Origin: Actinoallomurus soli
Lineage (GTDB): Bacteria; Actinomycetota; Actinomycetes; Streptosporangiales; Streptosporangiaceae
Assembly: GCF_024055715.1 (NCBI RefSeq)
Contig: NZ_JAMXMV010000018.1
Span: 62,001-126,000, forward strand
DNA length: 64,000 bases
Reading direction: 5' to 3'
The position numbers and the translations under genes are program-made. The notes below the pieces were generated by a model. The model saw nothing but the letters and a program-made list of their open reading frames with translations, was not told where the DNA came from and ran no database searches. Below, one piece after another: positions 1-64,000 of the stretch. Positions within the stretch are counted from its first letter, which is position 1, and the number at the start of each line of letters is the position of its first letter.

Positions 1-165
1 GGTGTTATTTGGTGCATCAACACAGTATCTGGAAAAATAACGCTAATCCAGAAGTATTCGGACAATTACCAGCCAGGGTGACGTTCCGTTCCAAATCAGT
101 GACCGATCGGCATGGGCCACTGCGGTGACGCCGCGGCGATGACGGGTTCGGCGCGGCCGTTCCCG
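1..165. other. Intergenic stretch at window edge
   Basis: The first 100 bases are clearly richer in A+T than the genes beside them, and I find no convincing reading frame. The stretch lies downstream of the PadR-family gene. It may hold a terminator or the edge of a neighbouring promoter, but I see no clear hairpin. Confidence 0.4.
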
Positions 166-909
166 CTAGCGCCCGTCGACCTCCGGAACGCCCTGGTCCT
201 TGGCGAGGATCTCCGTGCGCAGCCGCGTCGACGTCTCGGCGAGGAGGGCGCGGGCCGCGGCCACCTGCTCCTCGTCGACGCCGTCCCGGGTCGCGGCGCG
301 GACCTCGTCGACGAATCTGCGCAGCGCCCGGTCGAGCTTGACGCGGGTCGCGTCCTCGCTGCTGCCGGTGGCGGTGGCCCAGGCGTCGTCCCAGGTGTGC
401 CGCCACTCCTCCTGCAGGGTGCGCTTGTGCTCCTTCCAGTGCGCCTTCTGCCGCTGCCACTCATCCTTCTGCCGTCGGGTCGTCTCCTTCAGGTTCTGCG
501 CCGCTCCCGCCGGGCCCTGCCGGCGCATCTCGCGGGCGGCCTGGGTGAGCTCCTCGCGCAGCGACCGTACGGTGTCGCGGACGTCCTCCTGGACCTCGCG
601 GGCGATGTCGCGTACGGACTCGGTGAGCTCCTCCTCCAACTCCGCGAGCTCGTCCATCCGGCGTTCGAGCTCGTCGCGGCCCGCGTCGGTCAGGCGGTAG
701 ACCTTCTTGCCCTGCACGACCTCGTGGGTGACCAGGCCCTCCTCCTCCAGCCGGGCCAGGCGCGGGTAGATCGTGCCGGGGGAGGGGGAGTAGACGCCCA
801 GGAAACGGTCCTGGAGCAGCCGGATGACCTCATAGCCGTGCCGAGGGCTCTCCTCGAGCAGCTTCAGCAGGTACAACCGCAACCGGCCATGCCCGAAAAC
901 TGGACTCAT
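166..909 (-). CDS. PadR-family transcriptional regulator with long coiled coil
   Basis: A 247-residue cytoplasmic regulator. Residues 1-85 form the PadR winged helix, including the stretch LLEESPRHGYEVIRLL and the wing GTIYPRLARLEEEGLV. The rest is a charged, Trp-containing helical region (about 85-215) rich in Glu, Arg and Lys that is likely a coiled coil; it is much longer than the tail of a minimal PadR of about 110 residues. The ATG at 909 has a GAGGGTGAG ribosome site. The DUF4097 gene lies 30 bp upstream on the same strand, a pairing common in actinobacteria, so this protein may control that gene and itself. The ligand is unknown. Confidence 0.9.
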   Translation of the reverse strand: MSPVFGHGRLRLYLLKLLEESPRHGYEVIRLLQDRFLGVYSPSPGTIYPRLARLEEEGLVTHEVVQGKKVYRLTDAGRDELERRMDELAELEEELTESVRDIAREVQEDVRDTVRSLREELTQAAREMRRQGPAGAAQNLKETTRRQKDEWQRQKAHWKEHKRTLQEEWRHTWDDAWATATGSSEDATRVKLDRALRRFVDEVRAATRDGVDEEQVAAARALLAETSTRLRTEILAKDQGVPEVDGR

Positions 910-939
910 CGCTCGCTCACCCTCATAGTCGATCGCCGA

Positions 940-1746
940 TCACGTCAGTTCCTCCGGTGCCGGTCGGCTGAGCAAGGTGACGGCGCCGGAGACCGAGTTC
1001 ACCGTGAGGGACGCGTCGCCGTCGCCGAGCGTACCGCTGACGTACCGGCCCACCGGACGCTCCTGCCGGGTGAGCGCGGGGAAGGCGGCGTCCACCCTGC
1101 CGGTCATGGAGTTCAGCGTCACCTTGGCGGAGGTCGACTCGGGCAGCCGAATGGTGACCTCGCCGGAGACGGTGCTCACCTGGGTGTGGCCGCCGGCACG
1201 CAGGTCGACGTCGGTGGTGACCTTCCCGGCGACCGAGTGGGCGGTCAGCCGGTCGAGGCTGCCGCCGGCGAGGGCCAGGTTCCCGGAGACGGACTTGAAG
1301 GTCACCGAGCCCGCGAGTCCCTGCGCCTCGATGTCGCCGGCGGCGGTGTTCGCGTCGATGGCCCCGGTGACACCGTCGAGGGTGACATCGCCCGAGGCGG
1401 CCTTGACGGACACCCGGCCGGCCAGGCCGGTGACGATCGCGTTCGCGGTGACGACGTTCAGGGTGACCGGGCAGTCGGGCGGAACGGTGATCGTCACGTT
1501 GACTCGCCCGCGGGTGTTCTGCAGCCACTTGAGGACGCCGTCCCAGCCGCCGCTCTTGTGGTTGACGGTCAGCATCCCGGCCTCGTGGATCACCTCGAGG
1601 GGCTGCCCGGAGATCTCGGAGACCTGGAGCGTGGGCCGTTCGTCGCTCGGGAGGATCGAGATGGTCCCGGCCACGATGTTGGCCTTGAGCGCCACCACGC
1701 CGTCGAAGTCGAGTTTTGTCGGCTCATCCACCGTCCAGCGCGCCAC
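940..1746 (-). CDS. DUF4097 family beta-strand repeat protein
   Basis: A 268-residue protein of the DUF4097 (putative adhesin) family. It is built from short repeated beta strands with G-x-V/I-T-L patterns, such as ASGDVTLDGVTGAIDANTA followed by AGDIEAQGLAGSVTFKSVSG, which should stack into a beta helix. No signal peptide or membrane segment is seen, so a cytoplasmic or membrane-associated place is likely. The start is GTG at 1746 behind GGAAGGGGAT. It lies immediately upstream of the PadR gene and is probably co-transcribed with it. The molecular role is unknown for the family. Confidence 0.85.
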   Translation of the reverse strand: MARWTVDEPTKLDFDGVVALKANIVAGTISILPSDERPTLQVSEISGQPLEVIHEAGMLTVNHKSGGWDGVLKWLQNTRGRVNVTITVPPDCPVTLNVVTANAIVTGLAGRVSVKAASGDVTLDGVTGAIDANTAAGDIEAQGLAGSVTFKSVSGNLALAGGSLDRLTAHSVAGKVTTDVDLRAGGHTQVSTVSGEVTIRLPESTSAKVTLNSMTGRVDAAFPALTRQERPVGRYVSGTLGDGDASLTVNSVSGAVTLLSRPAPEELT

Positions 1747-1784
1747 GGCACGATCCCCTTCCGTCGGGAGGCTTCGCTGTAAAC

Positions 1785-1812
1785 ACGATATGTCGCGTTA
1801 CGCGAAAGTCAA
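1785..1812 (-). promoter_or_regulatory. Predicted promoter of the DUF4097-PadR operon
   Basis: On the minus strand a TTGACT hexamer (1807-1812) stands 16 bp from TATCGT (1785-1790), about 40 bp before the GTG start. The spacer holds CGCGTTACGCG, and GATGTATCGCG at 1813-1823 touches the -35 box. A closely similar motif is found upstream of the DUF1707 gene. These could be PadR operators; this is inference. Confidence 0.5.
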
Positions 1813-1880
1813 GATGTATCGCGTCACACCCACCGTGAGCTCCGTACGACGTGGCGAGCCGCCGCGTGCCGAGGAAAGGA

Positions 1881-2060
1881 TCAGTCGTCGTCCTCGTCGC
1901 CCAGCCGGGCCAGCCACGTGGCGAGTCGCTCGACCGGGGTCTCGAACTCGGGGTTCAGATCGACGAACTCACGCAGCCGATCGGCCAGCCAGACGAAGGA
2001 GACCTCCTCCTCGCCGCGGCGGTCGGCCAGTTCCTCGATCCCCCGATCCGTGAAGTACAT
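1881..2060 (-). CDS. Small acidic DUF6104-like protein
   Basis: A 59-residue protein starting MYFTDRGIEELADRRGEEEV and ending in a run of acidic residues (GDEDDD). It matches in size and opening motif the small actinobacterial family annotated as DUF6104. No membrane segment or catalytic motif is visible; its function is unknown. The ATG at 2060 is the only sensible start. It sits 92 bp after kgd on the same strand. Conservation of the whole frame and its strongly biased GC-rich third positions support a real gene. Confidence 0.75.
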   Translation of the reverse strand: MYFTDRGIEELADRRGEEEVSFVWLADRLREFVDLNPEFETPVERLATWLARLGDEDDD

Positions 2061-2152
2061 GGCAATCGTTCTCTTTCGCTGTCATCTCGCGCCTGGAGCG
2101 GAACGGCGCTCCACACGTGACCGTGCGGAGCGCCGTACGCCGGATGCGGCCG

Positions 2153-5100
2153 TTACTCGCTGAAGACCGCGGCCACCAGGCCCTGCTGCTCCAGGGCGTG
2201 GATCTTGGCGGACCCGACGGCGGGAGAGGAACTCGCCTGGCGGGACACCCGCTTGAGCTCCCGGCCCTCCAGGTGCGGCGGCAGCTTCAGCGCCATGAAG
2301 GGCCACGCCCCCATGTTGGCGGGCTCGTCCTGCGCCCAGACCAGCTCGGCGTCGGCCGGGTACTTCGCCAGCTCCGCCTTGATCTCGTCCACGGGCAGCG
2401 GGTAGAGCCGCTCGACGCGGACCAGCGCGATCGAGGTGTCGCCGGACTTCTCCCGTGCGGCGGCCAGGTCGTAGTACAGCTTGCCGGTCGTGAGCACGAC
2501 ACGGCGGACCCGCCCCAGCTGCTTCGGGTCGCCGATCACCGGCTGGAAGGAGCCGGAGGTGAAGTCGGCCGTGGCCGACGTCGCGGCCTTCAGCCGGAGC
2601 ATCGACTTCGGGGTGAAGACGATGAGCGGCTTCTCCCGCGGCGACAGGGCCTGCCAGCGCAGCAGGTGGAAGTAGTTCGCCGGGGTCGTCGGCTGCGCGA
2701 CCGTCATGTTGTCCCCGGCGCAGGTCTGCAGGTAACGCTCGATGCGCGCCGAGGAGTGGTCCGGGCCCTGGCCTTCGTACCCGTGCGGCAGCAGCAGGAC
2801 GACGCTGGAGCGCTGGCCCCACTTCTGCTCACCGGAGGAGATGTACTCGTCCAGGACCGACTGCGCGCCGTTGGCGAAGTCGCCGAACTGCGCCTCCCAG
2901 CAGACCAGCGCGTCCGGGCGGGTCATCGAGTAGCCGTACTCGAAGCCCATCGCGGCGTACTCGCTGAGCAGCGAGTCGTGCACGTAGAACTTCGAGGTGC
3001 CCGAGCCGAACTGCTTGAGCGGGGTGTGCTCCTCACCCGTCTTGCGGTCGAAGAGCACGGCGTGCCGCTGGCCGAACGTGCCGCGCCGGCTGTCCTGGCC
3101 GACGAGGCGCACCGGGCGGCCGTCGATCAGCAGCGAGCCGAACGCGAACATCTCACCGGTCGCCCAGTCGATCGCGTCCTCTTCCACCATCTGCGCGCGC
3201 TTGGCCAGCAGCGGCTGGACGCGCGGGTGCGGCGTGAAGCCCTCCGGCAGGTTGAGCTGCGTGTCCACGATCCGCTTGATCGTCTCGTCGGAGACGGCCG
3301 TGGCGACGCCCGCGTGGTCGAGCGGGATGCGCTCGACGTCGGGTTTGGTGAAGCCCGCGGGCGGCTGCTGCTTGGTGGCCTCGCGGGTCTCGCTGAACGC
3401 CCGCTCCAGCTGCTGCTGGTAGTCGCGCAGCGCCTGCTCGGCCTCCTCGACGGTGATGTCGCCGCGGCCGATCAGCGCCTCGGTGTAGAGCTTGCGGACG
3501 GACCGCTTGGCGTCGATGAGGTCGTACATCAGCGGCTGCGTGAACGACGGGTTGTCACTCTCGTTGTGACCCCGCCGCCGGTAGCAGATCATGTCGATGA
3601 CGACGTCCTTGTTGAACGCCTGGCGGTACTCGAACGCGAGCCGGGCCACGCGCGCGCACTGCTCGGGGTCGTCCCCGTTGACGTGGAAGATCGGCGCCTG
3701 GATCATCCGGGCCACGTCGGTGGCGTACACGCTGGAGCGGGAGTACTCCGGCGCGGTCGTGAAGCCGACCTGGTTGTTCACGATGATGTGCACGGTGCCG
3801 CCGGTGCGGTAGCCGCGCAGCTGCGAGAGGTTGAGGGTCTCGGCCACGACGCCCTGGCCTGCGAACGCCGCGTCGCCGTGGATGAGGATCGGCATCACGG
3901 TGAAGCCGCCCTCGCCGACGTCGCGCAGGTCCTGCTTGGCGCGGACGACGCCCTCGGCGACCGGGTCGACGGTCTCCAGGTGGCTCGGGTTGGCCACCAG
4001 GGAGGTGCGGATCTTCGAGCCGTCGCGCGCGACGAAGTCGCCGTCGGCGCCGAGGTGGTACTTCACGTCGCCGGAGCCCTGGGCGCTGCGCGGGTCGAGG
4101 TTGCCCTCGAACTCGCCGAAGATCTGGCCGTAGGACTTGCCGACGATGTTGGCGAGGACGTTGAGGCGGCCGCGGTGGGCCATGCCGATGACGACCTCGT
4201 CGAGGTGGTCCTGCGCCGCCGCGGTGATCACCGAGTCGAGCAGCGGGATCAGCGACTCGCCGCCTTCGAGGGAGAAGCGCTTCTGCCCGACGAACTTCGT
4301 CTGCAGGAAGGTCTCGAACGCCTCGGCGGTGTTGAGCCGGCCGAGGATGTGCAGCTGCTCCTCGCGGTCCGGCTTGTCGTGGGGGACCTCGACCTTGGAC
4401 TGGATCCAGGCACGCTCGTCGGGGTCCTGGATGTGCATGTACTCGATGCCGACGGTGCGGCAGTAGGAGTTGCGCAGGACGCCGAGGATGTCGCGCAGCT
4501 TCATCGTCGGCTTGCCGCCGAAGCCGCCGGTGGCGAACTCCCGCTCCAGGTCCCACAGGGTGAGGCCGTGCTTGAGGACGTCGAGGTCGGGGTGCCGGCG
4601 CTGGGTGTACTCCAGCGGGTCGGTGTCGGCCATGAGGTGGCCGCGCACGCGGTACGCGTGGATCAGCTCGTGCACCCGGGCGACCTTGGCGACGTCGTCC
4701 TCGTGCGTGGCGCTGATGTCCTGCACCCAGCGGACCGGCTCGTACGGGATCCGCAGCGCCTCGAAGATCTCGTCGTAGAACTCGTCGTCGCCGAGCAGCA
4801 GCCGGTGGACGATCCGCAGGAAGTCGCCCGACTGGGCGCCCTGGATGATGCGGTGGTCGTACGTCGAGGTCAGCGTCATGACCTTGCTGATGCCGAGCCG
4901 GGCGAGCGCCTCCTCGGAGGTGCCGGCGTACTCGGCGGGGTACTCCATCGCGCCGACGCCGATGATCGAGCCCTGACCGGGCATGAGCCGCGGCACGGAG
5001 TGGACGGTGCCGATCGTGCCCGGGTTGGTCAGGCTGATCGTCGTCCCGGCGTAGTCGTCGATCGTCAGCTTGTTGGCCCGCGCCTTGCGCACGAGCTCTT

Positions 5101-5836
5101 CGTACGCCGCCCAGAACTGGCGGAAGTCCAGCGTCTCGGCCGCCTTGATGTTCGGAACGACGAGCTGCCGCTGCCCGTCGTCCTTCTTCAAGTCGATGGC
5201 GAGGCCGAAGTTGACGTGCTCCGGCTTGATCAGCATCGGCTTGCCGTCGACCTCGGCGTACGCGGCGTTCATCTCCGGCATCGCCTGCAGCGCCCGGACG
5301 ATGGCGTAGCCGATCAGGTGGGTGAAGGAGACCTTGCCGCCACGGCCGCGCTTGAGGTGGTTGTTGATGACGATGCGGTTGTCGATCAGCAGCTTGGCCG
5401 GGACCGCGCGCACGCTCGTCGCGGTCGGCACGGCCAGGCTGGCCTCCATGTTGGTGACCGTCCGGGCGGCGACGCCGCGCAGCCGCACCTCTTCGGCGCC
5501 GGCGGGCGCCTGGGGAGCGGGGGCGGGCTTCTTCGCGGGCGCGGCCTCGGCGGGCCTGGCGGGCGCCGCGGGCTTGGCCGCGGCCGCGGGGGCGGGGGTC
5601 TGCTTCGGAGTGGGGGCCGTCGGCGGAGTCGTCGGGGGCGCGGCCGCGCCGTCGGCGCCGGCGGGCGCCTTGGCCGGGCGGTCCGGCTGGTAGTCGGCGA
5701 AGAAGTTCCACCAGGCTCGGTCAACCGAGTTGGGGTCTTCCAGGTACTTTTGGTAAAGCTCGTCGACCAGCCACTCGTTCGGACCGAAGTCGGGAGTGTT
5801 CAGGTCGGCGGAGGATCGCGACGACTGGGTCGACAC
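2153..5836 (-). CDS. kgd: Multifunctional 2-oxoglutarate decarboxylase/dehydrogenase E1-E2 (Kgd/OdhA type)
   Basis: A 1227-residue enzyme at the 2-oxoglutarate step of the TCA cycle. Residues 1-45 match the E1 N-terminal helix ([24 protein letters not shown]). Residues about 50-115 are an Ala/Pro linker. Residues about 120-360 are an E2 succinyltransferase-like catalytic domain with the DHR motif in [16 protein letters not shown]. The rest is the thiamine-diphosphate E1 part, with [14 protein letters not shown] and [10 protein letters not shown]. This fused order is typical of actinobacteria, where the protein replaces a separate SucA and works with Lpd and a pyruvate dehydrogenase E2. No lipoyl domain is present, as in the family. 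A TTGACA hexamer pointing at the gene lies at 5883-5888 inside the palindrome CCTTGTCAAGG. Confidence 0.97.
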
Positions 5837-6038
5837 GGCGGCGATCGCCCTCTTCCGCGGCTCGCAGGTGGATCAGTAACCTTGTCAAGGCTACCGGCCC
5901 TGCGGGCCCGGCGGGGCAAAGCCCGGAACGCTCTGGTAGGTCGTCGGTGATTCCCGTCGAACCAATTGGTGTGCTTTGAGCGAAATCAGGGTATGGCTAA
6001 TCGATTCAGCCCGCTTTCGCATGTGACCTTGATCTCAT

Positions 6039-7088
6039 TCACGGGTCGGTGATCCGCGCGGCGAAGTAGACCGCCTCGGTCCCGGGGTGGCGCACCAGCA
6101 CGAGGAACGGCCGGTCGACCCGGAACTCCACGGGGCGCACGGGGGTGAAGGCCGCGAGCGTCATCACCGCGGCCGTCGCGGCCGCCCCCTCGAAGCCGCT
6201 CTCGTCCACCTCCAGCACGGCCTTGTGCTCGATCCGGTCGAGGTGCACCGGCTCCTCGGCCAGCCCGGACAGGTCGGCGTCCTCGGTGAAGGCGGTCCCG
6301 GCGCCCAGCGCCCGCAGGGCCTCGCCCAGGCTCACCCGGCCCTCGACCCGGAACCGGGGAAGGGACAGCGCCACGCTCATCTGCCGTGCCGAGCCGCGCA
6401 GCCGCCGGAGGAGGTCCGGGCCCGGCGGCGCGCCGGCGGGGTCCGGCCCGACGACCACCTCGACCGCCAGACCGCCCTCGGCGGCCGGGGCGACCATCCG
6501 CCAGCCGCCGGCCTCGGCGTACGCCATCCGCCCGGTCCGCCGCATCATCGGCACCCGGCGTCGTCCGCCCGCGCCGTGGAAGGGCTCGGGCCGGGTGTCC
6601 CGCCCGGCGAACGGGCTCCGCCAGGCCGCCTTCAGATACAGGGCGTTGGCGAGGACGGCGGCGGTACCCCGGCCCACCGAGCCGGGCGGCAGCAGGTCCC
6701 GGATGAGGTCCTCGGTGACCTTCTCCACCTCGGTGTTGATCGCCCGGCGCGCGGCGTCCGGATCCCCGGCGAAGTCGGCGACCCGGAACGCGGCCCCCGG
6801 CAGGTCCCCGAGCGCGCGCCGGTAGGCGTCCTTGACGGTCAGCCCCGGACGGGCCCACAGGATGTTGGCCACGTGGATCTCGGCGTCGCCGAGCGCGGCC
6901 GACTCGGCGAGCCCGAGCCGCTCCGGCGGCGCTCCGAGCACCCGCGTGAGCTCCGCCAGGGTCGGACCGCGCGCGCCGGCGGCGACCAGCGCGAGCGCCG
7001 ACGCCACGGAGTACGGCGACCACACGAGGTTCGCCTCCGGCGGCAGGTGGTCGTGCAGCCGCATCATGAAGTCGTCCACGGTGCGCAC
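6039..7088 (-). CDS. Serpin-family protease inhibitor
   Basis: A 349-residue serpin. It shows NLVWSPYSVASALALVAAGARG near the start and the conserved breach and strand segments VLANALYLKAAW and VDRPFLVLVRHPGTEAVYFAARI near the end. The hinge of the reactive loop reads DESGFEGAAATAAV, with the small residues expected of an inhibitory serpin. The residues after it (MTLAAFTPVRP) form the exposed loop whose P1 residue sets the target; I cannot assign it. There is no signal peptide, so it probably acts inside the cell, perhaps guarding against misplaced proteases. It stands alone, divergent from the DedA gene. Confidence 0.9.
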   Translation of the reverse strand: MRTVDDFMMRLHDHLPPEANLVWSPYSVASALALVAAGARGPTLAELTRVLGAPPERLGLAESAALGDAEIHVANILWARPGLTVKDAYRRALGDLPGAAFRVADFAGDPDAARRAINTEVEKVTEDLIRDLLPPGSVGRGTAAVLANALYLKAAWRSPFAGRDTRPEPFHGAGGRRRVPMMRRTGRMAYAEAGGWRMVAPAAEGGLAVEVVVGPDPAGAPPGPDLLRRLRGSARQMSVALSLPRFRVEGRVSLGEALRALGAGTAFTEDADLSGLAEEPVHLDRIEHKAVLEVDESGFEGAAATAAVMTLAAFTPVRPVEFRVDRPFLVLVRHPGTEAVYFAARITDP

Positions 7089-7202
7089 CTCCCTCTCGAT
7101 CCAAAGTAATGACCCAGTCTCAAACCTGAGGACGATTCGCGAGTGGACCAGGGCTCATACGATGACGAGGTGCCGACGCCGGAAATGGGATGTTGATCGC
7201 CT

Positions 7203-7871
7203 GTGGGCTCCATCACGCATGCTCTCCTGGACCTGCACGGTCCGGTCATCTATGGCGTCGTCGCGGCGCTGGTCTTCGCCGAGGCGGCGCTGTTCTTCGG
7301 CTTCGTCTTCCCGGGGGAGACCGCCATCGTCGTGGCCGGCGTGCTGGCCAGCCAGCACCGGGTCTCGCTGCCCGTCCTGCTCGTGGTCATCTCGCTGTCG
7401 GCGGTCGTCGGCGACTCGGTCGGCTACGAGATCGGCCGCCGCTACGGTGACCGGCTGCTCGGCATGCGGGCGCTGCAGAAGCACCGGCCGAAGGTGGAGA
7501 AGGCGCACGGCCTGCTGCGCCGCCGCGGGGCGTTCGCCGTCTTCCTCGGCCGTTTCACCGCCCTGCTCCGCGCGCTCATGCCCGCCCTCTGCGGCAGCGC
7601 CAAGATGCCGTACGGCAGGTTCCTGGCGTTCAACGCGCTCGGCGGGGTGACCTGGGGGGTCGGCTTCACCGTCGGCGGCTTCCTGGTCGGCACCGCCTTC
7701 GAGCAGGTGGCGCAGTGGGCCGGGCGGGTGCTGGCGATCGCGGTGGCCGTCGTCGCTGTCGTGGCCTTCGTCGTCTGGTCGGTGCGCCGCAGGCGCCGGG
7801 AGAACGCCGCCGAGCAGGAGGAGCTCACGTCGGCCGAGGAGCCGGAGCCCGTTCCCGACCGCGGCCCCTGA
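7203..7871 (+). CDS. DedA-family membrane protein
   Basis: A 222-residue inner-membrane protein of the DedA/SNARE-associated family. It shows the family pattern FGFVFPGETAIVVAGVLAS near the start, GDSVGYEIGRRYGDRL in the middle, and FLGRFTALLRALMPALCGSAKMPYGRF, which includes the conserved Arg-rich F-x-x-R-F-x-x-x-x-R segment. About five hydrophobic segments are visible, followed by a basic then acidic cytoplasmic tail. DedA proteins take part in membrane lipid scrambling and proton-dependent homeostasis. The start is GTG at 7203. The gene is divergent from the serpin gene. Confidence 0.9.
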   Translation: MGSITHALLDLHGPVIYGVVAALVFAEAALFFGFVFPGETAIVVAGVLASQHRVSLPVLLVVISLSAVVGDSVGYEIGRRYGDRLLGMRALQKHRPKVEKAHGLLRRRGAFAVFLGRFTALLRALMPALCGSAKMPYGRFLAFNALGGVTWGVGFTVGGFLVGTAFEQVAQWAGRVLAIAVAVVAVVAFVVWSVRRRRRENAAEQEELTSAEEPEPVPDRGP

Positions 7872-7930
7872 CACGCCGCGGGGTCGTTCGCCCGTGCCAC
7901 CGCCGGTCGGCCGTTTCTTACGGACGATGA

Positions 7931-8110
7931 TCACCGCTGATGTACGCCCACCTCGTCAGCGAGCACGGTGCCGCCCCGCCGGACGACGAGGGTGACTACG
8001 CCTACTACGCCGGCCCGGTCAAGGTGAGCGCCGCCCACGACTGTGTCGACTGGGGCGGCGCGTCCGACCCCGGCTGGAACGTCTGGGTCTCCGGGTACTC
8101 CCACTGCGGC
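7931..8110 (+). pseudogene. Relic of a spore-associated protein A-like secreted protein
   Basis: The frame starting after the stop at 7928 reads YAYYAGPVKVSAAHDCVDWGG and then WVSGYSHCG. This resembles the C-terminal part of spore-associated protein A (SapA-like) proteins, which end in a similar way with two paired cysteines. The signal peptide and N-terminal half are missing, and there is no stop after the final CG; the frame runs on without sense. I read it as a 3' fragment of a decayed gene. The assignment rests on my memory of the family pattern. Confidence 0.4.
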
Positions 8111-8285
8111 CGACCCGGCCCGGCACGTCTACGGAACGGCCCGCGATCCGGGGACGGATCGTGGGCCGGCGCGTTTCCGGGACGTTGCCGCGTCCCCGAC
8201 CGAGCGGGATTCGGTCGGGTATTGGACACTGGGGGCACGGTGGACCCCGTGTTCAGGAGCTCAGGTCGCGAGGAGGGTACGGAGA

Positions 8286-9185
8286 ATGGCGGAACTGCGG
8301 TTCGACGGACGGGTGGCGATCGTCACCGGAGCGGGTCAGGGGCTCGGGCGGCAGCACGCCCTCGAACTCGCCGCGCGCGGCGCGAAGGTCGTCGTCAACG
8401 ACCTCGGCGGCGCGCTCGACGGCACCGGCGCCTCCACGGGCCCGGCGGCGGACGTGGTCGCCGAGATCAAGAAGAACGGCGGGGAGGCCGTCGCCAGCAC
8501 CGACAACGTCGCCACCACGGACGGTGCGGAGGCGATCGTACGGACCGCGCTCGACGCGTTCGGCCGCGTGGACATCGTCGTGAACAACGCCGGCATTCTG
8601 CGGGACAAGTCGTTCAAGAACATGTCGCCGGAGGAGTTCGACCAGGTCATCGCGGTGCACCTGCGCGGATCGTTCCTCGTCACGCACGCCGCCTGGCCGC
8701 ACCTGCGGGAGCAGGCGTACGGCCGGGTGGTCATGACGTCCTCGCCCGCGGGCCTGTTCGGCAACTTCGGGCAGGCGAACTACTCGGCGGCGAAGATGGG
8801 GCTCGTCGGCCTGACCAAGACGCTCGCCGCCGAGGGTGCCAAGTACGGCATCAAGGTGAACGCGATCGCCCCGATCGCCTGGACCCGCATGACGGAGGAC
8901 CTGTTCCCCGCCGAGTTCAAGGACCGCCTCAGCGTCGAGCACGTCACGCCCCTGGTCGCCTGGCTCGCGCACGAGGGCAACGAGAGCACCGGCGAGACCT
9001 ACACGGTCGGCGGCGGCAAGGTCGCCCGCGTGTTCGTCGCCGAGGGACCGGGCTTCACCAAGAAGGACGGCCTGAGCGTCGAGGACGTCCGCGACAACTG
9101 GCGGCAGATCAACGAGACGGAGCCGTACCTGCTGGCCAAGAACATCGGCGAGCAGACGACGGCGCTGTTCCAGGCCCTGCAGTGA
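8286..9185 (+). CDS. SDR-family 3-hydroxyacyl-CoA dehydrogenase-like oxidoreductase
   Basis: A 299-residue short-chain dehydrogenase. It has the cofactor motif TGAGQGLGRQHALELA, NNAG at the fourth strand, the catalytic Ser in MTSSPAGLFG and the YSAAK active-site pair. The long insertion after the second strand (NDLGGALDGTGASTGPAADVV) is typical of the dehydrogenase domain of multifunctional enzyme type 2 and its stand-alone actinobacterial relatives, so a 3-hydroxyacyl-CoA or 17-beta-hydroxysteroid substrate is likely. The ATG at 8286 has GAGGAGGGT upstream; longer frames before it lack such a signal. It has no visible KstR-like site upstream, so a link to the sterol genes is not shown. Confidence 0.9.
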   Translation: MAELRFDGRVAIVTGAGQGLGRQHALELAARGAKVVVNDLGGALDGTGASTGPAADVVAEIKKNGGEAVASTDNVATTDGAEAIVRTALDAFGRVDIVVNNAGILRDKSFKNMSPEEFDQVIAVHLRGSFLVTHAAWPHLREQAYGRVVMTSSPAGLFGNFGQANYSAAKMGLVGLTKTLAAEGAKYGIKVNAIAPIAWTRMTEDLFPAEFKDRLSVEHVTPLVAWLAHEGNESTGETYTVGGGKVARVFVAEGPGFTKKDGLSVEDVRDNWRQINETEPYLLAKNIGEQTTALFQALQ

Positions 9186-9189
9186 GACC

Positions 9190-9271
9190 GGCGCCCTGAC
9201 CGGCGCGGCGGCCGGCCACCGCGCCGGTCAAGGCACCGCGCCGGTCAGGGCGCCGCGCCGGTCAGGGCGCC
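9190..9271. repeat. 17-bp repeat cluster forming alternative hairpins
   Basis: Three head-to-tail copies of a 17-bp unit (GCGCCGGTCAGGGCGCC, first copy with two changes) lie at 9221-9237, 9238-9254 and 9255-9271. An exact inverted copy lies at 9190-9206. The inverted copy can pair fully with the second or the third direct copy, giving a 17-bp stem. The cluster lies between convergent genes and contains the stop codon of the cupin gene, so it may act as a two-way terminator. Confidence 0.7.
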
Positions 9272-9936
9272 GCCTGGAAGTCGGCGAAGTCGAAGCCGGG
9301 GGAGACGACGCAGCTGACCAGGACCTCCCGGTCCGTGGCGGGCCGGGCGGACTGCCAGACGCCCGCGGGCACCAGCGCCTGCGGGCGCTGGCCGTGTTCG
9401 ACGTCCGGGCCGACGACGACCGTCTCGGTCCGCTCGCCCGGGGTGTCGGCCTCGCCCCCGAGGACGAGCTCCAGCGGGCCGCCGCGGTGCCAGAGCCACA
9501 CCTCATCCGAGCGCACCGAGTGCCACATCGACTCCTCGCCGGGCCCGAGCAGGAAGTAGATGCCGGTCGCGGTCGACCGCTCGCCGCCGTGCGCCGCGAC
9601 CGGTACGGACGTCCGCCAGGTCTCGCGGAACCAGCCCCCCTCGGGGTGTGGCAGCAGGTCCAGGGCCTCGGCGATCGGCGGCCTGACCTCGAAGGCGGTG
9701 ACCCTGCCGCCCGGATTGCGGCGGCCGAACCGGATCTCCCGGACCGTCTCGCGGTTGACGGCGCCGGGCAGCATCAGCCGCGGATGGTCGAAGACGAGCG
9801 CGATGACCTGCTCGTCGCCGAAGTGGTCGGTGGCCAGGGCGGCGGCGTCCTCTTCCGGCGCGTACGCGGCCGTCTCGCTGCGGAAGTCCTGGTCGGGATG
9901 GGCGCGCCACGCGGCGAGCGTCGTGAGTAGAAGCAC
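9262..9936 (-). CDS. Cupin-domain (DUF985-like) protein
   Basis: A protein of about 224 residues. The C-terminal part carries a Cupin_5/DUF985 pattern: LPHPEGGWFRETWRT, then STATGIYFLLGPGEESMWHSVRSDEVWLWHRGGPLEL, and PAGVWQSARP. In this family the conserved His and Glu residues line a barrel that binds a metal or sugar-like ligand; the reaction is unknown. The first 65 residues are a less familiar extension. I chose the GTG at 9936, which starts the hydrophobic LLLTTLAAW segment; upstream codons lose the family sense. The stop codon lies inside a 17-bp repeat, which supplies the last codons. Confidence 0.75.
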   Translation of the reverse strand: MLLLTTLAAWRAHPDQDFRSETAAYAPEEDAAALATDHFGDEQVIALVFDHPRLMLPGAVNRETVREIRFGRRNPGGRVTAFEVRPPIAEALDLLPHPEGGWFRETWRTSVPVAAHGGERSTATGIYFLLGPGEESMWHSVRSDEVWLWHRGGPLELVLGGEADTPGERTETVVVGPDVEHGQRPQALVPAGVWQSARPATDREVLVSCVVSPGFDFADFQAAP

Positions 9937-10030
9937 GGTTCCACCGTAGTCCGGTGCGCCGCCCCTCAGGCTGAGGCGAACGCGGATCGTGTTCGCTCGA
10001 ACAGGTCTCGAAGTTGGAGAGAATTGAGTT

Positions 10031-10043
10031 AAGATACATCGCG
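10031..10043 (+). promoter_or_regulatory. Motif shared with the DUF4097 promoter
   Basis: The sequence AAGATACATCGCG just upstream of the DUF1707 gene (ATG at 10061) closely matches AAGATGTATCGCG at 1811-1823 upstream of the DUF4097-PadR operon. Both lie in promoter positions beside genes for related kinds of small surface or beta-rich proteins. A shared regulator, perhaps the PadR protein, is possible. Confidence 0.35.
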
Positions 10044-10060
10044 ACTGAGAGGGGTCTTCG

Positions 10061-10645
10061 ATGGAGCCGTACCACCAGCCGGCGCCGGACCGGGCGAGTC
10101 TGCGCGCCTCCGACCAGGATCGGGACGAGACGGTGCAGCGGCTGCAGGTCGCCTTCGCGGAGGGCCGCCTCACGGACGGGGAGTTCGACGAGCGCATGCG
10201 CGGCGCGCTGGCCGCGCGGACCTACGGCGACCTCGCCGGGCTGCTCGCCGACCTGCCGGCGGCCACCGCCCCCGTCACGCCGCGTCCGGCGGTGCCCGCG
10301 CTGCCCAAGCCGGGGCGCTACACGGTCGCCTACAAGGACATCGTGCGGCTCGCCGGCCGCTGGCGGGTGCCCGGGACGTACCGCGCGCTCGTCTACAAGG
10401 GCGGCGGGGTGATCGACCTGCGGGCGGCGGAGCTGACCGAGCCGGTCACCACCATCCTCGCCGTGGCCTACAAGTCCGACCTCCAGTTCCTCGTGCCGCC
10501 CGGCGTCCGTGTCGAGGCGAGCGGCTTCGGTGTCACCCGTGACGAGGAGTGGACCGGTGACCTGGACGCCGACGCGCCGGTCGTGCACATCCGGGCCTTC
10601 GCCTACAAGGGCCGCGTCGAGACGCGGACGATGCCCCGGCACTGA
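10061..10645 (+). CDS. DUF1707 SHOCT-like domain protein
   Basis: A 194-residue protein. Residues about 12-65 match the DUF1707 domain: LRASDQDRDETVQRLQVAFAEGRLTDGEFDERMRGALAARTYGDLAGLLADLP, a pattern usually found at the N terminus of actinobacterial membrane or regulatory proteins. The remaining part (about 85-190) is rich in beta strands and has repeated YK motifs (VAYKDIV, LVYKGGG, VAYKSDL, FAYKGRV); no membrane segment is visible. The ATG at 10061 follows GAGAGGGG. The role is unknown. Confidence 0.85.
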   Translation: MEPYHQPAPDRASLRASDQDRDETVQRLQVAFAEGRLTDGEFDERMRGALAARTYGDLAGLLADLPAATAPVTPRPAVPALPKPGRYTVAYKDIVRLAGRWRVPGTYRALVYKGGGVIDLRAAELTEPVTTILAVAYKSDLQFLVPPGVRVEASGFGVTRDEEWTGDLDADAPVVHIRAFAYKGRVETRTMPRH

Positions 10646-10888
10646 GGCGCTGAGTCCGGACGAAGCCCGGGCGGTGAGTCCGGGCGCCTCGGCCGGAGGC
10701 GGACGCCCAGGGGGACGCCTGACCCCTTCACCCGGATTACGGCCGGAGACCGGCCTTTCCGGTCGGCTGCGGTGACATCTCCCACAGCATCCGAACGAAC
10801 CCTTGCGACGGCAAAAGCATCGTAATGATCGCTCGCATGAGGTAAAACAGGTTGGCTCGTGCAATCTGTCAACGTTTGGGAGAGCTGT

Positions 10889-11629
10889 ATGCGAATAAGC
10901 CTGGGGAAGGCCGCCGCCATCGGGACGTTGTCGGCAGTGGCCCTCGTCCCGGCTGTGGCCGCCCCCGCGACGGCCTTCGCCGTCGCCGCCACATCCCCCG
11001 TACAGGCGCAGGCCAACCCGACGCTTCATTTCGGTGACAAGGGCGCGGCGGTCACACGTCTGCAGCAGCGTCTCATCGCTCTGCACTACGACCCGGGAAC
11101 GGTCGACGGGCAGTACGGCAGCCAGACCCGGTTCGCGGTCTGGGCTTTCCAGAAGGCCCAGGGAATGCACCCGAACCAGTCGGCGCCGGTCGGTTCGAAG
11201 ACCTGGGCCGCGCTGGCGCACCCGAAGGTTCCCAAGCCCCTCGTCAAGGGTGGCGCCAAGAACCGCGCCGAGGTGGACCTGACCCACCAGCTGCTCTACA
11301 TCTACAAGAGCGGCAAGCTGGTCCTCATCAGCCACATCTCCAGCGGCCGGGCGTACTACTACCAGAACGGCCGCAAGATCAACGCCCGTACGCCGACCGG
11401 CAACTACTACGTGTACCGGAAGGCCAAGGGCTGGGAGACCGGCCCGCTCGGCAAGCTCTACAAGGCCAACTACTTCCACGGCGGCTATGCCATCCACGGC
11501 GAGCCCGAGGTGCCGCTGTACCCGGCGTCGCACGGCTGCGTGCGGACGCCGATGCACACGGCGGACATCGTCGCCAAGCTCCTTCCCCTCAAGACCAAGG
11601 TCTACCTGCGGGGCAAGGCGCCGGCCTGA
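10889..11629 (+). CDS. Secreted L,D-transpeptidase with peptidoglycan-binding domain
   Basis: A 246-residue exported cell-wall enzyme. Residues 1-35 form a signal peptide (MRISLGKAAAIGTL followed by a hydrophobic core and Ala-rich cleavage zone). Residues about 45-105 are a PG_binding_1 domain (LHFGDKGAAVTRLQQRL, YDPGTVDGQYGSQT). Residues about 120-245 are a YkuD domain with the active-site motif SHGCVR; the nucleophile is Cys217 and a partner is His215. It should make 3-3 cross-links in peptidoglycan. I chose the ATG at 10889, which has GGGAG upstream and starts a clean signal peptide, over a start 30 bases earlier. A strong terminator follows at 11640. Confidence 0.93.
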   Translation: MRISLGKAAAIGTLSAVALVPAVAAPATAFAVAATSPVQAQANPTLHFGDKGAAVTRLQQRLIALHYDPGTVDGQYGSQTRFAVWAFQKAQGMHPNQSAPVGSKTWAALAHPKVPKPLVKGGAKNRAEVDLTHQLLYIYKSGKLVLISHISSGRAYYYQNGRKINARTPTGNYYVYRKAKGWETGPLGKLYKANYFHGGYAIHGEPEVPLYPASHGCVRTPMHTADIVAKLLPLKTKVYLRGKAPA

Positions 11630-11639
11630 GCATCCTGAG

Positions 11640-11671
11640 ACGGAGCCGTACGCGTGGGCGTACGGCTCCGT
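11640..11671. terminator. Perfect hairpin terminator between convergent genes
   Basis: ACGGAGCCGTACGC (11640-11653) pairs without mismatch with GCGTACGGCTCCGT (11658-11671) around a 4-base GTGG loop. A pyrimidine-rich tract follows. It lies 10 bp after the L,D-transpeptidase stop and 18 bp from the end of the convergent SCO5389-family gene, so it can serve both. Confidence 0.85.
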
Positions 11672-11689
11672 TCTCCTTTCTCGCCGGTC

Positions 11690-12077
11690 TCAGCAGTCCA
11701 CGAGCTCCGGGCGCTGGTTCAGGACCTGTGCGCGCGGGGTGACGAACTCCCGGTACGCCTCATCGGCGTCCGGGCGGAACACCGCGACCTTGTGGCAGTT
11801 CTGGAACGCCAGGCGGACGCCGTAGTGGCGCTCCAGCGCTCCGCGCATCGCGTCGCTGGCCGGCATTCGCAGCAACTGACCGCGGGCGGCCTCGTCCGGG
11901 GGGCGGCACCTCGTTGGCCGTGAAATCGGCGCCGTCCGCCCGGAGCTCGCCGATCAGCCCGTCGACGACCTGCCAGGCGTACGGCAGGGACGTGCGGATG
12001 CATTCGACGAAGGCCGCGTCGTCGAGTTGGTCCCGCCGGGCGCTTTCGAGGAGTTCGCGGGAAACTGTCAGGGACAT
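11690..12077 (-). pseudogene. SCO5389-family protein, frameshifted in a C6 run
   Basis: The start at 12077 (ATG, with GGAGGT upstream) reads MSLTVSRELLESARRDQ and on through FVECIRTSLPYAWQVVDGLIGELRADG to EVPPP. The frame then changes: with one C removed from the run at 11898-11903 it continues PDEAARGQLLRMPASDAMRG, then LERHYGVRLAFQNCHKVAVF, and ends LNQRPELVDC. Together this gives about 129 residues that match the SCO5389 family end to end, including the opening MSL and the closing PEL-x-DC. As given, the sequence has an extra base. Either the gene is freshly broken or this is a homopolymer sequencing error. The family role is unknown. Confidence 0.85.
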
Positions 12078-12171
12078 GTCACCACCTCCGAAGGGGGACG
12101 TTAGGCAGCCCTGCCGGAGACGTCTATGACCCGATGGTGACGACGGCCTGCAAGCGGTCGCCGACGTACGG

Positions 12172-12195
12172 GAACGGGCCGGTGACGGCCCGTTC
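12172..12195. promoter_or_regulatory. Hairpin in the divergent intergenic region
   Basis: GAACGGGCC (12172-12180) pairs with GGCCCGTTC (12187-12195) around a 6-base loop. It lies in the 222-bp gap between the divergent SCO5389-family and BNR-protein genes. It could be an operator or an RNA hairpin in the BNR-protein leader; nothing decides between these. Confidence 0.35.
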
Positions 12196-12299
12196 GGAGA
12201 TGAAATTCCCACCGGAACGGTCTCGTCTCCGCCCCCCGTTGCGGGCCGAATAGCGGTTTGATAGGTCCTTGCACGAATGGTCTTCAACAAGAGGTGAGC

Positions 12300-15134
12300 G
12301 TGACCACGACCGGTAGCGGAGCGCCCCCCGGGGAGCCTTTCGGCGGCAGTGCCGTCCGCCCCGCCCAGAATCACCCCCGGCCGGGCACTCCCCGGCGCTC
12401 CGGCCGCGACGAGCGCCGCCGCATCAGCGAGCGGCTCGCGGAGGCGGCGGACGCGGCCTCGGACGGCCGCCGCGTCCGCGGCGTGCCGAACTCCTCGCCC
12501 TGGCAGCGTTCCAACGCCGTGTGGCACCGGGCCGGAATCGACTGGAGCCGCGCCGAGCCGGAACGGCGCCCGCCGGCGCCCGCCAGCGTCCCCGTCGCGG
12601 CCAGCGCCGCGGCGTATCCGAACGCGGCGAGCACCGCGCCGCGGCCCACGGCCGCCGTCGCGGCCGCGGCCGTTCCGCCCGCGGCTCCTCCGGCCTCGCC
12701 CCCGGCGCCGCCCGCCGCCCCGGTGCCTCCTCTCGCTCCGGTGCCTCCGGCCGCGCCGCCGGGCGGGACGGCGGACGGTGAGCCGTGGGCCCCGCCGACG
12801 CGGACGCGCCGCCTGCCCCAGGTGCCGATCCGGCCCGTCGCCATCGCGGCCGCGGTCGTCGTCGTCCTCGGCGGAGGCGCGTACGCCCTGTTCGGCACGG
12901 GCGGCGACGCGCCGAAGAAGCCGGCCGCGCCGGTGCCCGTGGCCGCCGACCGTCTCTTCACCCCGGACCCGGCGGCCAAGACGAGCGGCCGGTCGCACGC
13001 GCTCACCGCCGTGGTCGCGGCGGGTGGCGCCGTCGTGGCCATCGGCTCGGAGCAGGGCGGCGTCTACTCGCGCGCGCAGTTCCTGACCTCCGCCGACGGC
13101 GGCCGCACCTGGCAGGTGGCACGGGTGCGCGGGGCCGACGGCGGCGATCCGCCGCCGGGGGAGTATCCGCAGTTCCTCGCCGGGAACACCCGCGGGTGGG
13201 CGGCGCTCGGCGTCACCGCGCAGGGCGTGGTCTCGTGGACGAGCCGCGACGCCCGGACGTGGACGCACGCGGCGGTCGTCGGCGCGTTCGCTCCCGGCGA
13301 CAAGATCAATCGTCTGGTCCGCACGGGTTCGGGGTTCGTCGCGGTCGGGACGGGCGCCACGCAGGGCGGTGGCACGCAGGGGGTCGTCTGGACCTCCCGC
13401 GACGGGCGCTCCTGGACGCGGGTGGGCCCGGGACAGCTCACGCAGCAGAAGGGCGGCACCCTGATCGGCGTCTCCTCCGCCGCCGCGTTCGGCGACACGG
13501 TGGTCGTCGAAGGGACGCTGCGGACCACGGAGACGGTCACCAAGAAGGTCAAGAAGAAGAAGCGGAAGGTCACCCGGACCGCCGACCGGGAGGCCGTCTG
13601 GCGGTCGCCCGACTCCGGGCGCACCTGGGCGCCGGTCACGATCCCGCAGGCCCAGGGGTCGTCCGGCGACGTCACGGCGCTCGTGAGCACGCGCTCGGGC
13701 CTGTTCGCCGCCCGCGAGGGATCGCAGACCACCGGGTCGAAGAAGCACCGCCGCACGACGTCGTACGCCGTCATCTTCGGCTCCGCCGACGGCCAGACCT
13801 GGGCGGCGGTGGGCCGGCTCGGCACGGACGGCTACTCCCACCTGGGCGCCCTGCGCGGCGCGGACAACGGCCTGGCCGCCCTGGTGCCGGTGGGCGGCGG
13901 CAAGACGGCCGTGCTGACGAGCGCCGACGGCAAGAGCTGGCAGCGCACCGGCGACGTCCCGCCGGGCCGGACCCTCACCGACGTCGCGCCGGCGACGGCC
14001 GGCGCGGTGGTCACCGGACGGACCGGGACGAGCGACGCGTACCTCACCGTCGCCGGAGTCGGCGACGTCAACCTCGGCGCGATCCCGGGCGCCGTCCACC
14101 CCGAGCTCACGCTCACCGACGTGGTCGCCGACGCCGGCCGCGTCATGGCGGTCGGCGGTTCGAACGGTGACGCCGCACTGTGGACCTCGCCGGACGGCTC
14201 GGCGTGGACCCGCGCCGCGCTCCCGGCCGGAACGCCTCCCCGGCAGCTCACCGACGTCGTGCACGGGGCCGCGGGCTGGCTCGCGATCGGGCGGGCCGGA
14301 GGCCGTCCGCTCACGCTCATGTCCGCGGACGGCGGGTCGTGGCAGGCCGTGCCGGGCGGGAAGACGTTCGGCGGCTCGGGCCTCACCACGGTGGCCGCGA
14401 CGGCGAACACCGGGACGTACGTCATCGTCGGCCGGAACGGTGACACGAGCGCCGCGGCCTGGTACTCCACAGACCTGAAGAACTGGACCTGGGCCGGTGG
14501 CGCGGAGAAGGGCGACCTGACCGGCACCGGGGACGCGCCCAAGTGGACCGCCGACGTCGCGGCGGGCCCGGCCGGATTCGTGGCGGTCGGCGGCCAGACC
14601 AAGAACAAGACCGCGCAGCCGGCGGTCTGGACCTCGCCGGACGGGAAGAAGTGGGCGCTGTCCCCGACGGCGCCGGCGCTCCCGCAGGGCGCCCCCGCGG
14701 GCTCGCTGACCTCGGTCGTGGCGCGGGGCGGGGTGCTGGTCGCGACCGGCGTCACCGGCGCGGCGGGCGTCACCGGCCCGCCGGCGGCGGGCGCTCCGGG
14801 ATCCGCGGCCTTCGCCGTGGTCTCGGCGGACGGCGGCCGGACGTGGCAGCCCGTCTCCCTGCCCGGCGCGGGGCAGGGCACGGCGGTGACGGCGGCGACG
14901 GCGACGGCGCACGGGTTCGTCCTGGCCGGCGCGGCCGGTTCGGACGTGGTGCTGTGGACCTCGCCGGACGGTCGCACCTGGCGGTCGTCGCGGCCGCACG
15001 GCCTGGGGCTGGACGGGCTCGGCACGCAGCGGCTCGCCGGGCTGACCGTCGTCGGCGGCACGCTGGTCGCGGTCGGATTCACCGGGGACGCGTCCGGGGA
15101 CGTGCCGACCCTTTGGCGGACGCCGATTCCCTGA
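12300..15134 (+). CDS. Membrane-anchored BNR/Asp-box repeat protein
   Basis: A protein of about 944 residues. Residues 1-180 are cytoplasmic and rich in Pro and Ala, with a basic RRSGRDERRR patch. One membrane helix (VAIAAAVVVVLGGGAYALFG) follows. The rest faces outside and consists of repeated beta blades carrying W-T-S-x-D-G-x-x-W Asp-box motifs, for example LWTSPDGSAWTRA, VWTSPDGKKWALS and LWTSPDGRTWRSS, so one or two beta propellers are likely. The catalytic residues of a sialidase are not evident. It may bind polymer or sense the wall. I chose GTG at 12300 (VTTTGSG) after AAGAGGTGA; GTG at 12294 is also possible. Reading TKKVKKKKRKVTR, a very basic loop, sits within one blade. Confidence 0.8.
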   Translation: MTTTGSGAPPGEPFGGSAVRPAQNHPRPGTPRRSGRDERRRISERLAEAADAASDGRRVRGVPNSSPWQRSNAVWHRAGIDWSRAEPERRPPAPASVPVAASAAAYPNAASTAPRPTAAVAAAAVPPAAPPASPPAPPAAPVPPLAPVPPAAPPGGTADGEPWAPPTRTRRLPQVPIRPVAIAAAVVVVLGGGAYALFGTGGDAPKKPAAPVPVAADRLFTPDPAAKTSGRSHALTAVVAAGGAVVAIGSEQGGVYSRAQFLTSADGGRTWQVARVRGADGGDPPPGEYPQFLAGNTRGWAALGVTAQGVVSWTSRDARTWTHAAVVGAFAPGDKINRLVRTGSGFVAVGTGATQGGGTQGVVWTSRDGRSWTRVGPGQLTQQKGGTLIGVSSAAAFGDTVVVEGTLRTTETVTKKVKKKKRKVTRTADREAVWRSPDSGRTWAPVTIPQAQGSSGDVTALVSTRSGLFAAREGSQTTGSKKHRRTTSYAVIFGSADGQTWAAVGRLGTDGYSHLGALRGADNGLAALVPVGGGKTAVLTSADGKSWQRTGDVPPGRTLTDVAPATAGAVVTGRTGTSDAYLTVAGVGDVNLGAIPGAVHPELTLTDVVADAGRVMAVGGSNGDAALWTSPDGSAWTRAALPAGTPPRQLTDVVHGAAGWLAIGRAGGRPLTLMSADGGSWQAVPGGKTFGGSGLTTVAATANTGTYVIVGRNGDTSAAAWYSTDLKNWTWAGGAEKGDLTGTGDAPKWTADVAAGPAGFVAVGGQTKNKTAQPAVWTSPDGKKWALSPTAPALPQGAPAGSLTSVVARGGVLVATGVTGAAGVTGPPAAGAPGSAAFAVVSADGGRTWQPVSLPGAGQGTAVTAATATAHGFVLAGAAGSDVVLWTSPDGRTWRSSRPHGLGLDGLGTQRLAGLTVVGGTLVAVGFTGDASGDVPTLWRTPIP

Positions 15135-15170
15135 TCCCGGACCGACCGAAAGGCGATTCGGTTGCATGAG

Positions 15171-15218
15171 AACGCCATTGCGGCCGCCCTTCGTACGAAG
15201 GGCGGCCGCAATGGCGTT
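15171..15218. terminator. Perfect 48-bp palindrome, two-way terminator
   Basis: The 24 bases at 15171-15194 (starting AACGCCATTGCGG) are exactly mirrored by 15195-15218 (ending CCGCAATGGCGTT), with no mismatch and no fixed loop. It lies between the stop of the BNR-protein gene (15134) and the stop of the convergent small membrane gene (15229). Position and symmetry fit a bidirectional intrinsic terminator. Confidence 0.85.
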
Positions 15219-15228
15219 TCCGGGGGCG

Positions 15229-15405
15229 TCAGCTGACGTGCAGGTCGACGCCGAGGAGAATGAGGACCCAGAGGAAGATCGCCAGTATGGCGCTGACGAC
15301 GCGCTTGAGCAGGCCGACCGTGATGTAGTCGTGGTCCCAGGCCACGAAGATCCCGATCAATATGTAAATCAGGCCGACGAAGCTGATGCCGCCCCTTATT
15401 CGCAT
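15229..15405 (-). CDS. Small two-helix membrane protein, 58 residues
   Basis: The protein starts MRIRGGISFVGLIYILIGIF and has two hydrophobic helices, the second being AILAIFLWVLILLGVDL. The ATG at 15405 is preceded by AGGAGG at good distance; a longer frame upstream has no such signal and reads as non-coding. Similar short proteins of unknown role are widespread in actinomycetes. It ends 11 bp from the 48-bp palindrome. Confidence 0.8.
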   Translation of the reverse strand: MRIRGGISFVGLIYILIGIFVAWDHDYITVGLLKRVVSAILAIFLWVLILLGVDLHVS

Positions 15406-15677
15406 TGGAGCCTCCTGGTTCCGGGCTGAACGCCCGCCAGATGCCCGATATGCGGCAAATGAAACTTCCGCCTGCTGACGATGGCCGGAAAGTGTGTAGC
15501 GAATTCGCCACTCGCAGCGATGAAGCAGGTGAGTCACCGCGCATGGGTGACCGGCGTCCCGGTCCGGGACACCTCATCACGGCGCGACCCCGCTCCCCAC
15601 AGGGTCAGGGAGCACCGGGGTCGCGGCGGGGCGGCCGGCGGCCGGGCAGCGCCCGTCGGCCGCCCCTTTTCGCCTCT

Positions 15678-16763
15678 CTAGTCGAAGACGACGACCTGGC
15701 GGATCGCGTCGCCGCGCCGCAGCGTCGCCATGGCGTCGTTGAGGTCCTCGAACCGGATGCGCCGCGTGATCAGGCCCTCGATGTCCAGCCTGCCGCTGCG
15801 CCACAGGTCGACGAAGAGCGGGATGTCGCGCCTGAGGTCGCTCCCGCCGTACAGCGAGGACTTGAGGTTCTTGCCCTCGAACAGCAGCGAGAACGCGCTC
15901 ATCTGGAAGGTGTCGTCCGTCGCGCCCGCGCCCACCACGATGACGTCGCCCCCACGCCGGGTGGTCCGCCAGGCCGTCTCGATGGCCGCCGCCTTGCCGA
16001 CGACCTCGAAGACGTAGTCGAAGCCCTGGCCGCCGGTCAGCAGGCCGTTGACCTCCTGCAGGTCGTCGAGCGTGGCCGTGTGGGTGGCGCCGAACTGCTT
16101 GGCGATCGGGTGCTTGGACTCGTTCGGGTCGATCGCCAGGATCGTCGCCGCGCCCGCGATCCGGGCGCCCTGGATCACCGACAGGCCGACGCCGCCCGCG
16201 CCGACGACGGCGACCTTCGAGCCGGGCCGTACCTTCGCCGTGTTGAACACCGCGCCGACGCCGGTCGGGATGCCGCAGCCGAGCAGCGCGGCGTACTCGA
16301 ACGGCACGTCCTCGGCCACCTTGACGACGCCCTGCCAGGGCACGACGAGCTCCTCGGCCCAGGTGCCGCAACCGGCCATCCCGTATGCCGGGGCGTCGCC
16401 GCCCAGCCGGAACCTCGGGTCCCCGAACGTCTGCGCGATGAAGGTCATGCACAGGTACGGCTCGCCGCGGACGCACTCGGCGCAGGTGCCGCAGTCCGGC
16501 GTCCAGTTGATGACGACGTGGTCGCCGGGCCCGACGTTCGTGACGTGCTCGCCCACCTCGACGACCTCGCCGGCGCCCTCGTGCCCGATGACGCAGGGGA
16601 TCGGCATGGGCAGCACGCCCGTCAGGACGGACAGGTCGGAGTGGCAGACGCCGGTCGCCCGTACCCTGACCTTCACCTGGTCGGGACCGGTCTCGGTCGT
16701 CGTGGCGTCGTCGCGCAGCTCGACCTCTTCGTCGCCGACCTGACGTAGGACCGCGGCTCGCAC
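15678..16763 (-). CDS. Zinc-dependent alcohol dehydrogenase (MDR family)
   Basis: A protein of about 361 residues of the zinc MDR family, close to the NDMA-dependent/AdhD-like actinobacterial enzymes. It shows the catalytic zinc ligands in GVCHSDLS and GHEGAGEVVE, the structural-zinc lobe CGTCAECVRGEPYLC, and the NAD-binding turn VGAGGVGLSVIQGA. I chose GTG at 16763 because GGAGGTG stands six bases before it; an ATG 15 bases upstream overlaps that site. It lies last in the PPOX-ferredoxin-dehydrogenase run on the minus strand and is probably controlled by the KstR-like site at 17551. A role in oxidising a sterol-derived alcohol is inference. Confidence 0.88.
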   Translation of the reverse strand: MRAAVLRQVGDEEVELRDDATTTETGPDQVKVRVRATGVCHSDLSVLTGVLPMPIPCVIGHEGAGEVVEVGEHVTNVGPGDHVVINWTPDCGTCAECVRGEPYLCMTFIAQTFGDPRFRLGGDAPAYGMAGCGTWAEELVVPWQGVVKVAEDVPFEYAALLGCGIPTGVGAVFNTAKVRPGSKVAVVGAGGVGLSVIQGARIAGAATILAIDPNESKHPIAKQFGATHTATLDDLQEVNGLLTGGQGFDYVFEVVGKAAAIETAWRTTRRGGDVIVVGAGATDDTFQMSAFSLLFEGKNLKSSLYGGSDLRRDIPLFVDLWRSGRLDIEGLITRRIRFEDLNDAMATLRRGDAIRQVVVFD

Positions 16764-16886
16764 CGTGCACACCTCCATGGCAGGGCCGACGGGGAGCGCC
16801 GGCCGACGATACGGCGCCCCGGGCGGGCGCCGGACGTGCTGGCACCGGGCGGGCGCCGGACGCGGCCGGCGCCGTGGGCGCCGGGG

Positions 16887-17078
16887 CTACTCCTCGAGGG
16901 TCAGCGCGGCCTTGGGGCAGGAACGCACGGCATGCCGGACGCGGTCGAGCAGCTCGGCGGGCGGATGCGGCTCGACGATGTGCAGGACGTCGTCGTCGTC
17001 GAGGTCGAACACCTCGGGCACCAGGCCCACGCACACGCCGTTGGCCTCGCAGACCAGCGGATCGACTCGTACTTCCAT
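16887..17078 (-). CDS. [3Fe-4S]-type ferredoxin
   Basis: A 63-residue ferredoxin (MEVRVDPLVCEANGVCVGLV). Cys10, Cys16 and Cys54 (RSCPKAAL) match the three-cysteine pattern of P450-associated actinobacterial ferredoxins, in which the remaining ligand position is not Cys. The start at 17078 has GAGGAG upstream and lies 10 bp after the PPOX stop, so the two are co-transcribed. No P450 is adjacent, but two P450 genes 16-19 kb away share the same operator type, which makes this a candidate electron donor for them. Confidence 0.9.
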   Translation of the reverse strand: MEVRVDPLVCEANGVCVGLVPEVFDLDDDDVLHIVEPHPPAELLDRVRHAVRSCPKAALTLEE

Positions 17079-17088
17079 GGCTCCTCGC

Positions 17089-17541
17089 TCAGGTGAGCTT
17101 GCGATGGTCCCAGGACGCGACGCCCGTCGGCTCGACGATGTACGCGTGCCGCTTGGCCGCGGTCTGGTCGACGAGCGAGGCGATGGCGTCATCGTCCTTC
17201 AGGTCCATCATCCGGCGGACCACTTCGCAGCCAACATACCGAATGTCGTTCGGTTCGGTAAGGGCCCGCACCGTGCCGTACATCATCAGCCCGCGCAGCT
17301 CGAAGTAGTCCTCGCCCGTCTCGATGAGACAGGTCACCCGGGGGTCGCGGCGCAGGTTGTGCGCCTTGCGCGACGTCCGGTAGGTCCAGAAGGCGATCTT
17401 GTCGTCGACCAGGCCGTAGAACATGGTCACGAGATGGGGGCTGCCGTCGCGGTTGATGGTCGCCAGCTGCAGCTTCTTCTGCTCCCTCAGGAGCGCGGCG
17501 ACCTCGTCGTCCGTCATGGCGACACGGGAACGCTGACTCAC
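17089..17541 (-). CDS. PPOX-class F420- or FMN-dependent oxidoreductase
   Basis: A 150-residue split-barrel protein of the pyridoxamine 5'-phosphate oxidase fold. It shows LQLATINRDGSPHLVTMFYGLVDDKIAFWTYRTSRKAHNL and TCLIETGEDYFELRGLMMYG, the usual flavin or F420-binding pattern. Members of this group reduce F420 or bind flavin; the substrate is not clear. The GTG at 17541 is given as start, but an ATG at 17517 is possible; no clear ribosome site is present and a KstR-like box lies only 9 bp upstream, which suggests a very short leader. It is first in an operon with a ferredoxin and an alcohol dehydrogenase. Confidence 0.85.
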   Translation of the reverse strand: MSQRSRVAMTDDEVAALLREQKKLQLATINRDGSPHLVTMFYGLVDDKIAFWTYRTSRKAHNLRRDPRVTCLIETGEDYFELRGLMMYGTVRALTEPNDIRYVGCEVVRRMMDLKDDDAIASLVDQTAAKRHAYIVEPTGVASWDHRKLT

Positions 17542-17550
17542 GCGAGAAAG

Positions 17551-17564
17551 TAGAACACGTTTCA
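17551..17564. promoter_or_regulatory. KstR-like operator upstream of the PPOX-ferredoxin-ADH operon
   Basis: TAGAACACGTTTCA matches the T-N-N-AAC-NN-GTT-N-N-A pattern of KstR boxes with one arm mismatch. It lies 9 bp before the PPOX start codon and would block transcription. Confidence 0.7.
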
Positions 17565-17708
17565 GTAAGTGCGGGCAAGTGCGCCCGGAGGGCGACGGCC
17601 GCCCTCGGCCGGATCACGCGAGCCGTCGGCCGGGATGACGGCGGGCGGCGTCGGCCGGGAGGCGGGCGCCGCCGGCCGGTGCCGCCGTCCCGAGCGGGTC
17701 GGAAGCGG

Positions 17709-18098
17709 TCAGAACGCGACGCCGCACCGGAGGATGACGTTCGCGTACGGGGTCGCCTCCCCGGTCCGTACGACCAGCTTGACCGCGTGCGCGAGCAGCT
17801 TCAGCTCCTCGTGCGGGACGTACGTGAGGGCGGGCAGCCGGTCGTCGAGCAGGGCGTGGCACTCCGGATTGCCGCCCACGACCTCCTCCGCCGCGACCGC
17901 GCCCTCGACGACCAGCTCCGCCAGGATCCCGTCCAGCACCTCGGCGAAGCCGGGGACGCCGAGTGTGAAGGCCAGGTCCACCACGTCCGCGTCGGCCGGG
18001 ATCGGCATCCCGCTGTCGCAGATCAGCACCTGGTCGGTGTGGCCCAGCCGGGCCAGGGCGCCGGAAAGGGCGCCGTTCAGAATTCCCCCGCGTTTCAC
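17709..18098 (-). CDS. rbsD: D-ribose pyranase
   Basis: A 129-residue RbsD/FucU-type mutarotase that interconverts the pyranose and furanose forms of ribose so that ribokinase can use it. It shows LNGALSGALARLGHTDQVLICDSGMPIP with the conserved active-site His and Asp, and ANVILRCGVAF at the C terminus. The start is a GTG placed directly after the TAG stop of rbsK, with GGAGG inside the end of rbsK, so the two genes are translationally coupled. It is the last gene of the ribose operon. Confidence 0.95.
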   Translation of the reverse strand: MKRGGILNGALSGALARLGHTDQVLICDSGMPIPADADVVDLAFTLGVPGFAEVLDGILAELVVEGAVAAEEVVGGNPECHALLDDRLPALTYVPHEELKLLAHAVKLVVRTGEATPYANVILRCGVAF

Positions 18099-18980
18099 CT
18101 AGTCCTCCAGATCGGCCGGCCTCGGGAAGGAGCTCTGCGCCCCCGCGACCCGTACGGCGGCGGCTCCGACGCGCGCGGCGAACCGCGCGGCCTCCGCAAG
18201 ATCGTCGCCCCGCGCCAGCCGCCAGGACAGGGCACCGGTGAACGCGTCCCCGGCTCCTGTCGTGTCGACCGCCTCGACGCGCGGGCTGGGCACCTCGATG
18301 ACGCCGTCGCCGTCCGCGACGACCGCGCCGTCCGCGCCCTTGGTGATGACGACCGAGCGCGGGCCGCGTGCGAGCAGGCCCGCGGGGTCGCTCGCCCCGA
18401 GGAAGGCGGCCTCGTGCTCGTTGACCACCAGGGGGTCACAGAGCGCGAGGAGCTCGTCCGGAACGGCGGCGGGCGGCGACAGGTTGAACACCACTCGCGC
18501 GCCGGCCCCTTCGGCGGCGCGCGCGGCGGCGAGCACCGCGTCGAGCGGCACCTCCATCTGCAGCGAGACCACCGACGCGGCGGCGAACAGCGGTCCGGCC
18601 GCCGTCACGTCCTCCTCGGTGACGCGGCCGTTCGCGCCGGGGGACACGATGATGCTGTTGTCGCCCTCGGGGCCCACCGTGATCAGCGCGACCCCGCTCG
18701 GGCCCGGCGTGGTGATCAGGTGGGTGATGTCCACGCCGTCGCCGCGCAGGGCGTCCCGCAGGAAGTCGCCCTGCCCGTCGGTGCCGGCGCGGCCGAGGAA
18801 CGCCACCCGGCCGCCCAGCCGGGCGGCGGCGACGGCCTGGTTGGCCCCCTTGCCGCCCGGGTAGGTGGCCAGGTCCGAGCCCAGCACGGTCTCCCCGGCC
18901 GCCGGGCGCCGGTCGACGCGGACCACGAGGTCCGCGTTGACCGAGCCGACGACCAGCACGTCGTAGGTCTTGTCCGGCAT
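18099..18980 (-). CDS. rbsK: Ribokinase
   Basis: A 293-residue PfkB-family kinase that phosphorylates D-ribose to ribose 5-phosphate. It shows the first signature YPGGKGANQAVAAARLG and the second VDTTGAGDAFTGAL with the catalytic Asp in GAGD. Length is normal. Its ATG follows the rbsB stop without a gap (TGAATG), and rbsD follows without a gap. Confidence 0.96.
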   Translation of the reverse strand: MPDKTYDVLVVGSVNADLVVRVDRRPAAGETVLGSDLATYPGGKGANQAVAAARLGGRVAFLGRAGTDGQGDFLRDALRGDGVDITHLITTPGPSGVALITVGPEGDNSIIVSPGANGRVTEEDVTAAGPLFAAASVVSLQMEVPLDAVLAAARAAEGAGARVVFNLSPPAAVPDELLALCDPLVVNEHEAAFLGASDPAGLLARGPRSVVITKGADGAVVADGDGVIEVPSPRVEAVDTTGAGDAFTGALSWRLARGDDLAEAARFAARVGAAAVRVAGAQSSFPRPADLED

Positions 18981-19931
18981 TCAGGATCCGTTCGTGAACT
19001 GAGCCACGTTGTCCTTCGTGGCCACCTTGACGGGGACCGCCACGGTAGCGTCGATCTTGTCGCCCTTCGCGGCCTTCACGGCGGCCTGCACGGCCATCTG
19101 GCCGAGGAGCACCGGCTGCTGGGCGACGTCGGCGGTGAGCGTGCCGGCCTGGATGGCCTTGAGCCCGTCCGGGGTGCCGTCGAAGCCGATGACCTTGACC
19201 TGCTTGCCGGCCTTCGCGCCCAGCGCCTTGATCGCGCCCAGCGCCATCTCGTCGTTGGCCGCGAACACCCCGGTGATGTCGGAGTGCGCCTGCACGATGT
19301 TGGTCATGACGTCCAGGCCCTTGGTCCGGTCGAAGTCGGCGGGCTGCTGGGCGACGACCTGGATGCCGGGGAACGCCTTGATGCCCTCCTCGAAGCCCTT
19401 CTGCCGGTCGTTGGCGGCCGACGTGCCCGCGGTGCCCTGGAGAACGGCGACCTTGCCCTTGCCGCCGAGCGCCTTGCCGAGCTCCTGGGCGGCCAGCTTG
19501 CCGCCGGCGACGTTGTCGGAGGCGACGGTCTGGGTGACGGTCGCGCCGTCGACGCCGCGGTCGGCGGCGACCACGGGAATTTTGGCGCGGTCGGCGGCCT
19601 TGGCGGCCGGCGCGGCGGCCGCGGAGTCGACCGGGTTCAGGATGATCGCCTTCATGCTCTGGCTGACGAAGTTCTGAACCTGGTTGACCTGCTGGGAGGC
19701 GTCGTTCTGGGCGTCCGTCGTGGTGATCTTGACGCCCTCCTTCTTCGCCTCCGCCTCGGCGCCCTGGCGCAGCTGCACGAAGTACGGGTTGTTCAGCGTC
19801 GAGACGGACAGGCCGATCTTGATGTCGCCCCCGCCGCCGGAGGACGAACCGCCGCCGTTGTTGCAGGCCGTGAGGCCGAGGGCGAGGACCGCACCGGCGG
19901 CCGCGACCGCGGCCGGCTTGATGAACTGCAT
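18981..19931 (-). CDS. rbsB: Ribose ABC transporter substrate-binding lipoprotein
   Basis: A 316-residue periplasmic-binding-type protein. The signal MQFIKPAAVAAAGAVLALGLTAC ends in a lipobox, LTAC, so Cys23 should carry lipid and anchor the protein outside. A Gly/Ser linker follows. The sugar-binding fold of family 4 is clear, with GLSVSTLNNPYFVQLRQGAEAEA and later FAANDEMALGAIKAL and IGFDGTPDGLKAI. It delivers ribose or a related sugar to the RbsA/RbsC transporter. Confidence 0.95.
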   Translation of the reverse strand: MQFIKPAAVAAAGAVLALGLTACNNGGGSSSGGGGDIKIGLSVSTLNNPYFVQLRQGAEAEAKKEGVKITTTDAQNDASQQVNQVQNFVSQSMKAIILNPVDSAAAAPAAKAADRAKIPVVAADRGVDGATVTQTVASDNVAGGKLAAQELGKALGGKGKVAVLQGTAGTSAANDRQKGFEEGIKAFPGIQVVAQQPADFDRTKGLDVMTNIVQAHSDITGVFAANDEMALGAIKALGAKAGKQVKVIGFDGTPDGLKAIQAGTLTADVAQQPVLLGQMAVQAAVKAAKGDKIDATVAVPVKVATKDNVAQFTNGS

Positions 19932-19958
19932 GGTGGTGAGACCTTTCGATGTGTTTCT

Positions 19959-20914
19959 TCAGCGGGCCTGGCGGCGGCGCAGCGTGTCGAGGAGCACCGC
20001 GAGCGCGATGACGACCCCGATCACGACCTGCTGCCAGAAGGCGGAGACGGACAGGAGGTTCAGGCCGTTGCGGAGCACGGCGAGGATGAGCGCGCCGACG
20101 AAGGTGCCGAGGGCCTTGCCCTTGCCACCGGACAGGCTCGCCCCGCCGATGACGACGGCGGCGATCGCGTCCAGCTCGTAGCCGGCGGCGGCCTGCGGCT
20201 GGGCCGAGGCGAGCCGGCTGGCCAGGACGATGCCGGCGACGGCCGCGAACCCACCCGCCAGGGCGTAGGTGACCAGCTTCTGCCGGGTGACCTTGATCCC
20301 GGACAACCGGGCGGCCTCCTCGTTGCCGCCGATCGCGTACATCGCGCGCCCGGAGTACGTCCGGTTCAGCACGACCGCGGTGATGACGCCCATCACGATC
20401 ATCACGATCACCGGCACCGGCAGGTAGCTGCCGATCGTGTCACCGAGGTGCGACACCGAGTCCGGCAGGGCGATCGGGCTGCCCTGGGAGATGACGAGGC
20501 CGAGGCCGCGCGCCACGCCCTGCATGGCGAGCGTGGCGATGAACGGCGGCAGCTTCCCGTAGGTGATCAGCACGCCGTTCACCAGTCCGCACGCGATGCC
20601 GACGATCAGCGCGAAGCCGGTGGCCAGCGGCCAGGGCATGCCATGGCTCGTGGCGGTCCAGGCGAGCACGACCGCCGACAGGGCCGCGACCGCGCCGACC
20701 GACAGGTCGATGCCGCTCGTGATGATGACGAACGTCTGGCCGAAGGCGAGGATCGCGGTGACCGCCGCCTGGACGCCGACGTTGAGCAGGTTCGTGACCG
20801 TCAGGAAGTCGCCGGACAGCAGGGTCAGGGCGACGACCAGGACGACGAGCCCGAGGAGCGAGCCGTTCTCGCTCAGTACGGCGCTGCCCTTGCGCAGCCG
20901 CAGCGTTCCGGTCG

Positions 20915-20918
<4 letters not shown>
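19959..20918 (-). CDS. rbsC: Ribose ABC transporter permease
   Basis: A 319-residue integral membrane permease (BPD_transp_2). It has about eight to ten hydrophobic segments and the family stretches GQTFVIITSGIDLSVGAVAALSAVV and VVIGGASLSGGKGKALGTFVGAL. Its ATG at 20918 overlaps the rbsA stop as ATGA, with GGAGGAAAC before it; a longer upstream frame only crosses rbsA. It forms the pore for RbsA. Confidence 0.95.
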
Positions 20919-22407
<1,489 letters not shown>

Positions 22408-22411
<4 letters not shown>

Positions 22412-23409
22412 TTCGTCTCCGTTTCTCCGCAGGAGCGGCGGATCACGAGCCGGGCCGGCAGGACGACCGACTCGACGGGGTGGCCCTCGACGCGGTCCAG
22501 GAGCACGCGCACCGCGCGGCGCCCGAGCTCTTCGGCGGGCTGCGCGATCGCGGTGAGCGGCGGGTCGAGGTGCGCGAACCACGCCACGTCGTCGAAGGAG
22601 GCCAGGGCGACGTCGTCGGGGATCCGCAGCCCGCGCGACCGGATCTCGTCCAGGGCGCCGAGCGCCATCAGGTTGTCTCCCGCGAAGATCACTTCGGGGG
22701 GTTCGGACAGGTCGAGGAACCGGGCGGCGATGGCCCGCCCGCTGGCCGCCTGGAAGTCGCCCGCCTCGACGTACCGGCCGGGGACGTCCAGGCCGCACGC
22801 GCGCATCGCGTCGTGGAAGGCCCGCGTGCGCTCCCGTCCGGTGGACAGCAGCTCCGGCCCGGAGATGAACGCGATCCGCCGGCGGCCGAGCCGGTGGATG
22901 TGCCGGACCAGGTCGTGGATGGCCTCCGTCCCGTCGGCGCGCACGGAGGGCACCTCCAGGCCGGGGAGTGTGCGGTCGAGGAAGACGACCGGGGCGCCGG
23001 AGCGCACGCAGTCCTCGACGAGCGGGGTGATCTCCGCCGTCGGGCAGATCAGCAGGCCGTCCACGCGCTGCTCCAGGAGCGTGCGCACGTAGTGGTCCTG
23101 CTGCTCGGGCCGCTCGTCGGCGTTGCCGATGACGACGGTGTAGCCGGCCGCACGCGCCTCGTCCTCGACCGCCCGCGCCAGGACGGCGAAGAACGGGTTC
23201 AGGATGTCGCCGATGATGAGCCCGAGCGTCTGGGTGGCCTCGGTGCGCAGCGAGCGGGCGACGGCGTTCGGCCGGTAGCGCAGCGCCCGCATCGCGGCCT
23301 GGACCTTGTCGCGAGTCTCCTCGCTGACCCTGGGGCTGTCGTTGAGCACCCGTGACACCGTGGCGACGGAGACGCCCGCGTGTGCGGCGACGTCCTTGAT
23401 GCCGGCCAT
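22408..23409 (-). CDS. rbsR: LacI-family repressor of the ribose operon
   Basis: A 333-residue repressor. Residues 1-55 form the LacI helix-turn-helix and hinge (IKDVAAHAGVSVATVSRVLNDSPRVSEETRDKV), and residues 60-330 form the sugar-binding core. It is the first gene of the operon, and twin LacI-type operators lie 23-63 bp upstream, so autoregulation is expected. The effector is probably ribose, inferred from the operon. Confidence 0.94.
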
Positions 23410-23431
23410 CGGGCCTCCTGTTCGGTGCGTG

Positions 23432-23472
23432 ATGGAAACGATTACATGGGAGTGTATGGAAACGATTACATG
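23432..23472. promoter_or_regulatory. Twin LacI-type operators of the rbs operon
   Basis: Two exact 17-bp copies of ATGGAAACGATTACATG stand at 23432-23448 and 23456-23472, 24 bp apart. Read on the other strand, the inner part TGTAATCGTTTCCA closely matches the LacI/CcpA-family pattern with a central CG. They lie between divergent rbsR and a methyltransferase gene. Confidence 0.85.
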
Positions 23473-23484
23473 ATCTCTACGTGA

Positions 23485-24216
<732 letters not shown>

Positions 24217-24220
24217 CCGG

Positions 24221-26479
24221 TCACGGCTCCGCGCGCCGTACGAACACCGCGAACGCCGCGGTGACCAGCGTGATCGCGCCGATGACGACGAGCTGGGTGT
24301 GCATCCGGGCCACCAGGAGCGCCCGCGGGTCCCGGAAGGGGGCCAGGTCGGTGGGTAGGGCCAGGGCGTAGAAGACGGACGTCCCGACGGCGCCCCCGAG
24401 GAGCTGCCCGCCCTGGTGCAGCCCGGCGGCGGCGCCCCCGAGGCGTACGGGCGCGTGCCCGAGCACGGCGGCGGCCGCGGTGGGGATCACGAGCCCGAGG
24501 CCGAGCCCGGCGAACGGAAGCCACGGCACCACGGACGCGTAGGAGAAGTCGCGCCCGAGCAGGGACAGGCCGAACGCCGCGGCCATGGTCAGCAGCAGCC
24601 CGATCACGAGCGGCGGCCGAGGGCCCACCCGGCCGCCGACGGCGGCCGCGATCGCCGCGCCGACGACGTACGCCAGCGTCATCGGCAGCGTGGCGATCGC
24701 CGCCTTCAGCGGCGCCATGCGGCCGACCGTCTGCAGGTAGACCGCCAGGAGCATGTACAGGCCGTTCAGCCCCGCGAAGCCGACCGCCGACAGGCCGATC
24801 GCCGCCGGCAGCGAGGGCGAGGCCAGCAGGATCGGAGGGCGACCGCGCCGGATCTGCGACTCCACGATCCAGAAGATCCCGACCAGCAGCGCGGCCCCGG
24901 CCAGCAGGACGCCCGTCACGACACCGGCCGACTCCTGGACGCGGACCACCGCGAAGGTCAGGACGAACAGCGCCGCCGACAGGAAGACCATCCCGGGCAG
25001 GCTGAACGACGCGGACGCGTCACCGCGCGACTCGCGGCCGGCGACCAGGACGATGACGGCGGCGAGGACGCCCAGCACCGCCGGGAGGACGAACACCCAA
25101 CGCCACGCGACCTGTTCGATCACCGGCCATGCGACGAACACCCCGGCCAGCGCCGTACTGCCGGCCACGGCGCCCCAGACGCCGGTGACGACGATCAGCC
25201 TTCTCCCGGAGAAGGCCTCGCGGACGAGCCCCAGACCGGCCGGCAGAGCCAGGCCCGCCGCCACCCCTGCCGCACCCCGCAGCACGATCAGCACGCCGAG
25301 GGCGGGTGAGAGGAGCGCGAGGAGCGTGGCCACCGCGCACGCGGCCGTACCGATGACGAACAGCCTCTTGCGCCCGAACCGGTCGGCGAGCCATCCGCCG
25401 GCGACGACGCTGAGCGCGAGCCCGAGCAGATAGGCGTTCGCCACCCAGGTCAGGCCGGCGAGTGTCGCACCCAGGTCCCGCTGGATGATGGGGAGGGCGA
25501 GATTCACCCCGCTCGCGGTGAGCGAGTTCGCCAGCACGCCGAGCACCACACCGAGTGCCGCGAGCGGCGGAACGCCGCGCGCCGGTGTCCGCATCGGTGC
25601 GGCCTGGAACGGCGGCGCGCCGTGGCGGGTCGCGGCCGCCGCTCCCTGGGTCAGCAGCGTTCGCACGTCGCCCTGCGGAGCACCGGGTGGGGCGCCCAGC
25701 AGGTGCAGCAGCGCCTGGACGGCGGTCGGCCGGCGCCGCGGGTCCTTCTCCAGGCAGGCGGCGACGAGGCCGCCCAGCCAGGGCGGCAGCCCGCGCAGGT
25801 CCGGGACGCCGTGCAGGATGGCGTTCATCACCGACGGCACCGAGTCGCCCGCGAAGGCCCGGCGCCCCGTCGCCGCGAACACCATCGTCAGACCCCACGC
25901 GAACATGTCCGCGGCCGACCCGATCGGACCGGCCGTGAGCTGCTCCGGCGCCATGTAGGCCGGCGTGCCGACGACCTGGCTCGTCATCGTGACGTCGGAG
26001 TCCAGCACCCGCGCGATGCCGAAGTCGATGACCCGCGGCCCGCCGGGACCCATGATCACGTTGGCGGGCTTGAAGTCCCGGTGCACGATCCCGGCCTGGT
26101 GGACGGCGGTCAGGGCGGTGGCGGTGCCGATGGCCAGCCGCAACAGCTCGGGCTCCGGCAACGGGCACGTCACGTCCTGCAGCGCCGGGCCGGGCACGAA
26201 CTCGCTGACGATGTACGGCTGGTCGCCGGCGACGTTCGCGTCGATCACCGGCGCCGTGCAGAACCCGGGAACCCGCTCGGCCGCCGACAGCTCACGGACG
26301 AACCGTGAACGCGCCCGGGCGTCCCCGCTCAGCTGCGCGCGCAGCAGCTTGATCGCCACCTGCCGCCCGGCCGCGTCCGCCCCGAGATAGACCACCCCCT
26401 GGCCGCCCTCACCGAGACGCGCGGTCACCGTGTACGCGCCCAGCCGCGTCGGATCGCTCGGGAGCAGTGCGGCCGTCAT
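24221..26479 (-). CDS. Ser/Thr protein kinase fused to a 14-helix MFS transporter
   Basis: A 752-residue two-domain membrane protein. Residues 12-265 are a complete Hanks-type kinase: Gly-rich loop LGEGGQGVVYLG, Lys44 in VAIK, HRDFKPAN at 133-140 with catalytic Asp135, DFG at 152-154 and GTPAYMAPEQ at 171-180. A 45-residue linker leads to an MFS exporter of the EmrB/QacA type (about 305-750), with GGWLADRFGRKRL at 361-373 and about 14 helices. All kinase residues are present, so it should be active. The kinase probably gates or senses the transporter, in cis or by phosphorylating partners; this is inference. The ATG at 26479 starts the kinase; upstream codons lack sense. No extracellular PASTA-type sensor exists, so the transporter part may be the sensor. 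Confidence 0.92.
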   Translation of the reverse strand: MTAALLPSDPTRLGAYTVTARLGEGGQGVVYLGADAAGRQVAIKLLRAQLSGDARARSRFVRELSAAERVPGFCTAPVIDANVAGDQPYIVSEFVPGPALQDVTCPLPEPELLRLAIGTATALTAVHQAGIVHRDFKPANVIMGPGGPRVIDFGIARVLDSDVTMTSQVVGTPAYMAPEQLTAGPIGSAADMFAWGLTMVFAATGRRAFAGDSVPSVMNAILHGVPDLRGLPPWLGGLVAACLEKDPRRRPTAVQALLHLLGAPPGAPQGDVRTLLTQGAAAATRHGAPPFQAAPMRTPARGVPPLAALGVVLGVLANSLTASGVNLALPIIQRDLGATLAGLTWVANAYLLGLALSVVAGGWLADRFGRKRLFVIGTAACAVATLLALLSPALGVLIVLRGAAGVAAGLALPAGLGLVREAFSGRRLIVVTGVWGAVAGSTALAGVFVAWPVIEQVAWRWVFVLPAVLGVLAAVIVLVAGRESRGDASASFSLPGMVFLSAALFVLTFAVVRVQESAGVVTGVLLAGAALLVGIFWIVESQIRRGRPPILLASPSLPAAIGLSAVGFAGLNGLYMLLAVYLQTVGRMAPLKAAIATLPMTLAYVVGAAIAAAVGGRVGPRPPLVIGLLLTMAAAFGLSLLGRDFSYASVVPWLPFAGLGLGLVIPTAAAAVLGHAPVRLGGAAAGLHQGGQLLGGAVGTSVFYALALPTDLAPFRDPRALLVARMHTQLVVIGAITLVTAAFAVFVRRAEP

Positions 26480-26730
26480 CCGTCCTCCGAATGGGGGTCG
26501 ATCGGAGCTGGGCCCGCCATCGATCGACGGGAACCCGATCATTATCGACGCTGCGGCGCTCCGGGACCGGCCATCCGCGCGAAGCGGCGCGACCGGTGGG
26601 ACCGCCGGTGGGCCCTGCGACCCAATGCGAAATAGGGCCCCCGGCCCTTTCTGCGGCGACGACAGGACCCAATACTGATCACCCGGACCGGTCCATTACC
26701 CCACCTTTGAACCCCCCGAAAGGGGCCCTC

Positions 26731-27441
26731 GTGGCCAAGGTTCGTGTACTCGCCTCCGCCGTCGCCCTCACGCCGCCGCTTCTTCTCGCGGTCGCGACCG
26801 GTGCCCAAGCGTCCGCCACCTCATCCGCGCCCGCCACCTCATCCGCGTCCGCCACCTCCGCGCCCGTCACCTCTTCGTCCGCGCCCGCTGCGGCGCGCCC
26901 CGCCGGCACCGTGTCGGCGGCCGCGGTCACGAAGACGGTCAAATTGGTCACGCAGGAGCAGTCGAAGTCCTACTACTGTGCGCCGGCCGCCGGGCGCGCC
27001 GTCGCGTCGACGTGGATGCCGAAGAGCTCCCTGCCCAGTCAGAACACGGTCGCCAAGGCCATGCACACCAAGGCGCCGAATGGGACCGGCACCGCCTGGA
27101 TCGCGATCGGCATCAACGCCGTCATTCATCGCGGTTCCTACTATCAGAACCTCCACCCCACGTCCGCGAACTTCGTCTGGAACGCGGTCACCTACGACAT
27201 CGGCACCAAGAAGCACGCGGTCGTCGCCCGGGTGCTGGCGGGCGCGAAGCCGTGGACGCCGCACTGGAACGACAAGACCGGCCACGCCATGGTCATCTAC
27301 GGCTACCACTCCGATTCCCACGGCAAGCAGCTGTACTGGTGGGACCCGGCGGACAACACCTTCCACCACTCCTCGCTGAGCTCGTCCTGGACCGCGATCT
27401 CGAAGGGCGGCAAGAACCTCATCGGCTTCTACCCCAGCTGA
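26731..27441 (+). CDS. Secreted C39-like peptidase-fold protein
   Basis: A 236-residue exported protein. Residues 1-30 are a signal peptide, followed by an Ala/Ser/Thr/Pro-rich linker of about 45 residues. The rest matches the peptidase_C39_2 fold: SYYCAPAAGRAVAS supplies the candidate Cys, TGHAMVIYGYHSDSHGKQLYWWDP the His and Asp. It is thus a likely cysteine protease or amidase acting outside the cell. The start is GTG at 26731. A strong hairpin follows at 27476. Confidence 0.82.
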   Translation: MAKVRVLASAVALTPPLLLAVATGAQASATSSAPATSSASATSAPVTSSSAPAAARPAGTVSAAAVTKTVKLVTQEQSKSYYCAPAAGRAVASTWMPKSSLPSQNTVAKAMHTKAPNGTGTAWIAIGINAVIHRGSYYQNLHPTSANFVWNAVTYDIGTKKHAVVARVLAGAKPWTPHWNDKTGHAMVIYGYHSDSHGKQLYWWDPADNTFHHSSLSSSWTAISKGGKNLIGFYPS

Positions 27442-27475
27442 GCAGAATTCCGCCTGCACGGCATCCGCAGAGCGA

Positions 27476-27513
27476 CGGCCGGTCCTCGCCGGGAAACCGG
27501 AGAGGACCGGCCG
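27476..27513. terminator. Long hairpin with GAAA tetraloop between convergent genes
   Basis: CGGCCGGTCCTC (27476-27487) pairs with GAGGACCGGCCG (27502-27513). Inside, after one G-A mismatch, CCGG and CCGG close a GAAA tetraloop. It lies between the stop of the C39-like gene and the stop of the NADAR gene. Confidence 0.85.
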
Positions 27514-27530
27514 AGGGCGCGAGGCACCGG

Positions 27531-28073
27531 TCATCCGCGCAGAGCGGTGCGAACGTCCATCAGCGCGAACCCGAGCAGGTTGAGCCCACGCCACTCCGAC
27601 GGCCGGGACGCCTCCGGTTGCGACGCCGACAGCCCGATGCCCCAGACGGTGTCGTACGGGCTGGCCTCCACGAGCACCCGATCGCCCGTGGCCAGCAGGA
27701 AGTCGCGCAGCGGCGGATGCTGCCCGAACTTCGCCGTGTTCGCCGCCACCACGAGCCCGTACCGGTGCTCGGCCCAGACGTCCTCGTCGAACCCGCGCAC
27801 CCTGCGCCCGGCGCTCTTGGCCTTGGCCGGGTCGTCGTCGGCGAGCACGCGCTCCTCCGCCTCGGCGTCCCCGAACAGCCGCGCCTTACCCGCCATCATG
27901 GAGTGCTCGGCGGTCGCGTACCGCACGCCGTCCACCGTGAACGGCGCCGGATACCACTGGCTCAGGCAGCCCTTCCCGACGCCTCCGCCCTTCGGCGGCC
28001 GATGCCCCCAGAACAACAGCATCTCCGGCAGCCCACCGTCTTCCTCCAACCGAACCAGCTCCTCGACCCGCAT
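27531..28073 (-). CDS. NADAR-family protein
   Basis: A 180-residue protein of the NADAR (YbiA-like) fold. It shows LSQWYPAPFTVDGVRYATAEHSMMAGKARLFGD and VWGIGLS, the conserved pocket residues. NADAR proteins act on ADP-ribose-derived or riboflavin-pathway N-glycosides, and some remove ADP-ribose from guanine in DNA as antitoxins. No DarT-like toxin gene is visible next to it. It is divergent from a small HTH gene across 120-160 bp that carry repeated CAAGT-type motifs. Confidence 0.9.
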   Translation of the reverse strand: MRVEELVRLEEDGGLPEMLLFWGHRPPKGGGVGKGCLSQWYPAPFTVDGVRYATAEHSMMAGKARLFGDAEAEERVLADDDPAKAKSAGRRVRGFDEDVWAEHRYGLVVAANTAKFGQHPPLRDFLLATGDRVLVEASPYDTVWGIGLSASQPEASRPSEWRGLNLLGFALMDVRTALRG

Positions 28074-28122
28074 AAGGGCCGATGCTGCTGGTATCGGCGG
28101 TATCCGGGCAACCCGTTTCCTC

Positions 28123-28166
28123 GTACTTGACGTGGGCTGCCAAGTACTGGACGATGGGCGTCAAGT
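28123..28166. promoter_or_regulatory. Overlapping inverted repeats and promoter between NADAR and HTH genes
   Basis: GTACTTG (28123-28129) mirrors CAAGTAC (28141-28147), and ACTTGACG (28125-28132) mirrors CGTCAAGT (28159-28166). TTGACG at 28127-28132 stands 17 bp from GACGAT (28150-28155), a plausible promoter for the HTH gene. The repeats overlap both boxes, so a repressor bound here would block it. Confidence 0.55.
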
Positions 28167-28235
28167 GATGCTGGACTGTGAGAGGAGCCGGTCATCCGCA
28201 GGGAGCTCATCGACCAACTGGTCCGGATCATCGAA

Positions 28236-28649
28236 GTGCGGTTGCTCGATCCGCTGGAGATCCTTCTCGACGGTGACGACGCCGTCGGCGTGTTGCGGCG
28301 CTCGGTGCGGGAGCGGGCGGCGGGCTGGGCCGACCGGATGATCGACGGCGATGAGCAGACCGCGACGCACACGATCGCGCGGATGATGGCGACGCTCTAT
28401 CCCGGTGACGAGCCGTTCGACCCGCCCGCCGACTGGTGGCGGACGCCGCTGGGGCAGGTCGTCGTCCGCCGGGTCGGGCATCCCTTCGCGCGCGCCGTCT
28501 CGTACTCGGTGGCGGGGGCGATGCTCGGCATCACCCGGCAGGGCGTCCACGACCTGGTGACCCGGGGAAAGCTCGAACGCCACCCGGAGGGCGGCGTGAC
28601 GCCCGAGTCCGTACGCGACCGCCTGAACCGGCGGTCCTCGACCTCTTGA
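28236..28649 (+). CDS. Small HTH-domain protein divergent from NADAR
   Basis: A 137-residue protein I do not recognise by name. The C-terminal 60 residues (YSVAGAMLGITRQGVHDLVTRGKLERHPEGGVTPESVRDRL) look like a DNA-binding helix-turn-helix of the MerR/excisionase kind. The N-terminal part is helical and acidic. GTG at 28236 is the first standard start in frame, but the frame already makes sense from 28194 (IRRELIDQLVRIIEV), where GAGAGGAG stands six bases before an ATC codon; a non-standard start is possible. The ATG of the next gene follows after 10 bp, so the two form an operon. It may bind the repeats at 28123-28166. Confidence 0.7.
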   Translation: MRLLDPLEILLDGDDAVGVLRRSVRERAAGWADRMIDGDEQTATHTIARMMATLYPGDEPFDPPADWWRTPLGQVVVRRVGHPFARAVSYSVAGAMLGITRQGVHDLVTRGKLERHPEGGVTPESVRDRLNRRSSTS

Positions 28650-28659
28650 GAGGAATCCC

Positions 28660-29544
28660 ATGGCCGTTCGTCTGGCGACCGAGGACTCCGGCGGGCCCGG
28701 AGCGCCACTGCTCCTGCTGCACGGGGCCGGCGCGAACCTGGTGAGCGTGGCCGCGCTCGCGCGGGAGCTGTCCCCGCGGTTCCGCGTTGTGACGGTGGAC
28801 CTGCGCGGGCACGGCCGGTCCGAGGACGGGCCGTGGGAATGGGCCGCGGTGCTCGACGACCTCGAGACGGTCACGGCCGATCTGGACCTCGGGGAGCCCG
28901 CCGTCGTCGGCTGGTCGCTGGGCGGCATGCTGGCGGCGCTGTGGGCCGAGCGGCATCCGGACTGCCCGATGGCGGTGAGCATCGACGGTACGCCGCCGCC
29001 TGCCCGGCCGGAGCAGCTCGACGGGCTCGATACGGCCGACGCCGAGGCGGAGATCGACCGGCTGCGGGCCGCCTTCGACGGGATGGCAGCCGTGTACGCC
29101 AGGCCGCTGGCGCCCGAGGAGGTCGAGGCCGCTGTCGAGGGGCGGCGGGCGATGGCGCGGCGGGTCGGCGCGCCCGAGGAGCCGGCGGCGGACGGCTTCC
29201 GGCGCAACCTCGTGGCCCGCGACGGGCGGACCTGGATGCGGCCGTCGCCGGACGTTCTCGCCGGCCTCCGTACGGCGATGGACACGCTCGACGTCATCCC
29301 GGTCTACCGTGCGGTGCGATGCCCGCTGCTGGTGGCCGTCGCGACCGACGACCTGCCGGAGCAGCGGCCGTTCCAGGAGCTGTACGCCGCGTACCGGCGC
29401 GGGTTCGAGCGGCGCCTCGCCGAGGCGGCGGAGGCGAACCCAGCGCTGCGCGTCGTACGGGTCCAGGGCGCGAGCCACGCGATGGTCGCCGAGCGGCCCG
29501 CCGAGCTCGCCAAGCTGATCACGGAGTTCGCCGACAGGGCCTAG
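28660..29544 (+). CDS. Alpha/beta hydrolase
   Basis: A 294-residue alpha/beta-fold hydrolase. It has the oxyanion HGAGAN, the nucleophile elbow GWSLGG with Ser86, and the catalytic His273 in GASHAM; the acid is probably in the segment VAVATDDLPEQ. Its substrate is unknown. A GAGAGGAAT site precedes the ATG. It lies 10 bp after the HTH gene and its stop codon overlaps that of the convergent prenyltransferase-like gene (shared CTAG). Confidence 0.88.
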   Translation: MAVRLATEDSGGPGAPLLLLHGAGANLVSVAALARELSPRFRVVTVDLRGHGRSEDGPWEWAAVLDDLETVTADLDLGEPAVVGWSLGGMLAALWAERHPDCPMAVSIDGTPPPARPEQLDGLDTADAEAEIDRLRAAFDGMAAVYARPLAPEEVEAAVEGRRAMARRVGAPEEPAADGFRRNLVARDGRTWMRPSPDVLAGLRTAMDTLDVIPVYRAVRCPLLVAVATDDLPEQRPFQELYAAYRRGFERRLAEAAEANPALRVVRVQGASHAMVAERPAELAKLITEFADRA

Positions 29545-30644
29545 TTCAGCGCCTCGGCCAGGGACTCGCAGCCGCAGGCGACCGGGTCGGCGGGCTCGGA
29601 CGGGCCGAGCGGGCGGCCGTCGATCTCCTTGAACAGGCGGGCGGCGGGGGAGGCGCCGGCGAGGGCGTCCGCCGCGAGGATGACGGCGGCGGCCGTGTAG
29701 GTGGAGCGGTCGCCGGGGAAGTGGCGCCGGTTGGCGAACTGCCAGCCGGTCCAGTACGACCCGTCCTCGTGCCGCAGGTGCTGGATGGTGGCGAACAGCG
29801 CGCGGGCGCGGGCGGTGTCGCCCATCGCGTCGAGGGCGAGCACGAGCTCGCACGACTCCGCGCCGGTCACCCACGGCTGGTCGGAGACGCACCGGCAGCC
29901 GAGACCGTCGGCCACGAACGTCTCCCAGCCCTCGTCGATCCGGCGGTACGCCGCGGGGCCGCGCAGCGGGCCGCCGAGGACGGGGTAGTACCAGTCCATC
30001 GAGAAGCGGCTCTTGTCGGCGAACGCCTCCGGGTGGGCGGCGACGACGTGGCCGAGCTGGTCGGCGGCGAGCTCCCAGTCCGGCTGGGGCTCGCCGAGGC
30101 GCTCGGCCAGGGCGACGGCGCAGCGCAGCGACTGGTGGATCGACGAGCAGCCCGTGAGGAGCGCGTGGTCGTCGGGAGAGCCGTCCGGATGGCGGATCCA
30201 GATGATCTCACCGCGCGCCGTCTGCAGGCCGAGCGCGAACTCGATCGCCCGCCGGACGGCCGGCCACATGCGCTCGGCAAATTCCTGGTCGCCGGTGAGC
30301 AGCAGCTCGTGCCAGACGCCCACGGCGATGTACGCGGCGTGGTTCGACTCGCCGCCGGGCTCGGTGACCTCGCCCAGGACCCACTTGGCGGGCCAGGAGC
30401 CGTCCTCGCGCTGGTTCGCGCGCAGCCACTCGTACGCGCGCCGCGACTCGGCGCACAGGCCGGCGATCGACAGCGCCATCGCCGCCTCGACGTGGTTCCA
30501 GGCGTCGACGTGGCCGGGTACGCCACCGGTCGGCGCGAACCAGGGGATGGCGCCCGAGGGCTCCTGCTGGGCGGCGATGCTGCGGGCGGTGGCGAGGATT
30601 TCGTCTGCGGTCAGGATTCCGGGTACGGCCTCAGGCCGCCGCAT
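29541..30644 (-). CDS. Prenyltransferase/terpene-cyclase-like alpha-toroid protein
   Basis: A 367-residue all-helical protein with repeats of the kind found in alpha,alpha-toroids: EWLRANQREDGSWPAKWV, QTARGEIIWI and LRHEDGSYWTGWQF, resembling QW motifs. In actinomycete genomes such proteins are often labelled prenyltransferase and lie beside a methyltransferase and a glycosyltransferase, as here. I see no DxDD motif of squalene cyclases, so a glycan- or lipid-acting role is equally possible. The start overlaps the methyltransferase stop by 14 bases, so translation is coupled. Confidence 0.75.
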   Translation of the reverse strand: MRRPEAVPGILTADEILATARSIAAQQEPSGAIPWFAPTGGVPGHVDAWNHVEAAMALSIAGLCAESRRAYEWLRANQREDGSWPAKWVLGEVTEPGGESNHAAYIAVGVWHELLLTGDQEFAERMWPAVRRAIEFALGLQTARGEIIWIRHPDGSPDDHALLTGCSSIHQSLRCAVALAERLGEPQPDWELAADQLGHVVAAHPEAFADKSRFSMDWYYPVLGGPLRGPAAYRRIDEGWETFVADGLGCRCVSDQPWVTGAESCELVLALDAMGDTARARALFATIQHLRHEDGSYWTGWQFANRRHFPGDRSTYTAAAVILAADALAGASPAARLFKEIDGRPLGPSEPADPVACGCESLAEALN

Positions 30645-31392
30645 GCGCCTGCTCCTGGTCCTCCGCAGCGGCGACGGTGGGCTTGGTGAAGTAGACGACG
30701 ACGCTCTTGCCGATCACGGGGTTGAGCACGCGCTCGGCGAGCCGGGTGGCGAGCGGCCGCTTCATGATGTCCCAGACGAGCACCTGGTGGTACGCCTTGG
30801 CGAGCGGGTGGCCGTCGTTGTTCACGCCCACCGCGCACTTGATCCACCAGTACGGCGCGTGCAGGCCGTGGGCGTAGTGGTGACCGCCGACCTCGAAGCC
30901 GGTCGACTTGAGCTTGGCCTCCAGCTCGGCGCGGGTGTAGATGCGCACGTGCCCGCCGGGGGCGGTGTGGTAGTCCTCCGACAGTGCCCAGCAGATGCGC
31001 TCGGGAAGCCAGGACGGCACGGTGACGGCGAGCTCGCCGCCGGGCTTGAGGACCCGCAGCAGCTCGGCCATGGCCGCCATGTCGTCGGGGATGTGCTCCA
31101 GCACCTCCGCCGCGACGATCTTGTCGAAGGTGTCGTCGGGGAACGGCAGGCTCAGCGCGTCGCCGGTGACGGTCCGCGCCGAGGCGCCCTCGGGCGGCTC
31201 GCCTTCGAGGGCCATCGCGGCGAACATCTTCGCCACCTCGGCCAGCTCCGCCTCGTCGCGGTCGAACGCGACGACGTGCGCCCCGCGCCGGTACAGCTCG
31301 AACGCGTGCCGGCCCGCGCCGCAGCCCATGTCGAGCACGTGCTCGCCGGGCGACACGCGGAACCTGTCGAAGTCCACGGTCAGCAGGGTCAA
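30631..31392 (-). CDS. Class I SAM-dependent methyltransferase
   Basis: A 253-residue methyltransferase of the Methyltransf_11 kind. Motif I reads VLDMGCGAGRHAFELYRRG, with VVAFDRDEAEL after it and AAEVLEHIPDDMAAMAELLRVLKPGGELAVTVP further on. The first in-frame start is a TTG at 31392 that overlaps the glycosyltransferase stop (TTGA); AGGAG lies one base before it, so the exact start is uncertain. Middle gene of the three-gene minus-strand operon. Confidence 0.87.
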   Translation of the reverse strand: MTLLTVDFDRFRVSPGEHVLDMGCGAGRHAFELYRRGAHVVAFDRDEAELAEVAKMFAAMALEGEPPEGASARTVTGDALSLPFPDDTFDKIVAAEVLEHIPDDMAAMAELLRVLKPGGELAVTVPSWLPERICWALSEDYHTAPGGHVRIYTRAELEAKLKSTGFEVGGHHYAHGLHAPYWWIKCAVGVNNDGHPLAKAYHQVLVWDIMKRPLATRLAERVLNPVIGKSVVVYFTKPTVAAAEDQEQAHAAA

Positions 31393-32654
31393 GCTCCTTC
31401 CGGGCGGCGCCCGCGGCGGCGGGCGATGGCGGCCTCGTAGTGGCCTACGGTGGCCCGCGCGACGGCGGACCAGGTGAACCGCTCCTGCACGCGCGTGTAG
31501 CCCGCCGCGCCGACCCGCTCGCGTTCCTCCGGGGAGTCGTGCAGCCGGCCGAGCACGCCCGCCAGCTCCTCGACGTCACCGGGCTCGACCAGGATCGCGG
31601 CGTCGCCGACCACCTCGGGCAGCGCGCCCGTACGGCTGGCGACGAGCGGGGTGCCCGAGGCCATGTGCTCGACGGCGGGCAGGGAGAACCCCTCGTACAG
31701 CGAGGGCACGACCGCGATCTCGGCACTGGCCAGCAGCTCGCCGAGCTCCTCGTCGGAGATCCCGGAGACGAACCGGACGCGGTCGCCGAGGGACAGCTCG
31801 CCGACGAGCTGGTCGGTCGGGCCGCCCGGCCTCGGCTTGCTCACGATCACGACGTGGACGTCCCGCTCGGTGGCGAGCTTGGCGACCGCGCGCAGCAGCG
31901 TGGAGACGCCCTTGAGCGGGGAGTCGGCGCTGGCGACGGCGACGATGCGGCCGGGGACGCGTTCGCCGCGCGGGTGGAAGTACCGGGTGTCGACGCCGAG
32001 CGGCAGGATGTGCACCTGCTCGGGCGGGGCCTGGAAGTCGCGGATGATGTCGTGCTTGGACGACTCGGAGACGGTGAGGATCGGGCCGATGCGCTGGGCG
32101 ACGCGCGCCTGCATGTTCACGAACCCGTACCAGCGGCGCTTGCCGAACCGCTCCTTGACGGTCTTGGCCGCCTCGATCTCGATCCGGCGGTCCACGCTGA
32201 TCGGGTGGTGGATGCTGGTGACGAGGGGCAGGCCGATCCGGGGGATGGCGAGGTTGCCGTAGCCGAGCACCTGGTTGTCGTGGACGACGTCGATCGAGTC
32301 GCGGTACTTCCGCAGCTCGCGCAGCACCCGCAGGCTGAAGGTCAGCGGCTCGGGGAAGCCGCCGGTCTTCATGTGCGCGAACTCCAGGACGTCGATCCAG
32401 TCCCGGTACTCCGACAGCGCGGGCGTGCGGAACGGGTTCTCGTCCGCGTACAGGTCCAGGCTGGGGACCTTGCGCAGCAGGATGTCGTCGCGGTCCAGCT
32501 CCGGGTACGGCTGGCCGGAGAAGACGACGACGCGGTGCCCGAGCTCGGCCAGCTCACGGGTCAGGTGCCGCAGGTACACGCCTTGGCCGCCGCAGTGCGG
32601 TTTGCTCCGATAGGAGAGCAGGGCCACGCGCAATGGTTCGCCGACCTCGCCCAC
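31389..32654 (-). CDS. Family 4 glycosyltransferase
   Basis: A protein of about 421 residues of the GT4 (GT-B fold) family. The N-terminal Rossmann part reads LRVALLSYRSKPHCGGQGVYLRHLTRELAELGHRVVVFSG. The C-terminal donor site reads FVSGISDEELGELLASAEIAVVPSLYEGFSLPAVEHMASGTPLVAS, with the E-x7-E pattern. It retains the anomeric bond and probably uses a nucleotide sugar. I chose GTG at 32654 because GGAGGGG stands seven bases before it; a start 18 bases earlier lacks such a site. First gene of an operon with a methyltransferase and a toroid protein, likely making a modified glycolipid or glycoside. Confidence 0.9.
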   Translation of the reverse strand: MGEVGEPLRVALLSYRSKPHCGGQGVYLRHLTRELAELGHRVVVFSGQPYPELDRDDILLRKVPSLDLYADENPFRTPALSEYRDWIDVLEFAHMKTGGFPEPLTFSLRVLRELRKYRDSIDVVHDNQVLGYGNLAIPRIGLPLVTSIHHPISVDRRIEIEAAKTVKERFGKRRWYGFVNMQARVAQRIGPILTVSESSKHDIIRDFQAPPEQVHILPLGVDTRYFHPRGERVPGRIVAVASADSPLKGVSTLLRAVAKLATERDVHVVIVSKPRPGGPTDQLVGELSLGDRVRFVSGISDEELGELLASAEIAVVPSLYEGFSLPAVEHMASGTPLVASRTGALPEVVGDAAILVEPGDVEELAGVLGRLHDSPEERERVGAAGYTRVQERFTWSAVARATVGHYEAAIARRRGRRPEGA

Positions 32655-32794
32655 GCGTTGCCCCTCCCGCACGTGTCACTGCTGGTGAAGTTAGACCATA
32701 GCCTGACAACCATTACGCCTGACCCCCTATTAGCCATTGAGTCTAAAAAGGTGGTGAAGGCCACGTTCGGCGCATCAGGTGACACGTCGCCAGA
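32655..32794. other. AT-rich intergenic region flanked by 9-bp inverted repeats
   Basis: The gap upstream of the glycosyltransferase operon is rich in A+T and should hold its promoter. ACGTGTCAC (32671-32679) and GTGACACGT (32779-32787) are exact inverted copies about 100 bp apart. No clear -35/-10 pair can be fixed. Confidence 0.35.
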
Positions 32795-33997
32795 TCATCC
32801 GCTGAAGCGGACCGGCATCTCCTTGATGCCGTTGATGAAGTTGGACCGTTGCCGCCGTGGCTCGCCCGCCAGGGCGATGCCGGGCAGCCGCTCGGCGAGG
32901 GTCTCGAACAGCACGCGCAGTTCGAGACGCGCCAGGTGGGAGCCCAGGCAGAAGTGCGGGCCACCGCCGCCGAAGCCGATGTGCGGGTTCGGATCACGCC
33001 CGATGTCGAAGTCGTAGGGGTCGGCGAAGACGTCCTCGTCCCGGTTGGCCGAGGCGTAGAACACCACGACCTTGTCGCCCTCGCGGATCTCCTTGCCGCC
33101 CAGCTCGGTGTCGCGGGTCGCCGTGCGCTTGAACAGGTTGACCGGGCTGACCCAGCGCACGATCTCGTCGGCGGCCGTACGCGCCAGGTCGCCGCCGTTC
33201 CGCAGGTCGTCGACGAGCCGGTGCCACTGGTCCGGGTGCTCGAAGAACGCGAGCATGCCGCCGGAGGCGGCGTTCCGTGTCGTCTCGTTCCCGGCCACGA
33301 TCAGGAGCATCATGAACAGGTCGAACTCGTCGACCGTCAGCTCCTGGCCGTCGTGCGGCCGCAGTAACGTCGTGACGATGTCGTCCCGCGGCTCCTGCCG
33401 GCGGCGCTCGGCGAGCTCGTTCGCGTAGGCGTACAGCTCGGCCGCGGCGGCGCCCTCTTCCTCCTCCGTCGAGCGCAGGTCGGGGTCGTCCTCGCCGATC
33501 AGGCGGTTCGACCACTCGAAGATCTTCTCCCGGTCCTCGACGGGCGCGCCGATCAGCTCGCAGATCACGTACAGCGGGAGGGGAGCGGAGACGTCCCGGA
33601 CGAAGTCCGCCTCGCCCCGGCGGGCGACCTCGTCGATGAGACCCCGGCAGATCCCGCGGATGTGGTCCTCCAGCCGGCCGATCGCCCGCGGCGTGAACCC
33701 CTTGTTCACGATGCTCCGCTTGCGGGTGTGCTCCGGCGGGTCCTGGTTGAGCATCATCATCCGCTGTAGGACGAGATGTTCCTCGGCCGGCTCGGGGAAC
33801 AGCGCGAGCCTGCGGTAGGAGGAGAAGATCTCGGGATGCCGGGAGACGTGGACGACGTCGTCGTACCGGGTGACCGCCCAGAAGTCCGGTTCACCGGGGT
33901 GCCGGTGGACGGGGTCGTGGTGGCGCAGCCACCGGAGCCGATCGTGCGGGATGCCGGCGTTCGCGTACCGGTCGGGGTCGACCAGGTCGATGTCCAT
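32795..33997 (-). CDS. Cytochrome P450, CYP125/CYP142-like
   Basis: A 400-residue soluble P450. It shows VAGNETTRNAASGG in the I helix, DEIVRWVSPVNLFKRTA after it, and the haem loop FGGGGPHFCLGSHLARLE with Cys350 as ligand. The early segments DFWAVTRYDDVVHVSRHPEIFSSYRR and LNQDPPEHTRKRSIVNKGFTPRAIGRLE follow the CYP125/142/124 sterol-oxidising group. It lies 11 bp after the SDR gene and shares its KstR-like double operator, so oxidation of a sterol side chain is the best guess. ATG at 33997. Confidence 0.9.
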   Translation of the reverse strand: MDIDLVDPDRYANAGIPHDRLRWLRHHDPVHRHPGEPDFWAVTRYDDVVHVSRHPEIFSSYRRLALFPEPAEEHLVLQRMMMLNQDPPEHTRKRSIVNKGFTPRAIGRLEDHIRGICRGLIDEVARRGEADFVRDVSAPLPLYVICELIGAPVEDREKIFEWSNRLIGEDDPDLRSTEEEEGAAAAELYAYANELAERRRQEPRDDIVTTLLRPHDGQELTVDEFDLFMMLLIVAGNETTRNAASGGMLAFFEHPDQWHRLVDDLRNGGDLARTAADEIVRWVSPVNLFKRTATRDTELGGKEIREGDKVVVFYASANRDEDVFADPYDFDIGRDPNPHIGFGGGGPHFCLGSHLARLELRVLFETLAERLPGIALAGEPRRQRSNFINGIKEMPVRFSG

Positions 33998-34008
33998 CCA
34001 CGACTCCC

Positions 34009-34878
34009 TCAAAGGTCGGCTGTCTGGAATCCTCCGTCGGGAAGCCCGGTCAGCGCCTCGGCGAGCGCCTCGGGGGTCGAGCCGGTCACTCGCAGCGCCA
34101 CCGTGGGCGGCGCCAGGACCGTGACCGTGCCGCCGTAGGTGACGAACACCTGGCCGGTGACGTCCTCGGCGGCGGGAGAGGCGAGGTAGGCCACCAGCGG
34201 GGACACGCGCTCCGGGGCCAGGGGGTCTGCGCCGTCCTCGGGCGCCGGGCCGAAGACATCGGCCGTCATCGCGGTACGGGCGCGCGGGCAGATCGCGTTG
34301 GCGCGCACGCCGTACCGGCCGCACGACTGGGCGATGGACAGGGTCAGCGCCGCGATTCCGCCCTTGGCCGCCGCGTAGTTCGGCTGGCCGGGCGAGCCGA
34401 GCAGGAACGCCTCGGACGCGGTGTTCACGATCCGGGCGTAGACCGGGCCGCCCGTCTCCTTGGACCGGGCCCGCCAGTACGCCGTCGCGTGGCGCGCCAT
34501 CACGAAGTGGCCCTTGAGGTGGACGGCCACGACGGCGTCCCACTCCGCCTCGGACATGTTGAAGATCATGCGGTCCCGGGTGATGCCCGCGTTGTTGACC
34601 AGGACGTCGAAGGTGCCGTACGCCTCCAGTGCCGTCTTGAGCAGCGCCTCGCCCGCCGTCCAGTCGGCGACGTCGCCCTCGGCGACCACCGCCTCGGCGC
34701 CCTCGCGCCGTACGAGCTCGGCGGTCCGCCGGACGGCCTCGCCGGGCAGGTCGTTCAGGACCAGCCGCGCTCCCCGCCGGGCGAGTTCGAGCGCGTGCGC
34801 CCGGCCGAGGCCGTCGCCGGCCCCGGTCACCGCGACGACCCTGCCCCCGAGCGAGACGTCCTTGTCCGTGGCGGCCAT
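34009..34878 (-). CDS. SDR-family dehydrogenase, Hsd4A-like
   Basis: A 289-residue short-chain dehydrogenase. It has TGAGDGLGRAHALELARRG, NNAGI, the catalytic Ser in VNTASEAFLLG and YAAAK. The sequence style matches actinobacterial 17-beta-hydroxysteroid or 3-hydroxyacyl-CoA dehydrogenases of the KstR regulon. I chose ATG at 34878, which has GGAAGGAG upstream; a longer frame starts inside the operator zone. It is the first gene of an SDR-P450 operon preceded by two KstR-like boxes. Confidence 0.87.
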   Translation of the reverse strand: MAATDKDVSLGGRVVAVTGAGDGLGRAHALELARRGARLVLNDLPGEAVRRTAELVRREGAEAVVAEGDVADWTAGEALLKTALEAYGTFDVLVNNAGITRDRMIFNMSEAEWDAVVAVHLKGHFVMARHATAYWRARSKETGGPVYARIVNTASEAFLLGSPGQPNYAAAKGGIAALTLSIAQSCGRYGVRANAICPRARTAMTADVFGPAPEDGADPLAPERVSPLVAYLASPAAEDVTGQVFVTYGGTVTVLAPPTVALRVTGSTPEALAEALTGLPDGGFQTADL

Positions 34879-34953
34879 CCGGCTCCTTCCGTGACGGCAT
34901 GCCGACCGCCCGGGGTGGCCGCCCGAGCGCCGGCATGCCGCGTCCACTATAAG

Positions 34954-34984
34954 TGAAACGTGTTCTAATGTGAAACCTGTTCTA
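34954..34984. promoter_or_regulatory. Double KstR-like operator upstream of SDR-P450 operon
   Basis: TGAAACGTGTTCTA (34954-34967) and TGAAACCTGTTCTA (34971-34984) stand 17 bp apart on the same face region and differ at one base. The second overlaps the stop codon of the upstream P450. They lie 76-106 bp before the SDR start. Confidence 0.8.
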
Positions 34985-36202
34985 GCAACGTCGTCCGGAC
35001 GGGGTGAACCGCACCGGAAGCTCCTTGATGCCGTTGATGAAGTTCGAGCGCAGCCGCCGCGCCTCGCCGGCCTGCTCGATGTCCGGCATGCGTTCGAGGA
35101 GCACCTCGAACAGCACGGTCAGCTCCAGGCGCGCGAGGTGCGTCCCGAGGCAGTAGTGCGGTCCGCCGCCGCCGAAGCCGATGTGCGGGTTCGGGTCGCG
35201 GCCGATGTCGAAGGCGTACGGGTCGTCGAACACGTCCTCGTCCCGGTTGGCCGAGGGGTAGAAGATGACGACCTTGTCGCCGGCCTTGATCGGCTGTCCG
35301 CGCAGTTCGGTGTCGCGCATCGCCGTGCGGCGGAACAGGTTGACCGGGCTGACCCAGCGCACGATCTCGTCGGCGGTGGTCCGGAGCAGGGCCCGGTTCT
35401 CGCGCAGCCGCCGCCACTGGTCCGGGTGCTGGAAGAAGGTGAGCATGCCGCCGGACGCGCCGTTCCGCGTGGTCTCGTTGCCCGCCATGATCAGCAGCAG
35501 GATGAACATCGCGAACTCGTCCGCGCCGAGCACCCGGCCGTCGGCGTCGGGCTGCAGCAGCTTGGTCGCGATGTCGTCGCCGGGGTGCTCCCGGCGGTAG
35601 GCCGCCAGCTCATGGGCGTAGGTGAGGATCTGCGCCGAGACGTCGCGCGCGTGCTCGGCGGAGGTGCCGTAGTCGGGGTCGTCGAAGCCGATCAGGGCGT
35701 TGGACCAGTCGAAGAGCCGTTCGCGGTCCTCCACCGGCGCGCCGATGAGCTCGCAGATGACGTACAGCGGGAACGGCGCGGAGATGTCGCGGACGAAGCA
35801 CGCCTCCCCCCGCTCGACCACGTCGTCGATGAGCTGGTGGCTCACGTCGCGGATGTGCTCCTCGAGCTGCTTGATCATCCGCGGCGTGAAACCCTTGTTC
35901 ACGTAGCCGCGCTGCTTGGTGTGCTGCGGCGGGTCCATGAACAGCATCATCAGCCGGTACAGCGCGATGTCGTCGTCGGTGAACTCCTCGAACATCGACG
36001 TGCGGGCGTACGAGGAGAACAGCTCCGGATGGCGGGAGACCTGGACCACGTCGTCGTACTTGGTCACCGCCCAGAAGCCGGGTGAGCCGTCGTCCGGATC
36101 CTCGTGCCAGTAGACCGGCGCCTCCCGCCGTAGCCGGCGGAAGCCTTCGTCCGGGAAGCCTCCGCGCTCGTAGATCTCCGGCGTGATGATGTCGATCGGC
36201 AT
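34982..36202 (-). CDS. Cytochrome P450, CYP125/CYP142-like
   Basis: A 406-residue soluble P450, clearly a paralogue of the one at 32795. It has IMAGNETTRNGASGG, DEIVRWVSPVNLFRRTA and the haem loop FGGGGPHYCLGTHLARLE with Cys351. Both share the closing segment SNFINGIKE. The ATG at 36202 follows GAGGAGCG; a start 126 bases earlier would run through the operator at 36229. The twin P450s may oxidise the sterol side chain at C26/C27 with different stereochemistry, as CYP125 and CYP142 do; that is inference. Confidence 0.9.
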   Translation of the reverse strand: MPIDIITPEIYERGGFPDEGFRRLRREAPVYWHEDPDDGSPGFWAVTKYDDVVQVSRHPELFSSYARTSMFEEFTDDDIALYRLMMLFMDPPQHTKQRGYVNKGFTPRMIKQLEEHIRDVSHQLIDDVVERGEACFVRDISAPFPLYVICELIGAPVEDRERLFDWSNALIGFDDPDYGTSAEHARDVSAQILTYAHELAAYRREHPGDDIATKLLQPDADGRVLGADEFAMFILLLIMAGNETTRNGASGGMLTFFQHPDQWRRLRENRALLRTTADEIVRWVSPVNLFRRTAMRDTELRGQPIKAGDKVVIFYPSANRDEDVFDDPYAFDIGRDPNPHIGFGGGGPHYCLGTHLARLELTVLFEVLLERMPDIEQAGEARRLRSNFINGIKELPVRFTPSGRRC

Positions 36203-36228
36203 CGTCGCTCCTCGGGCGGCACCTTGTC

Positions 36229-36242
36229 TGAAACACGTTCTA
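36229..36242. promoter_or_regulatory. KstR-like operator upstream of second P450
   Basis: TGAAACACGTTCTA, a close match to the boxes at 34954 and 34971, lies 27 bp before the P450 start codon. Confidence 0.8.
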
Positions 36243-36302
36243 AACCAAGCGCTCGCTCGGGTCAAGAAGACAGAGGTGGCCGGGGGAGTGGCGCGCGTCT
36301 CA

Positions 36303-36710
36303 TCAACGATTCGTGACCGGAGTGTCACCCTGGGGAGAGGCTGCGGCGGCCGGCCGGGCCTGGTAAGCGCGGTTCTCGTCGATCAGTCGATCGAGCGCTG
36401 CGATCGCGGCGAGGACCGTGTCGAGCGTGCCTGAGAGACGCTCCCGTTCCCGGCGCATCACCGCCATCGAGTCCTGGGCGGCCCGCATCGTCGGTCTGGT
36501 CGTCATGCACGGCAGCATCTCGACGATCGTGCGGCTGGACAGGCCGGCCGCGAAGAACGACTGGATGAGTCCGACCCGCTGGACCTGGTCTTCGGCGTAA
36601 TGGCGCTGACCGCTCGGGGACCGGGTGCTCACGACGAGCCCCTGCTCCTCGTAGTAGCGCAGAGAACGCCGGCTGACCCCGGTCCGCTCCGACAGCTCGC
36701 CGATCCTCAT
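36303..36710 (-). CDS. MerR-family regulator
   Basis: A 135-residue MerR-type regulator. The N-terminal winged helix reads MRIGELSERTGVSRRSLRYYEEQGLVVSTRSPSGQRHYAEDQVQRV and a dimerising coiled coil follows to about 115. No metal-binding Cys cluster is present (one Cys in MLPCMTTR), so an organic effector is likely. The ATG at 36710 has GGAG five bases upstream; a GTG six bases earlier is less likely. It is divergent from the EthD-like gene, whose promoter it probably controls. Confidence 0.88.
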   Translation of the reverse strand: MRIGELSERTGVSRRSLRYYEEQGLVVSTRSPSGQRHYAEDQVQRVGLIQSFFAAGLSSRTIVEMLPCMTTRPTMRAAQDSMAVMRRERERLSGTLDTVLAAIAALDRLIDENRAYQARPAAAASPQGDTPVTNR

Positions 36711-36733
36711 CGACACTCCATTCGTGCTGACGA

Positions 36734-36771
36734 TTGCGCTTGCCCCTCACATCAATGTCACCGTTTACCGT
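36734..36771 (+). promoter_or_regulatory. MerR-type promoter with 20-bp spacer
   Basis: TTGCCC (36740-36745) and TACCGT (36766-36771) are 20 bp apart, longer than the usual 17, as at MerR-activated promoters. ACATCAATGT (36749-36758), an inverted repeat, lies inside the spacer. It points at the EthD-like gene and away from merR. Confidence 0.55.
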
Positions 36772-36834
36772 AATCCGCGCCGACAGGGGGTCCGCGTCAG
36801 GCGGGCGGACCTCGCGTCAGTGAAAGGAGACACT

Positions 36835-37170
36835 GTGATCAAGTTCGCTTATCTGATCAATCGGGTCGACGGCATGACCTTCGAGGAGTTCGTCGAGTAC
36901 CACCGCGACCGTCACGCGCCGCTCTTCACCTCGATCCCCGAGGCGAAGCAGTACGTCAGGAAGTACACGGTCTCGCATCCGGTGCCGGCCGAGAATTACC
37001 CGGCTCCGGCGTACGACGGCCTCACCGAGATCTGGTTCGACGACTGGGCGGACCACGACGCGTTCTTCGCCTCCGAGAACTACCGCGTGCGGGTCCATCC
37101 CGACGAGGCGAACTTCATCGACCAGAACTCGATCGGCGTGATGGTCACGGAGGAGACGACCGTCATCTGA
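36835..37170 (+). CDS. EthD-domain protein
   Basis: A 111-residue protein with a dimeric alpha/beta-barrel fold of the EthD kind: IKFAYLINRVDGMTFEEFVEYHRDRHAPLFTSIPEAKQYVRKYT. The H-x-x-x-HAPL element is the family mark. The GTG at 36835 follows AAAGGAGA. EthD proteins are linked to P450-based ether degradation and related oxidations; here it lies beside two P450 genes but under what seems to be a MerR promoter. The exact reaction is unknown. Confidence 0.85.
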   Translation: MIKFAYLINRVDGMTFEEFVEYHRDRHAPLFTSIPEAKQYVRKYTVSHPVPAENYPAPAYDGLTEIWFDDWADHDAFFASENYRVRVHPDEANFIDQNSIGVMVTEETTVI

Positions 37171-37204
37171 CGCGAGCCGTCGTCAACACTTCTGAACCAA
37201 GTGG

Positions 37205-37582
37205 TCAGAACGTCACCGACCTCGGCCGTACCCGCCGGGGAGCCGGGTCGACCGGCACCCCGGCCGTGTCCAGGGCGCCGAGGAGCTCGTGCGCACAACG
37301 CGTCCAGAAGTAGTAGTCGCCGTCGGCGCAGCCCAGGCCGACACCGGGGCCGCCGAGGAATACGGGAGCGATGGGGAAGGCCTCGTGAATCGCCCGGAAC
37401 GGCACCGATCGTGGTCGGACCATGAGCGTGAACGGGCCTCGCGCGTGGAAGCTCACCCGGTGGGGATGCAGTTCGAGACGGGCGAGGGGCCGGTCGAGGT
37501 TGACGCGTCCGGCTCCGCCTCTCATGGGCATGCTGAATCCGCCGATGTACGAGCGGACCTCGGAATCCGATAAGGGTGCCAT
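37205..37582 (-). CDS. Unrecognised 125-residue protein downstream of thiolase
   Basis: I do not recognise this protein. It is soluble, with beta-strand-like stretches (RVSFHARGPFTLMVRPRSVPF) and a Gly-rich centre (FLGGPGVGLGCADGDYYFWTRC). The ATG at 37582 has AAGGA upstream and follows the thiolase stop after 22 bp, so the two are likely one operon under the KstR-like box at 38836. Its end, RVRPRSVTF, lies next to the EthD-like gene end. A helper role for acyl-CoA breakdown is only a guess from position. Confidence 0.6.
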   Translation of the reverse strand: MAPLSDSEVRSYIGGFSMPMRGGAGRVNLDRPLARLELHPHRVSFHARGPFTLMVRPRSVPFRAIHEAFPIAPVFLGGPGVGLGCADGDYYFWTRCAHELLGALDTAGVPVDPAPRRVRPRSVTF

Positions 37583-37604
37583 CGTGGGTCCTTGGGGCGG
37601 GGGG

Positions 37605-38834
<1,230 letters not shown>

Positions 38835-38835
38835 C

Positions 38836-38849
38836 TATAACCCGTTCTA
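38836..38849. promoter_or_regulatory. KstR-like operator upstream of thiolase
   Basis: TATAACCCGTTCTA fits the pattern with all six core bases. It lies 35 bp before the thiolase start. The rest of the 198-bp gap down to 38999 shows nothing else clear. Confidence 0.75.
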
Positions 38850-38999
38850 ATATGACGGTTGCAAGCCTCACGGCATCGGCGGATGCCGGGAAGAACTTGT
38901 TCTGGTGCAGTTCGATTCGGTGAGCGTGCCCGCAGCGGCCGGTCCGTCGCGGACCCCCGGCCGAGCGCGCCCGAACGGGGGTGTGTCGAAGTTTCGCCG

Positions 39000-39239
39000 T
39001 TAGGCGATCAGAGTGTCGAAGTCGCCGGCCTTGGCGCCCTGGATGAGGGCTTTGATCTCCGCCTTCGTGTAGACCAGGGCGGGCCCGGCCGGATGCCGGG
39101 AGTTCCTGACGGCCACGCTGCCGTCGGGGAGCTGGGCCAGCTCGACGCAATTACCTTGTGAGTTGCTCCGGTGGCTCTTCTGCCATCGGACGTCGGCGAG
39201 ATCGGTGGCGGGGATGCCGTTGTACGCCCGGTACTGCAT
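39000..39239 (-). CDS. DUF397 protein of a whiJ-like locus
   Basis: A 79-residue DUF397 protein. The motif WQKSHRSNSQGNCVELAQLPDGSVAVRNSRHPAGPALVYTKAEI is complete. Small DUF397 proteins occur beside Scr1-type HTH regulators and are thought to antagonise or partner them in development and antibiotic control. Its ATG follows the regulator stop without a gap (TGAATG). Confidence 0.93.
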   Translation of the reverse strand: MQYRAYNGIPATDLADVRWQKSHRSNSQGNCVELAQLPDGSVAVRNSRHPAGPALVYTKAEIKALIQGAKAGDFDTLIA

Positions 39240-40124
39240 TCATGTCTCCTGGAGAATCCTGCTGAGGATCTCGGCGGTGTTGTCCGGAGGTGCGCTGACC
39301 ACGCAGAGGCGTTCCATCGCCTCCATGTAGGCGTCCACGTCGTCGCGCCTGTCCAGATACAGCGCACTGGTCAGTTGCTCGACGTAGACCACGTCCGGCA
39401 GGTCCGATTCGGGAAACCGCAGGATGGTGAACGCCCCGGCCTCGGCGGTATGACCGCCGACCCGGAACGGCAACACCTGGAGAATGACGTTCGGCAGCTT
39501 CGTCGCCTCGATGAGGCGCTCGATCTGACCGCGCATCACTTCTCGTCCCCCGATCGGGCGTCGCAACGCCGCCTCGTCCACGACCGCCCACAGGCGAGGA
39601 CCGTCCCCTCGCGTGAGCAGCTTCTGACGAGTTATCCGCAGGCTGACCCTCTGCTCGATCTCTTCGGGAGGCGCGGCCGAGTTGCCCAGGGAGATGACGG
39701 CGCGGGCGTAGCCCTCGGTCTGCAGCAGACCGGGGATGAACTGGACCTCGTAGGTGCGGATCAGCGCGGCCGCCTCTTCCAGCCCCACGTAGGTCTCGAA
39801 CCAGCCCGGCAGAACGTCGCCGTACCTGTGCCACCAGCCGGGAGTGTTGGCGTCCTGAGCGAGCTCGAGAAGGCTTTCGCGCTCTCGCTCGTCCATGACG
39901 CCGTAGAGGGTGAGCAGGTCGGCCACGTCGCGTTCCTTGAATCCCACCCGGCCCAACTCCAGGCGGCTCATCTTGGAACCGGAGGCGCGGATCGCGTACC
40001 CGGCCTCCTCGCGCGTGATGCCCTGCCGCTCACGCAACCGACGCAGCTGAGCGCCGAGGAGCCGGCGCAGAACGGTCGGTCCCCCAGCGGGCTGCGCTGT
40101 GTCCACCCCTACCTCCATGAGCAT
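39240..40124 (-). CDS. Scr1-type HTH regulator (WhiJ-like, DUF5753)
   Basis: A 294-residue regulator. Residues about 20-80 are an XRE-type helix-turn-helix (LRRLRERQGITREEAGYAIRASGSKMSRLELGRVGFKERDV). The rest is the DUF5753 region, with ALIRTYEVQFIPGLLQTEGYARAVI, and ends TAEILSRILQET. It resembles the S. coelicolor WhiJ group. It forms a unit with the DUF397 gene and is divergent from the ATP-binding protein gene, across operator-like palindromes at 40181-40211. The start may be the ATG six bases later. Confidence 0.92.
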   Translation of the reverse strand: MLMEVGVDTAQPAGGPTVLRRLLGAQLRRLRERQGITREEAGYAIRASGSKMSRLELGRVGFKERDVADLLTLYGVMDERERESLLELAQDANTPGWWHRYGDVLPGWFETYVGLEEAAALIRTYEVQFIPGLLQTEGYARAVISLGNSAAPPEEIEQRVSLRITRQKLLTRGDGPRLWAVVDEAALRRPIGGREVMRGQIERLIEATKLPNVILQVLPFRVGGHTAEAGAFTILRFPESDLPDVVYVEQLTSALYLDRRDDVDAYMEAMERLCVVSAPPDNTAEILSRILQET

Positions 40125-40180
40125 CGGTCAGCGCACAGTGTGCCACTCCCTTCCGTCGCTGTCAGAGTTGCACGATCGTC

Positions 40181-40211
40181 TGCACGTGCATCGGGCCTTG
40201 CATATGCAAGG
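40181..40211. promoter_or_regulatory. Palindromes between divergent whiJ-like genes
   Basis: TGCACGTGCA (40181-40190) and CCTTGCATATGCAAGG (40196-40211) are both perfect palindromes, and a further TTGCAC lies at 40169. They share TGCA half sites and lie in the 144-bp gap between the divergent regulator and ATP-binding genes. They are the best candidates for the Scr1-type regulator's binding sites. Confidence 0.6.
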
Positions 40212-40268
40212 CATGTCGAGCAGGATAGCGCGCGAGGCACGCCGATCACTGCTTCCCAGGGGATCGCG

Positions 40269-40799
40269 ATGACAGCACACGGAGCGCGCTGGATGACCGG
40301 TGAGAGCGTCGACGAAGCGCACGAGTGGCTGTTGTCGGCGATCGCGCGTGGCGGACGGTGGCCGGGCCACCTCGTACCGCCCGCCAGGATGGGCTCGGAC
40401 GCGATGACGCGGGACCTCGCCGCGCTGCCCGAATCGGTGCGGGAGGCGCGCGAGTTCACGCGTGACGGGCTGAGGACCTGGGGCCTGGCGGCCATGTACG
40501 ACGACGTCGGCCTCGTCGTCTCCGAACTCGTGACGAACGCCATCCGGTACGCCGTCGGGGCGACGGCCGGCCCCGGCGACACCCCGGTCAGGCTCGGGCT
40601 CCTGCGGACCGTCGGCCGGCTGACCTGCGCGGTCGCCGACCCCAGCGACGAGGTGCCCCAGCAGGGGGAGGCCGACTTCGTCTCCCAGAGCGGGCGCGGT
40701 CTGTACCTCGTCGCCGCGTTCAGCGACGCGTGGAACTGGACCCCGCTGTACGGTCACGGCAAGGTCGTGTGGGCGACCTTCACCACCCGCGGGAGCTGA
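40269..40799 (+). CDS. RsbW-like ATP-binding protein (anti-sigma type)
   Basis: A 176-residue GHKL ATPase-fold protein. It shows VGLVVSELVTNAIRYAV (N box), VADPSDEVPQ and SGRGLYLVAAFSDAWNW. Such proteins bind sigma factors or anti-sigma antagonists and are typical of whiJ-like loci. The ATG at 40269 was chosen because AGGGGAT stands before it and longer frames overlap the operators. A 32-bp tandem repeat begins within its stop codon. Confidence 0.88.
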   Translation: MTAHGARWMTGESVDEAHEWLLSAIARGGRWPGHLVPPARMGSDAMTRDLAALPESVREAREFTRDGLRTWGLAAMYDDVGLVVSELVTNAIRYAVGATAGPGDTPVRLGLLRTVGRLTCAVADPSDEVPQQGEADFVSQSGRGLYLVAAFSDAWNWTPLYGHGKVVWATFTTRGS

Positions 40800-40887
40800 C
40801 GAGCGCGGCCGTGAGCACCGCGGCCGGCCGACGAGCGCGGCGATGAGCACCGCGGCCGGCCGACGAGCGCGGCGATGAGCACCGCGG
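40798..40887. repeat. 32-bp tandem repeat, 2.8 copies
   Basis: Three head-to-tail copies (40798-40829, 40830-40861, 40862-40887 partial) each start GACGAGCGCGG and contain GAGCACCGCGG. Copies differ at two bases. They begin within the stop codon of the ATP-binding gene and end just before the convergent DUF202 gene. Strong self-pairing is possible. Confidence 0.85.
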
Positions 40888-40894
40888 CGGGGGT

Positions 40895-41164
40895 TCACAG
40901 CATCATGACGCCCGCGACGGCCACCCACACGCAGGCACCGGCCAGCAGCAGTCCCTCCACCGGCGACATCGGCGGCGGTTCGGCGTGCCCGCGCAACCAT
41001 CGTCGCCTGCGGTACGCGACGACCGTCACCGCCAGCGGGCCGAGCAGCGCGACGGCCCCGGCCGGGAACGCGATCTTGACGGCGAGCAGGCCGGCCGCCC
41101 AGCAGGACAGCAGGGCCCGCAGCCAGGTGAGCTCCGTCCGCTGAGCCTGGAGGCCGGAGCTCAC
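40895..41164 (-). CDS. DUF202 membrane protein
   Basis: An 89-residue protein with three hydrophobic segments. It shows the DUF202 opening LQAQRTELTWLRALLSCWAAGLL. Its start overlaps the stop of the next DUF202 gene (ATGA), so the two are co-translated and may form a heteromer. Function unknown; related YidH proteins are inner-membrane proteins. Confidence 0.85.
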   Translation of the reverse strand: MSSGLQAQRTELTWLRALLSCWAAGLLAVKIAFPAGAVALLGPLAVTVVAYRRRRWLRGHAEPPPMSPVEGLLLAGACVWVAVAGVMML

Positions 41165-41508
41165 CGGGTCACGAGCCCGCTGACGAGCGTGGCGGTGAAG
41201 AGGACCGCCACGCCCACCGTGAGAACGGCGGGAAGGGGATCGCGCGGCAGGCAGACTCCCAGCCGCATCGCCTCCTGGGCCCGCCGCCAGCGCCGGTAGG
41301 CGACGGGCGCGATGACCACGCTCAGCGTGATGGCGCCGAGGCCGATCTCCCGGTGCCAGCCCGGCAGCGCGACTCCCCGGATGCCGCCGACCAGCGGTAT
41401 CCCGAGCGCGACCAGGCCGAAGGCCGTCCGTACCCAGGCCAGCAGGGTGCGCTCGTTGGCGAGCGAGAAGCGGTAGTCGGGCTCGTGCCCGGGTTCGACA
41501 TCCGACAT
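41161..41508 (-). CDS. YidH-like DUF202 membrane protein
   Basis: A 115-residue protein with FSLANERTLLAWVRTAFGLVALGIPLVGG, the DUF202/YidH mark, and three hydrophobic segments. The start is the ATG at 41508 (MSDVEPGHEPDYRF). It comes first in a two-gene operon with the 89-residue DUF202 protein. Confidence 0.87.
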   Translation of the reverse strand: MSDVEPGHEPDYRFSLANERTLLAWVRTAFGLVALGIPLVGGIRGVALPGWHREIGLGAITLSVVIAPVAYRRWRRAQEAMRLGVCLPRDPLPAVLTVGVAVLFTATLVSGLVTR

Positions 41509-41882
41509 CGTCTTCAAGGCCCTCCTCAAGACGGTCGAGGCCCGTCCGATGATGCTTCTACCCACCGCCGCCGGCCCCGGGCGTGTCCCGCCACCGGTCC
41601 GCCGGCGCGGTGGGCTCCCGCCTGCGGCGATGGAGCCCGCTTGGGAGGCGCTCGGTCCGGGAACGTCTGCACAGGGCGGTCGTTCCGCGCGGGCGTACGC
41701 GGGGTCCGCCGCCGAATCGGGCGTATGTGGCAACTCGCTCGATTTTGCCCTTCGTATGACCCTGAGCAGGGAAAAGGTCTGTCCGGATCTCCCATTGTGG
41801 GCTTGTGTCGAGGCCGTTCGCGGAGCAACGTGGACCTTCGAAGGCGGAAACGGTGTACCGGCACGATCGGGGGATGGTCGGC

Positions 41883-42596
41883 ATGGCCGCGGAGAGAAGA
41901 GCCACAGCCACGAAGGAGAGGCCCGCGTCGCAGAGGACGTCGGCGACGACCGCGGCCACCACACGGCGCGGTCGTACGACGACCCCGGCGACGACGGCGG
42001 AGACGATGCACACCGAGGAGCACGGGGCCGCGGTCCCCGTCCCCGTCGTCACGCCGCACGTCAGGATGTTGAGGATTCCCCTGCCCACCCGGGGGCTCGC
42101 CATGGTCGGCGACATGGGCCGGGTCGCCGCCGCGTACCTGCCCCCCAGGGACCGGTTGATGTTCTACGGAGGACTGGCGGCCGCCGCCGCCATCGGAGTC
42201 CTCGACTGGCCGGTGGCCGCGGCCGTCGGCGTCGGGACGATGGTGGCGCGCCGGGCCGCCGGTCGGCGGGAGCCCGCACGACCCGTCCCGGCGAGCACGC
42301 AGGCCGCGACGCCGGCCGAGACTCCGGCACGGACCACCGGCCGGACGACGGCGGGCACGAGCCGGTCCCGGACCACCACGGGCACCACCGGCCGGACCCG
42401 GACGACGGCGGGCGCGACCGGCGCCAAGACGACGGGCACGAGCCGATCGCGGACGACGGCCGGCACGAGCCGGGCGCGGGCGACCGGCGCCACCGCGGCC
42501 GAGGGCGCGGCGGGAGCCGAGACCGGAGCCACGGGCGCGGCCGGTACCGCGACCACGCCTCGTTCCACCGGCCGGTCCACGGCCGAGAACGCCTGA
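41883..42596 (+). CDS. Ala/Thr-rich membrane protein upstream of the P-type ATPase
   Basis: A protein of about 237 residues that I do not recognise. Residues about 50-130 hold a short conserved-looking part (VRMLRIPLPTRGLAMVGDMGRVAAAYLPPRDRLMFYGG) and hydrophobic segments around GGLAAAAAIGVLDWPVAAAVGVGTMV. The C-terminal 100 residues are a low-complexity tail of T, G, A and R, with repeats such as GTSRSRTTAGT. I chose ATG at 41883, which has GGGGGATGG before it. It ends 19 bp before the giant ATPase, so it is probably a partner protein of that pump. Confidence 0.65.
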   Translation: MAAERRATATKERPASQRTSATTAATTRRGRTTTPATTAETMHTEEHGAAVPVPVVTPHVRMLRIPLPTRGLAMVGDMGRVAAAYLPPRDRLMFYGGLAAAAAIGVLDWPVAAAVGVGTMVARRAAGRREPARPVPASTQAATPAETPARTTGRTTAGTSRSRTTTGTTGRTRTTAGATGAKTTGTSRSRTTAGTSRARATGATAAEGAAGAETGATGAAGTATTPRSTGRSTAENA

Positions 42597-42615
42597 CGAC
42601 CGGGTACCCGGACTC

Positions 42616-45600
42616 ATGCCGCTGGGACCACTTCTCCGTGCCGCGTCCGGCCTGCTCCAGATGACGGCGACGGTCACCGGCACGGCCGCGCGGGCCACGG
42701 CGACGGTCACGGGCACGGCCGCGCGGACCTCGGTGACGGTCACGGGCACGGCCGCGCGGGCGTCGATGACGGTCCCGGGCGTCGTACGGCGCGCCTCGTG
42801 CGAGGCGGTGCGCCTTCCGGGCCTGCTGGTGCGTCTGCCCGCGGCCGCCGCGCGGGCGTCCGAGGCGGTCGTACAGGACCCGGCGGCCGCGCTGCGCGCC
42901 GCCATCGAGACGGTGGAGCAACGGCGGGTGCACCGGGCCGGCCGGCGGACCAGCATCCGGGTCCGGGGTCTGCATCACCCGGGCCGCGAGGGCATGGCGA
43001 GCGACCTCGTCACCGCGATGAGCGAGGTCGCGGGGGTGCGCCGTGCCGAGGTGAACGGCGTTCTCGGCGTCGTGATGGTGGCCCACGACGGTGACGTCCC
43101 CGTTGACGCGCTCACCGGGGTGGTCGACGCGGTCGAGGACCGGTACGACGCCGCCGGTGAGCCGTACGCCGCGCATCCCGACCCCGGCCATCGGCAGGCG
43201 GTCCTGCGGGAGACGGCGCTCACGGCCGCGTACGCGGCGGGGGCGACCGCCGCCATCACGGGCAGGTTCGTGCTGCGCGCCGTGCCGATCCCGCCGGCCG
43301 TGGGCACCCTCATCGCGATGGCCGACTCGACGCCGCAGGTCAGGGAGCGGCTGACGCGGTTGATCGGGCGCGCGGCGACCGACGTCCTCATCGGCGGTGG
43401 CCTCGCGGGCCTGCAGGCGCTGGCCCAGCAGCCGACCGGCCTGCTGATCGGCGCCGTGCACCGGACGACCCGCGTCGGGGAGGCGCGCGCGTACCGATCC
43501 GTGTGGCACCGGCGCACCGGGCACCTGATCCGTGAGGAGGGCTCGTTCGAGGCCCCGGCTCTGGACGTGCCCGAGCGGCCCGTGCCGCTGCCGTACGGGC
43601 CGGTGGAGCGCGCCGCCTGGACGGTGCCCACGGCGATCACCGGTGCGGTGGGCGCGTACGTTCTCACCCGTGACGCCGCGCGGGCACAGGGGGTGCTGGC
43701 CGCCGGTGTGCCGAGGGCGGCGCGCATGGGCCGCGAGGCGTTCGCCACCCAGCTCGGCCTGGTACTCGCGGGCCGGGACATCATCGTCATCGACCTGGAG
43801 AGCCTGCGCCGGTTCGACCGGGTCGACCACGTCATCGTCGACGCGTCGGTGCTGCGCACCGGCGACATGGTGATCGAGGACGTCGTCCCCCTCCCGTTGG
43901 TCACCGCCGAAGAGGCGCACGAACGCGCCCACGCGCTGGTGGACCTGGAACGCCCGGAGGCCCGGCGGGAGGACGGACCCTGGGTGGTGACGCCGCTGCG
44001 CCCGGCCGCCCCGGCGTCCACGTCGACCCCGGTCTCCGCCCCCGTCTCCACGCCGGACTCCGCCCCCGTCTCCACGCCGGACTCCGCCCCCGTCTCCACG
44101 CCGGACGCCGCCCCCGTCTCCACGCCGGACTCCGCCTCCGTCTCCATCTCGGACGCTGTTCTCACGTCCGCCTCCACGGGCGCCCCGGCCACCGAGGCCG
44201 AACCGGCTCCGGTGTCCGAGGCCGACCTCTCGGCCGAGGCGCGGGCGCGCGCTGCCGAACTGCGGGAGCTCGGCGCGATCGTGCTCCTGCTGACCCGCGA
44301 CGGTGAGCCGGCCGCCCTGGTCTCCGTGGTCGCCGAGCTCGACCCGCTGGCCGAGGCCCTGATCGACGCCGCCAGGGGGGTGGGGTCGGTGGCCGTGGCC
44401 GGCGCCTCCGTGCTGGCGCAGCGGCTGTCCGTTCCCGACGCGGTGCCCGGCGGCGGCCGGCTCCTCGACTCGGTGCGCCAGGCCCAGGAGGCCGGGCACG
44501 TCGTCGCGCTCGTCGCGGCGCGCGGTGGCGCGCCGCTCGCGGCGGCGGACGTGGGGATCGGGCTGCTGGCACCCGGCCGCCGCCCGCCCTGGGGCGCACC
44601 CCTGCTGTGCGGGCCGGGTCTGGCGGAGGCGTGCCTGCTGCTGGGGGCCATGCCGTCGGCCCGGCGGACCAGCACGCGCGCCGCCCGGATCGCCAACGTG
44701 GGGTCGGTGGCGGGGGCGCTGCTGGCCGCGGCCGGGTCGTCCGCACGCGCGCCCCGGCGGGCGCGGCTGGCGGTCGACTTCGCCACCGTGTCGGCGTTCG
44801 TCGTGGGCTCCCTGTCGGGCCGGGCGCTGACCCGGCGGCCCGCTCCCGTGCCGCAGGACCGTACGGCCTGGCATGCGTGGCCGGCCAAGGCCGTGCTCAC
44901 CCGGCTGGGGTCGTCCATGTCCGGCATCGACGAGGACGAGGCCGCCCGGCGCCGCTCGGACGTGGGGGAGGTGATCCGCCCGCCCGGGCTCGCCCAGGTG
45001 ACCGTGGACGAGCTGGACAACCCGCTGACCCCCGCGCTGGCGGCCGGGGCCGGAGTGTCCGCGGTGGTCGGATCGATCATGGACGCGGCCCTCATCGGCG
45101 CGGTCCTCGCAGTCAACGCGATGATGTCCGGCCTGCAGCGGGTCCGCGCCGACCGCGCGCTGCGGCAGCTCGTCGACCTGAGCGCGGTGCGGGTACGGCT
45201 CCGGCGTCCGGACGCGGGCGGCGAAGAGCCGCGGGCCACCGCCGACCAGCTCGTTCCCGGCGACGTCGTCGTCCTCACCGCGGGGGACGCGGTCCCGGCG
45301 GACCTGCGCCTGCTGTCGGCCAAGGACCTCGAGGTCGACGAGTCGAGCCTTACCGGCGAGTCGCAGCTGGTCACGAAGGACCCCCGGCCCAGCATGGCCC
45401 GGTCTGTCGCCGACCGGCACTCGATGCTGTACCAGGGCACGGTGATCGCCGCGGGCGACGCGGTCGGCGTCGTGGTCGCGACGGGCGCCCAGACCGAGGT
45501 GGGGCGCACGACGCGGCAGGCCGGCGCCGAGGACCGTCCCGGCGGCGTCGAGACGCGCCTGCGCGCGCTGACGCGGGTGACCCTGCCGGTCGCCCTGGGG

Positions 45601-47406
45601 GCCGGCGCGGTGCTCTTCGGGACGGATCTCCTGCGCGGGGCCACGCTCGCCCGTGCCCTCGGACCGGCGGTCAGCCTGGCCGTCGCCGCCGTGCCCGAGG
45701 GGCTGCCGTTCGTCGCCACGGCGGCCGAGCTGGCCACGGCCCGGCGGATGTCCCGTCGTGGCGCGCTCGTCCGCAACCCGCGCACGATCGAGGCCCTCGG
45801 CCGCATCGACGTCCTCTGCTTCGACAAGACCGGCACGCTGACGGAGGGACGGCTGCGGCTGGGCCAGGTGTCCGACGGCATCGCGTCCCGCCCCGTCGAG
45901 GAGCGGCTGCCGCCGGCGTTCCGGGAGATCCTCGCGGCCGCCGTACGCGCGACGCCGGACCCCGGCGGCGGCCGGCTGCCCCACCCGACCGACCGGGCGA
46001 TCATGAGGGCCGCCCGCAAGCTCGGCATGGACGCCGCGGAGGGGCTCGGGGCGTGGCAGCGGGTCGACGAGCTGCCGTTCGAACCCGCGCGCGGCTACCA
46101 CGCCGTGCTCGGCCGTACGAACCGCCGGCAGCGGCTGAGCGTGAAGGGCGCTCCGGAGATCATCCTGGAGGCGTGCGACACCTGGCAGCGCGACGACGGG
46201 CAGGTTCCGTTCGATCGGGAGGCGCGGGAGAAGGTCGACCAGGAGATCGACCGCCTGGCCCGCCTCGGCTACCGGGTGCTGGCGGTCGCGGAGCGCGCGG
46301 CGTCGGGGCGCCGGGACCTCACCGCGGAGCGCATCGACCGGCTCGGCTTCCTCGGCCTGCTCTGCATCGCCGATCCGGTCCGGCCCACCGCCGCGGAGGC
46401 GGTCGGCCGGCTGCGGAAGGCGGGCGTCGACGTGATCATGATCACCGGTGACCACCCGACCACCGCGGAGGCCATCGCCGCCGAGCTGCGGCTGCTGAAC
46501 GGCCGGATCATGACCGGGCCGGACCTCGACGCCCTGCGCGACGAGGAGCTGGCCGACGCGCTGTCCAGGGTGGCGGTGTTCGCCCGGGTCAGCCCCGCGC
46601 AGAAGGCCCGCGTCGTCCGGGCCCTGCGCAGCGCCGGGCGGGTGGTCGCCGTCACCGGCGACGGCGCCAACGACGCCCCGGCCATCCGGCTGGCCGACGT
46701 CGGCATCGCGCTCGGGGAGCGGGCCACTCCCGCCGCCCGCGAGACCGCCGACGTGGTCGTCACCGACGACCGGATCGAGACGATCACCGACGCGATCGCC
46801 GACTGCCGGGCGATGTGGCGCTCGACGCGGGACGCCCTGGCCGTGCTGCTCGGCGGCAACCTCGGCGAGATCGCCTTCACCGTGGGAACGGGGCTGGTGA
46901 GCGGGCGCAGCCCCTTGAACGTGCGTCAGCTGCTCCTGGTCAACCTGCTCACCGACATGCTCCCGGCGATCGCCCTGGCGGCCCGCCCGCCGTCCGGCGT
47001 GACGAGCGAGGAGCTCCTTGCCGAGGGCCCGGACCGCTCGCTCGGCGGCGCGCTGACCCGTGACGTCACGGTCCGCGCGGGCACGACGGCGGGGGCGGCG
47101 CTGGCGGCCTGGATGATGGCGCGGGCCAGCGGCACCCGCGGCCAGGCCGACACCACCGGCCTCGTCGCGCTCGTCACCACGCAGCTCGCGCAGACGATCG
47201 TCGCGGGCGGCCGCGACCCGCTGGTGCTCGGCTGCGGCCTGGCGTCCCTCGGCGCGCTGGCGTTCATCGTGCAGGTGCCGGGCCTCAGCCACTTCTTCGG
47301 CTGCCGGCCGTTGCTCCCGCACTGCTGGGCCATCGCCCTCGGATCGGGGGTGGGTCTGGCTCTGGCGGCCGTACTGCTCACCCGGATCCGGCGACCGGCC
47401 GTCTGA
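42616..47406 (+). CDS. Giant P-type cation-transporting ATPase (CtpH/CtpI-like)
   Basis: A 1596-residue membrane pump. Core motifs are all present: TGES at about 914, the phosphorylation site DKTGTLTE with Asp1070, KGAPE and TGDGANDAPAI near 1350. It ends in several hydrophobic helices. The N-terminal half is unusual: 12-residue repeats (TVTGTAAR) at 16-60, a heavy-metal-associated-like fold around 110-175, and an 8-residue repeat (APVSTPDS) near 475-515 before a truncated second half-ATPase-like region. The length and layout match mycobacterial CtpH and CtpI. The transported ion cannot be told from the sequence. Confidence 0.9.
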   Translation: MPLGPLLRAASGLLQMTATVTGTAARATATVTGTAARTSVTVTGTAARASMTVPGVVRRASCEAVRLPGLLVRLPAAAARASEAVVQDPAAALRAAIETVEQRRVHRAGRRTSIRVRGLHHPGREGMASDLVTAMSEVAGVRRAEVNGVLGVVMVAHDGDVPVDALTGVVDAVEDRYDAAGEPYAAHPDPGHRQAVLRETALTAAYAAGATAAITGRFVLRAVPIPPAVGTLIAMADSTPQVRERLTRLIGRAATDVLIGGGLAGLQALAQQPTGLLIGAVHRTTRVGEARAYRSVWHRRTGHLIREEGSFEAPALDVPERPVPLPYGPVERAAWTVPTAITGAVGAYVLTRDAARAQGVLAAGVPRAARMGREAFATQLGLVLAGRDIIVIDLESLRRFDRVDHVIVDASVLRTGDMVIEDVVPLPLVTAEEAHERAHALVDLERPEARREDGPWVVTPLRPAAPASTSTPVSAPVSTPDSAPVSTPDSAPVSTPDAAPVSTPDSASVSISDAVLTSASTGAPATEAEPAPVSEADLSAEARARAAELRELGAIVLLLTRDGEPAALVSVVAELDPLAEALIDAARGVGSVAVAGASVLAQRLSVPDAVPGGGRLLDSVRQAQEAGHVVALVAARGGAPLAAADVGIGLLAPGRRPPWGAPLLCGPGLAEACLLLGAMPSARRTSTRAARIANVGSVAGALLAAAGSSARAPRRARLAVDFATVSAFVVGSLSGRALTRRPAPVPQDRTAWHAWPAKAVLTRLGSSMSGIDEDEAARRRSDVGEVIRPPGLAQVTVDELDNPLTPALAAGAGVSAVVGSIMDAALIGAVLAVNAMMSGLQRVRADRALRQLVDLSAVRVRLRRPDAGGEEPRATADQLVPGDVVVLTAGDAVPADLRLLSAKDLEVDESSLTGESQLVTKDPRPSMARSVADRHSMLYQGTVIAAGDAVGVVVATGAQTEVGRTTRQAGAEDRPGGVETRLRALTRVTLPVALGAGAVLFGTDLLRGATLARALGPAVSLAVAAVPEGLPFVATAAELATARRMSRRGALVRNPRTIEALGRIDVLCFDKTGTLTEGRLRLGQVSDGIASRPVEERLPPAFREILAAAVRATPDPGGGRLPHPTDRAIMRAARKLGMDAAEGLGAWQRVDELPFEPARGYHAVLGRTNRRQRLSVKGAPEIILEACDTWQRDDGQVPFDREAREKVDQEIDRLARLGYRVLAVAERAASGRRDLTAERIDRLGFLGLLCIADPVRPTAAEAVGRLRKAGVDVIMITGDHPTTAEAIAAELRLLNGRIMTGPDLDALRDEELADALSRVAVFARVSPAQKARVVRALRSAGRVVAVTGDGANDAPAIRLADVGIALGERATPAARETADVVVTDDRIETITDAIADCRAMWRSTRDALAVLLGGNLGEIAFTVGTGLVSGRSPLNVRQLLLVNLLTDMLPAIALAARPPSGVTSEELLAEGPDRSLGGALTRDVTVRAGTTAGAALAAWMMARASGTRGQADTTGLVALVTTQLAQTIVAGGRDPLVLGCGLASLGALAFIVQVPGLSHFFGCRPLLPHCWAIALGSGVGLALAAVLLTRIRRPAV
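42661..42798. repeat. 36-bp coding repeats in the ATPase N terminus
   Basis: Four imperfect 36-bp units encode successive 12-residue blocks of the form ATVTGTAARAT. They start near the N terminus of the P-type ATPase and end before its metal-binding-like part. Confidence 0.75.
44032..44155. repeat. 24-bp coding repeats inside the P-type ATPase
   Basis: About five head-to-tail units near GTCTCCACGCCGGACTCC encode the 8-residue block APVSTPDS. The block forms a Pro/Ser/Thr linker between two parts of the ATPase and is likely to vary in copy number among strains. Confidence 0.85.
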
Positions 47407-47515
47407 CTTGGGAAAATGTTCACCTACCCGTCACCCGCCACCGTAACCATCGATTCGGACAAGAAGGCATAATTTAGGCGGAAGGTATCCCCACTCAACC
47501 CCTAGGTGCCCCACC

Positions 47516-47644
47516 ATGCCTGACCTCGTGTCGACCGTCCTCGCCAAGGCACTCGTGATGATCGTCGAGGCCCTTGTCACCCGGCTGGCCCTCTACCTGG
47601 TCCGCACCGGGATGTCCGGGCAGCTCCGGGCGGCGGCTGCCTGA
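47516..47644 (+). CDS. Possible 42-residue amphipathic peptide
   Basis: A short frame reads MPDLVSTVLAKALVMIVEAL followed by VTRLALYLVRTGMSG. The middle is one long hydrophobic or amphipathic helix, as in many small actinomycete membrane peptides. The upstream 100 bp are rich in A+T (a TAATTT at 47470) and could hold its own promoter. A GGAAGGTAT lies too far up to be a normal ribosome site, so the evidence is only moderate. Confidence 0.45.
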   Translation: MPDLVSTVLAKALVMIVEALVTRLALYLVRTGMSGQLRAAAA

Positions 47645-47671
47645 GCCTGCTCCCGGCCCGCGTCCTCGGCC

Positions 47672-48268
47672 TCAGAAGTCGGCGAGCAGGCGGGCCGCCG
47701 CGATCTCCAGTCGCGCCTGAATCTCCTCGTTCGTGGTGTGGCCGCGGAGCATCTCGATCATCTCCATCACCCACACGCTGCTGAGCGACCGCAGGAGGAC
47801 CCGGCTCTCGCCGCCCTCCCCGGCGTCGGCGTCGGTCCCCGGCACCCGGGCCAGCATCCCGGTCATGCGGTTGCCGAAGTCGGTCTTGACGTCCGACAGC
47901 AGCAGTGACCGGATCAGCGCGTCGGCCAGCTCCGGCTCGCGCATCAACCCGCGCGTCGCGCGCATCAGCACCTCGACGGCGCGCCCGGCCGCGGTCGCCG
48001 AGCGCGGCGGGCGGCGCTCCAGGCTGCCCTCGAGGGTGTCCATCTCCTCGCTGACGACCGCGACCACCAGGTCCATCTTGGACGGGAAGTACCGGTAGAG
48101 CGTGCCGAGGGCCACGCCGGCGCGCTCGGCGACGGTCCTCATCTGCATCGCCTCCACCCCGCCGCGGGAGGCGAGGGCCGCGGCGGCCTGGACGATGCGC
48201 CGGCGGCGCTGGTGCTGGCTGCGGGAGCGGACCCCCGGATGGCTGGCGGCGGTGGACTCTGCCGTCAC
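47672..48268 (-). CDS. kstR: KstR-like TetR-family repressor
   Basis: A 198-residue TetR-family regulator. The helix-turn-helix reads RRRIVQAAAALASRGGVEAMQMRTVAERAGVALGTLYRYFPSKMDLVVAVV, which follows mycobacterial KstR almost position by position (QMR-VA-RA-VA-GTLYRYFPSK). KstR represses sterol catabolism genes and is released by a 3-oxo-cholestenoyl-CoA. I chose GTG at 48268, where GAGGAG stands ahead; longer frames have no signal and run through an operator. It is divergent from the CoA-ligase operon, and both sides carry KstR-like boxes (48336 and 48450). Confidence 0.88.
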   Translation of the reverse strand: MTAESTAASHPGVRSRSQHQRRRRIVQAAAALASRGGVEAMQMRTVAERAGVALGTLYRYFPSKMDLVVAVVSEEMDTLEGSLERRPPRSATAAGRAVEVLMRATRGLMREPELADALIRSLLLSDVKTDFGNRMTGMLARVPGTDADAGEGGESRVLLRSLSSVWVMEMIEMLRGHTTNEEIQARLEIAAARLLADF

Positions 48269-48335
48269 GACGACTCCTCGGGCTGTGAGCGCGGTGCCCC
48301 GCCCGCGCGTGTCATGGATCAGCGTACCGCCCGGT

Positions 48336-48349
48336 GAGAACACGTTATG
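48336..48349. promoter_or_regulatory. KstR-like operator upstream of kstR
   Basis: GAGAACACGTTATG keeps the core AACACGTT but is weaker in the outer bases. It lies 68 bp before the kstR start and fits autoregulation. Confidence 0.6.
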
Positions 48350-48449
48350 CATTGCCGCGGGCGAGGGGGCTGGAACTCGTTCGGTCGAGGTAAGCAGAGC
48401 CCGACGCGCCCGGAGGGCGGGTGGGGGATCACCGATGGTGGACACATAA

Positions 48450-48463
48450 TAGAATCTGTTCTA
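48450..48463. promoter_or_regulatory. KstR-like operator upstream of the side-chain operon
   Basis: TAGAATCTGTTCTA fits the palindrome with one core change (AAT for AAC). It lies 32 bp before the CoA-ligase start. Confidence 0.75.
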
Positions 48464-48495
48464 GTTTTCTTCCGGTGAGCCCGGGAGGTGACGCG

Positions 48496-50133
48496 GTGTC
48501 CGGAACGGTGGCCGACCTGCTCCGGGCGCGGTCCGCCGACGACCGCGTCGGGCTCCGTGCCGCCGGCGACGCCTGGACCTGGCGCGCGGTCACCGGGGAA
48601 TGCGCCGGGCGCGCCGGCTGGATGGCCGGGATCGCGGGCCGGAGGGCCGGGTCGCGGCCCCTGCACGTCGGCGTCCTGCTCGACAACGTCCCCGAGATGG
48701 TCTTCCTGCTCGGCGGCGCGGCCCTGTCCGGCAACGTGATCGTCGCCCTCAACACGACACGCGCCGCCGAGGAACTGGCCGCCGACGCGACGCGCGCCGA
48801 CTGCGACCTGCTCGTGACGGAGCCGCGCCACGCCGCCCTCGCGGAGCGGGTCGCCGCCCGCACCGGCCTGCCGGTCACCGGGCCGGAGCGCGCCGCGCCC
48901 CTCGGAGAGCCCGCGCCGGTCGCCCCGGAGACCCTCCTGATGCTGATCTTCACGTCCGGCACGTCGGGACGGCCCCGCGCGGTGCGGGTCACCCACCGCA
49001 AGATCGTCCTCCCCGGCGCGGTGCTGGCCGGCCGGCTGCTGCGGCCCGACGACGTCGTCTACTGCCCGATGCCGCTCTTCCACTCCGGCGCGGTCATGGC
49101 GGCGTACGCCCCGGCGCTCGCCGTCGGCGCGCAGCTCGTCCTCCGCGCGCGGTTCTCCGCCTCCGGGACGCTGCCCGACGTCCGCCGGTACGGCTGCACG
49201 TACCTGCACTATGTCGGCAAGGCGCTGTCGTACGTCCTGGCGACGCCCGAGCGCGCCGACGACGCGGACAATCCACTGCGCATCGCGTTCGGCAACGAGG
49301 CCGCGCCGCTGGAGCAGCGGCGGTTCGCCGAGCGGTTCGGCTGCGCGGTCGTCGACGGGTACGGCTCCACCGAGACGGCGATCGCCCTCACGCCCGATCC
49401 CGCCGGCCCGCCCGGAGCGCTCGGCCGCCTCGGCGACGGGATCGCGATCCTCGATCCGGCCACCGGCCGGGAGTGCCCGCCCGCGCGGCTGGACGCGGCC
49501 GGCCGCGTCCTCAACGGCGAGGAGGCCATCGGCGAGCTCGTGAACACGCGCGGGCCCGGCCTCTTCGACGGCTACTACAACGAACGCGCCGACGACCGGC
49601 TCCGGGACGGCATGTTCTGGAGCGGCGACCTCGCCTACCGGGACGCGGACGGCTTCGTGTTCTTCGCCGGGCGGGACGCCGACCGCCTGCGCGTGGACGG
49701 CGAGAACTTCGGCGCCGCCCAGGTCGAACGGGTCCTCGGCGAGCTGCCCGGCGTCGCGGCGCTCGCGGTGTACGGCGTGCCGGACGTCGCGGCGGGGGAT
49801 CAGGTGATGGTGGCGCTGGTCGGCTCCTTCGACCCCGAGCGGTTCGCCGCGTTCCTGCGCGGGCGCGCCGACCTGAGTCCCAAGTGGACGCCGCGCTACG
49901 TACGGGTCGCCGGCCGGCTGCCGTCCACCGCCTCGAACAAGGTGGTCCGGCGGTCGCTGGCGGCGGACGCCTGGAACACGACGGATCCGGTCTGGTGGCG
50001 GCCCGGCCGGGAGCTCCGGTACCGCCGCCTGACCGGCGAGGACGCCGAACGGCTGCGCGCCGAGTTCGAGAGCCGGGGCAGAGCGCACCTGTGGCCCGCC
50101 GGGAACGGCCGGGCGGCGGGCAACGTGACCTGA
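48496..50133 (+). CDS. Acyl-CoA synthetase, FadD17/FadD19-like steroid side-chain ligase
   Basis: A 545-residue ANL-family ligase. Motif A3 reads MLIFTSGTSGRPRAVRVTHR, A5 has VVDGYGSTETAI, the hinge has WSGDLAYRDADGFVFFAGRDADRLRVDGENF, and the C-terminal Lys is in STASNKVVRRSL. It activates a carboxylic acid as CoA thioester. Its place at the head of a KstR-type operon with acyl-CoA dehydrogenases, ChsH and Ltp2 suggests a C24 or C22 sterol side-chain acid. I chose GTG at 48496 with GGGAGG seven bases upstream; upstream codons overlap the operator. Confidence 0.9.
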   Translation: MSGTVADLLRARSADDRVGLRAAGDAWTWRAVTGECAGRAGWMAGIAGRRAGSRPLHVGVLLDNVPEMVFLLGGAALSGNVIVALNTTRAAEELAADATRADCDLLVTEPRHAALAERVAARTGLPVTGPERAAPLGEPAPVAPETLLMLIFTSGTSGRPRAVRVTHRKIVLPGAVLAGRLLRPDDVVYCPMPLFHSGAVMAAYAPALAVGAQLVLRARFSASGTLPDVRRYGCTYLHYVGKALSYVLATPERADDADNPLRIAFGNEAAPLEQRRFAERFGCAVVDGYGSTETAIALTPDPAGPPGALGRLGDGIAILDPATGRECPPARLDAAGRVLNGEEAIGELVNTRGPGLFDGYYNERADDRLRDGMFWSGDLAYRDADGFVFFAGRDADRLRVDGENFGAAQVERVLGELPGVAALAVYGVPDVAAGDQVMVALVGSFDPERFAAFLRGRADLSPKWTPRYVRVAGRLPSTASNKVVRRSLAADAWNTTDPVWWRPGRELRYRRLTGEDAERLRAEFESRGRAHLWPAGNGRAAGNVT

Positions 50134-50142
50134 GGAGGGGCC

Positions 50143-51323
50143 ATGGACTTCGACCTGGACGAGAGCGCCCGTGAGCTGCAGGACCTGGCGGCCGGCCTGC
50201 TCGGCCGCGAGGCGACGACGGAACGCCTGGAGGCCCACGAGAGGTCCGGCGCGCCGTACGACGCCGCGCTGTGGGGGGCGATGGCGCAGGCCGGCCTGCT
50301 CGGCGCCTGCCTGCCCGAGGAGGTCGGCGGCGCCGGGCTGGGGGCGGTCGAACTCGCCGTCATCCTGCGCCAGGTCGGCGCGCACGTGGCCCCGGTCCCC
50401 GCGTACGGCTCCCTCGTCGCGGCGGCGACCGTGGCCGCGCACGGCACGGAGGAGCAGCGCGGACGCCTCGCCGACCTCGCCGCCGGCGGATCGGTCCTCA
50501 GCGTGGCGGTCCGCGAGCCGGGCTCCGGCCTGGCCACGGCCGCCGGCCGCGAGCCGGGGACAAGCCCGGCCACGACGGGGCCGCGCGAGCCGGGTCGCGG
50601 CCCGGCCACGGCGACGCCGCACCGGCCGGGGACCGGCCCTGCGACGACGGCGCGCCGCGACGGGGACGCGTACGTCCTCGACGGGGTCAAGACCTTCGTC
50701 CCGTACGCCGAGCAGGCCGACGTCATCCTCGTTCCCGCGTGGCTCGGCGAGGAGACCGGCGTCTTCCTGGTGGAGCCGGGCGCGGTGGCGCTCGCCCCGC
50801 AGCCGTCGGCCACCGGAGAGCCGCTGTGGCGGATCGGCCTGCAGGGCGTACGGGTCGGCGCGGACGCCCTGCTCGGCGGCGGCGCGCACCGGACCCTCAC
50901 CGAGCACGCCACCGCGGGTGCGGTCGCCATCGTGTCCGGGGCGCTCGACCGGGCCCTCGCGCTGACCACCGAGCACGTCAAGACCCGTGAGCAGTTCGAG
51001 CGGCCGCTCGCGGAGTTCCAGGCCGTCACGATGCAGATCGGCGACGTCTACATCGCCAAGCGGGCACTCGACGTGGCGGTCTGGGCGGGCGTGTGGCGGC
51101 TCGCCGAGGGTCTCGACGACGCCGCCGAGGTGCTCGCCGTCGCCGCGTACAACGCGTGCGACCCCGCGTTGCGGGCCTTCTACACCTGCCAGCACCTGCA
51201 CGGCGGGCTCGGCCTGGACGTCACCTACCCGCTGCACCGGTACTTCGCCTGGGCCAAGCACCACGCGGAACTGCTGGGTGGCGCCGAGGCGCAGTTGGAC
51301 GCGATTGGAGCTCTGGTGGCCTG

Positions 51324-51324
<1 letters not shown>
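50143..51324 (+). CDS. Acyl-CoA dehydrogenase subunit (FadE29/FadE27-like) with repeat insertion
   Basis: A 393-residue protein of the steroid acyl-CoA dehydrogenase class that works as alpha2-beta2 heterotetramers (ChsE type). The C-terminal helical part is well kept: KTREQFERPLAEFQAVTMQIGDVYI and CQHLHGGLGLDVTYPLHRYF. Residues 124-172 hold four tandem copies of a 12-residue block (REPG-x-G-x-AT) where a short beta-domain loop is expected; see the repeat entry. The partner is the next gene, whose ATG overlaps this stop (TGATG). Together they should oxidise a shortened sterol side chain acyl-CoA. Confidence 0.88.
50512..50658. repeat. Four-copy 36-bp repeat within an acyl-CoA dehydrogenase gene
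   Basis: The segment encodes four blocks, REPGSGLATAAG, REPGTSPATTGP, REPGRGPATATPH and RPGTGPATTARR. The units are imperfect. The first matches the normal family sequence at this place (VREPGSG), so the rest look like local duplications of it. Confidence 0.85.
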
Positions 51325-52496
<1,172 letters not shown>

Positions 52497-52529
52497 CCGC
52501 CGCGAGCCACCGCGAAGGAGACAGACACC

Positions 52530-53831
52530 TTGCACGATCGGCTGATGGCCCTCGCGGAGGAGCTGGCCGCCCTGGGAGAGCGGTCCGCCGCTCCCTGCCC
52601 GGACCCGGTGAACGCCCCGATGATCCGCAACTGGGCCCAGGCGCTCGGCGACCGCGACACCCGGTGGACCGGGACGGCGCCGCCCGCGATGATCCAGGTC
52701 TGGTCGATGCCCGGGCTGAGCACGGACAAGCCCGGCTCGGTCGCCGACCGGGTCCTGGCCCTGCTGAACGAGTCCGGCTTCACCGGCGTGGTCGCCACCA
52801 ACTGCGAGCAGACCTACGACCGGTACCTGCGGCACGGCGAGGAGCTGCGCTCGACGATGCGCTTCGGCGGCGTCACGGGGCCCAAGCGCACCGGCCTGGG
52901 CGAGGGCTACTTCGTCACCTGGCACCAGACCTGGTACTCCGGGGACGAGCGCGTCGCCGAGATGATGTTCCGGGTGCTGAAGTTCCGCCCCCGCGCGGCG
53001 GGCGGCCGGACGGCGAAGGGCCGCCGGCCCCGGCCGGCCATCGGCCCGGACACCCGGTTCTTCTGGGACGGCGTACGGGACGGGGAACTGCGCGTCCAGC
53101 GCTGCGCCGAGTGCGGGCGGCTGCGCCATCCACCCGGCCCGATGTGCCCGGACTGCCACGCGACCAAGCGCGAGCACGTCACCGTGAGCGGGCGTGGCAC
53201 GCTCCACAGCTACGTCGTCCACCACCATCCGCCGGTCCCGGGCTTCGACCCGCCGTTCGTGGTCGCGCTCGTCGACCTGGAGGAGGGCGTGCGCATGGTC
53301 GGCGACCTCCTCGACTGCCCGCCCGACCGCGTACGGATCGGCATGCCGGTCGAGCTCGTCTTCCAGAAGATCGACGACGACCTCACCCTGCCCCAGTGGC
53401 GCCCGTCCGGCTCCGCGCCGCAGCCGGGCACACGGGAGCCGGCCGCGCCGGAGGCGCGCGACGCGGAGGCGGCGGCGGGCCCGGCGGCGTTGAGCATCGA
53501 GCTGACGCCGACGTTCGTGATCGCCACCGCCCTCGCGACGCGCGACTTCACACCGGTGCACCATGACACCGCGCTGGCACGGGCGCAGGGGTCGAAGGAC
53601 ATCTTCCTGAACATCCTCACCACGATGGGCCTCGTCCAGCGCTACGTCCTCGAACACCTCCCCGGCGCCGTCCTGGAGGGCATCTCCGTACGCCTCGGCG
53701 TGCCCGCGTACGCCGGGGACACGCTGACCCTGACCGGCCGCGTCGTCGACGACCGCACGGTGGAGGTGCGCGGCGCCGTGAGCCTCGGCGACCACGCCAT
53801 CGCCACCGTACGACTCAAGGGGGGATCATGA
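52530..53831 (+). CDS. ChsH2-ChsH1 fusion: MaoC hydratase-DUF35-MaoC
   Basis: A 433-residue protein. Residues about 1-165 are a MaoC-like hydratase half (VNAPMIRNWAQALGDRDTRW, YFVTWHQTWYSGDERVAEMMFRVLKF). Residues about 175-300 are a DUF35 module with a zinc ribbon (CAECGRLRHPPGPMCPDC) and an OB fold. A Pro/Ala/Glu linker leads to a second MaoC-like half (about 320-433) with ATRDFTPVHHDTALARAQGSKDIFLNI, which holds the hydratase Asp/His motif. In mycobacteria the first two parts are ChsH2 and the last is a separate ChsH1; here they form one chain. It hydrates the enoyl-CoA and the DUF35 part supports Ltp2. TTG start at 52530 with AAGGAG upstream; ATG at 52545 is possible. Confidence 0.9.
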   Translation: MHDRLMALAEELAALGERSAAPCPDPVNAPMIRNWAQALGDRDTRWTGTAPPAMIQVWSMPGLSTDKPGSVADRVLALLNESGFTGVVATNCEQTYDRYLRHGEELRSTMRFGGVTGPKRTGLGEGYFVTWHQTWYSGDERVAEMMFRVLKFRPRAAGGRTAKGRRPRPAIGPDTRFFWDGVRDGELRVQRCAECGRLRHPPGPMCPDCHATKREHVTVSGRGTLHSYVVHHHPPVPGFDPPFVVALVDLEEGVRMVGDLLDCPPDRVRIGMPVELVFQKIDDDLTLPQWRPSGSAPQPGTREPAAPEARDAEAAAGPAALSIELTPTFVIATALATRDFTPVHHDTALARAQGSKDIFLNILTTMGLVQRYVLEHLPGAVLEGISVRLGVPAYAGDTLTLTGRVVDDRTVEVRGAVSLGDHAIATVRLKGGS

Positions 53832-54997
53832 GCATCTCCGGGACGGCGGCGATCGCCGGGATCGGGGCGACCGGGTTCTCCAAGGAGTCGGGCCGCTCGG
53901 AGCTTCAGCTCGCCGCCGAGGCGTGCATCGACGCGATCAAGGACGCCGGGCTGACGCCGGGCGACGTCGACGGCCTGGTGACCTTCACGGCGGACGTCAA
54001 CACCGAGATCGCGGTGGCGCGGGAGCTCGGCATCCCGGGCCTGTCCTTCTTCTCCCGCGTGGACTACGGCGGCGGCGCGGCCTGCGGAACGGTCGCGCAC
54101 GCGGCGATGGCGGTCGCGACCGGGCTGGCGGAGACGGTCGTGTGCTACCGGGCGTTCAACGAGCGCTCAGGGCGCCGCTTCGGCCAGGCGGCGGCCCGCT
54201 CCGAGCACGCCGTCGGCGCGGCGGACCTGGAGTTCTCCTGGCACCTGCCGTACGGCTTCGCGACCCCGGCCGCCTGGGTCGCGATGTACGCCCGGCGCTA
54301 CATGCACGAGTACGGAGCGACCAGCGAGGACTTCGGGCGGGTGGCCGTGGCGATGCGCCGCCACGCGGCGACCAACCCGAAGGCGTGGTTCCACGAGCGG
54401 CCGATCACCCTGGAGGAGCACCAGGCCAGCCGGTGGGTCGTCGAGCCGCTGCACCTGCTCGACTGCTGCCAGGAGTCCGACGGCGGCGTCGCGATCGTCG
54501 TGACCGGCGCGGAGCGCGCCCGCGACCTGCCCCATCCGCCCGCGGTGATCAGGGCGGCGGCGCAGGGCTCGGGGCCCGGCCAGATGATGATGTTCTCCTA
54601 CTACGAGGACGACCTGACGACGCTTCCGGCGATGGGCCGCGTGGGGGAGACGCTCTGGCGGCAGGCGGGGCTGAGGCCCGCCGACGTGCAGGCGGCGATC
54701 CTGTACGACCACTTCACGCCGTTCGTGCTGGTGCAGCTGGAGGAGCTCGGCTTCTGCGGGCGCGGCGAGGCGAAGGACTTCGTCGCGGACGGCGGCATCG
54801 AGCTCGACGGCCGCCTCCCGGTCAACCCGAACGGCGGCCAGCTCGGCGAGGCGTACATCCACGGCATGAACGGCATCGCCGAGGCCGTCCGCCAGCTCCG
54901 CGGCACCTCCGTCAACCAGGTCCCCGGCGTCGAGAACGTCCTCGTGACCGCCGGCACCGGCGTCCCCACCAGCGGCCTCATCCTCACCCGCCCCTGA
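53828..54997 (+). CDS. ltp2: Ltp2-type steroid side-chain aldolase (thiolase-like)
   Basis: A 389-residue protein of the thiolase-like lipid-transfer group. It begins SISGTAAIAGIGATGFSKES and lacks the thiolase nucleophile Cys in its usual motif (YGGGAACGTVAHAA instead). Tyr293 and Tyr343 fall where the catalytic Tyr294 and Tyr344 of Thermomonospora curvata Ltp2 are reported. It cleaves the hydroxylated C22 side chain by a retro-aldol reaction, giving a C17-keto steroid and propionyl-CoA, in complex with the DUF35 part of ChsH2. Its ATG overlaps the previous stop (ATGA), as expected for partner subunits. Confidence 0.92.
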   Translation: MSISGTAAIAGIGATGFSKESGRSELQLAAEACIDAIKDAGLTPGDVDGLVTFTADVNTEIAVARELGIPGLSFFSRVDYGGGAACGTVAHAAMAVATGLAETVVCYRAFNERSGRRFGQAAARSEHAVGAADLEFSWHLPYGFATPAAWVAMYARRYMHEYGATSEDFGRVAVAMRRHAATNPKAWFHERPITLEEHQASRWVVEPLHLLDCCQESDGGVAIVVTGAERARDLPHPPAVIRAAAQGSGPGQMMMFSYYEDDLTTLPAMGRVGETLWRQAGLRPADVQAAILYDHFTPFVLVQLEELGFCGRGEAKDFVADGGIELDGRLPVNPNGGQLGEAYIHGMNGIAEAVRQLRGTSVNQVPGVENVLVTAGTGVPTSGLILTRP

Positions 54998-55221
54998 CCC
55001 CTCCGGCGGCGGCGCTTCCCCGATGACCGTGTCCGTCGACGCGTCGACAGGGCGCGGGCGGCATCGCATTCTGGAGGTATGAGTGACGATCGGGATCGCG
55101 GGGCCGACACGGCCCCGAAGCGGTGGCACACTCTCCCGTCACCCGTGGATCTCCGGGACACGGTCGCGGTCCAGGAGACGAGTTGTCGCCGGGGCATGGA
55201 GTCGTCACCGGCGCTGTCCCG

Positions 55222-55245
55222 CCAGCAGGGATTTGTTCCTGCTGG
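55222..55245. terminator. Hairpin terminator after the ltp2 operon
   Basis: CCAGCAGG (55222-55229) pairs with CCTGCTGG (55238-55245) around an A+T-rich 8-base loop. It lies about 230 bp after ltp2, the last gene of the operon. Confidence 0.6.
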
Positions 55246-55268
55246 GGTTACAGCGTCGAATCACTCAG

Positions 55269-55296
55269 GGCAGCCCGGAGGGTTCGCCGGGCTGCC
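55269..55296. terminator. Hairpin terminator after the serine hydrolase gene
   Basis: GGCAGCCCGG (55269-55278) pairs exactly with CCGGGCTGCC (55287-55296) around an 8-base loop. It lies 25 bp past the end of the minus-strand hydrolase gene and can also stop read-through from ltp2. Confidence 0.75.
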
Positions 55297-55320
55297 ACCG
55301 GACCCGGCGAACGTGTGCGG

Positions 55321-56463
55321 TCACCGCACGAGGCACTCGCGCAGGGCGTTGATCAGGCGGGTGGCGCGGGCGTCACCGTGGCCGACCATGCGGTTGGCGA
55401 CGTAGGCGAATCCCACGCCGTACTCGTCGTCGCCGAAGGCGAACTGGCCGCCGGCCCCGTCGTTGCCGAAGCTGCGCGGCCCCGGCATCGGCCGGAACGA
55501 CGAGTCGAGCAGGAAGCCCGAGCCCCAGCGCGCCCCGGCGTCGAAGCCCAGCCACCCCTTGCCCGAGGACACCTCCCGGACCGCGTCCGTCACGGTGTCC
55601 GGGGTGAGCAGCCGCTCGCGGCCCTCGATCCCGGTGACCGCCGCCGCGTACAGCCCGGCGAGCCCGCTCGCCGACGCGGTGGCGCCCGCGCCGGGCAGCT
55701 CCATTCTGAGCAGGGCCGGGTCGTTCCAGCCGTGCGGCTCATCCAGGCCGGGGAAGACCAGGGCGCCGTTCATCGTCACGATGCGAGTGAGCAGGTGCTC
55801 GGGCCCCGGCATCGCAGGCCGTCCCCCGGCCTCGACGAGCCGGGCCCGGCCGTCCATCTCCCGATCCGGCAGGCCGAGCCAGGCGCGCAGCCCCAACGGG
55901 TCGCCCACGGCCTCCCGGAAGTAGGCGCCCGGTGTCAGCCCGGTGACGCGCCGGATCACCTCGCCGAGGAGGAAGCCGAAGACGTGGCCGTGGTACTCGT
56001 ACGCCGTGCCAGGCTCCCACAGCGGCTTCTGCTCCTCGATGGCGCGGATCACCGGCGTCCAGGCGGCGATCTCCGTGAACGAGAGCACCTCGTCGAGGAC
56101 GGGGACTCCCGCACGATGCCCGAGCACCATGCGGGAGGTGATCGCCTCCTTGCCGTTCCGCGCGAACTCGGGCCAGTACCGGCCGACGGGCGCGTCCAGG
56201 TCGAGCCGTCCCTCCTGTGCGAGGAGGTGTACGCACACGCTCACGATGCCCTTGGCGCAGGAGAACACCGGCACCACGGTGTCCTGCTCCCATGGCCGGC
56301 CGGTCCGCTCGTCCGCGACCCCGCCCCAGAGGTCGACGACCTTACGCCCGCCGGCGTACACGGCGACCGCCGCGCCCAGCTCGGGGAAGTCCGCGAAGTT
56401 ACCCGCGAAGGCGTCGGCGACCGCGCCGAACCGCTCGTCGGCCCATCCGTGATACCGCTCCAC
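55321..56463 (-). CDS. Beta-lactamase-fold serine hydrolase (esterase EstB/LipE type)
   Basis: A 380-residue serine hydrolase of family VIII esterases. The S-x-x-K motif is FSCAK with Ser68 and Lys71, the Tyr motif is in AYEYHGHVFGFLLGEVIRR, and FGNDGAGG stands near the end. There is no signal peptide, so it acts in the cytoplasm, probably on small esters rather than on beta-lactams. It is convergent with the sterol operon and sits just downstream of a TetR regulator on the same strand. Confidence 0.88.
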   Translation of the reverse strand: MERYHGWADERFGAVADAFAGNFADFPELGAAVAVYAGGRKVVDLWGGVADERTGRPWEQDTVVPVFSCAKGIVSVCVHLLAQEGRLDLDAPVGRYWPEFARNGKEAITSRMVLGHRAGVPVLDEVLSFTEIAAWTPVIRAIEEQKPLWEPGTAYEYHGHVFGFLLGEVIRRVTGLTPGAYFREAVGDPLGLRAWLGLPDREMDGRARLVEAGGRPAMPGPEHLLTRIVTMNGALVFPGLDEPHGWNDPALLRMELPGAGATASASGLAGLYAAAVTGIEGRERLLTPDTVTDAVREVSSGKGWLGFDAGARWGSGFLLDSSFRPMPGPRSFGNDGAGGQFAFGDDEYGVGFAYVANRMVGHGDARATRLINALRECLVR

Positions 56464-56534
56464 TGTCTCCGTCCTTCATGGTCATCCGCCCCGGGAACGC
56501 CCAGGCGGGTCTTCGTTCGTCAGCCACTGCGGGT

Positions 56535-57104
56535 TCAGTGCGACGGCCAGTTCTCCAGGAGGACGTGCAGCGCGTCGAGCGAGCGCGACCAGGAGTCCTC
56601 GACCTCCCGCGGGTGGGCGAAACCACCGCTGAGCTCAAGGTGGATGTAGCCGTGGAAGGCGGCGCGCAGCAGGCGGCCGGCGTCGGTCAGGTCCGGCTCG
56701 GTCAGGCCGTAGGCCCGGAGCATGCCGTAGGTCAGCTCGATGCTCCGGCGCAGGGCGACGGAGTCGGCGACCTCCTCCGGGTCGAACCGCATCTGGGTCG
56801 CGGCGTACCGGCCGGGGTGTTCCAGCGCGAACCGCCGATAGGCGTTGGCGAACGCGACCAGCGCGTCCCTGCCCGCCCGGCCCGCCACCTCGGCGGCGAT
56901 GCGTTCGGTCATCTCCTCCCCGCCGAGCAGGGCGATCCGGACCCGCAGCTCCCGCAGGTTCTTGACGTGCGAGTAGAGACTGGCGTCCTTCACCCCGAAG
57001 CGCCGCGCCAGCGCGGAGATGGTGACCTGGTCGAGCCCGACCTCGTCCGCCATCTCCGCGGCGGCCTCCGTCACCTTCGCCGCACTGAGACCGGCCCGGA
57101 CCAT
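56535..57104 (-). CDS. TetR-family regulator
   Basis: A 189-residue TetR-type regulator. The DNA-binding part is VTEAAAEMADEVGLDQVTISALARRFGVKDASLYSHVKNLRELRVRI. The rest resembles the WHG/TetR_C_33-like ligand region, with YRRFALEHPGRYAATQMRF and FHGYIHLELSGGF. The ATG at 57104 was chosen because longer frames run through the operators. Two palindromes at 57123-57158 lie 19-54 bp upstream, so autoregulation is likely; the serine hydrolase gene 71 bp downstream may be a target. Confidence 0.9.
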   Translation of the reverse strand: MVRAGLSAAKVTEAAAEMADEVGLDQVTISALARRFGVKDASLYSHVKNLRELRVRIALLGGEEMTERIAAEVAGRAGRDALVAFANAYRRFALEHPGRYAATQMRFDPEEVADSVALRRSIELTYGMLRAYGLTEPDLTDAGRLLRAAFHGYIHLELSGGFAHPREVEDSWSRSLDALHVLLENWPSH

Positions 57105-57122
57105 GCGCCACCTCCCACCGTT

Positions 57123-57158
57123 CCTAGACTCTCTAGGTAGAACCCTAGTGCCACTAGG
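57123..57158. promoter_or_regulatory. Twin palindromic operators of the TetR gene
   Basis: CCTAGACTCTCTAGG (57123-57137) and CCTAGTGCCACTAGG (57144-57158) are palindromes of 6 and 7 bp arms with the same CCTAG ends. Their centres are 21 bp apart, two turns of DNA. Confidence 0.8.
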
Positions 57159-57281
57159 CGTTGGAGGCACGTGGATATCGGGGATTCGTTCGAGCGCGCC
57201 GGTGGCCGCCTGCCCCCTTACCTGCTCGGCGGGGCCGTGTACGGGGCGCCGGCCGGTGTACGGGCTACGGGAGCAGGGCTC

Positions 57282-58049
57282 TCACCAGCCCCAACGGCGC
57301 AATTCGGCGTCTTGCAGGAGCTCCCGCAACTTCTCCTGGCCGGCGCGCCACCCGACCAGGTGGTAATAGTCGTCCGCGGTGAAGCCGATGACCGGCACGC
57401 CGGGGGCGTGCGCCCGCACCGCCTCCATGACGCGAGAACGGCGGTAGCTCCACCCGCGAACTTCGGTGTGCAGGCTGACCGCCGTTTTCATCCGTGCCTC
57501 CGGCAGGTCGCCGTCCAGTTCTCGAAGTTGTTCCCAGACGTGCAGCTCGATATCAGGCCTTGAGAGAATCTGCCTGAGTCGCGCGAAGTGGTCTTCGGGA
57601 GAGCCTGCGACGGAGGGATTCAACCGCACCCCGACACATTCGACGGTGCCGCGGAGGAACTCCGTGCGCCGGGAGAAAAGGATGAGTGCGTTGATCTCAT
57701 CCCAGGGGATTCGTCTTGCCAGGCCATCGGGCTCGGATCCGGGGTGGACGCAGTGGGCGAAGTAAACGCCGTTGGCGTCGATGGCAAAGGCGATCCAGTG
57801 CTTGGAACGTCCCCGGGCGAATCTCATCAGGCCGAAGCCGACCATTCCGATCCCTGCGAGGAGCAGGGCGAGGGCCGGAGGGCCGTCTCCCAGACGCGCA
57901 CTGTGAGCGGCCAGGACGAGCCAAATGGATGCCGACACGATCGCGACCCCGCCGACGGCGATCGACACGGTCGGCCCGAGGCGTCCGAAACGCTCGATGT
58001 ACGGGGGCGGCGCGGCCCCACGGCGCTCGGCTGTCTCTCCGGCGATCAC
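57282..58049 (-). CDS. Unrecognised protein with two membrane helices
   Basis: A 255-residue protein of unknown family. Two helices lie near the N terminus (VSIAVGGVAIVSASIWLVLAA and LALLLAGIGMVGFGLM). The long C-terminal part is cytoplasmic and reads like a soluble domain: HWIAFAIDANGVYFAHCV, IPWDEINALILFSRRTEFLRGTVECVGVRL. The pattern of the second half (IPWDEI-x-x-I) is seen in many actinomycete PH-like membrane proteins, but I cannot name it. It stands alone, with the 413-bp gap upstream. Confidence 0.75.
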   Translation of the reverse strand: MIAGETAERRGAAPPPYIERFGRLGPTVSIAVGGVAIVSASIWLVLAAHSARLGDGPPALALLLAGIGMVGFGLMRFARGRSKHWIAFAIDANGVYFAHCVHPGSEPDGLARRIPWDEINALILFSRRTEFLRGTVECVGVRLNPSVAGSPEDHFARLRQILSRPDIELHVWEQLRELDGDLPEARMKTAVSLHTEVRGWSYRRSRVMEAVRAHAPGVPVIGFTADDYYHLVGWRAGQEKLRELLQDAELRRWGW

Positions 58050-58463
58050 GATGAGAATCCTCCGGCCCGACCCTGCTCAACGCCACACCCTAACCGGCCG
58101 GCGCACCGTACGCCGGGCCTCCGAGAGCACGTGTACGGTGCGCCGTGAGCCGGCGCAATCGCGTGCGCTTCATAACGGCGCGCGCGATCCCGCGGCCGGG
58201 CTGTCGGCCGGTTCGTGCGAACCAGAGTCTTGGTGCCGATCACGTGAACACCCACGTAGTACTTCGGCTGCTCCAGAACGGCGAGTCATCCTGTCGATCC
58301 GCGACTTTCACGATCTGCAGATCGACGTGCCGAGCCGACCTGCTGTCAACAGGCCGCTTTGAGCTCCCCGGCTATCGGCGACTACATGTCGGCAGGCCGA
58401 TATGTCACCTGTGAGTTCTGGCTCTCTGGTACGGGGGCCGAGAGTGGGCGGGACCGTGTCGGC
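58050..58463. other. 413-bp gap with a 22-bp inverted repeat
   Basis: No gene can be supported. The base content is somewhat lower in G+C than the genes around it, and short frames on both strands lack sense. It may be the remains of a lost gene. An inverted repeat at 58384-58405 is the only clear structure. Confidence 0.5.
58384..58405. promoter_or_regulatory. 22-bp near-perfect inverted repeat
   Basis: ACATGTCGGC (58384-58393) mirrors GCCGATATGT (58396-58405) with one mismatch and a 2-base centre, the layout of a dimer-binding operator. It lies 59 bp past the end of the response-regulator gene and 335 bp upstream of the membrane-protein gene, with no gene start near. Confidence 0.5.
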
Positions 58464-59129
58464 TCATGGGCCCGCTGGTAGGCCGGCGTCATGGGCCAGG
58501 ATGGCGGCTTGGACGCGGTTGGTGCAGCCGACTTTGGTGAGTATGCGGCTGATGTGAGCCTTTGCCGTGCCTGTGCCCATGTGGAGTCGCTGGGCGATCT
58601 CCGCGTTCGACAGGCCGGCGGTGACCAGGCGGAGTACGTCGCGTTCGGTGTCGGTGAGCTGCTCGATTCGGCGTTTGGCCGGCTCGGCGTCCTGGGAGTC
58701 GGAAAGCAGGTGGCGTTCGATCAGCCGGCGGGTGATCTGGGGCGCCAGGATCGACTCGCCGGTGGCGGCTACGCGTACGGCTCGGATCAGTTCGGTGGGG
58801 CCGGTGTCCTTGAGCAGGAAACCTACGGCGCCGGCTCGGAGGGCTTGGGCGACGTTGTGGTCGTCGCCGAAGGCGGTGAGCATGGCGATGTTGGTCCGGG
58901 GGGATTCGCGGGCGATGACCGGAACGGCCGCCAGGCCGTCGCCGCCGGGCATGTGGACGTCCAGCAGGGCGACGTCGATTTCGTGTTCCCGGCAGGCGCG
59001 GACGGCGGAGGGGCCGTCGGGCGCCTCGGCCACGACCTCGATGTCGTCGGCGGTGTCCAGAATGAGGCGGATACCGGCTCGCATGAGCGTCTCGTCATCG
59101 GCGATCAGGGTCCGGATCACCCGCGTCAT
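58464..59129 (-). CDS. NarL/LuxR-family response regulator
   Basis: A 221-residue response regulator. The receiver has Asp11, Asp12 and phosphorylation site Asp57 in ALLDVHMPGGDG, and the Lys in FLLKDTG. The C-terminal LuxR-type helix-turn-helix reads LTDTERDVLRLVTAGLSNAEIAQRLHMGTGTAKAHISRILTKVG. It overlaps the kinase stop (ATGA) and forms its partner. Three GATCGGC repeats upstream of the kinase gene are candidate binding sites. Confidence 0.95.
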   Translation of the reverse strand: MTRVIRTLIADDETLMRAGIRLILDTADDIEVVAEAPDGPSAVRACREHEIDVALLDVHMPGGDGLAAVPVIARESPRTNIAMLTAFGDDHNVAQALRAGAVGFLLKDTGPTELIRAVRVAATGESILAPQITRRLIERHLLSDSQDAEPAKRRIEQLTDTERDVLRLVTAGLSNAEIAQRLHMGTGTAKAHISRILTKVGCTNRVQAAILAHDAGLPAGP

Positions 59130-60499
59130 TGTAGGGCTCGCATGATGATCACCATGGCCGTGCCGACAGCGACCGGAACGAGTACCAGCAACCCGAGGCA
59201 TCCGGCGCCGAGGGCTCGGGGCAGCGTGAGCACTTCGTCATCGAGTGGCCTGGGCCGTTCGGGTACGTCGCGCCGCACCGCGGGGTCGGGGGGCAGGGGG
59301 ACGGGCGGGCGGAGAGGGAGGTCGGCCGTGACCAGGAATCCGCCCTCGGGCGTGGGACCGGCGGTGAAGGCGCCGTGGAGCAGAGCGATCCGTTCGTCCA
59401 GGCCGACCAGTCCCTGGCGGGTGCCGGGGAGCCGTTGGGGCGTGCCCGGTACCGGGCCGTTGATCACGCGTACGCGGGCACGGCCGGCGTCGTTGGTGAC
59501 TTCGACCCGGGTATGTGCCGTCCGGGCGTGCTTGTGCACATTGGTCAGGCCTTCGCGGACGACGCGGTGAAGGGCGTGGCGCGTCCGCGGGTCCGCGTCG
59601 TCGAGGTCCCCGCCGGACCACGCCAGGTCGACGTCGACACCGGCCCGTCGGGACTCGGCCACGAGATCGGCGATATCGGTTCGGGTTCCGCTGCGTCCGC
59701 CAGCGGTTTCGGCAGCACCCTCCATGGGGCCACGGAGAACCTCGAGGATCTCGCGCAGTTCGGCCATCGCCGTCGCCGCCGTGGTGCGCAGAAGCTCGGC
59801 CTGGCCGCTCACCCGGGGGGCTTCTTGGGCGACGGTGAGTTCCAGCGCTCCGGCGTGCATCGATATCAGGCTGAGCCGGTGTCCGAGCATGTCATGCATT
59901 TCGGCGGCGATGCGTGCGCGTTCCTTCATTCGCGCCTTTTCCCCGGTGAGCACCTGCGCCCGCTCCAGGTACTCGTTGCGTTCCCGCAGCAATCGGACCA
60001 GCGGACGGCGCCGCCCCATCAGGCTCCCGGCCAACGCCGGTAGCAGGAGGAGAAGTGCGGCGTTCAGCGCGTAACCGGCGAGCGTCTCGCCGAGTCCGTA
60101 CGAGGCGGTCGTCTCCGCCACCACGCTGAGGGGAAGGCCGGCACCCACGGTCGCCAGCACCATCGACCACAGGCGCCGGGCGGGACTGATGCGCCGTGCC
60201 GTCGAGTACGCGATCACGGGCAGGACCGCCAACGCCCCGATATCGGTGCCGGCGATCACCGGCACCGTGGCCGGCAGCGCTCCGGCCGGCCAGCGCTTGC
60301 GAGCGGGCACCAGCAGTGCCGCCCAGACCGCGGTCGCCGCGGTGACGGTCACGTGGCGCGGCGACGGCGGTGACATCCAGAGCGGCAGGAATCCGATGGC
60401 GAGCGCCATCAGGAACATCGCCAGTTCGCCGACCACCACATGAGGCGCCGCAGAGCGTACGGCGGCCCGTGTCTGTTCCGCCTCACGGGTGACGGCCAT
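59126..60499 (-). CDS. Two-component sensor histidine kinase with extra C-terminal helix
   Basis: A 457-residue kinase of the HisKA_3 (NarX/DesK-like) type. Five or six N-terminal helices form the sensor. The phospho-acceptor is His202 in ERARIAAEMHDMLGHRLSLISMHAG, and HATPase motifs lie in REGLTNVHKHARTAHTRVEV and RQGLVGLDERIALLHG. After the ATPase domain a Pro-rich linker leads to one more hydrophobic helix (GAGCLGLLVLVPVAVGTAMVII) at the very end, an uncommon addition. Start at ATG 60499. Confidence 0.93.
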   Translation of the reverse strand: MAVTREAEQTRAAVRSAAPHVVVGELAMFLMALAIGFLPLWMSPPSPRHVTVTAATAVWAALLVPARKRWPAGALPATVPVIAGTDIGALAVLPVIAYSTARRISPARRLWSMVLATVGAGLPLSVVAETTASYGLGETLAGYALNAALLLLLPALAGSLMGRRRPLVRLLRERNEYLERAQVLTGEKARMKERARIAAEMHDMLGHRLSLISMHAGALELTVAQEAPRVSGQAELLRTTAATAMAELREILEVLRGPMEGAAETAGGRSGTRTDIADLVAESRRAGVDVDLAWSGGDLDDADPRTRHALHRVVREGLTNVHKHARTAHTRVEVTNDAGRARVRVINGPVPGTPQRLPGTRQGLVGLDERIALLHGAFTAGPTPEGGFLVTADLPLRPPVPLPPDPAVRRDVPERPRPLDDEVLTLPRALGAGCLGLLVLVPVAVGTAMVIIMRALQ

Positions 60500-60581
60500 G
60501 CGGACGGAGCGAGCCCGTTCGACCAGCGGAGAAATTCGCGGACACCTCGCCTTCGGCCGTGAACGTAGCTCATTGAACGCC

Positions 60582-60631
60582 GATCGGCTCGCTCATTATG
60601 GTCGATCGGCCATATGGTCCGGATGATCGGC
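60582..60631. promoter_or_regulatory. Three phased GATCGGC repeats
   Basis: GATCGGC stands at 60582, 60604 and 60625 in the same direction, 22 and 21 bp apart, i.e. two helical turns each. They lie between the divergent kinase and Clp-N genes. This phasing fits a dimeric response regulator binding side by side. Confidence 0.6.
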
Positions 60632-60692
60632 AGATGTCTCGGCACAAGGCGCGTTCCTAGGCTCCATCGTGATGATCAACGAAGGGGGCCGC

Positions 60693-61829
60693 ATGATGAA
60701 CGCGTCGAGCACCGGTACCACCGACGCCTCCCGCGAGGTCGTGGAGTCGCTGGCCCGGGCGTATGAGAAGGCCGCCGAGACCGGCCAGACCGTGGGAACC
60801 CAGCATCTGCTCTTCGCGCTCCTCAAGGGCGAATCCGCGGCAGCGGATCTGTTGTCTCGCAGCAACGGCGGGTTGAGGGCGGTCATCTCGGCCAAGGACG
60901 ACAGGGTCTGGCTCTGGCTGAGCGAGGACGATGGCAGGAACGACCCGCCGGCCGCGCCCGCGGTCACGGCGCTGTTGCACGAGGCCGCGTGGGTGGCTCG
61001 CCGGACGGCGAAGCCGCGTGACGAGTCGGCGTCGCCGGAGAACCAGCCCATGGTGCCGAGCGAAGCGCTGGCCGCCGCGCTCGGTCAGATGCTCGTGTCC
61101 GCTAACGAACTCGGCGTCACCTGGGCGAACGAGACCCACCTGCTCATGGGACTGCTGCACGATCCCGGTAACCGGGCAAGTGAGGCACTGCTCGAACGGC
61201 GGCTGGATCGGGACGAACTCATCGCCAGGCTCGCCGTGCATCCGAGCGCGCACCAGGGCGGCGAACCGAACACGCGCAGCGTCGACGGGCTGCGCAACCT
61301 GGGCATGCTCGACAAACCCGCGGGCCGAGGGTGGGGAGGCCGCATCGGCAGGCGACTCACCAGCGGTGGCTTCGGGTCGCCTGTCGTGCCCACGGTGCGC
61401 ATGGAGGCCGAGCGCCAGGCCGTCCGGCTCGGACATTCCCGCGTGACCACCGCGCATCTGCTCCTCGCCATGCTCGTCGTGGACGACCAGCTCACCGCCG
61501 CCGGCCACCGGCTCCGCGACGGGGTGGCCCGGGTCAACACGGGTGCTGAGCTGCTGCGTACCCGAGGAGCCACACCATCCGCCGTGTTCAACGCGGTCGC
61601 CGACCTGATCCGGACGGGCGACCGGCCGCAGGCAGGTTCACTCGCCCTGGAAAGCAGCGCCGAGAAGGCGTTGACCCGCGCACGCCTGCTCGCCCATGAG
61701 GGCAAGAGCCCGTCCACCGGCACCACGCACCTGCTGGCCGCGGTGCTGGCGGACCCCGACGACCCGTGCCAGGCACTGCTGTCCGCCACAGGTGTGAACG
61801 TCGAGGAGCTCCGCCAGGCACTCGGGTGA
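60693..61829 (+). CDS. Clp N-terminal-domain protein without AAA+ module
   Basis: A 378-residue protein made of Clp_N-type repeats. Four half-repeats are visible: AYEKAAETGQTVGTQHLLFALLK, MLVSANELGVTWANETHLLMGLLHD, EAERQAVRLGHSRVTTAHLLLAMLV and ALTRARLLAHEGKSPSTGTTHLLAAVLAD. No Walker motifs follow, so it has no ATPase part. It could be an adaptor or decoy for ClpC or an antimicrobial-resistance-type guard of the Clp machine, as ClpC1-NTD homologues are. The ATG at 60693 has GAAGGGGG before it. It is divergent from the two-component system, which may control it. Confidence 0.88.
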   Translation: MMNASSTGTTDASREVVESLARAYEKAAETGQTVGTQHLLFALLKGESAAADLLSRSNGGLRAVISAKDDRVWLWLSEDDGRNDPPAAPAVTALLHEAAWVARRTAKPRDESASPENQPMVPSEALAAALGQMLVSANELGVTWANETHLLMGLLHDPGNRASEALLERRLDRDELIARLAVHPSAHQGGEPNTRSVDGLRNLGMLDKPAGRGWGGRIGRRLTSGGFGSPVVPTVRMEAERQAVRLGHSRVTTAHLLLAMLVVDDQLTAAGHRLRDGVARVNTGAELLRTRGATPSAVFNAVADLIRTGDRPQAGSLALESSAEKALTRARLLAHEGKSPSTGTTHLLAAVLADPDDPCQALLSATGVNVEELRQALG

Positions 61830-61881
61830 CCATTCCCGTCCGATGTGGCGTTCACCGAGCATTCGGTACGGCCGTGGCCGC

Positions 61882-62301
61882 TCAGGGGCCGAAGCGTGCC
61901 CAGACGACCTTGCCGGCGCGCTGGGAGGGGTACCAGCCGAGCCGCCCGCCGGTGAGCTCGTTGATGATGAACAGGCCGCGCCCGGTCTCCGCGGCCTCGT
62001 CTGCGTCGACGATCCTGGGCAGGTTGGCGCTGTCCGGATCCCACACGCCGACCTCCCCGACGCCGTGCCGTGGAGTGGCGACCCACGTATGGATCACCTT
62101 GCCCGGGTAGAGCCGGCAGGCGTTGGTCGTGAGCTCCGTCAGGATCAGCCGGCCGAGGTGGCGGACCTCCTGCGACAGGCCCCATGAATCGGCGGCCTGG
62201 TCGATGAGAGTGCGCACCAAGTAGACATTCTCGGCGCAGGCGTGCAATTCAAGGGTGAGGCGGGGCGGCGGGACCCATTCGTCCGGACTTGTCGTGACCA
62301 T
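61882..62301 (-). CDS. RsbW-like ATP-binding protein, second whiJ-like locus
   Basis: A 139-residue GHKL ATP-binding protein. It shows RHLGRLILTELTTNACRLYPG, VGVWDPDSANLP and ETGRGLFIINELTGG. The ATG at 62301 has AAAGGA upstream. It is divergent from a broken Scr1-type regulator, the same layout as at 39-40.8 kb. Its reading frame is intact, so it may have outlived its partners. Confidence 0.85.
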   Translation of the reverse strand: MVTTSPDEWVPPPRLTLELHACAENVYLVRTLIDQAADSWGLSQEVRHLGRLILTELTTNACRLYPGKVIHTWVATPRHGVGEVGVWDPDSANLPRIVDADEAAETGRGLFIINELTGGRLGWYPSQRAGKVVWARFGP

Positions 62302-62415
62302 GCAGCGTCCTTTCGGGAAAACTCCCTGCATTCGCTTGATGACGTGTGGTGACATGGTCTGTGGACAGAGAAGCCGCTGGTGACGACTGTCGTAGTCAGG
62401 GGCGAACGTGCCGAC

Positions 62416-62447
62416 TCTCGCGACGCGAGTCGCGACGAGTCGCGAGA
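62416..62447. promoter_or_regulatory. Inverted repeat upstream of the broken regulator
   Basis: TCTCGCGAC (62416-62424) mirrors GTCGCGAGA (62439-62447), with a further GAGTCGCGAC between them. It lies 18 bp before the start of the Scr1-type regulator and may have been its operator. Confidence 0.5.
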
Positions 62448-62464
62448 CCGAAGAGGAGTGGCGA

Positions 62465-63245
62465 ATGGCGATCGGCAAGAAGCGCCCCAAGACCCTCGAA
62501 CTGTTCGGCTCCGAGGTGAAGCGGTACCGCTCGATGTCGGGGCTCTCGCAGGATCAACTGGGAGAGGAGGTTCCCGTCTGCGGCTCCCATGTCGGCAAGA
62601 TCGAGCGCGGCGAGACGCGCTGCGACCGGGCCATCGCCGTCAAACTCGACGAGATCCTCGACACCCGAGGCGCCCTCCCGTCCCTCTGGGACGAACTCGT
62701 CCTCGACGCGGCCTTCCCCGTCTGGTTCGACTGGCCCGAGGTCGAGTCCGAGGCCGACTTCCTCGGTACCTATCAGTGCCTGGTCGTGGACGGCCTCCTC
62801 CAGACCGAGGACTACGCGTCAGCGCTGCTGGGCGGCGACAAGGCCGCGACGGCGGCCAGAATGAAGCGGCCCGCGTGAGGATCCACCGCCGCCTCGCATA
62901 TCCGCGCTTCTTGCGGAGGCTGTCCTGCGGAATCAGGTCGGTGATCGTGACGTCATGCGTGGGCAGCCCGAACATCTGCTGTCCGTCGTGTCCTCGCGTA
63001 TCTCCGTTCAGATCGTTCCCGACCCGCTCGGCCCTATTGGTACGAGTGGGGCTTTCGTGCTTGCGACTCTTCCGAACCGGACCGAGTTGGCGTACGTGGC
63101 GACGGCCGTCCGCGGAATCACGACGAGCGAGCCGGACGATATTCGCCTACTCTCGGAAACGTACGATCAGATCCGATCCCGAGCGCTTCCGGTGGAGATG
63201 TCCAGAGACCTGATCCGCCGGGTTCTGGAGGAACGATGGACGTGA
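62465..63245 (+). pseudogene. Scr1-type HTH regulator, frameshifted
   Basis: The first part (62465-62878) reads LFGSEVKRYRSMSGLSQDQLGEEVPVCGSHVGKIERGET and LGTYQCLVVDGLLQTEDYASALLGG, then stops after ARMKRPA. From about 62870 a second frame continues: EDPPPPRISALLAEAVLRNQVGDRDVMRGQPEHLL, then FVLATLPNRTELAYVATAVRG and ends DLIRRVLEERWT. This is the normal second half of a DUF5753 regulator. A small indel, about one base too many or a few missing, lies near 62868-62878. The start has AGGAG seven bases upstream. The full protein would have been about 260 residues. Confidence 0.88.
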
Positions 63246-63325
63246 CGGCCAGTGCTTGGAGAAAGAGCAGCCACAGCGAAGGAAACGGCGGTCAATGCGT
63301 CGAGGTGGTCGTCGTCTCGTCGTAG
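63236..63325 (+). pseudogene. Truncated DUF397 protein
   Basis: Twenty-nine residues (VTASAWRKSSHSEGNGGQCVEVV and then a TAG stop) match only the first half of DUF397. The usual second half, with VRDSK-like and PALVF-like motifs, is missing. The start overlaps the end of the broken regulator by 10 bases, as in intact loci. Confidence 0.8.
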
Positions 63326-63342
63326 ACGGCCGCGCCGAGTCG

Positions 63343-63741
63343 TTACGGTCTCGATCGCTTGAGCAATGCCGGACGTGGGATTGACTCGTGGGCTCGGCGG
63401 GCCTCCAGCAGGGCGGGGAGGTGGTCGCGACTCCAGGCGCGGGCGGCGTCGATGAGGATCAGCAGGCTCCGGCCCAGGTCGGTCAGTTCATACTCGACGC
63501 GTGGGGGGTTCTCGTCGTACGCCGTCCGGGTGACCAGGCCGTCGCGTTCCATGGCGCGCAGGGTCTGGGTGAGGACCTTCGGGGTGATGCCGCGGAGCGG
63601 TCCGCGGAGTTCGGTGAACCGTCGCGCGCCGTCTTCGAGGCAGAGCACCACCATCGCGGTCCACTTGTCGCCGATCTGGATCGGCATGGCGCTCGACGGG
63701 CAGACGGGGTCGAACATCTCCGGGTCCAGCGGCTCGGCCAT
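63343..63741 (-). CDS. HxlR-family transcriptional regulator
   Basis: A 132-residue winged-helix regulator. It shows the HxlR pattern CPSSAMPIQIGDKWTAMVVLCLEDGARRFTELRGPLRGITPKVLTQTLRAMERDGLV and ENPPRVEYELTDLGRSL. The ATG at 63741 (MAEPLDPEMFD) has GGAG upstream; longer frames lack sense. It is divergent from an NAD(P)-binding reductase gene, a pairing common for this family. Confidence 0.92.
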   Translation of the reverse strand: MAEPLDPEMFDPVCPSSAMPIQIGDKWTAMVVLCLEDGARRFTELRGPLRGITPKVLTQTLRAMERDGLVTRTAYDENPPRVEYELTDLGRSLLILIDAARAWSRDHLPALLEARRAHESIPRPALLKRSRP

Positions 63742-63841
63742 GGCTCCGCACTCTATCCCGGTATCGTTGAGGTAACCAGTATCCCATGGATACCGTCCTC
63801 TTCCGGCGGCGAAGTACGCGGCCGGGAAGGGGAGCGGCGCC

Positions 63842-64000
63842 ATGAGCAGGATCGTCATCTTCGGGGCCGGTGGCCGGGCGGGGCGGACCATCACCGCCGA
63901 GGCACGGAGCCGGGGGCATCAGGTCACGGCGGTCGTACGGGATCCGGACAGGTACCCCGAGCTCGGCGCGGACGGTGTGCGGGTCGTGGCGGGGAACGTC
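63842..64000 (+). CDS. NAD(P)H-binding (NmrA-like) protein, partial
   Basis: The first 53 codons read MSRIVIFGAGGRAGRTITAEA and SRGHQVTAVVRDPDRY, the start of an atypical SDR/NmrA-type NAD(P)-binding fold with the motif GAGGRAG. The gene runs off the window. It is divergent from hxlR, which probably regulates it. Confidence 0.8.
   Translation, partial: MSRIVIFGAGGRAGRTITAEARSRGHQVTAVVRDPDRYPELGADGVRVVAGNV

Follow-up and report, generated by a model that had tools for sequence, protein, structure and literature searches.

The DNA analysed here, a stretch of 64,000 nucleotides from Actinoallomurus soli (the window), raises the question of whether the 14-bp palindromes that recur in front of its genes are the operators of a KstR-type repressor and, if so, which part of sterol catabolism such a repressor would govern. 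A sequence-only reading had claimed seven palindromes of the type TRRAACNNGTTCTA, and all seven were found, together with a degenerate eighth box:

48450..48463, plus strand, predicted operator of the casI operon, TAGAATCTGTTCTA
48336..48349, minus strand, predicted operator of kstR, weak box CATAACGTGTTCTC, 67 bp upstream of the start used, 16.2 bits
38891..38904, minus strand, degenerate second box of fadA5, 12.8 bits, 55 bp away from the fadA5 box
38836..38849, minus strand, predicted operator of fadA5, 23.2 bits
36229..36242, minus strand, predicted operator of the first CYP125-type gene, exact match
34971..34984, minus strand, predicted operator 2 of the SDR-P450 pair, exact match, with a 3-base overlap with the 3' end of cypB
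34954..34967, minus strand, predicted operator 1 of the SDR-P450 pair, exact match, the same 14-mer as in the gel-shift-positive Rv3545c/Rv3546 and Rv1894c/Rv1895 probes
17551..17564, minus strand, predicted operator of the PPOX-ferredoxin-ADH operon, exact match

Four of these sites (17551-17564, 34954-34967, 34971-34984 and 36229-36242) match TRRAACNNGTTCTA exactly, and those at 38836-38849 and 48450-48463 carry one mismatch each. The kstR-side site, GAGAACACGTTATG (reverse CATAACGTGTTCTC), departs from the string of the sequence-only reading at three positions and scores 16.2 bits, compared with 23.1-23.8 for the other six. When up to two mismatches were allowed, the window gave 16 rows, whereas 100 shuffles of it averaged 1.45 and never went beyond 7. 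In the whole A. soli genome the string without mismatches gave 8 rows against 1 for the backwards control, and with one mismatch 33 rows against 51; it is thus specific genome-wide without mismatches, and no longer so with one. A profile search of the whole genome with the motif gave no matches at E 10, the motif being too short for that method.

The genes at these sites include the known side-chain targets of the KstR regulon (cyp125, fadA5 and chsE-chsH-ltp2):

47672..48268, minus strand, kstR-like TetR-family repressor, 198 aa from the start used
48496..50133, plus strand, homologue of the CasI-like steroid-22-oyl-CoA synthetase (NF052587, 560.7 bits, below the cut-off of 900)
50143..51324, plus strand, acyl-CoA dehydrogenase chsE1 (Pfam acyl-CoA dehydrogenase domains, conserved synteny)
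51321..52496, plus strand, acyl-CoA dehydrogenase chsE2 (same Pfam domains, homologue in 75 of 80 loci)
52530..53831, plus strand, fused hydratase of ChsH2(MaoC)-DUF35-ChsH1 type (PDB matches, Pfam)
53828..54997, plus strand, homologue of the steroid side-chain aldolase Ltp2 (6ok1_A, E 2e-185; PRK07855 above cut-off)
37605..38801, minus strand, steroid 3-ketoacyl-CoA thiolase fadA5 (NF005889, 636.6 bits, above the cut-off of 515)
34982..36202, minus strand, CYP125-type cytochrome P450 cypB (CYP125MRCA 8vxi, E 1.9e-158)
34009..34881, minus strand, PRK07792-like SDR (382.3 bits, below the cut-off of 414)
32795..34012, minus strand, second CYP125-type P450, cypA (CYP125MRCA, E 4.3e-159)
17089..17541, minus strand, PPOX-class oxidoreductase
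16890..17078, minus strand, 63-aa 4Fe-4S ferredoxin (PF13370 and PF13459 above cut-off)
15678..16778, minus strand, zinc alcohol dehydrogenase (TIGR03989, 302.9 bits, below the cut-off of 440)

The names chsE1 and chsE2 are presumed from the position of the two genes in the operon. CypB also matches CYP125/steroid C26-monooxygenase chains at E about 2e-111, and in the fused hydratase the ChsH1-ChsH2 chains of 4w78/4wnb and 6ok1_B, ChsH2(DUF35), match along one chain.

Conservation of the boxes was analyzed by phylogenetic footprinting in 80 named relatives. The box on the casI-operon side is retained in 76 of the 80, where its usual form, read on the kstR strand, is TAGAACAGATTCTA; a kstR-side box is retained in 71. 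A matrix built from the seven window sites gave 275 matches in the loci of these relatives (1.55 Mb), of which 233 precede casI, kstR, chsE1, fadA5, CYP or PPOX genes, 27 lie in other intergenic regions and 15 within genes; six column-permuted control matrices gave 4, 3, 10, 15, 48 and 25 matches in the same loci. Moreover, the box is found upstream of the first genes casI (42 of 42), kstR (22 of 22) and fadA5 (58 of 60, at 16 bits or more), and upstream of none of the operon-internal genes chsE2 (0/75), chsH (0/65) and ltp2 (0/67), while 110 of 3200 random windows hold one. Among nine related loci, seven of which hold fadA5, boxes of at least 15 bits are paired 53-55 bp apart at fadA5 in five (L066, L068, L069, L079 and L191) and single in L067 and L189. 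The seven palindromes are real and, judged from their conservation and promoter position, behave like operators.

The regulon had been read as including a PPOX protein, a ferredoxin and a 125-residue unknown. The box ahead of the PPOX gene is retained in loci L189 and L190, where the ferredoxin is 97-100% identical. The 125-residue open reading frame is real in the window, but its membership of the regulon finds no support: no homologue was found in the nine related loci, and in L189 and L191, the only two of them that contain this region next to fadA5 in full, the gap leaves too little room for it.

Outside the window, the three best places scored (at least 22 bits) precede an enzyme of the F420_Rv3520c family, an SDR, and an ORF that carries ChsH2-type DUF35 domains and stands ahead of a lipid-transfer protein. 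Some other genomic matches are not sterol promoters, and this counts against the regulon: two lie inside genes (C55:214643, 21.8 bits; C55:130615, 16.8 bits), one between gene 3' ends (C5:57791, 18.0 bits), one within an ORF (C22:333566, 15.9 bits) and one before a tryptophan synthase gene (C44:271742, 12.7 bits).

The best PDB matches of the repressor are M. tuberculosis KstR (E 8.5e-27), and the claim of a KstR-like protein held for its DNA-binding half, in which 33 of 53 residues (62%) are identical to M. tuberculosis KstR and the stretch GTLYRYFPSK is unchanged. The closeness is limited to that half, the effector domain being about 20% identical. Because the effector domain has diverged this far despite the mycobacterial-like DNA-binding domain, the inducer may differ from that of mycobacterial KstR. 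The low effector identity, the NF033703 KstR equivalog score (135.8 bits, cut-off 280) and the CasI homologue below its cut-off all count against a KstR regulon. In 150 genomes of the family, the number of boxes varies with the presence and type of the repressor: the mean is 5.5 with the window-type repressor (117 genomes), 13.8 with the mycobacterial-type KstR, and 0.22 box rows in the 18 genomes with neither, against 0.33 for the control. Repressor and boxes occur together in Actinoallomurus, Actinomadura, Nonomuraea, Streptosporangium, Planotetraspora and others.

The operator agrees with that of the Mycobacterium KstR regulon (Kendall 2007, PMC1995591), given there as TnnAACnnGTTnnA. A sequence scan found TnnAACnnGTTnnA boxes at the target promoters including that of the kstR-like gene itself, with single positions deviating in the kstR and casI boxes; the casI operon operator is of the AAC..ATT type. 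According to PMC1995591, M. tuberculosis KstR binds probes containing the 14-mers at 34954 and 17551, the repressor is divergent from its operon, boxes lie at Rv3545c/Rv3546 and Rv3520c/Rv3521, and S. coelicolor SCO2319 is named a possible KstR orthologue (32%, no synteny). The mycobacterial kstR faces fadE34, whereas that of A. soli faces casI, and in A. soli the ChsH2 and ChsH1 parts are in one chain. In canonical KstR lineages of the same GTDB family (G032, G093, G116 and G053), boxes lie between kstR and the acyl-CoA dehydrogenase genes that it faces; chsE-chsH-ltp2 comes next in G093 and G116, and the G032 and G053 stretches end before that point. The G032 KstR reaches 322.1 bits with NF033703, above the cut-off of 280, and 246 bits against M. 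tuberculosis KstR compared with 97 for the window repressor.

A sterol-degradation role had also been proposed, and it stood for side-chain removal but not for the whole sterol. Profile searches of the A. soli genome found none of KshA, KstD, HsaC and HsaD: KshA_C gave no match, and the best scores were 57.9 bits for HsaC (cut-off 450) and 147 for HsaD (cut-off 400). Four FAD_binding_2 matches were rejected as KstD (NadB, two SDH/FRD flavoproteins and one weak 202-residue stretch). IpdE2, a marker of the KstR2 regulon for the C/D rings, scored at best 239.8 bits in A. soli, and none of the 150 genomes reaches its cut-off of 450.

Taken together, phylogenetic footprinting, promoter position, repressor co-occurrence and off-window targets strongly support a KstR-like regulon, and we regard it as likely that it governs removal of the sterol side chain without the known ring route. 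The repressor, a KstR orthologue, would bind TRRAACNNGTTCTA and near variants at its own promoter and those of casI-chsE1-chsE2-chsH-ltp2, fadA5, the two CYP125-type genes with the SDR, the PPOX-ferredoxin-ADH operon and at least three further loci, keeping them repressed unless it is displaced by a metabolite derived from a sterol, probably an acyl-CoA. The enzymes would oxidise C26, and beta-oxidation and retro-aldol cleavage would take off the tail, so that a 17-keto steroid is left and short acyl-CoAs are formed; since KshA, KstD and Hsa enzymes were not found, the ring system is probably not broken down through the known route.

It is unlikely that the substrate is instead another branched-side-chain isoprenoid or steroid (a bile acid, a hopanoid derivative or a plant triterpenoid), a proposal that leaves the regulon intact. 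The diverged effector domain would fit it, as would 6ok1, which among solved structures is closest to both Ltp2 and the ChsH2 DUF35 domain and which we take to be the Thermomonospora curvata enzyme. That species carries clusters for cholate and for the C/D rings, and cholate, unlike cholesterol, supports its growth (PMC4810484); a T. curvata Ltp2 is reported to act on the C3 side chain (PMC12329534). Nevertheless, a full-length sterol tail is indicated by the two CYP125-type P450s, whose C26 hydroxylation a bile acid would not need, and by the thiolase, which exceeds its steroid-thiolase cut-off, and A. soli differs from T. curvata in having these enzymes and no ring genes found. Nocardioides simplex also has KstR boxes outside the mycobacteria, with a bile-acid cluster described as lacking them, but it grows on cholesterol and lithocholate (PMC7593942).

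That whole sterols are degraded, by ring enzymes that have diverged beyond the reach of the models or fall into gaps of the assembly, is quite unlikely, and contests the side-chain restriction alone. The assembly comprises 60 contigs and is 98.06% complete, so that single genes can be missing, and a strong KshA match occurs in 23 of the 117 genomes with the window-type repressor, including G135 of the same genus. The remaining 94 are without one, in contrast to 14 of 15 with in the canonical class; the congeners G091 and G115 have no KshA_C candidate, G052 has a weak one (5e-30), and none of these three has HsaC at 1e-60, although the same models reach 37 (KshA_C, 1e-80) and 42 (HsaC, 1e-60) of the 150 genomes. 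It is highly improbable that a different TetR regulator binds the boxes beside an incidental KstR-like gene: TetR genes are numerous, with 21 A. soli matches to the KstR query, but box number tracks the KstR types, the repressor's own promoter carries a box, and the GTLYRYFPSK stretch is that of KstR.

Side-chain removal under a KstR-type repressor would mean that the known switch of cholesterol catabolism seems to persist in A. soli for tail removal only. More tentatively, an ancestral KstR regulon may have lost its ring half and become fixed family-wide as a tail-clipping module, with the DNA-reading half of the repressor frozen, its sensing half rewritten for a new inducer, and 17-keto nuclei released into soil or cross-feeding ring degraders. 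A KstR regulon of this kind, of which no description was found in the literature searched, would then be widespread in soil actinomycetes; natural strains would convert phytosterols to the 17-keto steroids otherwise sought from engineered mycolicibacteria, and the split would represent a natural experiment on how the sensing domain of a TetR regulator can change when its operator stays the same.

All seven palindromes that the sequence-only reading had proposed as KstR operators (here termed boxes and named by their first window coordinate) are present; four are exact TRRAACNNGTTCTA, two carry one mismatch, and the kstR-side box (48336-48349) is degenerate. When up to two mismatches were allowed, the window gave 16 rows against 1.45 expected, a number reached by none of 100 shuffles. 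A symmetric matrix built from the seven sites scored at least 13 bits in the 64 kb at those seven only, which, as the matrix was trained on its own sites, shows only the absence of others in the window. None of the seven lies within a gene body, box 34971 overlapping the final bases of the adjoining P450 gene.

The loci of 80 named relatives (1,553,567 bases) were used to compare matches inside genes with those before them, the test that the sequence-only reading had put forward, and its outcome favours the regulon: among 275 matrix matches, 233 lie before casI, kstR, chsE1, fadA5, CYP or PPOX genes, 15 inside genes and 27 at other intergenic places. Six column-permuted matrices gave 4, 3, 10, 15, 48 and 25 matches. 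Boxes scoring 16 bits or more, in a span that reaches from 320 bp upstream to 10 bp downstream of the gene start, were found at casI in 42/42 loci, at kstR in 22/22 (only loci whose match begins near the start), at the thiolase gene fadA5 in 58/60, at PPOX in 3/3, at the two CYP genes in 11/15 and 3/3, at chsE1 in 26/54 and at the SDR in 0/1, compared to 110 of 3200 random windows. By the same measure no box was found at the operon-internal starts of chsE2 (0/75), chsH (0/65) and ltp2 (0/67). Of the two boxes between kstR and casI, the one on the operon side reads T..AAC..RTT..A on the kstR strand, in most cases TAGAACAGATTCTA, and is kept in 76 of the 80 relatives; the one on the kstR side, in most cases GATAACGTGTTCTC/T, is kept in 71.

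The whole genome (9.42 Mb, 60 contigs, completeness 98.06%) contains the published form TNNAACNNGTTNNA at 29 places, five of them in the window, versus 10 for the backwards control. For the form TNNAAYNNRTTCTA there are 18 rows at 16 places (versus 2 control rows), six in the window and 10 outside, and four of these 10 sit at the 5' ends of genes of lipid or steroid type.

Boxes outside the window (contig:position)
C20:4669, upstream of an F420_Rv3520c enzyme that passes its cut-off
C17:29759, upstream of an SDR that passes the PRK07814 cut-off
C16:77743, upstream of a 137-aa ORF, whose zinc-ribbon and OB domains are of the ChsH2 type, and of a lipid-transfer protein that passes the PRK06059 cut-off; a single MCE-family gene (6686-7918 of locus stretch L028) is next on the same strand
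C16:45146, 17.7 bits, upstream of a gene of the nitronate-monooxygenase type
C22:436629, weak (13.1 bits), 39 bp upstream of a gene for an acyl-CoA synthetase

The C22:436629 box may or may not belong to the regulon. The five other TNNAAYNNRTTCTA places outside the window lend the regulon no support: two on C55 are inside genes, one on C5 is between the 3' ends of genes, C22:333566 is inside an ORF and one on C44 precedes trpB. We take M. tuberculosis Rv1894c to be nitronate-monooxygenase-like, as is the gene at C16:45146, and Rv3521 to be a DUF35 protein, as at C16:77743. Boxes with positive gel shifts were reported in M. tuberculosis at Rv3520c/Rv3521, Rv3545c/Rv3546 and Rv1894c/Rv1895 (Kendall et al., PMC1995591), and window sites 17551 and 34954 have the same 14-mer as the shifted Rv3545c/Rv3546 and Rv1894c/Rv1895 probes.

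The KstR-like protein of the window shares 96% identity with its Actinoallomurus spadix counterpart and 92% with that of A. purpureus. In HMMER alignments with M. tuberculosis KstR, its DNA-binding part is 62% identical (33/53) and its effector part 20.5% (27/132), as compared to 71% and 56% for the canonical KstR of another genome of the family (G032). The kstR genes of both types face acyl-CoA dehydrogenase genes, followed, where the stretch is long enough, by chsE-chsH-ltp2; because of this shared arrangement we take the two types as orthologues, the effector domain of the window's type having diverged. In a tree of 22 rows, KstR of M. tuberculosis fell within the canonical group (100/99), but the branches are long and the fork at which the window's group arises is open. 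The predicted fold is of moderate quality (pLDDT 75.7), and since its first structure matches are KstR and the Rhodococcus protein 3bjb, the model points to a diverged effector domain, replacement not being indicated. The window's KstR type (E <=1e-50) was detected in 117 of 150 genomes from the GTDB family, the canonical type (<=1e-25) in 15 and neither in 18, and the mean numbers of exact TRRAACNNGTTCTA rows per genome were 5.5 (control 0.76), 13.8 (control 1.9) and 0.22 (control 0.33), respectively.

The sterol-degradation role previously assigned to these genes stands for side-chain removal and not for the rings, whose enzymes were not found in the genome. Both window P450s are CYP125-type, the thiolase scores above the cut-off for steroid thiolases, and Ltp2 matches the solved protein 6ok1 (E 2e-185). 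ChsH (52530-53831) joins ChsH2, DUF35 and ChsH1 parts in one 433-aa chain, in contrast to the two chains of solved hydratases; 65 of the 80 related loci have a homologue that spans half of its length or more. By these homologies, the predicted function is sterol side-chain removal. In the window's genome HsaC reached at best 57.9 of 450 bits, HsaD at best 147 of 400, and KshA_C had no match; in the congeners G091 and G115, too, neither KshA_C nor HsaC (at 1e-60) was found. Of the four FAD_binding_2 matches at 1e-10 in the window's genome, one is an L-aspartate oxidase, two are flavoproteins of the succinate dehydrogenase/fumarate reductase kind and the last is weak and partial, so that no KstD candidate remains there.

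Strong KshA is missing in 94 of the 117 genomes with the window's KstR type and found in 14 of the 15 with canonical KstR. In the other 23 of the 117, one of them a congener, strong KshA and HsaC-like matches are present, which counts against a simple story; these 23 average 11.0 boxes, versus 4.1 in the others. Boxes of 16 bits in four ring-gene stretches from such genomes (L175, L177, L181, L182) number 0, 0, 0 and 1. Lcin1-like palindromes TCCCGGTSACCGGGA (0-1 mismatch) occur in the ring clusters of L175, L181 and L182, and none in L177; in L175 and L182, TetR genes with a TetR_C_20 domain are nearby. Nocardioides simplex is reported to have palindromes of the Lcin1 type at its bile-acid cluster (PMC7593942).

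The 125-residue protein had also been counted as a regulon member; it has no homologue in nine related loci, two of which (L189 and L191) have the whole stretch beside fadA5, and a sterol role for it is without support. In L189 and L191 the next box is only about 190 and 80 bp away from fadA5, a gap too short for the ORF. In the window, the ORF may be cotranscribed with fadA5. In the PPOX-ferredoxin-ADH operon, the box before PPOX is kept in L189 and L190; L191 has no PPOX match and a box about 220 bp before the ferredoxin gene.

Neighbouring features of the window
24221-26542, 773-aa ORF, first part matching Ser/Thr kinase families and second part MFS efflux transporters
36303-37582, small block (MerR, EthD, 125-aa ORF) between fadA5 and cypB, without match there in congeners G115 and G135
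37205-37582, 125-residue ORF, starting 22 bp after fadA5
39000-41000, 290-aa ORF without NCBIfam or Pfam match, next to genes for a DUF397 protein and a Sco1979-family regulator; in six related loci this regulator and the ORF have homologues that are found together
42616-47406, 1596-aa P-type ATPase, first ~860 residues without Pfam match at 1e-4; a homologue follows kstR in L067, L068, L069, L079 and L183

KstR outside mycobacteria has already been published for Nocardioides (PMC7593942) and Saccharopolyspora (PMC9782250); our open-access searches, largely of listings, brought up no KstR regulon described for this GTDB family. A survey of >8,000 microbes credits Thermomonospora curvata with a pathway for cholate and none for cholesterol (PMC4810484). 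Seven of 52 thermophilic or thermotolerant species surveyed by BLAST are reported to have KstD/Ksh homologues (PMC8708139), among them T. curvata, Thermocatellispora tengchongensis and Microbispora siamensis, which agrees with the 23 ring-bearing genomes of our sample. A 31-genome comparison has KstR originate in the Mycobacterium-Rhodococcus ancestor (PMC3388012), which does not fit the canonical KstR seen here in another family, unless it was transferred. We conclude that the predicted KstR regulon of the window's genome, its ring half not found, is real and of a kind already known; across the family, presence and absence of the operator track those of a KstR-type repressor.
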